Shown piece by piece: positions 1 through 64,000 of a DNA stretch of 64,000 nucleotides. The stretch is from Siphonodentalium dalli (Eukaryota > Mollusca > Scaphopoda > Gadilida > Siphonodentaliidae): contig CP136066.1 of the NCBI GenBank assembly GCA_032622095.1, positions 184,114,716 through 184,178,715 of the forward strand. Reading direction: 5' to 3'. The notes beneath the pieces are model-generated. The model saw nothing but the letters and a program-made list of their open reading frames with translations. It had not been told where the DNA came from and searched no databases. Numbering within the stretch: the first letter of the stretch is position 1; each line of letters begins with the position of its first letter. Made by a program: the position numbers and the translations under genes.

Positions 1-256
1 GCTCATTTTGTCAGAACATTAAAAATGAAGAAGATACCATTCCGATGTTTACTGTTTACTTTTAGAACTGAATGTACAAAATGTTCAGTTATCACAGGTT
101 TAATCATTGTTATTTATAGTTGGAGTTTACTGAATTAAATTGTTAGATATCTTTTTATATTAGTAGTTACAAACATTTTCTAGTACTTTTCTTGTAATAA
201 TCCAACTTTAATATATTATCAGTTTTGTTTCAAGCGTACGCAATGTTTATTTTCAG

Positions 257-450
257 AGTTTCATGCCACATACCCTTGGGACTACTGGCCACACGAGGAT
301 GGCCGATCAAAATGTGGTTTTGTGGGACTGACTAATCTGGGTGCGACATGTTACTTAGCAACATGTATGCAGCATTTATATATGATTCCTCAAGCGAGGC
401 AGTGTGTTCTACAGTCGAGCATTGACAAAACAGCTGACCTGTCATCGAAG
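257..450 (+). CDS. USP34: USP34 exon 1 of window: Cys box
   Basis: Residues 1-64. Acceptor ttttcag and donor gtaaga. It starts with the last two bases of a split codon, so the preceding exon ends in phase 1 outside the window. It carries YWPHED and the catalytic motif NLGATCYL; the nucleophile codon is tgt at 349-351. QHLYMIP follows, as in the vertebrate enzyme. Confidence 0.95.
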
Positions 451-3400
451 GTAAGAAATAAATGGCGCCAAAACTAAATTTTATTTTTAATTTGCTTAAA
501 ATTGTTTTGGGTTCGGGCTGATAGCTTTGGTTATTTATACTTGGAAAATTCAAAATCCCCCCCCCAAAACCTCTCTTTTTCTGCCTAAGCAGTATTTATC
601 TCATTATAAAATAATCACCTTTGATCTTATGCAACCGATTAATTGACAGAAAACGAAATTTGATTGGATACAGATTATTTGTCGAAAAAGTCCGTTGTCA
701 CTTCTTTAAATGAATATTTCTCCTTTTGTTGTGAATTTTGACACTTGAATCATCTGAATATTTTATACTTTGTAGATATCGGATGGTCCAAACCATGAGA
801 AATCATTGTTGGAATTACAGCGGATGTTTGCATACTTACAGGTATAGAGTATTTAAAGGCCATATAAATAAGAATACTGTGTTCTCAGGCATCTCACATT
901 GAAAATCAACCCAGAATTATCAATATATGTATACTCATTTCTAGAATTTTGGAAAGAAATTAAAATCCTCCATGCCTCATAAACATTTCCATATATAATT
1001 CACTGAGACTTGTTTAAGTTTTTGTCCTAACTTTTAAAAGATTTGAGTATTTTCACCCACATATCAGTCTGTGAGGCATATCTCGTTAGACAGTCACAGG
1101 ATTAGTCAGCAAATGCATTTATTTTAAAGAGGACAATATTATTGAAACTACTCATGGAAGTCATACAAGGAAAGAATGTGCTTGTAGAGCAAAATCTGTA
1201 ACATCGAGGTTGTCTGGAAATTGATATGAAATAGATGGTGTTGGGCCTACGCTGAACGTAAACTTTAACCCATCAACATACCAAATAAATATGAGCAATA
1301 TCGTACTCTTGCTTTTATATTGATGCCATTGTATTATTTTACCATAGGAGAGTGAGAGGAAGGCGTACAACCCAAAGAATTTCTGTAAGGTTTACACAAT
1401 GGACAAGCAGCCACTGAATACGTGTGAGCAGAAAGACATGACAGAATTTTTTACAGATCTCATATCGAAAATGGAAGAGATGTCGCCGGAAATGGTTAGT
1501 CTCAGTTATAGAATTGATGATGTCTAGGGTGAAATAGATATGTCTTTTACTAGTCTTACTGTCTAAGTCAACTACAGACCCACATATAAATAGTTTGTCT
1601 GATTACTTGTCATAGGGTCCAATTGAAATGTAGGGACATGTAACATAATTTGGGGGAAGACCACAACTGTTCCAAGAAATGAAAAGTTGACGTGAATACG
1701 ATCGACTCAGTAGTATCAGTATGAATATGATTGTATGTTAACAGAGAGACACTGGTCTTTTACATGTTGCCTGAGCAACATTTTATTTTGTGGTCAGCCT
1801 CAAGTCTGCAAATAGTGTGCTTGTCATTTGCAGAATGAGGTCCACATAAGGTGAATTTAGTGACACTATCCTACATGGTGTGCTAGCATCACTAATTCAC
1901 CCTCGGGAACCTCATTCTGCTTAGGCCTCAACTGCTATGGGAGACCTACGATCAGAATGCAGTTCCCCAGTTGAAGTTGGTGATGTTCACCCATTAGTTA
2001 CCTCAATTATGCATTTTATCTTCTGCAAATTAGGGGATATAGAAACTGAAGAGAAGGGAAAAAGTAACAAAAAAACAATGTTAATTTGAGACTATAGATA
2101 CTTCCCAGAAAATAAGGTCTAAGCAAAATGAGGTTCCCAGAGGGTGAATTTGGTGATGCTAGTCCACTATCCAGGATAGCATCACTAAATTCACCATCTG
2201 GGAACCTCATTCTACAAAAGACACTCATTATTTGCAGACTTGGTCAGCCTGGAATATTGGGCAATGCTTTAGAAATGACGTGCCAAGATGCTTGGTATAA
2301 AATTTGTCTTCATAGATTTGATCAAAATAAGAGTTATTTCTTAATTACAGCACAAATTACACTTGGTTGATTATTGAACTTAACATGATTCATGGTTTCT
2401 TTTTCAGAAAACGTTGGTAAAAACCCAGTTTGGAGGTGTTCTCAGCAACAATGTGGTTTCCCTGGTGAGTATTCAGAGAATGTGGCATATATTTGATCAT
2501 GTGCATCCGTTCATTGTTCCAGAGAGATAACTTGACAATCTGTAAGCCAGAGCATATGAAATTTGCATTTATGTTTTCCTGTTTACATGTCCCATACTTG
2601 ACTTACAGTAATGCCCTAAGTAATCGACTCCTTAACCACAGCAGAATTATGGGTAAATATTCAGGATTTAGTCGGAAACATGGCTTGTTGCCATTCATCG
2701 GAAAGCTCTCCCTGAGAGCTTTCCGATGAATGGCAACAAGCCATGTTTCCGACTAAATCCTGAAAAGTTACCCATAATTCTGCTGCAGTTAAGGAGTCGA
2801 TTATTTAGGGCATTACTGTACCAATCATCACTTTTTACTAAGTTATTGCACCTTTTTGACTGATTTTTACTGAATTTAGGTTTGTAATAACTCTAGTTTC
2901 GGTTGCTGGATATGAATGTGTGTTTTCAGCCCAAAATAAAGGTCAATTTCAAATATTCATTTGGTCTGCTAAATTGTCATGAGTTATGACCTTTTTTTAA
3001 CTTAAAATTTTGCCGATTAGGTTTCCAGAGAAAACTCCAGGTTGGATATGAACCAAATCTGGACAACTCTAAAGTTGGACCTAGGTATTTCAATAAGTGG
3101 AACCAAAATAGAATTGAATCAATTTCTATGTGCTGTTGTATAGACAAGACCAAATTCTATTTAGTATTCAAAACCATTTTCCCATACTAAAAGTTAGTTA
3201 AATTTTTTAGTGAATTGATGGAGATCTATTGTGATCACACTATTTTAAATAATTTTTCAGGATTGTCCACATGTCAGTCGGACATTGGAGGAGTTCTACA
3301 CAGTCAGATGTCAAGTTACAGATATGAAAAACCTTTATGTTAGTGTATTATTAATAGAATTAGTAAAATTGGAGTGCTTAATTTGCCTTGATTTTCAATA

Positions 3401-6400
3401 ATATATGCTCCCGTTTGCTGAACACATTAATGAAGATCTTGAATGTTTTAGAGAAGTGGCCTTGAATTTTAGATTGGCCTTGAAACGCATTGAATATTTT
3501 CACAAAGTGACATTCAATGGTCTTGAATTAGGGCCCTGCTAACCGTTTGATTTGCTTCGAAACTGCCACATTGTTTGGGTCATATTCGAAACCTTTGACA
3601 TGTCCAGAAAAAGAGCCGAACAAACACCACCGCCGGGTGATCATAGATCACTAAATGCATACACTGTGCACACATTATAAAACGGTCGGTCATATATATA
3701 TTTCAAAATGACATACTGTAGTAATCGCTCACTTTCCATGTTGGAAATATCCATGTAAATAATGTGTTAATTTTACTGTTTGTCCACTAAGTTCACTCAC
3801 TATTTTCTAATGTCCACTAATGTTCACGATGATGCAGTTGGTAATCAATTTCGAGGTTCGGTTCGTTTCGATTAAAAGCCAAGATACTGATTTGGTTTCA
3901 AGATACTGTTCCGACTTAAAGCCATATTATGGGTACATTAAAGTGATACGTTAGTACTCAGGCACTGTACCAACTGGGGGATGTGAAATTCTACTAACAT
4001 CGCTGAAAATTTTAACGAAATCAACCACACCACTCCATAGAAAACATCGCCTGAACAACGCGCAATTGCAAATATTTACATCTCGATTCGGGACGCAACA
4101 AATGGTGATAAACGATCACAAATGATTTGGCCACCGAGAGCCATTGAATTTAATTGATATATAAGAATGACAGTGTTTTGTAAATTTGGATTTATATTCG
4201 CAAAAATAACCACTTTGAGCAAGATTATTCTACATTTCTATTTGGTCACCCTATCTGAGTGTTTCACATCACTTTAAATTCAGTTTTGCAGGGCCCCACC
4301 TTATCCCTTCCTATGCTAAATACTCACTGACGAGTAGTGCTCTTTGGAAATGTTCAGATAATAAGTTCAACAAATGACCATCGTTTGTTGAACTTATTAC
4401 TAAACATTTCCCTCTAATGAATGTGAATTCTTCTGCACTTGTAATGTCATTTCGACTGACTGTCGTCAGCTCATCTATCCTTAGCATCCCTCCAAATGAA
4501 TAATAGACCATTCCAACGTATATGTTTATAACTGGCTGGGAGAATCCATTTAGTATCGAAAGGGTGAAATATCATGGGGAAGAATGTACATAGAAAGGCG
4601 ATTCAAATTAGAAACCATTTTGGTCACATATCCATGGGAACATGCTCTGCATGTGAATGGCGACTTTCAAATTGAGTGACAATGATTAAAGAAGTGTAAA
4701 AACAAACTGAATAATAATTAAAAACTCTAATTTAGAGAATGTTTTGTATTGAAAATGGGATGATTGTTGAAAATCTTACAAAGATATCTGGCAAGAAATA
4801 ACCAAAATTCTTTCTACTTTTAGGAATCGTTGGATGAAGTAACTGTGAAAGACATGCTGGAGGGTGATAATATGTATACATGTTCAAAATGCCAAAAGAA
4901 AGTTAGGGCCGAGAAAAGGTAAGCCATAAGTTATATACATACTCTACTAGGCTGACAATATGAATACATGTTCTAAATGCCAAAAGAAAGTCAGTGTCGA
5001 GAAAAACTAAGCCATTCTAAGATAAATACATACTCCATGAGGGTGATAATATGTACACATGTTCTGAATGCCAAAAGAAAGTTTGGGCCGAGAAAAGGTA
5101 AGCCAGTATAAGTTATATACAGTCTCCACAAGGCTGACAATATGAATACATGTTCTAAATGCCAAAAGTAAGTTAGGGTCGAGAAAATATAAGACATTAT
5201 AAGATATATACATACTCTATGAGGGTGACAATATTTGTATGTGTTCTGAATGCCAAAGAAAGTCGGGGGCTGAGATAAAACAAAAAAAGCCTAGTATATG
5301 TTTCGAAGGTGCTTAGTAACCGATACTAAATTCTGCAATTCTGCTAAGTTTATTAAAAGAAATTTGTCAGAGTGCCCTCAAAATCTTAATAAATATTTTC
5401 TTTATTCTTTGTGTTGAACACCCTTAGGCTCAAGCCTGCAAATAGTGTGTCTGTCATTTGCAGAATGAGGTCCCCAGAGGGTGAATTTAGTGATGCTATC
5501 CCACACCGCGGGCTAGCATCACCAAATTCACTAATGGTGAACATCACCTACTTCCAACTGGCAAACTTCAATCTGAAGTTGAGGCCTAAGATGATAGAGG
5601 TTCCCAGAGCGTAAATTCGCTGACGCTAGCCCACAGTGTGTGATAGTGTCACTAAATACACCTTCTGGGGACCTTGTTCTGCAAATGAGATACAATATTT
5701 CCAAGCTTGCTTAGGCTAGAAAGTACATAGCTTTGATGTGGGAACTGTATTGTTGGAAAATTAATACAGAAAAACAAATTTACTGGCCAACCAACCCTAT
5801 TATTTCCAGTCTACGGCCCTTGCTTCTCTGTGTCCAAGCCTTGAAATAGTGTGTCTGTCATTCGCAGAATGAGGTCCCCAGAGGGTGAATTTAGTGATGC
5901 TACCCCACATAGCGGGCTAGCATCACCAAATTCACCCTCTGGGAACCTCATTCTGCTGAGGTGTAAGCAGAATGAGGTCCCCAGAGGGTGAATTTGGTGA
6001 TGCTACTCCGCTATGCGGGGTAGCATCACTAAATTCATCCTCTGGAGACCTCATTCTGCAAATGACAGACACACTATTTCAAGGCTTCTCTGTGTCTCTT
6101 GCAATTATTACTTGGAAAAAATTCAACATGTCCATCTTGTTTATTTACAGGGCCTGTTTCAGAAAGTTGCCGAGAATTTTGTGTTTTAACACGATGAGAT
6201 ACACTTTTAACATGGTGACGATGATGAAAGAGAAGGTCAACACACATTTCTCGTTCCCTCTCATCCTCGACATGTCGCCATATATGGAGAGTCTGCTCAT
6301 AGGTCCGGACAAGCTCAAACTTCATGGTACGATTTTATCATGTCTCTCAAGGAATCTCATCTTGTTCTTTAACCCTTTCATGTCGGGAACTGAACTGGTG

Positions 6401-9400
6401 CAGCATTAAAAACAGTGTGCCAGTCCATTCTTTTATATATGTGAGTCTCCCATAGGGAGCCTCACATATATAAGAGAATGCACTGGCTTACAAGGACAAG
6501 GTAAATTTTGTTAGGCCAATGTATTCTCTTATATATGCGAGGCTCCCTATGTGAGAATGAATTAGCATTGGGTTTTCTCAAATTTCAGCAAGCTCCAGTC
6601 ATGAAAGGGTTAAATTATAACTTTTTCAGACACCTACAATTTTTGGTTCTTTTAACCCTTCAATGACTGGAGCTTCCTGAATTTTTGCGAAAACCCTGTG
6701 CCAATGCATTCTCTTATATATGCGATTTTCCCACAGGAAGCCTCACATATATAAGAGAATACATTGGTCTAACAATATTTACCTTGACCTTCTAAGCCAG
6801 TGCAGTCTTTTATATATGCAAGGCTCCCTATGGGAGACTCGCATATAGAAGAGAATGATCTGGCACAGGGCATTTAATGCTGCACCAGCGCAGCTCCCAT
6901 CATGAAATGGTTATGTCTGTTAAGGTCTGGTATGTGTATGAAGCTAGTTTATAGGAACCATTTTGGTTTTCAATATTTTTATGTGAAACTAAGAGAAAAG
7001 TGGTGTTAAATTATCTTCTGTATGGTGTTGTAACTGGAGGTCTGGAACCCCGAAAACATCTTTAAGGTTCTCGTTCATTACTTACAAGCACGCTTTATTG
7101 CCTCGGAATATGTATTTTATTGATATTTGCTGTCGTAAAACCAACTAAAACAAGAAAATATAGTGTGCTGCGGTATACCGACTATTCAAGAAATCCAATA
7201 CCGACTACACAGTATTTAAAATAAAACCGCGGTATGACTAAATACCGAAAAACCATGAAGCCCTAGGCAACTTCAACAATACTAAAGAAAGATGGATATA
7301 TTTAAGGTTTAAATCCATGAAATCATTTTAGGGAGTATGTAAAACATTCCATATTATTTTGGCACAAATTTCATGATAGTCTGTACTACATTTCAACATG
7401 CATTTGGTTTGATTGGAAATTTAAGATTTACTATTTACCATATTTTTTTAGATGAGGAGGATTTGATAGAGGAAGACGAGGCCGATGAGATTTATGAATT
7501 TGAACTGATAGGAGTGACGGTACATACGGGTACGGCCGATGGTGGCCATTACTACAGCTTTATACGGGACCGAATTAATCGGACGGAGGGAGAGCAAGAC
7601 CAATGGTGTGTTATTCCTATTAATGCCAAATGGCAGTTGCCCTCAATAATATTGGCTTTTGAATTGTTCCTGGTATTGAAATAGGTCAATAAATACCTGA
7701 ATTACCTTTCTACGAGCATTATGTGTCCCAGAAAGATGCATTGAAGCCATAACAAATACAACTTAAGAGCACAATGATTGCAATATTTATATGCATTTCA
7801 ATTCTAACCCACGACTTTAGGAAAAGGTATATTTCGTTGTCTTAACATGAAACAATTTAGAAACTTCACGCACTGCTTTCTCTTGTTTTAATCACCAAAA
7901 CTATGTAGTACCATAAATTTTCTGAGTGAAGTCAGCTATAGATGTAGATGGTCTACATGTGCAATATTTATGCGACTGCTGATTAAAAATTCGAACCGAC
8001 ATGAACAGAACGATCTCAAATTTATCGTAAAATATCAGAAACAGAACACATATTTTCAGTGCCATATTGACAAATTTGTTCTTAACTGTTCTGAGTTTAT
8101 GTTTTGAGGTACCTTTTACCAAATTATGTATACTTAATTTTGCGGTTTGAGAGAGCCATGTCCGTTTAGCCTGTAAAATAAATAGAAACTGCAGGTTTAT
8201 AGAGACATTTTACTAAGTGGATATAAGTAAGAAAAGTGGAAGAAAATTGGTGTCGTAAAATGTAAGGTTTATATAACCAATGAACACAATCTGCAGCATT
8301 TATTTGCAATAGATTAGTTACCACTCAAGAAATTAATTTGAATATTAGTGTAATACTTTTTATCATGTTTAATAGTGGGAGCTCTTTACCAACATCCTGT
8401 GATAGGAATTACTTTTTACCATGCACTTGCAAGCCTGAGTTTAGTGTGCCTGTCATTTTCAGAATGAGGTCCCCAGAGGGCGAATTTAGTGATGCTATCT
8501 CGCATAGCGGACTAGCATCACTGAATTCACTCTCTGGGGACCTCATTCTGCAAATGACAGGCACATAAAACTCAGGCTTGTGCACTTGAGGTTATTATGT
8601 TCACTGGTCAGAAGGAATGCAATAATAGGAACATTTTATTGAACATTATAGTCATTTAGCTAATAATTCTGGTCATGTTTTAGGTATCTGTTTAATGATG
8701 CTGAAGTGAAGGCTTTTGATCCGAGTCAGATAGCTACCGAGTGTTTCGGAGGCGAGATGACCGTAAGTCTCTTAGTTATGTTTAGCCTTCCACCTTTGTT
8801 CTAAATATTTAACGAATTATTCCATTCTGTTTCCTTTTAGCCCATTATTTTAGGATTCTTTGCCTTGAGATCGCCTGAAGTTGTTTGAAAAAATTCAGAA
8901 AACTCTTACAATTTTTGAGGGACTAGTTGTGTTTTCCATATAACGAAAATGAAATTCTTACTTTTTATACTCCAATTTAATAACAAAATTCATATATTCA
9001 GCCCTGTTAATTGGTGTCAGCTATCCGTTGAGCCGGGGCAAACAGAAATTTTGTCAGCTATATTTTTGTCAGAAGCTGCCAATGTTTTGTGCAAAATTTA
9101 AACAAATTTCTGCAGACATTGTCTTAGTGTTGCGCTGTGGAAGTCTGGTTACAGCAAAAACTCATTGTTGAATGCCAAAGACTACTAAGAAAATAAGGAT
9201 TACCTTGATAATCAACAATTTTAAGCCAGACCCAATTTTTAGCTCACCTGAGCTATAGTCATCACTCCTTGTCCGTCATCCGTCCGTCTGTCAGAGACAT
9301 AACTCTTCCCCCATAGTAATTCTTAAAATGGCTCCTCACGAGCCATCAGTCCTATTTAGCTAATATGTAGTAACTAGTATGGAGGGTCCTTGTGTTACTT

Positions 9401-12400
9401 GGGACTCGGTTACAGATTTGTTAAAATGGGTTCGACCAATCAAGAAATGGCATTTGGTGTATATGGCCTATGGAGAGTTGGGATCAAAATTTGTTTGAAT
9501 GGGATCCACCATTAAAAAAGGGGGCATGTCAGGTTGTAACTTTGCCACAGTTCGGAAAGCTTGGGGTATCAGTTGTAAAATTCCAACATGTGCAAAGGAA
9601 TTTACGAACTTGGGAGTGTGTTTGCTTTAGTTGAGAGGGAGCAGACTATGGACTATGTGGGGTGGGGGGATCTTGACCATATTTCAAGGTAGACACCCCA
9701 CTGCTCAACGGAGACCCTCTAGGCTACGTCCCTCTTTAGGACTACTTGTTTTTAAGTGAATTTGACAAGCACTAACTCTTATCGTCTTCCGAGTCCCAGT
9801 CTTCTCAGTCTTTACAGTCTGGTGAGCGTCTCCACAGTCATTGACTGTCTTGTTTGTTGTGCCATGATAATTTATAACCAAGTTTCAGTTGAGGAGATAG
9901 CTCAACAAAAGCAGATATCTGCTTGCTGCTATATCCTCTTCCCCTTTTCTATTCTACTCATGTTTGCATCATCAAAATGTTGTTCATCATAAATGTAATA
10001 TTAATTGGGGCAAATAAATATTGTTTAAATCAACTGAATATATTTGTGTAAAGCATGGATCTATGTGGATCATAGGCTTTTTAGCCAAGGAAATATACAG
10101 TAATGCCCAAAGTAATCGACTCCTTAACCACAGCAGAATTATTGGTAACTTTTCAGGATTTAGTCGGAAATATGGCTTGTTGCCATTCATCGGAAAGCTC
10201 GGCAACAAGCCATATTTCCAACTAAATCCTGAAAAGTTACCCATAATTCTGCTGTGGTTAAGGAGTCAATTACTTAGGGAATTACTGTATCTGGCCCAGG
10301 CAATTTTTTAATCACTGCACATTTCTGCTAATTAACAGGGCTATATATTATTGTCCATTTGTTTTTTATGGAGATAACTATGATTTGAAGAGACAAGCCT
10401 GCAAATAGTGTATCTGTCATTTGTAGAATGAGGTCCTCAGAGGGTGAATTTAGTGACTATCCCACACAGTGGGCTAGCATCACCAAATTCACCCTCTGGG
10501 GACCTCTTTCTGCTTAGGCCTCAACTGCTATGGGAGAACTACGATCAGAATGAAGTTCCCCAGTTGAATTTAGTAATGTTCACCCATTAGTCACCTCCAT
10601 TATGCAAATATGTCTTCTGCAAATTAGGGGCTAACTGATGAGGACCTCATTCTGCAAATGACAGACATACTATTTGCAGGCTTGTGAGTGGAGATGTAGG
10701 ATGTCCATAAGAAATTACAAGTTTGATTTCCTGAATCTCATATGTAACAGAGTTATGACTTTTTATAAAAAAAATGATATGTACATTAATGCCCTAAATA
10801 ATCGACTTCTTAACCACAGCAGAATTATGGATTTAGTCGGAAATATGGTTTGTTGCCATTCGTCGGATGAATGGCAGCAAGCCATATTTCCAACTAAATC
10901 CTGAAAAATTACCCATAATTCTGCTGTGGTTAAGGAGTCGATTATTTAGGGCCCTACTGTAGGTTTCACATGTGAAAACTTGTGTTGATTTTTATTTGGC
11001 AAGGGTGTTTTCTTTTGTTCTTGTTTCAGTTTATCAAAAATAGTGTTCATATTCTTTTTGCTTTCAGAGTAAAACTTATGATTCAGTAACGGATAAATTT
11101 ATGGACTTTTCTTTTGAAAAGGTTAGTGTTTATTTTGACTGACAGATATATGATATTCCATCATGTGAGCTTGATATATTCAATAGTTCACTTGAACCTG
11201 AGTTTAGTGTGCCTGTCTGCATATCTCCCAAGAGCATATTTAAAATATATTTACTGATTACAATGATGTATTTGCTCATAATGGTTTTATCAATGGGCTC
11301 TTCTATAGTATAATACTATATGGATCATAGAACTGTGACGTTTGGGTGAAATTTGAACTTAAGACATTATGACTTCTCCCTGACAACAGTCTACTTCCCC
11401 CTAATAATCAATTAAGGAAAAGTCACTTGGTGTAAACAATATTTATTCCCAATACCAAAAAAAAAAGATTAATATTTTAACAAAATGCCAATGGATGGTT
11501 ATGGGTGATTGTACTGGGATGAGACAACAAGCCTATTGTGGCTTTTTTGTAAGTCCTCTCCCAGATCGCTCAAATTTCCCGAACGACATAAGGCTGTTCA
11601 GGCGAGTCAGGCAAGAATTTTTGCTGGTTTGTTAATTTAGATAACTGAGTGGTGAATTTAATCACACTCAACAACAGATACCAAGAGATATAAGATAAGA
11701 AGTGGAGTGGGTGAGATTTGGGAATCGAAGATAACCAGTGAAATGAATGGACAGTAGATAGATTTAAGAAAGTTTAGAAAGTCACTTCTCCCGATATTAA
11801 AACTTCAAGTCTGGTCTCTGATATAATGCTAAGTCTGGTCTCTGATATAATGCTAAGTCTGGTCTCTGATATAATGCTAAGTCTGGTCTCTGATATAATG
11901 CTAAGTCTGGTATCTGATATAATACTAAGTCTGGTCTCTGATATAATACTAAGTCTGGTCTCTGATATAATGCTAAGTCTGGTCTCTGATATAATGCTAA
12001 GTCTGGTATCTGATATAATGCTAAGTCTGGTCTCTGATATAATGCTAAGTCTGGTCTCTGATATAATGCTAAGTCTGGTCTCTGATATAATGCTAAGTCT
12101 GGTCTCTGATATAATGCTAAGTCCGGTATCTGATATAATGCTAAGTCTGGTCTCTGATATAATGCTAAGTCTGGTCTCTGATATAATACTAAGTCTGGTC
12201 TCTGATATAATGCTTGAGAAAAGTATTTCAGGTATTTATCAACCTATGTTGTTACGGGGAAAAATTCAAGACCGATTATTATTAGGTTTATTTTGGAGCG
12301 CAAACCGACATGTAGCTTTAAACAATAACACATTTCCTTCCAGACTAATAGTGCTTACATGCTTTTCTATGAGAGATGCTCTGCAAAAAAGGTTGAACAA

Positions 12401-15400
12401 CTCAGTCTGCAGCCAGACATCGGACAGACGTTCAACTTCGGCCTCAAACAGGATCTGGCGGAGGTGAGAACATGCTTTAGCTAACCATTTGTTGATGGGA
12501 GCTTCCTGATATTTTGCGAAAACCCTGCGACAATGCATTCTACTTTATATGCAAGTAGGGAGACTCGCATATATAAGAGAATGCATTGGCCTAACAATAT
12601 TTACCGTGACATTGTAAGCCAGTGCATTCTCTAAAGCCTAAAATACCTGCATTCTATATGCCAATTGGTTGTCGGTAAATGGCTTTTATATTTGTCCCCC
12701 GAATAATTAATTTTCAGGGAACTACAGAAATGACCTCCGTTCATGTGTCCATCACACATTATGGGTATCTTCGTTGTGTAATCAACTTCTCTCGCAGTTT
12801 CGAATGTAGCGAATTTAACTTTAGGATATTGTTACCAATATTTTGCTGATATGCAACATGTATATGGATGACGGAAATATAATATAAGTTTTCACCAAAT
12901 TATTCCCCTTTCTTAAGTCAGCAACTTTTTACCATTCTAAATTTCATTTTTGAATGATTTTTACCAAAGTTTAATTTTTTTTTTATATTGAAAAAGCTAA
13001 CCTACTATTTTTCGGGGGATGTGTGGTGACGTCCTTTTATATTTTTGTTATTGAATTTAGGTTAAACAATATGATATTTATTAATCTGGAGCTCCTCGAC
13101 TCATCACTATCTTCATTATCACTTTAGCATGTTTGAAGTTTTTGTTTTTGACTTTGAATATTTGTGTGATTTTTTTCCATTGGGAAATATCTATATTATA
13201 TTATTCCATTGGGGGAAAAAAAAACACATAAAGCAGTTTCTAGCATCATTTCGACTTTCTTTCAGTGGATCTGGGCAGATAACACACAGTACTTGCAGGA
13301 CAAGAACATGTTTGAACATACCCATTTCCAGTAAGTTTTCATGGGAGAATATCTCTTAAACAATTTAACAGAACTGATATTCATCGCATGACTGTGTTGT
13401 TCCTAGCCATTTCAGAAATGTACACTGCTAACATACAATGATAAATCCAGCTGATTGTTGATGATGAAGCCTTTGTAGCTAGTGTTATATTTGCCATTTA
13501 CCTGTGTGAAAAATCACTAATGTCTATACCCATGTAAAAGGTGAATGAAACTATGGATGATCATGCAATGAAAATTACAAAAGTCACATGTTACATGTTT
13601 CTTTTCATGTGTACCCAATTTGGTACACATGATGTAAATGTCAGGATTGACCATCTTTTGTCCATACGATTAAATATTATATTCATCTTCAGATGTTATA
13701 ACAGCTCAGACATTTTTATCTATTTGAACGTTCTCTTACATTATATTCAGAACTTTGACATACCTTGCCTGCATAGATTTTGCTGAGCATTGGTTGATTA
13801 ATAAAAAAAATTAGCTTGTTTTACATTTTCCATTACAATTGAATACTTTAGCTATCAAAGACATATTATGGACCTGTTCGGGTGCATGGAACTGATATGT
13901 CGGTACTCAGGCGTTATGCCAACCTGGGGAATGTAGCATTTTTCTAACATCGCCAAATTTTTTAATGAAATCAAACCATACCACTCCAAGGAAAACGTCT
14001 GAATTATGCTCAATTGTAAATATTTGTATCTGGATTCGGGACGCAACTATCGGCGATAAACAAACACAAATGATTTCGCCATTGAGAGTAATTGCATTCA
14101 ATTAATATATCAAAACGATGGTTTGTGTGTTGTCAATTTGGATTAATATTTGTAAAAATAACTACTTTTTTTTGCTTGAATGTTTTACTTCTAGATCTTT
14201 TAAAGTGATGAGAAATGAAACCCTCTGCTGTGGTGAATAACAACTAAACATGGCAAACTAAGTTATTCTCATAAATGTGATATCCAAATAGTCAGAAAAC
14301 AGCGTCATTGTTGTAATCAATTACATGTAGTAACTATTATTGGTGCAATCATTGCCATAATGTTGATGCCCAATAATGCGTCCCAAATAAAGTAGTATAT
14401 ATTGACATTTATATGTAGTTCAACCATTGTGTTCTCTGAAATGGTACAGTTGGTGTGGTTGGAATTTTTGACAATCATAGTTCATTGCTACAATCTTCCA
14501 ATAAGTATAGTGATGGATACTAATTGATTGATTTTATTCAATGAAATAAGTCCACAATATGTCTTTAAAATTAACATGATATAGGGGGATTTAACATGAT
14601 ATAGGGTGAATTAACATGATATAGGGTGATTTGTCCACTTGAAGCTGGATTTGTTATATGACTCTTCAATTTTACAGCTTCATGTGGCAGATTTGTCAGT
14701 TTGTGCCGACCACGCTTCCAAAAGATGAGAACAGCCTGGTTATGCTGAAGGCTGCCCAAATCAGCACATCCTTTGTGCTCGAAACATTCATACATTCCAA
14801 AGAAAAGGTATTTGATTTCTGTGTTTAACATATGCATTATGTTGGACAGGCGGGTCAAGCTGATTCCATATCTTGCGAGCACACTACAGCAGTCCCATCT
14901 TAGATTTAACCCTTTTCAGGCCTGATAACCCTTTCTTTTCTGGATGGATTCTCCCATTCAGTTGTAAAAAAATACTTAGGAATGGTCCATTATTCATCTG
15001 GAGGGGTGTTCAGGAAAACAACAACAAATAATGTGCAGAAGGAGTCCTAATTATTGGAGGGGAATGTTCAGATAATAAGTTCAACCTGCATATGTTGAAC
15101 TTATTATCTGAACATTTCCTAAGGGAAAACTACTCATCAATGAGTATTTATAATATAGAAAAGGTTAAAGGGAAATAATGTTTTTAATTTCTTCTAATTC
15201 TTCCATTTTGAGCAATGTTTAACATTTGATATACAACAAATTAATGTATGTTTGAAAGATATATGAATATAAATACAGCCTCATAGACACTGAACTCTGT
15301 ATATATAGAATGTAACAATTATGCTGAAATATAGAATTTCGTCTCAAATCGTTTTACTGGGGTACATTAACATTAACATTTAGTGCACTTAAAGAATATT

Positions 15401-18400
15401 TAAAATGATTTGTTATATATTTTCATGTCAAAATTTATCAATTTTAGCCGACGATGCTACAGTGGATAGAGCTGCTGACAAAGCAGTTTAACACGTGTCC
15501 ACCGGCTTGTGAGGTTTGTATCAATGTCGATATCTTTATTAATATGACATAAACAAAATTACCATAGTTCTTATTTCTCACATTGTGTCAGATCACATAA
15601 ACAGAATAGACTGTGTATGAGCTTACTGATGCTATCACATTCAGGTCATGATTTAACTTTACTGCAATCAATATATTGAATTCTAGTTTGCTTTTATTTA
15701 ATGGGTTTCAGATGATGACTAGTCGATTCACTTTAGTTTTTGTCTTGTTAGATATATTCCTACATTATCATTAACCATATCCATGAGTTCAATGTCCTAA
15801 TGAGGGACCGGGTAAAAAAATAGAAAAATTAATTAAAAAAATAAAATTTCAAGCCTAACTACGGACCCATTTTGTTTTTTGGCTTGTAACTCAAACCAGA
15901 CATTTAATTTTCTTTGGCCTTATTCAGCCACATGTATTTCATAAAACATATGTAACAGTAACATCAACACTCCCTTTAATTTCTCATGTATTCTTACAGT
16001 GGTTTCTGGACCACATGGCTGAGACTGATTGGTGGCCACAGCAGATTCTCATCAAATGTCCCAACCAGATGGTCAGACAGGTAAGGTTAAAATTTAGGAG
16101 AAAATAGCACAAGTGATTGTAAATACTGCTCAATATCACACAGAAAATATCACAAGTGATTTTAAATCTGCTTGACATCACACAGAAAATTATTTCTGCT
16201 CAACATCACCCAGAAAATATCACAAGTGATTTTAAATCTGCTTGACATCACACAGAAAAGTGATTGCAAATTCTGCTCGTCATCGCTTAGAAAAGATCAC
16301 AAGTAATTGAAAATATTACAAGTGTTTGTAAATTCTGCTGTACATTGCTTAGGAATTGTGGTGGGGGGGGGGGTGGGTGTCAAAATATTTTTTCCGGGTT
16401 TGTATGATGGGGTGGGTGGGTGGGTTTTGAAGAGGACCCAAAGGTCTAAAAGATTTTTTTTTAAATCTTCGATATTTTTCAACTATTTTTGGCTTTAAAA
16501 CTTAAGAGAGAATGTATTTTTAACATAAAAACTGCACTTATACAGTCAGTATAGATTATTTCTTGTTGCAAATTACTAAATACCCAGTATTTGTCAGTCT
16601 ATGTCACCCCAAACATAAAATGCATGGACACGTTACATAAGCAATCACTGCCATGTCAAACTAAGCTTATCACATACACCAGCATGTAATAGGTGCTTGA
16701 TAGGAGACAGACAGTAAGTGGTGGAAATACAAATATTCTTTCGAAAAAGTTCGATTTCATGATTATTGGGGTGGGTGTCAAAAATGGTTGGAAAAAAACT
16801 TGATAAAACCGGGAAAAAATTACAGTCGAGGGGTGGATGGGTTTAAAAAATGTCAAACTCCAAAGGTAAAAAATTATCATACCAGTACAGTATGCTTCTG
16901 AATTTTTTTCCCGTCACCGTCCTGCTGTGTATGTTTCTTTCAATCGGACCACTAAAAATGAAGGTTCTTGGCAACAAGTATGTTTTGCCAAAACTGATAA
17001 ATTGTTCTTTATTTTTAGATGTTTCATCGCCTTCTGATTCATGTGATAAGCCAGCTGAGACCAGCTCATGTTAACCTCTATCTCCAGCCAATCATAGAAA
17101 CGTAAGTATTTAAAAACCCACCCCTAAATTATCATAGACATGTAAGTATTCAATAAGCTAGCTGCGACAGGCTCATCATAGTCTTTTTTTCATTTTTCAA
17201 ACAATCCTAGGGACAATCATTGCCATGCCAATTTCCTGTGACTGACGCAAACGCCAGATGGTTGCATTCTTAAAAGAAAAATAAAACCTAACATTACGTT
17301 TGAACGAGATGTTTCATGAGTATACACAGTTTAAAAAAAAAAATTATTGGTCCGTCCGTTTGGGTACACATTTGAGCCTTATGTGGTCAGTGGAGGAACC
17401 TAAGACAAAAGAAAATTTGACATGATCGACCACCTAGTGTCAAACTACCATCTAGTGCCCCCGTTATTCCATACAATTTAAGAGATAAGTGGTAGTCTTA
17501 AATGGTTAAACCTGTCAAAAACAACAATAGAAAGACCACTTAAAGACCAAATGTATGGGCTTCTGTCCGTTCGCTTTTTTGTTTTCGGTTGATAACTTTA
17601 ATATGTCTGAACTGAATGGAATTAAATTTGGTATTTAGTTTACTAGCCCAAAATACAGGTCAAGTTCAAATTTGGGTCCTGCCCAAGTTCAAATTTGGGA
17701 TCCGCCTGCCAATTTTCACCAGAGTTATGGCCCTTTGTTGAAATTACCAAAAGCGTATTTTACCACGCCCTGGTGATGCTCTTGTGATATACTGCTCACC
17801 ACGAAGTAAAATTTAACACATTAAGAGCCTCCATTTTCCAATATGACAACTTCTGTCTTCAGAGATGAAAATTAGGATGCCTATGTTAGATTTTATGTAA
17901 ATTCTGTCTATGACTTACTATTACATAATTCTTTCTATTAACCGTTATTCTTAATTTCTGATTTCAGTGAGGAGGGGGACGTTGACACGTCTCAGATGGG
18001 AACCAAATCCTGTGTAACTCGCTTCATCCGGAAACTACTGACAGTGGTAAGATGACTTAACTTGTTCAATAATAAATGGAGCATTTATACATTGTCATGA
18101 TACATACCTCAGACAAAAGTCACTTGCACCATTTGTGTTTTTGGAGCTTTTTACTACCCGGTACTTAGGCCAAATAAAAATGTGTTTTGCTTCACTGGCC
18201 CGGCCAAATTGGATTTCAACCTCCGCATTGAACGTTTTTATTGACATGGCAAACAAAAATTTAAAATATAAAAACTCGCGTTATATGCTTACAACAAAAA
18301 TATGCAACACAATACCTAATTGAAGCATCTTATTGCATTGTAATTTTGAGCATTGTCTTCCATCTTTGTTTGCTTATTTGATGCAACTGCATTTTATTCA

Positions 18401-21400
18401 AGGTTAGACCATAAATTAGGCTTGTTGACTTAAATAACTCAGTTTGGCAAGTGGCAGTAAGTATAATAGTGCCATGCTACTGTGCCAACGACCTTGGCAT
18501 TGATGGTAAAGTGATAAAAGTTGGAATCCTGGATATGGACCTATTTGTAAGTGAACACGTGCTACAGTACATGACGATTTACATGATGTATAGATCCAGA
18601 TGCATGAACCCTTTATATTTGAAGCTTGTGTTTTTCAAAAGTAACTTTCACCAACATTTATAATAAGGATCAACTATTTTTATATTAAATGAAATGTTCT
18701 GGTTCCGTGTTTTAATATTTTTTATTGATCGATCGATTTTATTGAACATTAAGTAGCACCAATGGATGCAAATTAGTAGGCTAAGTAATATGCTAATCAT
18801 GCTTGTGTTTTTCAAAAGTAACTTTCACCAACATTTATAATAAGGATCAACTATTTTTATATTAAATGAAATGTTCTGGTTCCGTGTTTTAATATTTTTT
18901 ATTGATCGATCGATTTTATTGAACATGAAGTAGCACCAATGGATACAAATTAGTAGGCTACGTAATATGCTTGTACTAATGCAAATTAAGAAAAAATAGA
19001 ACTTTGGGACAATATTTGAGCTCCATGTAGATGTCTACTTATTATGCCCCCACTTTCGAAGAAAATGGGGGGTATACTGGATTGACTGCGTCCGTCCGTC
19101 AGTCCGTCACACTTTCTATGTCTGTCCATCACACTTTCTCTCCCTCCGTGTGTCCGTCCGACCTCATAATTAGAACAACTATGAACCGATTTCGATAATT
19201 TTTTGTATGCAATCTCCTTAGGACCGCCTCTCCGCATGATGCTAATTGCGGTGCGGTCCGACTTTCTTTTTTTAAGTTACGACTTATTTTGACCTAGAAA
19301 ATTCTGTCCGACTTAATCCGACTTAATAACTTTAACAAATATGAACCGATTTCAATAATTTTTGGTATACATGCTTCTCACAACACCCTCTCTACATGTT
19401 GCGGCTCAGGGTTGGCTCGGACTGTTTTTCCTAACATTACACTTCATTTTCGACTTATTTTGACTTAGAAAATTTTGGGATTTTGTTTTTGTGGATGCTA
19501 TCAAGTTAGGATATTTTCCGGAAGTTTCTTCGAATATGGGTTTGGAACAATAATTTTTACCGCAGTTAAGTTGCGTTTCATTTTCTACCCTTTTTTTGGG
19601 TTTCTGCAATCATTCGAACAAATATGAACCAATTTGAATAATTTGTTCGGTACAAGCTTCTTGCGACACCATATCAATATTATGAATCCAAATTTTTCTT
19701 CAAAGTTAAAAAATTTTTTGTTGGGTTTACGGATAATGCGGGTTGAATTTGCCACGGTGGGGGTATGCTATCACGCGAGTGCACACCTCTTGTTTTGGAT
19801 GGATTAACGAAGGAAGTTTCCTTAGAAACAGACTAAGATCAAAATGTTTACATACAAGACTATGTCAATGTTGCTGCAATGTAGGCATTAGATGGTATGT
19901 TATCGGGAAATAAAACCCGCCCACCCGTACTGATTTGAAAAAACAATGAAACAAAACATTATTTTTGTTTGGCCTTAATATGTCTAGAGAATTCTAAACA
20001 CCATGCATGCTTTTATCTGTGCCAATTATTGTAGATTTTTCATCGACGTTTATTTGCAAATTATTGAGAATTTTGTTCATATGTGTCCTTGAGGGTTATT
20101 TTTTTTCAAAGATTGAGCAAGTTACATTCATGATGTTGAGGGGTTTTATTTCTTTCAGAATGTATGAATTTCTTTTTTTTTTAGGTTTTTTTTCTTCCGA
20201 TTCTTATATGATCTGGAGTGTTGAATATTTTTTTTTTCAGATTAAGGGAGTATTATATATGATTTTGAGGGGTCTATTTTAGTCAGATTGAGCTATCATG
20301 CTTCACATGATCTTGGGGTGTCAACTTTTCACACTGAGAGAGTATTATATATGATTTCGAAGACTATCTTTTTTCATTTTAAGCGAATTTCATGTATAAT
20401 CTTGAGGGGTGTATTTTTCAGATTGATCGAGTTCGACAGCATAGTAAGTACCTGTCGGAGTATTTTGCTTTCCTGTTCGACTTCTCTAAGATGGGGGAAG
20501 AGGAATGCCTGTTTCTGATACAGATCAATGCCATCACGACCATGATTAACTTCTACATGGGCCAGAAAGCTCAAGACAATTATGTAAGTTGGTTCAATCG
20601 TACATTTAATATAATAAGTTAGTATTCCTTGACGGGGTAATTTATATGAGGGATTCTGTCTTTTTAAATTGAGCATTGTAAATTTAACAATAAGAATTAA
20701 CATTTGGGAAACCTACTAAACCGAAAAAAGAAAAAAAAATTTAAATTACAAAAAGTAAAGCAAGAGACTAAAACACGCCTAAAAATAAAATTACTGATGA
20801 AGTCTTATGAAATTTTGAGAGGTGACTGCAGGCAAAGGCATGAAATTTTTGGCAGATTTATTTTTGACCAAATGTAAATTTCTTCGACATTTTTTTATTA
20901 TCAAAATCTGGCCATTTTAGACTTTGGTTATTTGATAATGAATTTGGTTGACCTTCCAGGTTGAGATTCTGTCAGACGATGAAGAGGAGGAGGAAGTGAT
21001 ATCGATCTCGGAGGAGAACTGTCGACCGCAGTCACTAGAGAAGATGATCTCGCTCATTGCTCTTCTTGTCGAGAAGGCTCGAGGCTCCGACAACAGTCTG
21101 CAGCTCTCGGAGAAGGACTATAACTCTATTATTGGTGGCAAGGTATTTATCATATTGTCGGAAATAACCATTAGCACTTTCTATTCTAAATACCGGTTGA
21201 TGAACATTTCCCACAAAGGATATGAATCATTCTGCACTTGTATCTGCCTTTTCTCTGTCTGTTGTTTGCTTTTATTACCTGAACATTCCTCCAAATGAAT
21301 AATAAACCATTAATGTATTCATTATGAGTGAACAGGAGAAACCATTTAGTATAGAAAGGGTTAAATTACTATATTGTATTTTTTATGCTCCCGAAATGTC

Positions 21401-24400
21401 TTTTCTGTCCATCTGTCTGTCTGTAATAGTTTTCGTTTCCGCTCCATAACAAATGTATTCTCTTATATATGCGAGGCTCTCAATATTGATTGTTATAATG
21501 TATTATTTTCCAGGGCTTTCCATTCATCTTTAACCAGATACGGGATCACATTAACATCCGGCAGTCATGTAACCTGATCTTCAGTCTGAGTAGATGGAAT
21601 GAGAACTTGGCCATGGCAGTAAGTCTTATCAGTTTTCATTATAACCGTTAAATGGACCCAAGCCACTTGTAGTGATTAAATCTGCAACAAAATATAAAAG
21701 TCTGTAAAAAATAAAAACATCACCACTAAGAAGAACATGGAAAATTAAATACACTTTGTTCTAATATTCATTATACCACAACCCCCCTCCGTCAGTCCGT
21801 GGAAACAATTTTGTCCGAGCTTTTATTTCTACAATTTTAGGTCAATGTTTTTGAAACAGATATTTAGTAACATGTGAACCTGTGCACCTGCGATTATTCC
21901 GTCTGTCCGACTTTTGTGTGGAGTTATTCCCCTTTTTCGACTTAGAATATTTTTGCAATATTCATAATTTTGTCCGAGCTTTTATTCCTACATTTTTCAG
22001 TCAAAAGGTTTAGCATTATGGTTAGGGGTTATGGTTGTGCACCTGGGAATCTGTTATTTTATTATTTTAACTAAATGTTTACTGACATGTGAAACATCTT
22101 AGTGTATTAAAAACATGGGGGGTATCCTTAGTCCCATTGGGACAGTCACACCTCTAGTTATTGATGATTTTCCAATAACTAAATAAATATATCTTGTTGA
22201 AATCGTTGTTATGTAATCAAAACTGTTACAAATATTGCTGATCACATAGTAAGTCCATATGTTTTAGTTTAAATGTGATTTTCAGAATGTTATGGAAATT
22301 ATAACATATTTCCTTGCTCTTGTCAACATTTGATTTGTATATATTCTGTGTGTTGACAATGGGGAGAGGATGTTATTTTAAGTGACAGCACTTGTCATCC
22401 CATCCATTTTGCCCATGTGTACTATACATTGAGCAAATAAAATATGTTTAAGAATGTTATTCAATGCTTTGGACTTTTACAATATCTACCATCAAAGTTT
22501 TCAGTAATGATTGATTGATTGATTTTCGGCTAATCTGACAGTGATTTCAATGGCTGATAAACTCATCGACCATGTGTGGCAAACCACCAGCCATCGGCAA
22601 GTAACTGGCAACTCCACCAGATAACGATTTTGAGTTACAAAGTCCAAGATGGAAAATTGTGGAAAAAACCCTCATCGCGAGCGTTGGAGGGTGAAACCGC
22701 TCGGGAGATGTACCCCTAACGGATTGAGCCACCGGGGCCCCCAAGTTTTCATTAAACTTTGGTATCTAATTGGACTTTGATTGGTAAACAGTATTCGCAC
22801 TCGCCCCAAAAAGCATGTAGCCAAAAGTTTAGCCATTTCCAGATTTTGTATAGCCAACAAACATTTTAAACCACTTTTACCCCAGGGTATAATCGACATT
22901 TAATAACACAGAATTTGACTTATTTTTAATGTTGTCCCTGTTACTATGAATGGTTCAATATCAGTAAAATTGATAATAGAACATCGAAATAACTTGCACA
23001 TACAGCGCATTCATATAGGATATCAGATTGTGGCATTGTTGTGTGAGAATAATGTGAAATAGACACCAAAAAGTATACATAACGACTTAATCACACATGC
23101 CTTCAAACCGCAGTGAGGTGATGTCTTTTTATTAGCTGCATTCATGGTAATTAGATCCGAGACAAAGACGGTGTGAGACCAACGCCACTGTCTTCTATGT
23201 ATGCCAGGGGGGAAATGCCTTGAGAGTATTAAAAAATTAATCATTTCCCTAATCTCATTTTTCAGATGGTCCAGATGGTGTTCAATGCTATAAAGAAACT
23301 CAGTCTTGAGGTTTGTAAAATATGTATATTTCAGATGAAACAAAATTAATGTTTTAGTCTATTTCCAAGGAAACCATCCCAGTGGGTTAAACTATATGTG
23401 CTTTCATCAGGAATGGTGTGGTGTCAAAGTCAATTTCTTGTATGGTAGTTATTTTATTGTTCAAGTGAAATTGAAATATTTGAAAGTTTTGTTAATATGT
23501 TTGTTACCCATATTGTGCATTATTTGGTAATAATTTTAGAAAAACTAGAACTATTTTAAATCCATATTATGGACTTGTTTCGGTTGCATTAAAGTGATAA
23601 GTTAGTACTCAGTCACTGTACCAACTGGGGGATGTGAAATTCTACTAACATCGCTGAAGATCTCAATGAAATCGACCACACCACTCCATAGAAAACATCG
23701 CCTGAACAACGCGCAATTGTAAATATTTACATCTCGATTCAGGATGCAACAAACGGCGATAAACGAACGCAAATGATTTCGCATTGAATTTAATTGATAT
23801 ATAAGAATGATGGTGTGTGTTGTAAATTTGGATATATATTCGCAAAAATAACTACTTTGAGTAGGATTATTCTACATTTCTATTTGAATACTCTACTGAG
23901 TGTTTCATATCACTTTAATAATAAAAAGTCTCCCGAATTAGAGCCTGATCTCACAAATTTGGAAGATCTACAGTAATGCCCTAAGTAATTGACTCCTTAA
24001 ACACACAGGGGAGAGCTTTCCGATGAATGGCAACAAGCCATATTTCAGACTAAATCCTGAAAAGTTACCCATAATTCTGCTGTGTTTAAGGAGTCGATTA
24101 CTTAGGACATTACTTTATCTCCAGAAATCTGCATTCCAGAAGTAAACATGTCTGGATGTCACACATTCTAACTGAGTTATTTAAATCTATTTGATATGTT
24201 TTCAGCAATCTCAGCCTTTCTTCAAGCTGTTGACGATGTTGTTAGAGTTTGTTGGAGGTCCTCCTGGCATGCCGCCGTTCACTCAGTATGTTCTCCAGAA
24301 ATTCTGGGAGGTCAGTCATTTAACATTTCATCTAGCCATACTATGTTATTACTATCAAGCCTGATATATATTTATTCTTTGTGAAGTTTTACAACTGAAA

Positions 24401-27400
24401 GTGGCTTCTATCGATGCTGTATATGCTGCCCTTAAGTGAGATCATATGCTCAGTTTCAGTGAGCAGTACATGAAGTTAGATGAAAAAAAGTGTATCACAA
24501 CCACTTACCTTTCTTTCGTACTTGGCCCTTAGGTTCCAAAAAAATATATATATAATAATAAGATAATTATATCTACATCAAAACTGACTTTTTTTATCTT
24601 TTTTTTTATATATATATGCCAGTTCTTTTAAAAACGGGCGTATTATGTTATTTGTCTGTCTGTCTATTCGCCTTTTACGTTTCCAGATGATAACATTAGT
24701 AAGAAGTGAATTTTGGTATTTGGGTTTACTAGCACAAAATACAGGTCAAATTCAAATTCGGGTTCCACCTGCCAATTTTCTACAAAGTTATCATCCTTTT
24801 TGTTGGAATTGGCACTAAATTTCGTTTCCGGGTGATAACTTTAGTAAGTCTAAACTGAATGGATTGAAATTGGTATGTTGAGTTTACTAGCCCAAAATAC
24901 GGTCAAGTTTGAATTTGGATTTCGCCCGCCAATTTTCACCAGAGATATGTTCTTTTGTTGGAATTACCACAGGCATATTTTGCCACTGTGACGCTCTGGC
25001 AATGCTCTTGTTTTCTTCTATATTTTTATTGTTTTTTTGTTTTTTTTACAAATTCAGCTTGCCAAAAGCTGTCCTCAGCCGTGTTTAGAGTGGCTGTCGA
25101 CTCAGGTTACGAGGAATAAGCTGGCGGGTGCCTGGGTGCTCAGTCAGATGGAGAACTGGGTCGAACAGTACCTCATCACTAACAACAACAGCCGTGTCAG
25201 GAATGGTGAGTGATTTGTTATATGACATCAACTGCTTCTCTGTTTCACTTGTCTCTTACTACATTAAATTATTACTAAATATCCTGTGCCAGTGCATTCT
25301 CTTATTTATGCGAGTCTCACATAAGAAGCCTCGCATATATAAGAGAATGCACTGGCTTACAATGTCAAGGTAAATAGTGTTATGCCAATGCATATATTCT
25401 CTTATATATGTTTTCTTTAACAATTTTTATCATATTTTATCATTATTTCTTACATTCTTTAACAATTTTTTATCTTTTTTTTTTTAATTTTTTCTTACAT
25501 TTTTTAACAATTATAAAAAATAATATAAAATTTGTTAGGACAATGCATTCTCTTATATATGCGAGGCGACCTGTGGTCGTCTAACATATATAAGAGAATG
25601 CATTGGCACAGGGTTTTCACAAAAATTCAGGAAGCTCCCATCATGAAAGGGTTAATCATTAATTTCACCTCAGTCGTCGCCGATTTCTGTTACAGCTGCT
25701 GCATACCTTCTGGTCTCCCTCGTTCCCAGTCCACACTTCCGACAGTCTTTCAGAACCACAAGAATTCTCAGTCCACAGAAGGACATGCAGGTAGGCAATA
25801 ACCCAGGCCTTAATATCCATCAGATTTTGCGAAAATCAAAACATAGCATTTCTACAGGTAATCAAAACTTTTTACGAGAATCAAAAAGAAGAATCATGAT
25901 TCTGATTCTCATCAGATTTTAAAGCTAGATAACCCTTTCTTAACTGGGTGGATTCTCCCATTCAGTTATAAAAACTATCCATTGGTAGAGTCTATTATTC
26001 ATTTTGGGATGTTCAGGATATATATACGCAGACGGCAGATAATTCAAGTGCAGAAGGATTGGTTGGAATATTCAGATAATATTTTCAACTTGTTATCGGA
26101 ACATTTCGCAAGGGAACTATTCGTCAATGAGTATGTGGTGAACAGTCCTCAAAATATGGTGCTGGACATTTGCAGAATGAGGTCCCCAAAGGGTGAATTT
26201 AGTGATGCTACCCCACACAGTAGGCTAGAATAACAGGCTAGCATCACTAAATTCACCCTATGGGGGCCTCATCTGCTCTGAAAGTATCTTTATTATCAAA
26301 TTAACAAGTTTTTTAGTTTCTTAAACTTCTTAAGAAAGTTTCTTTTTTAGTTTAGTTTCGTTTCTCTATATCAACAAATTGACACAGTGTATTATTTAGG
26401 TACCTAAGGCGAGACCAATTTTATTACTTGGATTACGAACGCGCCGACAACAAAATCCGAAAAAATCGAAAAAAAATAAAAATTATTTTGAAAGCAAATA
26501 ATGTTTTCCGGATGTATGTATAATGTGCGGTCCGTTTCTGTTTGATACTTTGCCGTATTTTTTAATGTTTCCGGCTTTCGGTATTACGCGCGATCCGTTA
26601 TTTATACCGGTAAACATTTGAGATTTTAAACTACTGAACTATATCCGGTTTACAATTTCCGCTTCCGCGAAAATGGCGACAATTCAATTATTAAAACATA
26701 CTAAACCTTTTATTAAATATAAATATTGTTATAAAATACAGACCTGGTCTGTATCTTAGTATATATTTCCATTCATGACGGCATCTATGGACGCTTTATA
26801 ATATTGCGTATCATAATATAAATGCCATTCATTTCTTAATTCAATGTAACGAGGACATGATGACCACCATCATTTATTATAATACCGGGTCAAATGGAGG
26901 TGGTCAAAGATGCATTAATACCCTATTTATAAATGCTCATCTAAACGAATGATATGGAATACATTCATTTGCTTACCATATTGTCTCTGGTACCAGTCAG
27001 ATAGTCATGTTTGTCTGTATTTGCTGTCGATATTCCAATATTCCAGCTGATTTACTAATAATTAATTCCAAAAAGTTTTTTTTTTTTTTTTTTTTTTTTC
27101 CCCTCCTGCATCTACAGATTTTCATCCTCAATGTTCGTAATCCAAGTAATAAAATTGGTCTCGCCTAATGGGTACACCTCACCGTCTTCACCATCTGGGA
27201 ACTTAAATCTGAGTCTAGGTCTCCCATAGCAGATGAGGGCATGCAGAAAGAGTTCCCCTAGAGGATGAATTTGGTGATGCTGGCCCACTGTGCAGGGTAG
27301 GGTCACTAAATTCACCCTCTGGGGACCTCATTCTGCAAATGACCAGCAACATATTTTGAGGCATGTTAGTAAAGCAAGCACTATCCTCTCTCTGTTCTAC

Positions 27401-30400
27401 ACCCACAAACAAACATTGGTGATGGTGTTGTGGGTATACTCAAATGTGCTAAATTAAAATACACTAATTTGTTACCTCATATTTTTGAAGAAAATACTTT
27501 ACAGCTAGAAACAATAAACATGTGATTTTGAAATACAGCATAAACATTTGGAAACATGAACCTGGTATGTTTTCAGACTTTTCACTATTTTCTTTTAACT
27601 TTTCAGATTTCTACAGAAGCGCTAACTGTGTTACATCAGGTAAGGTGTTCTATATCACAGACATATAAGTTCATGTTACTCGTCGTGTGCTCATTTAATA
27701 TATTATGAATACCCAATGTTTTCAAGCTTTATCACCTAATTTATTCACATTTCTTCTGCTCAGAAGAGCTTTCCATATAAATTTGCCTATATAATGTGAA
27801 GATAGAATTTTTCTTCAATTAATAAATAGCAATAGGTTTTTTTTTGGAATCATTTAATATTAAAAATTACAATTTGTTGAAGCTAGCAGAATCTGCACAC
27901 TTAAAAAAAAAATTCTATATGACTTGTTATACTATACATGCATATATGTATAAATAGAACAGTCAATGTGACTTATTGTTACATAGTGTATACAATACAA
28001 TAATTAATTTGTATAGCGCTCAATATTATGAGTACATATTCAACGGCGCTTTACATTACATCGAGCTCATTGCCTAATCAGCATAATACATGTACATGCA
28101 CATATATCTAGGAATTAAATGCTACATCAAAGAGATATGTTTTGAGGCCGGTCTTAAACTTATTTAAGTCAGTGAATATTTTTAAGTGAGGTGGAATGCT
28201 ATTCCAAAGATGTGGACCTGCAAATGAAAATGCCCTATCGCCAAACGTTTTCTGTTTGTTGAAAGGAATGTACAAAAGCATACTACTATCAGATCGTAAT
28301 CCATATGTACACACATTTCTGTCTTTGATCATATCCTGTATATACAATGGTGACATGTTATTACGAGATTTGAATACAAGCAAAATAATTTTGAACATGA
28401 TTCGATACTCCACTGGCAGCCAGTGTAATTGCTTGAGAACTGGAGTTATATGTTCATGCCGAGGAGTGTATGATACAACTCGCGCCGCAGCATTTAGCAC
28501 TTTTTGCAGGCGATCACACTGGTAATCCGGTAGTCCATACAGTAAAGAATTACAGTAATCTAAGTGTGACGTGACAAAAGCATGGACCAATGTCTTAGTT
28601 GAGTCTACATCGAGGTATTGTCTAATTTGTCGGATTTTGTATAAACCTCTGACGCCTTCTTACACATATTAGAGATATGGTTATCCATTGTCATGTTTGT
28701 GTCAAAATACGATCCCAGGTTGCGAACAGTGTCGTTTGTTGGTATGTCGGCGTCTCCCACATGAATTGAACTGATGTTGACTTTCTGAAGTTGTTGTCGA
28801 GAGCCAATGATTATGAATTCAGTCTTATCGTCATTTATCATGAGTCGGTTGGTAATCATCCACGCTCTAATGTCCACAATACAGTTCTCCACAATTTGAC
28901 GTGCTTTAGTTTTGCCTCTCTCTGTCGGTCGAAATGAAAAGTAGATTTGGGTATCATCTGCATAGCCGTGAACATCAGGGAGGTGACTTTCAACAACTGA
29001 GAATAATTTCGAAATGTAGAATAAGAACAGCACGGGTCCAAGACAACTTCCTTGTGGAACTCCGCACTCGATGGGGAAATTTGTAGACTTTGAGCCATTA
29101 ATGGATATTTGCTGTGATCGGTTCGTGAGGTAAGATGTCAACCAGATAGCTGCAGTGCCGCGAACACCAAAGTCAGATTGTAGAGTATCTAGAAGAATAT
29201 CATGGCGGACGGTGTCGAAAGCAGCGCTCAAATCTAGTAGCACAAGCAGAGTGACTTTTCTTGTTTCCATGCTGCAGAGAATATCATTTTGGACTTTAAG
29301 CAGCGCGGTTTCAGTTGAATGGTGTTGACGGAAAGCAGAAGTGTTTATTGGAAGAGGTGCATGTTGTTCGCTGTGCCGAATGAGTTGGTCTATCACTGCC
29401 TTTTCACACAATTTAGAAATGTAGGATAGGTTGCTGACGGGTCGGAAGTTCTTGAAAACAAGGTCAGCACCGGATTTCTTGAGAAGAGGGTGAACTATGG
29501 CTGTTTTCCAGCTACTGGGAACATGTCCTTGGCTTAATGATAGGTTTATCAACTGGGTGATGATAGGTATCAGGGAGTCACATTTCTTGAGTAGCCTGGT
29601 GATTTCACTTGGGGACCAGCCTGGAGGGCGACTTAGGAGATGTTTTCTCTCTAATATGTGCAACTTCTCCCTATTTTTATCCTAGTGATAAGTGACTTCT
29701 CCCAATATATTTGAGACCACCAGGCTGGTCTCTGGAATTTTCACTGTCATTTGTGATATAGCATGAAATTAATCAATCAACTAATAAGAAATTTGTATTA
29801 ATATTTTCTTATTCATTTTCAGATCTATGATCATTTGTTGAATTTGTTATTTCGTGCCAGATACTATGTTGGTTAGTATATTAAAATATTCACAAATATG
29901 TTGATTCATCAGCAATTGTCACTTTCCTTACCTTTATTTAGAAAGTTATAAGGTTGTGATTTTAAATTTTGTGGGTTGGCTTCTGTTCTAAATTTAGATG
30001 TAAGACTGATGTGATACAAAAAATTCCCCCTTCCCCTCTCAGATATACTGCAAACATGTATGACCAACAAAAACTTATGGCTATTCTTTTTCTAGCCTAA
30101 AAAGGTCATTTCTATAGAATGTAGACATGTAACATGATCGTATTAAAGTTTTGCCAGGTTTGAGACTTTTTATTGGCACCAGACATTTTTCACATAAAAA
30201 TACAAAAGTGGAGACAAGAAGATAATCACCGTATATAAACATCATGTGAGCTTTCTATCAACCTTTACATATCTAGTTGTCCCTGGCATTTTCAAAGTGA
30301 CTAGAATTAATGATCTTCTTCTGCCTTCTAGCCTTTTTGTTTTAGAGTTGTTGACCCTTCCTTCACTTAGAACATTTTAAGTGAATATGCACTTGGGTGA

Positions 30401-33400
30401 CTTAACTGTGATATAAACTTCTCCTCAAATTTATATCCTATGTACGTAAAACTTCAGTACATTGTTACTGACACATTGAAGATGTGCAACATATTTAGTC
30501 ATTATGCACGTTGTATCATTGATGTAATCAAATCCTCACTTGTACCATCAGCAAGGGATATTTTGGTCAGCGACCTTTTATTTGTTTAATTTCCATGCTG
30601 TAGATATTACATTTGAGTCAAGAAGCAGATACTTTCATACCTAAATAGATAAATAACTTCTGGGTGAAGTGAACATTATTTTGTCATTGTTAAGTATTTA
30701 TCAGGGTTTTCTCATTCAACTGAAACATAATCATAATATCAATTTATGTAACTTTGCTATGCAGTTATGTTGACGTTTTGTGATTTAACTTTTCAGATGC
30801 ACAGACACATGGTACAATGAAGCTCACCTGTTACTTTTGTTTAATGACCTACTGTCTCATATCCAAAACAGAAAAGTTGCTGGTAAGTACGTTCTCTGTA
30901 TTTCTCCGCCAACCAGCCCTCTCCCCCCCCCCCCCCCAATTCCTGGTGATGTTATATTGACCTACTGTCTCATATCCAAAACAGAAAAGTTTCTAGTAAG
31001 TACATCCTCTTTGTTACTCCGCCAACCAGCCCCCTTCCAATCCTGGTGATGTTATAATGATTACTGTCTCATATCAAAAACAGAAAAATTGCTGGTAAGT
31101 ACATCTCTGCATTTCTCCATCCACCAACCCCCCAAATCCTAGTGATGTTATAATGACCTACCGTCTCATATCCAAAACAGAAAAGTTAGTGGTAAGTAGC
31201 TTCATTTCATTCCTCCACCCAACCACCCCCTCCATCCGTCATCTATCAGTATAAAAAAAATATATGACCCCCCCCCCCCCCCCCCATGTCCAATTGTACC
31301 CAAATTGGTACAAGACGATCTGAGATATAACATGTTTTCCAAATGTTATCAAGGCGATATTTTCTCTGATATTTTCACTTCTCCGAAGACAATTATGCTT
31401 TCAGCGGTGTCTGTCATAACAAAATACCAAAACCAAATTCTGAACAAACTCCACGAACCACTTGTGGCTTTCTTTATATCATTATCAGCGGTGCAGTGGT
31501 GGTGATATTTTCCTGCATGTCCAGGCATGTCATGTTCTTGTCACACGTCATTTTGAAAGGGAAATCCCCTAGTAATGATATAATGACTTACTGTCTCATA
31601 TCCAAAACAGAAACATTGGTGGTAAGTTGAAGCTCTCAACTACATCTGAATTGCTTGCAATTTGAAACATGAGCTCGCCCAACAGCTAATTACAACAACT
31701 ACTAACGACCTCATAAATATAATAGAGATTCACCAATGGCCCTATCCTAACCATGTGCCAATGCATTCTCTTATATATGCTAGTCTCTCATAGGGAGCCT
31801 CGCATAAATACAGTCCTTCGAATTTGGAAAACGTAGGTGCGCGATATATCGCTCGGAGCTTTTGGAATTTGCGCGCGCCTTTTTTGCGGGAGCACAATTC
31901 GAATTAACATGGATGAAATGATTACTGAATAAAGACAAATACAATTATAATGATACACACGTGTAATTCCAAGTGTGCCTTTGGCAACTTAAAGTGAAAA
32001 CAGAAATAAAAACATATGTTTATATTGTAGTACAATATCTAGTCCACAATAATCCGATTATCTGGCAATCCAGGTGAATCTAATCACGGTAATGAGTCCA
32101 CTTCCGCGTCTGAGAGCGCATGCTCACCAGACTCGCAGTCACTTCAAACTTCAAACTCGGAAGTGGAATCGTTACCGCAATCAGATTCACCGGAATCCGA
32201 CGAATCAACCGGGGCTCTCTTTCGTTTTGATAGAGTCGGTATTTGAGGAGGCTCCAATGTCCATTTTTCGCTTTCTCCGAATCGAGAGATACTGGCTTCG
32301 AAGTATAGCTTCGAAGTATAGTTAAACTTAAAACCTAATCTATGGCAATAATATTCAAATGAATCGGCGAATCCCGCATGCCGAAACATCAAACGAGGCT
32401 GCCAAAGAATTGACACTGTTTTTTGCGGGAACTCGCACGTGCAGCAGTTGTGACGAGCTGTACCCCAATCATTGACTGAGAAAGACGCCAGCGGCCGCTT
32501 TGATCTTTGTTATTATGTTCGTAATCAACGTCATCGCTACTGAGAAAGATACACGGTTAATAGTCTTGTCGGCGTTTAACCAATGATGCGCTGTTTGTTA
32601 AAATCTCGTTCACTGGCTGCAAATTCCGACGCGCGCATTTAAATTTTTCGGCGTGCGCATTTAATAACTCGCTGGTTTTTAGGTCCACGTGCGCCAAGGC
32701 GCGCAAGCGCAATTGCGCACCTCAAAATCGAAGGACTGTATATAAGAGAATGCATTGGCCTAACAATATTTACCTTGATCTTTTAAGCCTATGCATTATC
32801 TTATATATGTGAGGCTCCCTATGGGAGACTCGCATATATAAGAGAATGCACTGGCACAGGGTCTTTAATGTTGCACAAGTGCAGCTCTCATCATGAATGG
32901 GTTAAACAGCCCTCAAAATATGCGATAGCAAAACACCATAGAAAAAGCTGTAGAAGCCCATATAGAATTTCATACAATTCCAAAGAAATGCTGTGGAAGG
33001 CTGTTTAAAACAGAAATGTTGGACTTCATTTATTTTGTGTGCCAGAATACACAAGACAGTGGATGGTGTGTCAACATACTTTATGCATGAATGATTATAT
33101 GTTTTTGTATCTGTTTGCAAGTTAAAGTGAGACTGTACCTAAATCCAGACATTTATGGGGCCATCTACTATATTCAACAGAAAATAGGCAACAAATGAGT
33201 AAATTTGAGTCAGGGATGATTGCAAAATATACCAATGTACTCTATGAAAGATGTAAATCAACACAGTAATTATAATGGAAATGATTAAATGAATTCTGTT
33301 ATTGGATATTTTCTTTGAGTTTAGTAGGAGATGGCCCCATAAATGGCTGCACTTAGGTACAGTCTCCCTTTACCATGTAAATAAAGTTATTAAAAAGAAG

Positions 33401-36400
33401 AATACACAAGACATAAATATCAACAAAATAGTAGGCTTCCCTTGAATGGGTTCACATCCCTCCTCCATGCCACTTAACCCTTTCAAGACGGGAGCTGTGC
33501 TGGTGCAGCATTAAAGATCACGTGCCAGTGCATTCTCTTATATGCAAGTCTCCCTAATTTATAAAAGAATGCACTGGCTTACAAGGTCAAGGTAAATATT
33601 GTTCGGCCAATGCATTCTGTTATATATGCAAGGCTCCCTATGGGTGACTCATATATGAGATAATCATGAGAATGCATTGGCACAGGGTGTTCGCAAAATT
33701 TCGAGAAGCTCCAGTAAAGAAAGGGTTCAAATGACAAATTTGCTTCAGCTCATACATACAATTTTATATTGCAGTTTAGTCCCCATTTTCAAGATTTATG
33801 GCAAGTCTTTCAACCGAAGCTGTCTGAACCACAGATATCCACACACCATAATAAACAGGTAAGGCTTTATTACATCCGAGACCAGCTCAGACCTAAAAAT
33901 GAGAATCTCCTATAATAATTTAAATGAAATGTTAAAGTGCATGGTTATGGTATTCACCTTTATTTATAATTGTCCCCCGACATTCCATTGGAGGACTACA
34001 GTAATGACCATCGTCCGTGTATCCGTCTGTCCGGAACTTTGTCCTGTATTCTGTCATTTTCTTGTCAATTTTTTTTTTAAACTTTGCACATACTGTATAC
34101 ACCCGTCAGTAAGCCCAGGGGGCACGTGCACGTTTTTGTCCAAAAATGTTGGGTACTGGGCTTACTCACGGGGATCCCCCCGTGCAAAATCTCAGTTAGC
34201 CTTGAGATGCTGGTTTACCATCGTATTTTATACTGATACCAAGAGTAGTTGCGTTATATAAAGAGAATGATGCGTTTTATTAAGATAAAATCATATAATA
34301 ATAACAAGATACAGATGTCGACAGGTAAAACAAAAAATACAATTTATACTTTGTAAACATGCGTATGGAACGGTTAATAGCGCACATAAATAGCACAAAG
34401 TTCAAACAACAAAGTTCAGAAGACGACAAGTCCATCGTCGTCGAAACCATCGAACTCCAGGTCGTCGTCAGAATCTTCCTCGAAGAAGAAAAAATTTATG
34501 AATTTCGCGGTAATCGACGAAACGTATTATGTACGTTCTGCAACAAGAACAATAACTCTATAAATTCGAGGTGGATTAATATTCGAATGGAAAAACTCAT
34601 TATCTGATACTATTTTAAATGTAATGGTTCAAAAATGATTTAATATAAATATTAGCTGCTCTGATATATATATTGCCTCATGTTAAAATGAAATAATCCA
34701 AGATTAATTAACGGCAATTGAGCCACAAAGATTGTAAACGAATTAACACCAGAGAACGTGGCAACTTTTAAAAGTATATCATAGAAAGCAGGACTGCTCG
34801 TGGAAATTATTTGGCTCAATTTATATTTTCTTGGGATCAATTTGAAAACACAATAGTGTTGTGTAATGAGTTCACACCCAAATTTAGTTGGAGTAATGCT
34901 CATTAAATGCTAATTAATCAAGCCTACCTCCGGGGACACAGTAACGATGTCAGTGTCACGGCTTGCAAATTCGTCGAGGGTCATAAGTTGTGCCATGTGG
35001 ACGGTAACTGTCTAGAACAAGCTGTCTGCGTACATCGTCGTCATTTTCTATGCTTCCTATCAACGTTGAATTGTCTAGCGGTTTTTGAACAGTCTCTACC
35101 ATTAGCACGATGCCACTCGGCAACTTTCATTTTAACTTCCAATGAGAATCTAGCACGAAGTTTAGACATGTTGAAAGCAGAATGTTTCAAATTGTTATAT
35201 GATTGATAACCTGGTGTATCACACTATATATGTCAGTTCTTGTAAAAACACAGAGTCATTACATAGCATCCCATTGGATTCACTTACATCTCATTGGGTT
35301 CACTCCACGAGAGGCGTGAAAAATGGGTGCGGCACCCTTTGATGTTATTTGTTTGATACTCCTTTGATATATCCAACAACTAAGATGGGAATATTATGGG
35401 AATAATCTGTCTAACATATAGGCCTAAGATTTATAATATATAAATAATAAATAATAACAAAAGCAACATATATTTTTAATTTTGTTTTATTTTCATAACA
35501 CAGTACGTACAAATAAAACGAGTATCTGTCATTTGTGATCGTCGTTCATCTATTCAATGCACTGTACTGGAGATTCTTCTCGGCCACAGAATAGCAGGAC
35601 ATGATTGTACTTACCTCCTGAAAATTGGGGGTGGGCTTATCCACGAGGACCCCCCCATGTTTGTTTGAGTGCAAAAAACCCAGACTGGGCTTACTCACGA
35701 GGATGGGCTTACTGACGGGTGTATACGGTAGTTCAACCAGCATGGGAACTTGCTATTTTGGGTTCGGTCGGACTCATTTTGGCAGAGTTATTGCCCTTTT
35801 TCGAAATAGAATAATACATCCTGGGACGCATCTTTTGTCCGAGCCTGTATTCCGTCATTTTCTAGTCAATTTTTTAGCTCAATTAACTTTGTAAAGTTTG
35901 AGCTATTGCCATGTGTTGGTATCCGTGCGCGTGTGTGTGTGTGTGGAATATAAAATTTATGACATAATTTTAATAGATTTATCCACTATGTCTTTTCAGG
36001 CTTTGTTGTTATTCTGGTACAATGTGTGTTTAGATTGTCCAGAGAATGTGAAGCTGATCGTAACAAATCCACACGTCTGTAAAAATATAGGATTTATTTA
36101 TATTCTGTGAGTAAAACACTCCTCTATTTTGTTTATTGGTAAGGCTTCAGATTTTATAATTTTCTTGGTGTTCCTGACATTTTTGTTTACTTATCATTTT
36201 AACGGAATCTAATTTAGTTGATGATCAACAATAGAAATGCCAAAGTAATTTAAAGCTTGGGACATTTAGTTGCAGAAACTCTCGAGATTAATCCAGAAAT
36301 GTCAAGCCGTCAGAGAATAGTAATGTTTGGCTTTATTATGCTTTAATATCGTGAATGAAATCAGCACTTAACCAATCCATGACTGGAGCTTCCTGTGAAA

Positions 36401-39400
36401 ACCCTGTGCCAATGCATTCTCTTATATATGTGAGTCTCCCATAGGGAGCCTTGCATATATAAGAGAATACATTGGCCTAACAATATTTACCTTGCCCTTG
36501 CAAGCCAGTGCATTCTCTTATATATGCGAGGCTCCCTATTGGAGACTTGCATATATAAGAATATGTGCAGGATATTTGATGCTGCACCAGCGCAGCTCCC
36601 ATCATGAAAGTGCTGACAGAATTTTGTAATATATAAGAAAAAATGGATTTTTAATGTAGACTATGAAGTTTTCTACCTATCTGGTGATAGATGCTACATT
36701 TGTAACATTGTGTATACTGTTTTACACCATCTTTATATACAACTGACTTTCATGTACAGTAATGCCCTAAATAATCGACTCCTTAACCACAGAAGAATTA
36801 TGGGTAACTTTTCAGGATTTAGTCGGAAATATGGCTTGTTGCCATTAATTGGAAAGCTCTCAGTGAGAGCTTTCCGATGAATGGCAACAAGCCATATTTC
36901 GGACTAAATCCTGAAAAGTTACCCATAATTCTTCTGTGGTTTTGGGTAACTTTTCTGGATTTAGTCGGAAATATGGCTTGTTGCCATTCATCGGAAAGCT
37001 CTCATGAGAGCTTTCCGATTAATGGCAACAAGCCATATTTCCGACTAAATCCTGAAAAGTTACCCATAATTCTTCGGTGGTTAAGGAGTCGATTATTTAT
37101 GGCCTTACTGTAAGTGTCATGTGAGGCATATTGAATGTCCTTTTACAGTGCTGATCATGAGGATCAGGATGTGATTCTGTTTAACCGATGCATGCTACCG
37201 TCCTACTATGGCTTATTGAGGATGTGCTGTCAGCAATCACGGCCGTTCACTCGACAACTGTCACAACATCAGAACATTCAGTGGGCTTTCAAGAACATAT
37301 CGCCCTACCCGGCACAGTACACGGCTGTAAGTAATATTATGATCTCAGAACATTCAATGGGCTTTTAAGAACATATCACAATATACCTGGCACAGTTCAC
37401 TGCTGTATTTAATATTTTAACATCAGAACATTCAGTGTGCTTTCCAGAACATATCCTCCTACCCGGCACAGTACACATTTGGTTAACATCATAACATCAG
37501 AATATTTAGTTAGCTTTCAAAAACATATCACCCTAGCCGGCACAGTTCACTTTTGGTGATTTTGTTTTACTGGACTACAACACTAACATCCAACAGAGTA
37601 TTCAATCCCGAAATGTAAGTGAGATAAGGACAATCAGCACGTCATCTCTTTGTTTTTATTTGTCATAAAATGGGTGGAACGAAATGAAATCAATTGAGAT
37701 TACCCGAGAAAAACATTAATTAACATTAAGTACAATATATGCATATGAAAATAAATATAATATAATTTTTAAATACCCTCACCTGCATGTGACACCATTG
37801 AAACACTCAAGGACAAGTTTTTGTTGTGGATAAATAAAATATGTAGATTTAGGATTTCTATTGTTATATTGTATTTACAGGCAGTGGAAGAGCTGTTTCG
37901 TATCATGCGTCTGATGGCGACAGTTTACGAGGACAGCACAGAAGAAGAGACCAAAGCTGTTAACACTTTCAAACGAACGACGATACAGCTTTATCTACAC
38001 TGCCTGGATGCTCGCTCCATGTGGCAAACCCTCATTAGGTGCATTTTTTATCTGCTACTCTCAAACCCATCAATAAACTTTCAATTGATCACAAACGCTT
38101 TACTGCTCAATATTATCATATACTGAGCTCTTTGCTGTTATGGCTTTTTAGCAGTGAATGAAATTATGGGAAAATATTTAACTCCCCAAAACTGACCTCA
38201 TAGGCATATGCCAATTTTCCTGTTTCACAGGCCCATGCAAATGCTCACGAAAACCGTGTGTGCAACCTTGATAATCGTGGTTTATAAGTAAGAAATTTTT
38301 TTAATCTCTACAAAATAATTGCGGTACATTTATACAAACTACTCCGAACTGAGATCGAACGTACCCGTTTCCAGATTTAAATTTCTGATTAAATAAACGA
38401 CCGTTGTGATAAATTGCATCTGCAAACTCATATGTTGTGGCAAAATACATGTTATGAATCTCTGCTCATTGCAAGTTCTTTAATGTACAGTAATGCTCTA
38501 AGTAATCGACTTCTTAACCACAGCAGAATTATGGGTAACTTTTCAGGATTTAGTCGGAAATATGGCTTGTTGCCATTCATCGGAAAGCTCTCCACGAGAG
38601 CTTTCCGATGAATGGCAACAAGCCATATTTCCGACTAAATCCTGAAAAGTTACCCATAATTCTGCTGTGGTTAAGAAGTCGATTACTTAGAGCATTACTG
38701 TAGCTCTGATTTAATGTAGCTTATACGTCCGGTCTCAGTGCGGCTATTTAGCAGCAAAGAGTTTGACATATATTAAGCAGGGAGCATGTTTATCATCAAA
38801 AAATTTGCCCAAGCCTTGAAATAGCGTGCCTGTCATTTGCAGAATGAGGTCCCCAGAGGGTGAATTTAGTGATGCTACCCCGCATAGCGGGTTAGCATCA
38901 CCAAATTCACCCCTCTGGGAACCTCATTCTGTTGAGTTGTAAGCAGAATGAGGTCCCCAGAGGGTGAATTTGGTGATGCTAACCCGCTATGCGGGGTAGC
39001 ATCACTAAATTCACCCTCTGGGGACCTCATTCTGCAAATGACAGACACGCTATTTCAAGGCTCGAGTTTGCCGTTGAGATACTGACATATAATTGTAAAA
39101 CATGAATGATGAGCCGTGAAATTTCAAATTCAAAATTTAATACAAATCTTTTAAGACAAGGACATGACATAGTATTTATAGTTTTCCTTCAATAAGTGGT
39201 CTAAGGGCAGCAAGTTATCTGCAACTAGTCTTTAATAATAATATCAACCGAATGCAAGGGATCACAAATGAATTATTAAATTCTTGTATAACTAACTCTA
39301 CATTGCCAATCATTAAATATTTGAAAATGGTATTATCAATAGAAAATTCAAAAATAACTTTTAATCAAATTAAGGATTACCTAGATTGCTTACTGCACAT

Positions 39401-42400
39401 ATTCCTGGATTAGTAATATATAGCATTCAATTACAGTTATCTTGAATCCTGAATGAGGCGCTAATTTTGAATTCTTGGTTTATATTTTGACTTCTGAGTT
39501 ATGCATAAAGCTTTATTCTTTGTTTTCAGCGCTCTGAAGATTCTCATAGAGAATGAACAGGACAAGTTATTGCTGTTGTTTCAGCAGGGATTACCTATGC
39601 TATCTGAAGTATGTTTAGATAAATTAAGCACAAATATTAACCCTTCAATGACGGGAGCTGCGCTGTGTAGCATTAAAGATACTGCGCCAATGCATTCTCT
39701 TATATATGCGAGTCTCCCATAGAGAGCCTCACATATATAAGAGAATGCACAGTCAAGGTAAATGTTGCTGGCCAATGTATTCTCTTATATATGCGAGGCT
39801 CCCTATAGGAGACTTGCATATATAAGAGAATGCATTGGCACATGTTTTTTAGCAAAATTTCAGGAAGCTCTAGTCATGGAAGGGTTAATTTGCAATAAGC
39901 ACACATGTTAATGACTATATATTTATACAGAAATGTATGGCTTCCATATTTCTTCAAGTTAATGTAGTCCTAAAAATGACTGATATTCCTTTTCTCTCCA
40001 GTTTTTGTACTTTGTATTTGAAAAGAATATTCTCCATCTATCGATCTAGCCAAGTCTCTGTTAACTCTCGATATAAAGTCCAGGGAGCAGCCTAGAAGAT
40101 TAGAATTGGGAGAAGTCACTTCTCCATGTTTGGTTGTTTGGGAGAAGTGGACTATTATCAGGAAGAAATAATGCCTGAAGTCAATTTACACCCCAAAATC
40201 ACCCTTATATGATCCAATAAGTATTAACAACACAACAGGCCAATTATAAAGCCAGTTTAGTGAGTAAGAACACCATTATAATCAGTAAATATACTTTAAA
40301 TATGCTGTTGGGACATATGGATACTGGTATATGAGAGAGAAGTCACTTCTCCCTGGGACAAAAATAGGGAGAAGTTGCACATTTCAAGGAGAAAATATCT
40401 CCCAAGTCGCCCTCTTGGCTGATCCCTAATATAAACGTGCTATACACAACATACACCATTATTATTTCTCACTTATAATATATATATAGATTTATTACTA
40501 CAGACATTCTATACCTTATATGTTATGTTATTTCTATTGGCATTCATTCCTTGCAGTATATGTACTAGTATTCTAATATCTGACATTCTCCAGTCTGCAA
40601 ACAGTGTGTTTGTCATTTGCAGAAAGATGTCCCCAAAGGGTGAATTTAGTGACGCTATCCTGCACGGCAGACTAGTGTCACCAAATTCACCCTCAAGGAA
40701 CCTCATTATGCTCAGGCCTCAACTGCTATGGGGGGGGCCTAGGATCAGATTTAAGTTCCCCAGTTGAAGTTGGTGATGTTCACCCATTAGTCATCTCGAT
40801 TATATATTTTATCTTCTGCAAATTAGGGGATATAGAAACTTCCCAGAATGGTAACTAAAAACAATGTTAATTTGAGACTATATATACTTGCCAGAAGATG
40901 AGGTCTCAACAGAATAAGGTCCCCAGAGGTTGAATTTGATGATGCTAACCTGCTTGGTGGGATTGCATCACTAATTTATCCCCTGGGGACCTCATTCTGC
41001 AAATGACAGACACATTATTTGCAGGGTTGGGCATTCTATATCTTATCTGTGATGATATTTTCAATTACATACATTACATGTAATGTTATCTTTTAATTGT
41101 TTAATTGCAGGCATTCCATACATTACATGTAATGTACCATGAAGCTACAGCATGTCATGTGACTGGAGACATTGTTGATATGTTAAATATTCTCCACACT
41201 TGCTTGAAAATGGCTCGATCTGTGATAGAAAAGAAAGGTAAGGCTACAATAAAAAGAGGATCTCTAATGAGTCACAATTCTATACAAAATTTATGAAGCG
41301 AGTGCACTAAATTTGATTCGAGCCAAACTTGAGCAACGCTCGATTCGCATTTAGTGGACGAATGATCTCGAAATGGCTGGGGTTAAAAAAATTAATATTG
41401 GGCCAAAAAAAAAAAGGGTTTTGATTCCCCAGCATTGCTGCATCGAAAAAAATGGCCCGCGTCCGACCATTTTATTTCCATTTTCGATTTCATTGCAGTA
41501 GTAAACCGGTAACACGCAATAAAATGATTGTGCCGATATTAAAATCATATCAATATTCCAGGTAATCCCTATATGAGGTGCAGGTAGTACAATGTCATAA
41601 TTTGTTATTCTTTATATCAGATTAAATTAGTTTATATCCATTACAAAGTTCTCACTGCATTTTCTGACCTGGGAACGTATAATAACCCATGCCGACTTTG
41701 CCAGTCTATGGGCAGTAAAAAATAAAAATAAAACACTCGCTCATTGATTTAAAAAAAAATTGCCTGAGAATTAAATATCTTTTTTTGGATTACCTTCTCA
41801 ACCGAAGAGGAAGTAAAGGCACCTTCAAGAACAAATATAGTTCCATTTTCATGTTGACAAAATTGTTCAACCACCCTTATCACCCATGTTTATCTCACAG
41901 TCAACACTAAATAACCGAACACAAATAAAATATCATAATTATATTCTAATTAACATAATAATGTTCTGGCATTGACATAATTATCATTGCGGTAAGCTCT
42001 TACATCACTGCGGCTGCCGAAAATACACGTGGGTCTTACATAAAATATGAGGTCGGGTTTAGGGGCTAATTATGTGATAAAGAAATATCTACATCTTGAC
42101 TCGATAAGGATGTTCAGGATATATCGTGGAGGGCTCTGTCTGTCCATCCGTCTGGGTGTGTGTCCATGCAAACATTTCACCTTGTAACTCCGGTGTGAAT
42201 TATCAGACATATTTACAAACATTTCACCTTTTATATCTTAGGCGGGAATCATCGAATTTGGTTGTCCTTCGGTATGATGATAGCACAACTCCCTTGTTCA
42301 ATTTAGAAATTTAGAATTTTCTCTCTGTACAGACAGTTTGCATTGTAACTCCAGTATAACTGATTGGAATTATATACTGGTTGGATTGCTAATAGACCAA

Positions 42401-45400
42401 TATTGATGAAAGTATACTGACTTGGAGCAGGTTTCTTCCATGGAATATTGTCAGAGCTTTTGCCTTTGCATATGTTGAGTTGTTTCCGATCTGAGGCCGG
42501 GTAGGACGGTCAGTGTGCAGTTCCCTTCACCATTGCTGGACGAATAGCTAGATTTTATATCTGAAACACATTTAGCATTGTCACTCAAATACCAACGTTT
42601 GGATTTTAATATCTTTTGGAATAGTGCAGCTGGACAGTGTAATTTTCTAAAAATTGTACATGACCTGTCTCAGTATGTAGAAAAAAATATACTGACAAAA
42701 ACTATTATTTCCGAGTGACATAAGCTGACTGGTCTTTTGGACTCAAATTTGTTATTTTATACCCCAATATCCATACAGACAATAAATACACAATTTTTAG
42801 TTTGAGCCAATTTGAGCTATTGCCATGGGTTGGCATCCGTCCCGCCGTCAACAATTCCTTCAGCATTCTACAGGCCACATATCTGATAAATTTTTTTCGG
42901 AATTTGTTAAAAAACAAGGCCACCAGCAGCCATCTTGGATTTCAAATTTAAATTCAATCGCACACCACATTTTTGGAGATTTTTTTGAAATCTCAGGCCA
43001 CATAAAAAAAGGTGTTCGTTTCTCAAGGAATTTTTTTTTCAAAAGTGATGAGGAGGCAGGTATATATTATTATTATTTATTTCATATTTTTCAGATGAGG
43101 GAGGCAGGTTTTTGTTTTTTATAATTTTATTTTAATGATACCGTGTAACAAAAACACTCCTTATTCAAATTTATCATATAACATGGAAAGCCTTAGGTGG
43201 TGGACAGAGTACATGCAGCTAAATGATAACAGATCTGAAATCTGAAAGTCTGAAACTATATTCCATTTGGGAAGGAATTTATATATGCAATTAGAAATGA
43301 TATAGAAGCAGACAAATTTTAATATTTTTTAATTTTTGGGGTCATTATACCCAATGAAATGTTCAAACATTTTTGATAAAGAGCATGCCTTTTGAAATCC
43401 AAGTGTGCTCATTTCATTGAAACACACAAAGTCTCTCGATAAATCATCTCTTCTTGGTTTGCTGTTGGAAATGTGGTACTTTCCTTCTTCATTAGAATAG
43501 AAGTTCAAAAGCGTTTTTTTTTTAATACATGAATCACCAGCATAATTTGGAACTGTAACATCAATGTCATCCTTTTTTATAATTATTTCGAGTTGTATGT
43601 ATCGACCGGACATCCGAACGTTGTTGCAACATCAGAGGCATTTAACTGTTCATCAACACAATAAAAATCCGATGTTTTCAATTTTGAAACGCGAACTTGA
43701 AACAGTGTGAAAAGTGATTTCAGAATTGTTCGCCTGAGTTTCCTCTCGGTATTCAGTAAGAATTATCCGTTTGTTTTCGTCAATAACTTTCTCCCGAAGG
43801 AATTGAAAAGAATGTGTATTAGGGCATGGTATAACTGTCCATGGTACAAGGTGTTGAAGAGGTGCTCCCAGCTTCTTTCCAAACACGGCACCATTTATTA
43901 GTTACGAGTGTGGCCATTTTTCATACCGGAAACAACGAGGAGGTGCGCTCGATCTCGCAACCCGGAATCCGGTGTACTTTTACCACCAAAGAGGCATAAC
44001 TCTATATACTTACATTGCTTTCATCCTGCCAATCTCAACAGTGAAAATTGGGAACGCGCGGTAGGGTAGTAAGCTTATTATAAGCCGGCGATAAAAAGTG
44101 CCAATGTGCACAGTTTTTTAAGACGCGGCGGTCCTTGAGAAACGAAGTTGCATTTTTATGTGGCCTTAGATGCGTGTTTAGGATCACTTCCAGATGGGAG
44201 CTATTGAATTTAAACAATTTTTTATGAAAAATATCGCCGCTGGCAGCCATCTTGAATTTTACTCTCTTCATGATTAACTCTTTCGCTATGTCGAACCATC
44301 TGTGTTTTTTCATCCCATTGATTGTAAGTCCTTATTGATCTTCGTGTTGGTAACTATGGAATTTCGTTTAAAAACATGGTAGCCAGCCACCATCTTGGAT
44401 TTTACATTTGAATCTCGACATACTGTAGTTCCCATTTATGGTTGGATCTCTTCAAAATTTAACAGACATGATTGCATCAGCAATTCAATCTCTTCATTGT
44501 ATGACTTTAACATTTTTATCTGCAATGTATAACATTTTCTAAATTATCCCCTCTCCAAGTTGAGCTACACTGTCATTGACACTTTCACTAAGTCTTCCAT
44601 AATTGGAGCTTTCTGAAATTTTGCGAAAACCCACAGGGAGCCTCGCATATATAAGACAGGGTTTCCGCTAGGGGTAGGGGAATGGGGCCGGTAGCCGTCA
44701 AGGGGAAAACTCCAGGTAAAAGTAGCCTGTTTTACTTTTAGTACTGGTTGAACTACTTTCGTTATATCGGCCAATAGAATCGTGTGAGAGTAGAAACGGC
44801 AGATTGTTTTGTTCCATTTCTGCCCAAGTGCCAAGCTATCAAACCTTATACATGTACCTGTAACTTTAAAACTAGTAAATTTATTAGATATATATTAATT
44901 TACGAAGTACATGTACAGAAAACCAGTAATTTTAAACGTGCTCGTTAATGTTAAAAGACTCACTGTGGAAGACACAGCAGATGTTTCGGATGCATAACGT
45001 AATCGGAATATATTAAGGCTGATTACATACAACCGCAACGTAACTAACGGACCTCAAAGGCATAGCTCCTAGCGATGTCAGTTCTGATCACTTCCTGTTT
45101 CAATTTAACAACGCGTTTAGAGTGTACACTCACAAGATATAAAATAAATTCACCTTTTAAAATTCCTTAGTACTATTCCAACAAAATTCAGAAGTTTTAA
45201 ACATCTTTATACCTTTATAGACATGCAGTATGTCCTGGGGTATGGCAGGAGGGGAAAACTTGGCGAGGGGAACGGGGCCGTCAAGGGGACCCTGTGCCGG
45301 TATAGCGGAAACCCTGTATAAGAGAAAGCATTGGCCTCACAATATTTACCTTGACCTATGGGAGAATCGCATATATAAGAGAATGCACTGGCACAGGAGG

Positions 45401-48400
45401 CTGCACTAGCTCAGCTCCCATTATGCAAGGGTTAATGGTTTTTCTTCCTTGAACAGGTACTCAGTTGAGTGATGTGAAAAGTGCTTTGGCCGGATGGAAA
45501 GAGAGAATGGAACTGGCAAAGAAACTACTCACACTGCTCAACTCATACACTCCTCCGGAAATCAAGTCGGTTGCAATAGGTTAGTCTAGTCATATTCTCT
45601 TCCAGGGTTCACCAAGTCTGCAAATAGTGTGTCTGTCATTTGCATAATGTGGTCCCCAGAGGGTGAATTTAGTGACACTATCCCACACAGCGGGCTAGCA
45701 TCACCAAATTCACCCCTCTGGGGACCTCATTCTGCTTATGCCTTGTCTTTGGAAATAATCTATAGTCTCAAATTAACACTGATTTTAGTTAGTTTTTCTG
45801 TCTTCTTCAGCAACTTCAACTGGGGAACTTCAATCTGATTGTAGGTCTCCCATAGAGTTGAGGCTATATGTAGTATATTCTAAGTATAACATTTAGGGAG
45901 ATGATGATAGAGTAGCATAACTAGCCTTGAAATATATTAATGATATGAAATTTTCTTTTGCCATTTTCCATAAAAACAGTCGAATTTGGCAAATTATCTG
46001 AATTTGAAAGTGTAAATTATCTTTACCAAAATGGATACCAACATGGATACCAATTGTGACTACAATTTCAAATAGAATATTGAAATTGTAGTAACATTTG
46101 GTATCCATGTTGGTATCCATGTTTGTGCCAAAACATTTCTGAATTCTTCTAACCAGTACTCAGGTCTCTTATTTTCTCCTGTAAATTTTTTGAAGGATAT
46201 TTCAGTCCTTCCCACAAGGAAAACACAGCAATTATTTGCTTCTGCAATTCAGAAGACAGATGTAAATATTGAGTCCATAATTTAATCGTAGCTTGGGGTT
46301 TTCTCAAACAAAATGTCATTGTGGGATCGACTGATGTCTACAGTTACACTTTCATATGCACATAAAGGAAGACAGGAAAGGATCTAAATAAACCTTAAAA
46401 TAGTTAAATAATGAATCAACGATTACAGTCACCATAAACATTTTGACAAGGGGGACGAATATGTATGGGTGTGAGAGCAATCGCTGCCATCTCCTGGGAT
46501 GGACTGAGAATTTACAACTATGCTACAGTAATGCTCTAAATAATCGACTCCTTAACCACATCAGAATTATGGGTAACTTTTCAGGATTTAGTCGGAAATA
46601 TGGCAACAAGCCATATTTCCAACTAAATCCTGAAAAGTTACCCATAATTCTGCTGTGGTTAAGGAGTCGATTATTTAGAGCATTACTATATTGAGTCAGT
46701 CCTACGTGTTAATATTGAATTACTTCCATTTTCCCCTGTAGATTGTGCTTCCAGATAATCAGAAATTGGCCCGAGAGGCCTTTTCATTATCGGAACATCA
46801 CTAATTACTTCCATTTTCCCCTATAGATGTTTTGAAGGAGATGCTATTACTGCTACAGAATGAGTGTGTCAGTACCATGGTTCCAATCCTAGTACAAGCT
46901 CATATGGCGTTCCAAGAAACAAATTCTCCTCGTAAGTAGCATTCCACAGAGAATCAAATTTTTTATTCCTTGTACAATTTGTTCAAGTTATTATATAGTT
47001 AATTTAATTGTTGGTCTGTACCAGACCTGAAAAACACACAAAGCATACAGTAATGCCCTAAGTAATCGACCCCTTAACCACAGAAGAATTATTGGTAACT
47101 TTTCAGGATTTAGTCGGAAATATGGCTTGTTGCCATTCATCGGAAAAAACATACTGTAAACAACATTGTATGATGACATATTTATTATCCATCTGTATGT
47201 TTATCCAAATGACGTCACCCAGTCCAGATAACTTTTATAGAAGTCATATTGGACTCGATTCGAGTCCAATGTGACTTCCAGGAGTCCAATATTATTTTTT
47301 CCCGAATTATCATTTGACAGCTTTTGCCCAATAAGAAATAGTGTTAGTTAAGGGATGGATAATAATATTATATATCACACAGTTCTTGCCTTGCGCAAAC
47401 TGCGAGACAGCAGGTGGGTTCAAATACTTTTGCCCGGGCGATGGTTCGCTTTCCACAATAGTCGGCTCGCGCCAACCGTGATTTTAGCAATAGTTGAAGA
47501 CCATAACTCGGGCGACAGTTCGCTTGCCCAGCCATTATCAAAACTATTTTCTGATATGTGATCAGGCTTTGTCCAATCAAAAGACAGTATGATCATGTGT
47601 GAACTCTAAATAGATAGGCCAAATAAATAAAAATACTGTGTTCTGAGGTACCTCCCTCATCACCTAAATAGAGCCTCATAAATAAAAATACTGTGTTCTG
47701 AGGTACCTCCCTCATCACCTAAATAGAGCCTCATCAATAAAAATACTGTGTTCTGAGGTACCTCCCTCATCACCTAAATAGAGACTCATAAATAAAAATA
47801 CTGTGTTCTGAGGTACCTCCCTCATCACCTAAATAGAGACTCATCAAACATATAACACAATTTCTGTTTGTTCACGATAATTAACCCTTCCATGACTGGA
47901 GTGTCCTGAAAATTTGAGAAAACCCTGTGCCAATGCATTCTCTTATATATGCTAGGCTTCCTGTGGGAGACTCGCATATATAAGAGAATGCACTGGCACA
48001 TGATCATTAATGCTGCACCAGCGCAACTCCTGTCATGAAACGGTTAATGGCCAAATAACATAACTACTCTTGCAATGTTCAGTCAGTGGAATAATCCACA
48101 TTTCAATTAAAATACAATACCATACTTCTGTCTAGGGTGATTTAGTTGACCGTGCTACTATAATTGTTAATATCTTTCTCATTTTCTTCAGACTCTACGG
48201 GTCCGTACTTTCCTAGTCGAGGTCAGAAGACCATTGTCTCCAAGTCAAACATCCGACCACCGAGACCACAGTTCCAAATGTTCCTCCATTCTAGTCAAAT
48301 TGAAGCTGCCAGGGTAATTTTCTTGTTTTCTTAGTTTAAGTCATATTTAATAATAACATTCTGTTTAAAATGTTTTTTCTTCAAATGTATGTCATTGATA

Positions 48401-51400
48401 TTGATTTCGCTTGGTAATACATAAAATTCTGAGGATTCATAACTGGTCTAAAAATGTTTTTTTTTTTTAAACTTTTTCCAGGCCAAAAAAGGTCAATTGT
48501 AAATAGCACATATGATATTAGAACTGAGAGTTTTGTCATGTTTACTTAAACAGTATCTGTCAGGATTAATTCTTAAGGTTTAGTGAATTCTTAGGATTCC
48601 GTATGATATCAGAAAAGCTTACATTCAGTATTATCCATGTCAGAGACATATCATATAATTATGCAGTGTATTCAGGTGTATTGATGATTTAATGAAGCTT
48701 ATTTATAAGCATACACAAGCCTTGAACTAGTGTGTCTGTCATTTGCAGAATGAGGTCCCCAGAAGGTGAATTTAGTGACGCTATACCACACAGTTGGCTA
48801 GCATCACCAAATTCACCCTCTGGGGACCTCATTCTGCTTAAACTTCAACTACTATGGGAGACCAAGGATCAGATTGAAGTAGTTCCCTAGTTGAAGTTGG
48901 TGATATTCAGCCATTAGTCACCTCGATTATGCATTTAATCCTCTGCAAATTAGGGATATAGAAACTCAACAGAAGGGAAAAAGTAACTAAAAACAATGTT
49001 AATTTAAAACCATAGATACTTACCAGAAGATGAGGCCTAAGCAGAATGAGGTCCCCAGAGGGTGAATTTGGTGATGCTTGCACACTGTGTGGGATAGCAT
49101 CACTAAATTCATCCTCTGGAGACCTCATTCTGCAAATGACAGACAGACTATTTGCAGGCTTGTGCTTTGAAAGTGTTTACACTCATTGTTGTCTATAATT
49201 TTACAGGGTGTTGATGAGTCATATGATACTACCTTGGATGATTATTTCCATCTGTATCATGCTTTGGTGGAGTTTACACTCATTGTTGTCTATAATTTTA
49301 CAGGGTGTTGATGAGTCATATGATGCTGCTTTGAATGATTACTTCCATCCGTATCATGGTCTGGTGGATCTCATGTGCCGAGTGGCTGCTAATCAACAAA
49401 ACCTCAACGAGCAAGTCATTAATCTCAGTAAGTAGGATAGTCGGCTTTCCATTTATTTTGGGAACATAATGTTTACGTAAATTGACAACCTGCCTCAAAC
49501 AGAAATTCAGACATATAAATGATATTATTTCAAAATTTACGCCCAAATTTCACCGTTTGTGTGTCAACGTTGGCATTGGTTCAGAAATTAATCTCAAATG
49601 TAAAGTATTATCGTAAATTTGACATGTAGAAAAGAAAAAGAATATCAACCCCAGCAAAACTAGGTATATAAAATGCAGATTATTATTGTTGCACCCATTT
49701 AAATTCAGTCCCAAAATCATGATCACATACAAAATATGATATGGCTTTGGCTATTGGTAGAATTGTTAAAAAAAAAAAATTCCGACAAAAATTGATGATG
49801 AATGATGACTTTTTATTTTCTGATGTTTCCATTCATCACTGACAACCGCTCTCACCATAATGGGGCCTCATATGACATAAGACATCCTTATTATTATTGT
49901 CCAAATTGTATTGATTGTTAAATAATTAGTCACCTGTATTTTCCATCATAATTCCCCCACCCTTGAAGAGAATGTGGTGTATACTGGATTGACCTTGTCT
50001 GTCCACGTCCATCCAGACATTTATTCGTCTGTCCATCAGTTCAGATTTTACATTATTCCATAATTCATCTTTGTTTATCTGAAAATGTTGGGTTTTTTGT
50101 CTGTCCGAGCAGATAATCACCACTGCCGGTTGACTAATCTCAATGAAAATTGGTATGGATGTTCACTACTATAACGGGTATCAATTGAATATTCAATCGT
50201 TTTTTTTCCGGTTTTACGTTCTAGAGTTACTCATCTTTGTTTATCTGAAAATGTTGGTTTTTTTGTGCATCCGAGCAGATATCTCTACCACTGATTGACG
50301 AATCTCAAAGAAATTTGGTATGGATGTACACTACTATGAGAGCAATCAATTGAGTGTTTAATCATTTTTTTTCTGGTTTTCAGTTCTAGAGTTATTCATC
50401 TTTGATTATTTGGAAATGTCAGTTTTTTGTCCTTATCTTTTTATATTCTGAACCTCTAATGGGTCATGTTGAAGATAGAAGAATGCTGCTAAAAATCAAT
50501 AACAATTACAAACAAAATTGCAGACTTGGGACCCTGAAATTGTCTGCATATCTTTGAACTTGTATAACTTGTGGAAAACAAGAATATTAAATAGTGTTCA
50601 CCCCTCATTACACTTTCACATACATTAAACTATCACATTTTCATGTATAACTGCATGTGAAATCAGGCATTATGCTGATGAACTTTTATTATTTCAAATC
50701 AATCTATTAACAGGTGCTATGGTGGCTTATGAAGGTGTTCCTCTACATGATCCACACTTCGCTAAGCTCTGGTACGAGATCTACCAGTCTGAGGTGAGTC
50801 CCATGCTGTAATATGTTCCTCTCTCCATATATCGGATTTTTTACTCACTTTTAAATTAGCATGCCAGTGCACAAATGTGTTTATTCAGACTGGAGTTTTC
50901 GTTTTCTTCTGAATAAATTGTTATAGTGTCTATAGAGATCTGTCCAACGCCAAAATTAGAATTGTGTTTGTTTCCCCTGCCTTGTTAGTAAGCAAAAGCC
51001 ATATGATACATGTAGTAACAAGCCTTGAAATAGCGTGTCTGTCATTTGCAGAATAAGGTCCCCAGAGGGTGAATTTAGTGATGCTACCCCGCATAGCGGG
51101 CTAGCATCAACAAATTCACCCTTGGGGGATCTCATTCTGCTTACACCTCAGCAGAATGAGGTTCCCAGAGGGTGAATTTGGTGATGCTAGCCTGCTATGC
51201 GGGGGTAGCATCACTAAATTGTGTTTTGTGGGTAATATTGCATTCGTACTACCATACTATACTATTAGTATATTCTTGAGGAAATTAATAATTTGGTAAC
51301 TTTTATTTTTAAATTATAACCTGCAACCAAGGCTCTCCGTGCCTTTAAACACATCTTATGCATTGGTAGGTACATGTTTTTTGTTCCTCATGGTACTGAG

Positions 51401-54400
51401 TGACGTTATTACACATCGTTATGTATTTGATTTTTGTTCTTTGTGGTAGTGCGTGATGTTACACATTGCTATGTATTTTGTTTTTTGTTCTTCGTGGTAC
51501 TGTGTGATGTTATACAATCACTATGTATTTTGATTTTTGTTCTTCGTGGTACTGCGTGATGTTAAACAATTTTATTCTATGATCGCAGCAGGTTGACAAG
51601 AACTGTGTGAAGTCGTTGTGCAGCAGTAGTTATTTCATTGACTATGTTGATGCTGTTCTTCTCGATGAGAGGTTGTCACTTAATAACCACATCATTTACC
51701 AGTTCTTCTGCAACTACTTTCCAAAGGTAAGTTTAACCATTTCAGTGCCAAGTCCGATTTTTGTATCAACCCATATTTCCTTGATCATTTTTCAAATTTA
51801 TTGATTAAAATAATGTGATACATTGATGGAAAGAGCTCTTAGAGTTCTTTCCATCAATGTATCACATTATTATAATCAATAAATTTGAAAAATGATCAAG
51901 GAAATATGGGTTGATACAAAAATCGGACTTGGCACTGAAAGGGTTAATTGTCAGTTGATCTAGATCTCTATGTCAATTTCAGGTAAAATTAGGAGGTGAG
52001 GTAATAAATTAAGAGAAAGTTGAATATCTTTGTTTTGATAAGTCAGTGCACATGAAATGCTGTGTTATTTCTACTTAATTGTTAGCATAACATTCACCGA
52101 ATAAGCCGAATATCTTTAGGTTTTGATAAATCAGTGCACATGTGTTGCTATGTTATTATGCCCCCGATCTCCGATGGAGATTTGGGGGTATATAGTGGAG
52201 CCCTCCGTCCGTCCGTCCTTCCGTCCGTCCGTCCTTCCGTCCTTCCGTCCTTCCGTCCGTACGTACGTTTCAACTCGTAACTTTGGTTTCGCTAACTAAA
52301 TTCAGTTGATCTTTGGTATGCTAATAGACCAGCCGGGGGGACAAGATTTCCCCATAACTGCGGTTTCGTCCGCCCATTTTTTCCAGAGTTATGCCCCTTT
52401 TTGGACTTAGAAAATTCAGGTTTTCTGCTACTTTTTTTGGTTTCCAGATAACTTGATTTTGGATTGTTTATTTGCAAAACCCGTATTTTTGTGTATTACC
52501 AATATCGCAATACAGGTCAAGGTAAAATTTCGGTTCAATCGGATAATTTTTGTGAGAGTTATGACCCTTTTTCGACTTAAAAAATTCAGGTTTTTTTTTA
52601 GAAAATTCAGTTTTCCTTCTATTTTTGTGGCACCAGACCAAATTTGAAGCTAATATAGAACAACATCTGGCATTTTTATAGCGCTTAACCAGAAAGTTTC
52701 TCTGATTGTACAGTCGGGGGCGTTACCTCCGCCCAGCGGTGCACTTGTTTCTATTAAATTGTTAGCATAACATTCACCTATTAAGCTGAATATATTGTTT
52801 TGATAAGTCAGTGCACATGCGTTGCTATGTTATTGCTACTAAATTGTTAGCATAACATTCACCGATGAAGCTGAATATGTTTGTTTTGATGTCAGTGCAC
52901 ATGCGTTTCTATGTTATTTCTACTAAATTGTCAGCATAACAATCACCAATGAAGCTGAATATATTATGTCTTGATAAGTCAGTGCACATGCGTAATTGAA
53001 AATATAATTGAACTATGTCTCTCTTTGTGTTACTGTAATAACTTTCGGTAATATTTAGTTTAGAAAGTGTCCAATAAGAAATTACTCTTTTATAGATATA
53101 AATAATTGCAGTCACTTAAAATTACAGTATATGCCAAATAAATAAAAATGCGATGTTCTCATCATTGAAATGTTCTCTTAAAAAGCCTTGTCAAACATTT
53201 TGTTCAATAAATTCTGTTAGAAATTTTGAATTTGAACAACGAAAATGGAGCTATATTTTTTATTTCTGGAGTATGTTTTCGAGATTTTGAGAAAAAAAAT
53301 TAAATATATAGCCTCCCTCATCCCAAAATCGAGATTAATTGCCCGAGAACACAGATATTTTATTTTAATGGCCTTATATATTATGTGTATTGTATATATT
53401 ATAGGTATTCCAGCAAGTACTGAATGACCAGGGCCGATCCCTGCTCGACAGTCTTGTTGCATCCGTCGTAGCTGAGAAGGCTGCTCTAGAAAACATAAAA
53501 ACTGCCAAAGAAATCCAAACCATTTGCCAAAGAATAAACGGGGTAGGTTAAATATTTCCGGAATATTATTGTCTCCACCTCCACCCTCATGTAACAGGCA
53601 TTCTGATCGGCTACAATGGTACTCAAAGCATCATATCCTTGGTCACCCAGCACAGCAGGGGTTAAAGGGTGCAAAAATAAACGGTGTTAACCCTTTCATG
53701 ACAGGAGCAGTGCTGGTGCAGCATTAAAGATCTCTTGTAGTGGATTCTCTTATTTATGTGGGTGACTCGCATAGATAAAAGAATGCACTGGTTTACAAGG
53801 TCAAAGTAAATATTGTTAGGCCAATGTATTCTGTTATATATGCGAGGTTCCCTATAGGAAACTCGCAAAATGTCAGGAAGCTCCAGTCATGGAAGGGTTA
53901 ACCCTTTCTTTACTAAATGGATTCTACCATCAGTTATAAAAGTATACATTGGAAAGGTCTATTATTCATCTGGAGGGGTTTTCAGGAAACATAAGCAGAC
54001 GACAGATAATACAAGTACTTATGGTCATTTGTTGAACTTATTATCTGAACATTTCCTAAGGAGCTGTTAGTATTAGTAAAGAATGGGGTAAGAAGGTACA
54101 TGGATAACCTTTGCAGAGCCAAGTCAAATCGCTAAGTTCTACCATGTGTTTTATGTCACCTCATGTCAGATTAATTGATCAAGCCTGAATTTAGTGTGTC
54201 TGACATTTGCAGAATGAGGTCCTCGTTGTGGGTTAGCATCACCAAATTCACCATCTGGGGACCTCATTCTGCTTAGGCCTCATCTTCTGGGAAGTATCTA
54301 TAGTTTCAAATTAACATTGTTTTTGTTACTTTTTCCCTTCTGTTGAGTTTCTATAGCTCCTAATTTGCAGAAGATAAAATGCATAATTGAGGTGACTAAT

Positions 54401-57400
54401 GGGTGAACATCACCAACTTCAAGGGAGGAACTTCAATCTGATCCTTGGTCTCCAATAGCAATTGAGGTCCAAGCAGAATGAGGTCCCCAGAGGTTGAATT
54501 TTGTGTCGCTAACCTCACCAAATTCACTCTCTGTTGACCTCATTTTGCAAATATCACACTCACTAAATTGTCCTTGAAAAGATATTAATATGAAGGAGAG
54601 AGACTCTTGAAAACACACTAAAACTTTAGATTCCTTGCTTATTGATTTGGGGACAAATTTGTTATACCAGGCAATATCGGACATACATCGACTCCTTAAC
54701 CACAGCAGAATTATGGGTAACTTTTCAGAATTTAGTCGGAAATATGGCAACAAGCCATATTTCTGACTAAATCTTGAAAAGTTATCCATAATTCTGCTGT
54801 GGTTAAGGAGTCGATATGAAGATTTGATACCTGGGTGTCTCTTTGTTTGTGACACCCACCCCCCCCCCCCCCCCCCCACCCAATGTTGATATGGATAACT
54901 TAAATAAGAAATAATTCGGAAGTAGATTCCTCCAGCTGTGAGACTGTCATTTGATATAAGCAAGTATTTAATACAGAAATGTATATTCATTGATTACATT
55001 CCATGCAGGTTGCATATTTTTGTTTTCACAGAAGTATTTCTGTATATTTTGATATTCTGTTTTATATGTATTTTCACAATTGTCAGTTTCATAATGGCTC
55101 CGATCCCAATTGGGCACTCACGCTCTGATTTGGCTGTTATTATTTGTATATATTTTGTTTCGTTTTAGTCTAATTCACTGTCATTTCTAATCACAGTTGC
55201 TTCACTCGATTTTGATAATCTGTTTCTTCTCGTCGTGATATGGCTTTGTTGCTAAAACGACGTTAAACCCTAATCAATCAACTATACAGTAATGCCCTAA
55301 ATTATCAACTCCTTAACCACAGCAGAATTATGGGTAATTTTTCAGGATTTAGTGGGAAATATGGCTTGTTGCCATTCATCGGAAAGCTCTCAGTGAGAGC
55401 TTTGCATGAATGGCAACAAGCCATTTTTCTGACTAAATCCTGAAAAAGTGTCCATAATTCTGCTGAGGTTAAGGAGTCGATTATTTAGGGCATTACTGTA
55501 TAAGCGAGTATTTACTATATATAATTGAAGATTTTATGTTCATTTAACCTGTCTTTTTGAAAATTCACTTTAATCTATTCCATGTTTTATACAGGATATC
55601 CGAGCCATGTTGCTGATATTTTCTGTCCAGCAACCTAAGCAGACTAGTCCGGTCTTGATGGAGAGCTTGGATGCTATACACAAACTTTGTCAGAAACACC
55701 AGAAAGAACGGGAGGAGCTTCTACAGCAAATCAATCCTGACAAAAATATCTTAGGTGAAGGTCATATTATCCATAGACAATCTTCTCAAGACAGCTCAGA
55801 TAATACAGAAGAACAAGGTACATGTACATACAACTCAATTTATTTTCTATACGCCCGTTTTTTACAGCTTCATGAAATTGACTTTAATTTATACTGATTA
55901 TGGTATTGAATAATATATCGCGATATGACTAAATATTGTGGATAATTTTGTTTTTTCAAAAATCTTCTGAATAATTTCACATTTATAACAAACTCATTTG
56001 TATTCATCACAACAATTTGACTAGAAACTGGCTGTATGAGGCAACGTCGATTTACTGCAATGTGTGTTCTTAAATTGCCTGGGCATCACTTACGATTACA
56101 AAAATAACATACTAATTTAATTTTAATGTCATCTTTAATTTGTCCACAGTGAAATTCTAACTGAGAATGTTGTAATGTCTAACTGAGAGCTTTCCGATGA
56201 ATGGCAACAAGCCATATTTCGGACTAAATCCTGAAAAATTACCCATAATTCTGCTGTGGTTAAGGTGTTGATTATTTAGGGCATTACTGTACATCGTTCT
56301 GATTATATCACCATTGGCGTATTACGTTTCTCACACTGACCTGTCAGCAAACCCACAATGGCGCACCGTGTCGACACCACATGTATAAACATTAGCCCTT
56401 GTAAAAACAAATTTCAATGAGCTCTGATAATGAATGAATGGGATGTGAGGACATGGGATTATATGACTTTGATGTACACGTAATGAAATTGTTTTATTAC
56501 CTACTCCAACTTTGAACGCACTCTGATGAACAAAGTCATTGACACTATTCAATACAACCCTCTGCAGTGAAACAGTAAAATAAAATAAAGCTGGTAGTGT
56601 CTGATACAAAACATCTGTCTCATTGTATACCTTGGATATAGGAAGACATTTCAACAATATATGTAGATCATACATACCTTTTTGTCTGTTTTAAATTAAA
56701 AAGAAAAAAACAACTAAATAATTGGAATGTCATCACTCACGATATACCGACTATCCATCTTTTTCTAAACCGACTACACGATATAAAAAATATATCGCAA
56801 TATGATTAAATACCGAAAAAATGTGAAGTCCTACCCATTTTAAAACTACGCGGAACTTCAGCTGCATGAATGTTCTTGCTTACTAGTTTTCTTGTTGCTT
56901 CTGATAGCACATTATTGTTATGGCAAATAAGGTCTTTATGCAAAGACTAAATTGGTTAGATAATCATACAATCTATCCATATATATTTAGATGGCGCTGT
57001 ATTGATGGTCACTTATCATCACTCTGATGTGTTCAAATCATTACGGCGACTCATAAAATGTTTTCAGAATCTTGCTGCAATGATTCAATTTGAGAATTAA
57101 TGTGATTGAAGATATTTTGCCGGATCTGATTCAAAATAAGAACACCCGTCTCGCAGGGTCTTATTATACCCCCACTTTCGAAGAAAATGGGGGGTATACT
57201 GGATTGACTGCGTCCGTCCGTCACGCTTTCTCCGTCCGTTTGGTCGTGTTTACTAATGACTACTTATGTGGCTAAGATTGTGTGAAATGGATATTTATGT
57301 GCATAACTTCCGTTGAGTGGCTAGCCACGTAACGGCTTTCAGATGGACGTTCAAAAATGATCTATTTGGCCTAATCAGCTTATTTAATTTTGTAGTCCAT

Positions 57401-58607: not shown

Positions 58608-58765
58608 GTTAGTGCTATAATATTTTGAGTATATGTGCTCTGATATGACAATATAAATCCATAATATATAATAAGCCAAAATTTGGAGGTGATGACGATT
58701 TTATATTGGACAGCTTCCCTGCCTTTTACCTGTTGATTCCTAATTGAATAAAAGGCCATCCGGCC
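58608..58765 (+). other. USP34: USP34 3' UTR (presumed)
   Basis: AT-rich sequence between the stop and the first AATAAA; the UTR could extend further into the repeat that follows. Confidence 0.4.
58747..58752 (+). promoter_or_regulatory. USP34: possible polyadenylation signal AATAAA
   Basis: First AATAAA after the USP34 stop, 140 bp downstream, just before a repeat starting with GTCCCCCGAA. The actual cleavage site cannot be seen. Confidence 0.45.
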
Positions 58766-58769
58766 ACAG

Positions 58770-59350
58770 TGTCCCCCGAAAAAGTGGCTTCATTAGGGGC
58801 ATCAGCTTTTCTGAAAAAAATAACAAGGACCCTAAATCCGAAGTAACCAGGCAAAAATGGGTGGATTGTACCCATATTCGAACTAGATCTGTATTTCGAG
58901 CTGATAAACTCATATACCAAATTTGATTCAGATATGATCACACAAACTTAAGTTATCATCCGGAAACCAGAAATTGACAGGATTCTAAGTCGTAAAAGGG
59001 CCATAATTCTCACAAAAATGGGCAGAGCAAACCCATATTCGAACCTGACCTGTATTTTGGGCTGATAAACTATCATGCTAATTTGGTTCAGATATGATTA
59101 CACAAACTGAAGTTATCATCCGGAAACCAGAGAATTACAAGATTCTATGTAAAAAAAAGGGCCATAACTCTCGCAAAAATGGGAGGAGCAAACCCATATT
59201 CGAACTTGACTTGTATTTTGGTCTGATAAACTCACCTATGAAATTAGCTTTTGATCTAATAACCGAAACTAAAGTTATCATCTGGAAACCATTTCCGGAT
59301 GGACACCGGCTATTTTAATAGTCCCCCAAATTATTTTTTTCGGGGGACAA
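58770..59350. repeat. Family M repeat, GTCCCCCGAAAAA ends
   Basis: GTGTCCCCCGAAAAAGTGG at the left and TTTTTTTCGGGGGACAAAAA at the right are inverse. The body holds three direct copies of a ~115-bp unit with CCCATATTCGAAC and AGTTATCATCCGGAAACCAG. Confidence 0.65.
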
Positions 59351-60963
59351 AAACAACCACCTGTTGTCCATACTGAGCACGGACCTACTTCAGCGCACTA
59401 GCAATTGGCCGTTATTTATAACTTGAACTCAGAGATTGGTGCATCGAAACCATTGTATATTGAAGTTTGAAACAGTGCAGGATATCTCATAATTGTGAAT
59501 GATAATACATTTTCAACAGAGTCAGTTTTAGGGATTTTGTGATAACCCCGTTATATTTAACCAAATAACCATAATGTCAACGGTCCAGCACATGATGTTA
59601 TTTAGCAGTGAAGTGGTTAATTTATTCGTCATAAAAAGTGGAATACTGATGCTAATGCTTCCAATTACCTGCTATCTTACTCCTATTTATATTCGTACAG
59701 TATAATTTTTTTTTAACTGAGTGAAAAATATATTACTTCAAAGCATTTTAGCGACCAAACAGGAATAATGAAGGGGTTGTGTGTTAATTCATATACATGT
59801 AAACTATAAAGTAACATTTCTGAAGTAAGCAGCCTATTAATGGTCGTTGAGGTCACTTTACTTCGTTTGATTTCATGTCAGTAATGCCCATTATTATTTA
59901 AATACCATAAATGTGGGACCAAGTGTAGTGGAGTTACATATCTTACAATTAAATAATTAATAGCTATCTTCTGCCCATGCTATGCACTTCTATCATGCTT
60001 TGAGAAACGTAACTGAATGTCAGATACATGATTTTTACGGAAATATATTTGTCAGGTTTCAACTCACATATCAGGGTGTGCGAATTCAAAATGCACTAAT
60101 TTGAAACTGAGCGAAATATAATACTGTGCGATGTTAAATATGAGTAAGCTATATTGTTACAACTTACTGATTTCGTTTTCATTTTGTTTCTGACCTGCTC
60201 ATGTTATATGAATCATTACAAGGATGGCTGTCCATTATACCATTGTCAAAGAACCTCAGAATAGATTTTGTAGCTATGAATGATATGTGTGATAGAGAGT
60301 ATGTATATGCAACACGGTGGTTGTGTATGTGGTTGTAGAATGATATACGGGTATTGCACATATATAGGACCAGTGTATTCATCAGAAATTCAGTCATGGG
60401 TACAATTAAAGATGTTTATACCATAATTGCCCGTGCTATTGTGTGTATAACATGTATTTTGTACATTTAATTTTTACACCCTACTATGGGTATAAATTTC
60501 TACCGTGAGTGTAAATATTCAAACGCCATTTCATGGGTTAAACGTTTATACTCATAGTAGAACTACATCTCAGTTAGCAAAATAGTTCATTTACATTCAT
60601 TTAAAATTGGAAGCTGTTATGATATCAATTAAATATGATGAAAATTGCCTGCATTTCAATCAAATGTAGCTTGCTATTTTGTTATATGAATTATAAAACA
60701 CATAAATGGGAAAATCAAGTGACTGATCGATGGCTTAGAAACCGGCTGACGTCATGCGGAGTAGTTGAATTTGTGGAACAAATAAAAAATAATAATTATG
60801 GCATAAACAAAATACACCCATAGTAGGCGAGAGAATCAAATTTTCACTGTCTGAGAATAAAATTTTCACCACTCGTAGTATTGTGGTTTTAATTTGGTAC
60901 TCTCGGCTACTATCGGTGTATTCTATATATCTCTTCCCTGAACTTTCTGCACTGACAAAGGTA
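59351..60963. other. intergenic, nothing recognised
   Basis: AT-rich sequence with only short random open frames. ACTATGGGTATAAATTTCTA-type motifs repeat weakly near 60480-60560. Confidence 0.5.
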
Positions 60964-61217
60964 TAAGCCTTGAAATAGCGTGTCTGTCATTTGCAGAATG
61001 AGGTCCCCAGAGGGTGAATTTAGTGATGCTACCCCGCATAGCGGGCTAGTATCACCAAATTCACCCTCTGGGGACCTCATTCTGCTCACAACTCAGCAGA
61101 ATGAGGTCCCCAGAGGGTGAATTTGGTGATGCTAGCCCGCTATGCAGGGTAGCATCACTAAATTCACCCTCTGGGAACCTCATTCTGCAAATGACAGGCA
61201 CACTATTTCAAGGCTTG
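60964..61217. mobile_element. Family B MITE, double-hairpin form
   Basis: AAGCCTTGAAATAGCGTG to CACTATTTCAAGGCTTG; two back-to-back hairpins. Confidence 0.83.
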
Positions 61218-61231
61218 TCCAGGATCTGGGA

Positions 61232-61669
61232 CAAGCCTGAATATAGTGTCTGACATTTACAGAATGAGGTCCCCATAGTGTGAATTTAGTGATGCTATCC
61301 TGCACAGTGGGCTAGCTTCACCAAACTCACCCTCTGGGGACCACATTCTGCTTAGGCCTCAACTGCTATGGTAGACCTAGGATCAGATTGAAGTTCCCCA
61401 GTTGATGTTGGTGATGTTCACCCATTAGTCACCTCGATTATGCATTTTATCTTCTGCAAATTAGGGATATAGAAACTGAAAAGAAGGGAAACAAGTGACT
61501 AAAAACAATGTTTATTTGAGACTATAGACACTTCCCAGAAGATGAGGCCTAAGTAGAATGAAGTCCCTAGAAGATGAATTTCGTGATGCTAGCCCGCGGT
61601 GCTATAGCGACACTAAATTCACCCTCTGGGGACCTCATTCTGCAAATGTCAGCCACAAAATTCAAGCTT
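61232..61669. mobile_element. Family B MITE, full copy
   Basis: CAAGCCTGAATATAG to AAATTCAAGCTT with complete core. Flanks TCTGGGA and TCTGGAC approximate a target duplication. It lies 14 bp from the previous B copy. Confidence 0.8.
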
Positions 61670-61814
61670 AGTCTGGACAAGGGAATGTTACAATTTTTTT
61701 TTAATATTACAACATTTATTAATGAAAATCTATCATTTTGGGATAAACTATGCAAAGACGTCTTGAAAACAAATCGTAAGTTTTGCAGGGAAGAGATCGG
61801 GCATCTTCAAGCTA

Positions 61815-62027
61815 CAGTAATGCCCTAAATAATCGACTCCTTAACCATAGCAGAATTATGGGTAACTTTTCAGGATTTTGTCGGAAATATGGCTTGTTGC
61901 CATTCATCGAAAAGCTCTCAGTGAGAGTTTTCCGATTAATTGCAACAAGCCATATTTCCGACTAAATCCTGAAAAATTACCCATAATTCTGCTGTGGTTA
62001 AGGAGTCGATTATTTTGGGCATTACTG
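61815..62027. mobile_element. Family A MITE, 213 bp
   Basis: TA/CAGTAATGCCCTAAATAATC to GGGCATTACTG/TA. Confidence 0.88.
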
Positions 62028-62567
62028 TATGTTTATTTTTTATGAGCAGCTTTAAGTAGTGCTCAGACAAGTCGGCTGCCTGGTTTGCATTGAAATTGGA
62101 TTACAGACAGTAACACCAAAGCATTCAGATGGCTGCGTTGCGTCTGTTATGTGGTATATGTTAACGCATGCAAAGGAGAGATTCTAGTTTCAATGCAACG
62201 TAAGGTGTAACGAATACCTTATGTTGCATGTCTTGACGTTTCTTGTTATCAATCGATAAAATATGGCGGCTGTCTTTGAAATGAAAGGAAAATCAACTTG
62301 TATTTTATATCTAAATAAAGTTATTTGGGATTTGGAAAGTAACCAAAGTTGTTGATTTCAATTGACTAACCAATGAAAATAAAGTTTCTCTGTAACTGAT
62401 TGCGTGATTGACTGGTGTTTGTTACCAAGTTATAATTATTGCTCACAAAGAAGATATCTAATTTTCTGTGCATTATAGAGTTCAAATGCTTCGGTTATAA
62501 CTGCATAAACTTAATCGAAACAATTATAATTTACAGTTTTCCATTAAAGTTCAATCAACCTTTGACC
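62028..62567. other. intergenic, nothing recognised
   Basis: No repeat family or open frame of note. Confidence 0.5.
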
Positions 62568-62571
62568 CTTC

Positions 62572-62645
62572 CATGACTGAAGCTTCCTGTAACTTTGCGA
62601 AAACCCTGTGCCAATGCATTCTTTAATATATGCGAGTCTCCCAGC
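62572..62645. mobile_element. Family C MITE, left fragment
   Basis: CCCTTCCATGACTGAAGC and GCCAATGCATTCTTTAATAT; the rest is missing. Confidence 0.65.
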
Positions 62646-63391
62646 TGATTATGAAACTCGTCATCAGGATTTATCAAATCGATGGTCTGGAATAAGTACA
62701 GAACATAACCAGTACCACAATCTCTAAATTCCTGCTCCAAAATCTCTTAATTATTTTTTTTTATTTTTTCCTGGTGGAATTTACTACTTTTCTCTTTCAG
62801 CTCTTGTGAAATATATTGTTATTGATGTTGATTATTTATTCTCATTTCATGTATTTGATGTTAACAATAACCATAACTTATGTTATGAAAGCTTCTTCAA
62901 TCAAATGTGCATTCATCTATATATCTTTTTCGGTCATTTGTATTATCAATTTGTCCGGTGTAACAAACTGTGAACATGTTGTTTTTGTTGAGGTACCAAC
63001 GTGTTTTCTGTGCTTAAGTTTCATCTGGACTGTACTGCAAAGTCTATTATTTTCAATGGACGGGGAATAACTCTATATCTTAGTTTGAATTATGTTGCAT
63101 TCTGGGAGTGAAATGTTTCTATGATTTCAGCTATTTCCTATTACTCTATGGGCACCTTCTGAGACACAGACTTTCGAATTGGTGATGAATTATAGTATTT
63201 TAATCATATTGTATGTCATAGATTATTATTAAAACCGTATATCAAGGCACTATAAAAAAAATAATCAGTGACTCGAAAATTAAAGGGGCCTTTAAACTCA
63301 TCACCATTATGAAAAGATCCTAATGTCACTGGACCATAATCAGTTTGTACCACCGACTACTGTTGATTTTTAGAAAAAAATGGTGCTGATA
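62646..63391. other. intergenic, nothing recognised
   Basis: The 84-codon open frame at 62816-63070 is AT-driven and hydrophobic by composition; I do not call it a gene. Confidence 0.5.
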
Positions 63392-63604
63392 CAGTAATGC
63401 CCTAAATAATCGACTCCTTAACCACAGCAGAATTATGGGTAATTTTTCAGGATTTAGTCGGAAATATGGCTTGTTGCCATTCATCAGAAAAATCTCACTG
63501 AGAGCTTTCCGATGAATGGCAACAAGCCATATTTCCGACTTCATCCTGTAAAATTCCCCATAATTCTGCTGTGGTTAATGAGTTGATTATTTAGGGTATT
63601 ACTG
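63392..63604. mobile_element. Family A MITE, 213 bp
   Basis: CAGTAATGCCCTAAATAATC to AGGGTATTACTG; same length as three other copies. Confidence 0.87.
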
Positions 63605-63779
63605 ATATTCCTCCTGTGCTAATTTTTGTTAAAGAGCTAATTAGATTATAATTGGAACAGCACATCAGACGTATCTGAAAAATGCAAAGTTTTGGTAATC
63701 ACAAAAAAGAACTTTCAAGGACCAAGACTGGATACACCTTTCTCTTACAGTATAACAATATAACAATACCTCATATATT

Positions 63780-64000
63780 CAAGTCTGCAAATAGCGTGTC
63801 TGTCATTTGCAGAATGAGGTTCCCAGAGGGTGAATTTAGTGACACTATCCCACACAGCGGGCTAGCATCACTAAGTTCACCCTCTGGGAACCTCATTCTG
63901 CAAAGGCCCTCAACTGCTATGGTGGACCTAGGATCAGATTGAAGTTCCCCAGTTGAAGTTGGTGATGTTCACCCATTGGGCACCTCGATTATGCATTTTA
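63780..64000. mobile_element. Family B MITE, cut by window end
   Basis: CAAGTCTGCAAATAGCGTG start, left hairpin complete, core runs to the window edge. Confidence 0.8.

Follow-up and report, generated by a model that had tools for sequence, protein, structure and literature searches.

Small tandem duplications across exon edges in USP34 and other genes of the scaphopod Siphonodentalium dalli

Results

Copied exon edges in USP34

The window, a stretch of 64,000 nucleotides of the Siphonodentalium dalli genome (an assembly of 9 contigs and 2.23 Gb), carries USP34 on its forward strand. A 334-residue join of predicted exons finds PDB 7w3r (USP34) as its best solved-structure match (E 2.9e-134) and matches Pfam UCH at 7.1e-42, and the gene call of an earlier note on this DNA therefore holds. 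Our exon model has 39 exons in the window against 42 in that note, a few small exons probably having been missed, and the note's exon numbers were mapped by counting along our model. The analysed USP34 sequence comprises 134 kb, namely the window and 70 kb upstream of it (negative coordinates count back from the window start); the upstream part holds the upstream half of the gene and lies outside the sequence given to the note's author. With 8 of 73 predicted exons dropped and 5 added by hand, the set contains 70 exons and 140 junctions.

The note had named seven exons (6, 16, 18, 27, 30, 35 and 37) at which an exon edge and its splice site are copied. A gapped search, in which each junction with 30 bases on either side was compared with the 300 bases to its left and right, reveals extra copies at all seven, with scores of 46, 17, 23, 46, 33, 24 and 54, respectively; the copies at exons 16, 18 and 35 are weak. 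Exons 6, 27, 30 and 37 also pass a strict array rule (score of at least 25, with 8 or more bases to either side of the junction). The copies do adjoin their exons, as the note had said of every case, but this condition is built into how such copies are sought. Self-alignment of the 134 kb gives 279 segments with a score of at least 17, against 2, 0, 0, 1 and 2 in five dinucleotide shuffles.

Table 1. USP34 exons with copied edges, and in-place arrays in the window
Feature	Position	Strand	Remarks
Exon 6	4824-4918	+	exon model; real donor 4918/4919; within the protein matching 7w3r
Exon 6 end and donor array	4860..5278	+	91-bp units: real copy, three full copies, partial fifth
In-place array, junction not contained	16126..16314	+	begins 45 bp after the donor of exon 16000-16080
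Exon 16	17019-17101	+	exon model
Exon 16 donor (17101) and one weak copy	17091..17156	+	21/25 bases; decoy donor 17141 intact
Exon 18 acceptor, 4 degenerate copies	20097..20422	+	intact AG before 20287, 20159 and 20112; broken before 20333
Exon 18	20422-20583	+	exon model
Exon 27	30797-30882	+	exon model
Exon 27 donor, four copies	30842..31636	+	three in about 99-bp units
Exon 30	37149-37326	+	exon model
Exon 30 donor, 2 copies and a partial one	37261..37557	+	74-78 bp units; decoy 37404 intact, 37478 broken
Exon 35 acceptor copy	46718..46743	+	25/26 bases; AG intact before 46742; real site before 46827
Exon 35	46827-46931	+	exon model
Exon 37 acceptor and exon start, two 97-bp copies	49163..49368	+	real site before 49304
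Exon 37	49304-49427	+	exon model
In-place array, junction not contained	51356..51575	+	ends 13 bp before the exon at 51589

Decoy sites in these arrays have decayed to different degrees. At exon 6, the decoy donor at 5097 is intact while those at 5006 and 5188 are broken, and the likeness among copies is uneven: 0.92 between copies 1 and 3, 0.90 between 2 and 4, 0.88 between 1 and 4, and 0.80 for both 2-3 and 3-4. This unevenness suggests that the array grew by a 91-bp step and then by a 182-bp step. All four decoy donors of exon 27 (30995, 31094, 31191 and 31621) keep their GT. The acceptor of exon 35 has one near and one far copy, and that of exon 37 a single extra copy, whose decoy acceptor before 49207 is like the real one at 57 of 60 bases. 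Three more cases lie in the upstream 70 kb, at the acceptors -63543, -26143 and -24936.

The arrays probably arose in place

The junction arrays consist of head-to-tail copies of a unit that contains exon edge, splice site and intron sequence, the form of a tandem duplication made in place across an exon-intron boundary. A whole-genome search, which can miss matches, found no other locus for the arrays of exons 6 and 30 and only its own locus for that of exon 27; for the remaining junction arrays, no single match elsewhere in a 363.7 kb sample (described below) covers more than 70% of the array. Their units differ in sequence and length, and other genes show the same, which bears out the note's view that the duplications recurred independently. 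For breakpoint microhomology, taken as aligned length minus unit, 18 of 47 arrays have a value of at least 3 and 24 a negative one, in a list that mixes dispersed and multi-copy arrays and supports no conclusion.

Density at junctions and in introns

Whether such duplications prefer exon edges depends on the null that is chosen. Point-wise tests on unmasked sequence give no excess. The near-tandem test finds copies at 9 of 140 USP34 junctions against 7.2 expected, which is not significant, or against 15.4 when all segments are used; a two-sided gapped test at score 18 puts junctions below controls (10/140 vs 19.0). A one-sided test, which omitted junctions near piece ends (leaving 77 of the window's 78, and 62 of the 64 in the other pieces), gives 7/140 vs 8.8 for USP34 and 3/62 vs 5.5 for the other pieces. 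Without masking, introns thus carry tandem copies at no lower density than junctions do and, on a plain reading of the comparison that the note itself had proposed, this goes against a mechanism at junctions. With dispersed repeats masked, and one more junction lost to the mask, the point-wise test at score 25 finds copies at 10 of 201 junctions, where 5.3 are expected.

The same array periods (about 103, 96, 160-170 and 44) recur at many loci; dispersed arrays were therefore set aside, and this changed the outcome. The sample of 363.7 kb comprises four sets: the window, the upstream sequence, 20 other pieces and a group of myosin pieces. Of its 105 arrays, 57 have matches at other places that cover at least 70% of the array and, judging from these matches, are probably the inner structure of dispersed repeats, inserted rather than duplicated in place. 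None of these 57 contains a junction, against 15 of the 48 in-place arrays, where the non-redundant footprint of the arrays leads one to expect 2.88 by total length or 4.32 by unmasked length (P 4.1e-7 or 4.7e-5; 1.5e-5 or 0.0011 with a 1.35x detection bias), a split and a null that were both picked after the first tests had come out negative.

The excess extends to sequence outside the view of the note's author, with 11 junction arrays against 1.67 or 2.31 (P 1.6e-6 or 3e-5; after bias 2.5e-5 or 0.0004). By total length, junction arrays make up 4 of 12 in-place arrays in the window (1.21 expected), 3 of 4 upstream (0.21), and 3 of 22 in the 20 other pieces (0.56), whose exon calls are shaky (37 confident sense calls vs 17 antisense; 5 of the 37 confident exons dropped, leaving 64 junctions). 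The myosin pieces (2 of 30 exons dropped, 55 junctions after end trimming) give 5 of 10 against 0.89, or 1.00 by unmasked length, with four of the five in one gene; this excess had been predicted before the sequences were fetched, as an excess by length, and the exact footprint rule was set later.

Leaving out locus L029 gives 11 vs 2.20 or 3.56, leaving out USP34 gives 8 vs 1.46 or 1.93, and counting arrays with up to two matches elsewhere as in place gives 15/59 vs 3.49 or 5.35. Counting against the excess are the two-copy arrays taken by themselves, 7/28 vs 1.74 or 2.71 (P 0.0021 or 0.021; after bias 0.01 or 0.079), and USP34 by itself, by unmasked length, 7 vs 2.39 (P 0.011, after bias 0.046). 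Young arrays (identity of at least 0.95) contain a junction in 4 of 18 cases against 0.66 or 1.10 (by unmasked length P 0.026, and 0.064 after bias), and old arrays (identity below 0.90) in 9 cases against 1.69 or 2.44, so the two ratios resemble each other. Earlier versions based on unit length had given stronger ratios (10 vs 1.98; 10 vs about 1.7 over three sets), and the footprint version is preferred as the basis for conclusions. When whole arrays are placed as blocks, the excess is gone (15 vs 12.0 or 17.2).

In sum, with dispersed arrays aside, junction arrays number 3.5 to 5 times the footprint expectation, in the unseen sequence too, and the density of in-place duplications at junctions is probably about 3 to 5 times that of the remaining intron, a difference that is supported, not proven. 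The note's suggestion of a local mechanism at junctions is moderately supported, no more: the unmasked point-wise tests go against it and the excess is lost under the whole-block null, whereas by footprint it appears once dispersed arrays are removed.

Decay of the copied sites

The decay of copied splice sites is close to that of neutral sequence: GT or AG survives in 40 of 53, against 43.2 expected under neutrality. This total joins 15 of 20 copies in USP34, against 15.6, and 25 of 33 in a second tally, against 27.6. This fits the tolerance of decoy sites that the note had considered. It also makes it very improbable that the extra sites are kept for a function, whether as reserve splice sites, for stronger exon definition or as a poison-exon switch, and a functional switch was rated low on this ground. 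Many decoys do have an unbroken site equal in strength to the real one (in the L029 donor array, 12 of 14 aligned decoys score 5.0, like the real donor), and use of any of the 15 intact USP34 decoys would lead into a stop codon, a feature consistent with a decay switch; retention is nevertheless not above the neutral expectation, and stops would be expected anyway in random intron of such lengths. In intron gain by tandem duplication (the Rogers model and its variants), an intron between the duplicated sites would be removed from the mRNA; translation read through to each of these 15 decoys meets a stop.

Discussion

We lean, with some reserve, towards the view that small, neutral tandem duplications are made in place across exon edges, probably 3-5 times more densely there than elsewhere, whatever the cause. 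On this view, a segment of about 28 to 120 bp that by chance takes in an exon edge with its splice site would be duplicated in place, by slippage, unequal exchange or end joining. Some of these units would later grow in register, and at exon 6 this probably involved a second, doubled step. The extra copies would become intron and drift, while splicing presumably still uses the outer, original site. The gene would keep working because the first donor copy, or the last acceptor copy, is still joined to the exon body.

A preference for edges might be illusory, if tandem duplication is common in all introns and a reader focused on exons notices the junction cases. Many tandem arrays do lie away from exons, and the unmasked point-wise tests and the whole-block null agree with this account. 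Yet more than half of the background arrays match elsewhere and were probably inserted, and the block null allows the junction to lie in any of the copies, although the real site can be only in the outermost one. The excess in the unseen sets, and in the myosin pieces among them, also speaks against this account, which we find doubtful. It is unlikely, too, that arrays form evenly and merely survive better at exon edges. Deep intron would be overwritten by transposon insertion and deletion while exon-edge DNA is kept, and selection would fix one half of each junction pair, so that arrays at junctions remain recognisable for longer. About 40% of the sampled sequence has a match at another place within the sample, which suggests high turnover, and in simulation a constrained half raises visibility by 1.25 to 1.35 fold. 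Survivorship nonetheless predicts that the excess grows with age, and it is equally large in the young arrays, albeit on four cases, which are few.

Assembly artefact, with copies collapsed or expanded at heterozygous sites, is extremely improbable. A few pairs differ by little or nothing (59/59 at -26143, 53/54 at -24936), but 15 of 20 USP34 copies share 80 to 95% identity with the real site, and assembly errors do not make such divergence. Duplication in place across exon edges remains our preferred reading. A further, tentative possibility is that exon-intron junctions are hot spots of tandem duplication here, perhaps via strand slippage or breaks that accompany transcription or splicing, and so furnish a standing supply of splice sites. 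If so, new introns and alternative exon ends could arise from these extra sites.

Tandem duplication is one proposed source of new introns, and few gained introns have been traced to a source sequence, according to the sections consulted of one study (PMC4974935). Single genes that contain many fresh and decayed junction duplications could be used to measure the rate at which extra splice sites originate and their lifetime, and such a genome would also show whether the spliceosome ignores them. Should the junction excess hold genome-wide, it would imply a mutation process linked to exon edges, of which we found no description in the literature searched. Titles and abstract openings on duplicated splice junctions or intron duplications, a search with most subscription journals outside its coverage, report no genome-wide excess at junctions. 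Isolated examples have been described in humans and plants; here the duplications seem to cluster at exon edges beyond chance.

The human CBS insertion 844ins68 spans intron 7 and exon 8. As described in part of one report, it is a polymorphic 68-bp duplication with a second 3' splice site, in two copies at one locus, and titles cited there state that alternative splicing skips the insert and that the choice of 3' splice site within it is regulated (PMC2630376). It resembles the arrays here as a short duplication that adds an extra splice site and differs in having two copies at one human locus. In potato RdRp, the relevant portion of another paper describes a tandem genomic duplication that crosses an intron-exon boundary and comprises the 3' intron end and the exon start (PMC4974935). 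Its inherited splice signals and diverged copies are like those of our arrays; it made a new intron supported by RNA-seq reads, whereas the extra copies here would become part of the existing intron. Among human paralogs, the excerpted results report variable internal tandem repeats at exon-intron boundaries in 162 alignments, with 27 intron modifications after manual inspection (PMC2812944). Like the arrays here, these are tandem repeats at boundaries, of a kind that can change splicing, but they concern recent paralogs, and the consulted portion of that paper contains no test of junction enrichment.

Another likeness is to a second CBS polymorphism, a 31-bp VNTR at a single locus, c.1444_1467+7(16_21), as given in the same part of the CBS report (PMC2630376). 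By its name, each unit should hold 24 exon and 7 intron bases in 16 to 21 copies, with the donor copied in every unit. The note's remark that no named phenomenon covers such cases is therefore not quite right, since this repeat and the potato duplication, as far as the cited excerpts go, are of the same kind. The VNTR is one human locus; here, several USP34 exons and several genes are involved, with units of 28 to about 120 bp and many decayed copies, and the arrays of the window have longer units and fewer copies. The donor array of L029 has nearly the same form as the CBS repeat: a 28-bp unit of 20 exon and 8 intron bases in 18.8 copies (TRF), with GT in 13 of 14 aligned decoys.

Copied exon edges in USP34

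The window spans C6:184114716-184178715 (C6, a contig) in a genome of 2.23 Gb in 9 contigs. A small gene finder of our own, seeded with the open frames of the window itself, clearly recovers the USP34 gene, on the + strand. The joined exons match both the USP34 structure 7w3r (E 2.9e-134) and Pfam UCH, the same model yields further exons in the 70 kb upstream, and after hand curation it comprises 70 exons, 39 of them within the window. An earlier note had described a copied edge and splice site at exons 6, 16, 18, 27, 30, 35 and 37 (its numbering), and each of the seven indeed carries at least one copy on the intron side. The strongest are those of exons 6, 27, 30 and 37; exons 16, 18 and 35 have only short or decayed ones. 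Three more copied acceptors lie in the upstream half of the gene, at -63543, -26143 and -24936 (counted back from the window start). A genome search, which may miss matches at these arrays, found no second locus for those of exons 6, 27 and 30.

Arrays and other features in the window and in further genome pieces (L numbers; C4, a contig); decoys are extra copied splice sites in the intron beside the real one
Feature	Position	Unit or period	Detail
Exon 6 array		91 bp	182-bp period outscores 91-bp period
Exon 27 array		about 99 bp	four decoy donors, GT in 4/4
Exon 30 array		74-78 bp	
Exon 37 copy		97 bp	57/60 bases alike
L029 donor array	from 3153 (exon 3025-3172)	28 bp (20 exon + 8 intron bases)	18.8 copies (TRF)
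L029 acceptor copies	acceptor 2169	39 bp	10.8 copies (TRF)
L015 duplication	5154-5343	offset 97	93/93 aligned bases identical; first copy ends 6 bp past predicted donor 5240
L029 in-place array	7087-7271		stops 5 bp short of acceptor
Window in-place array	51356-51575		stops 13 bp short of acceptor
L028 in-place array	6083-6149		stops 17 bp short of acceptor
Window dispersed repeat	5864-6059; 60993-61188	103-bp tandem dimer	reads GCAGAATGAGG...CCTCATTCTGC
Window minisatellite	11807-12214	24 bp	17 copies, 96% matches
Window open frames	28111-29681, - strand		long, inside intron
Myosin-head matches	C4:274.2-275.5 Mb		eleven, to one exon (profile about 376-435)

Junctions compared with intron sequence

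A junction was counted when a self-alignment spanned at least 8 bases on either side of it. In USP34, near-tandem pairs spanned 9 of 140 junctions, where introns as background predict 7.2; a count of 9 or more arose in 27% of 2000 circular shifts. All segments together spanned 9 of 140 versus 15.4 expected, and tandem-copy density stayed about the same near exons and far from them. Around other ubiquitin-hydrolase genes, sampled as 20 pieces, 3 of 64 junctions were spanned (5.4 expected). Junctions also fell below controls in a gapped two-sided test at score 18 (10/140 versus 19.0); since the partner of a junction can lie only to one side of it, this test was rerun one-sided, giving 7/140 versus 8.8 in USP34 and 3/62 versus 5.5 in the other pieces. 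Read plainly, these first tests speak against the local mechanism at junctions suggested in the earlier note, with the very outcome it had named as refuting.

Such unmasked tests may mislead, because many intron arrays look, from their sequence, like internal parts of dispersed repeats: the same periods recur at many loci, the arrays match one another over most of their length, and about 40% of the sampled sequence has a match elsewhere in the sample. With that sequence masked, 10 of 201 junctions were spanned at score 25 versus 5.3 expected.

One dispersed, partly palindromic repeat carries a 103-bp tandem dimer in the window and in L014, L015, L020, L024 and L026; in other dispersed arrays the internal period is about 96, 160-170 or 44 bp.

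Arrays classed as in place

A point-wise count gives an n-copy array n-1 chances, and a duplication event captures a junction only if its unit contains it; the expectation was therefore computed by summing (footprint minus 16) x junctions / length over the arrays, where footprint means an array's non-redundant portion. Arrays covered less than 70% by any single match elsewhere in the sample were called in place. Both this rule and the footprint null were chosen after the first tests. Across 363.7 kb (the window, the 70 kb upstream, the 20 other pieces and the myosin pieces), 0 of 57 dispersed arrays and 15 of 48 in-place arrays, from a total of 105, include a junction. The 15 compare with 2.88 expected by total length (P 4.1e-7) or 4.32 by unmasked length (P 4.7e-5), and with 6.15 when all 105 arrays are used (P 0.0018). 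In sequence outside the window, which the earlier note had not covered, 11 in-place junction arrays were found versus 1.67 or 2.31 expected. Two-copy arrays, which depend least on the null chosen, include a junction in 7 of 28 cases versus 1.74 or 2.71 (P 0.0021 or 0.021). When whole arrays are placed as blocks, 12.0 or 17.2 are expected and the 15 are no excess.

These counts slightly favor a concentration of junction duplications at exon edges, and both survival and ascertainment are live rivals to it. In a simulation of array lifetime, the constrained exon half of one copy raised visibility 1.25- to 1.35-fold; corrected by 1.35, P is 1.5e-5 by total and 0.0011 by unmasked length. On our reading, the junction arrays are small tandem duplications made in place across exon edges, neutral, and in some cases expanded to many copies. 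Of the same kind are the duplication in potato RdRp (PMC4974935) and, in human CBS, the 31-bp repeat and the 68-bp insertion (PMC2630376). The frequency of junction duplications within a single genome may be new, as may their probable clustering at exon edges.

Eight uncounted in-place arrays in all touch a junction or lie within 60 bp of one. Three stop before an acceptor (table), so that the region preceding the AG is copied and the AG is not. The L015 duplication failed the 8-base rule and was left out of the junction arrays.

Myosin genes

Before the sequences were fetched, we recorded the prediction that myosin pieces, chosen by exon density alone, would exceed the by-length expectation for junction arrays. 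Three pieces were picked by eye among the myosin matches; scored by the footprint rule, set later than that prediction, 5 of 10 in-place arrays include a junction versus 0.89 or 1.00 expected (hand-worked Poisson, about 0.002 to 0.004). Four lie in one gene (L029), unknown to the author of the earlier note, and one in L028; no array was found in L030. In the most striking case, the L029 donor array, GT is kept in 13 of 14 aligned decoys, 12 of which score 5.0, equal to the real donor. Among the copies of the L029 acceptor, intact and broken AG roughly alternate.

The myosin-head matches on C4, of near-equal score and in both orientations, look like a recent local expansion.

Fate of the copied splice sites

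Harmful decoys would lose GT or AG, and useful ones keep it, beyond the rest of the copy. Against expectations from identity squared, 15 of 20 USP34 decoys (15.6 expected) and 25 of 33 in L028 and L029 (27.6) are intact, a rough comparison in which alignment slightly favors kept sites and some matches span only 12 to 16 bases. If used, all 15 intact USP34 decoys meet a stop codon, and their use would thus mostly give decay targets.

Other features of the window

Three open frames contain the minisatellite, one of 229 residues on the + strand and two, of 148 and 153 residues, on the - strand; no exon role was apparent for it. By motifs in their translation, the intronic open frames on the - strand look like those of a putative non-LTR reverse transcriptase.
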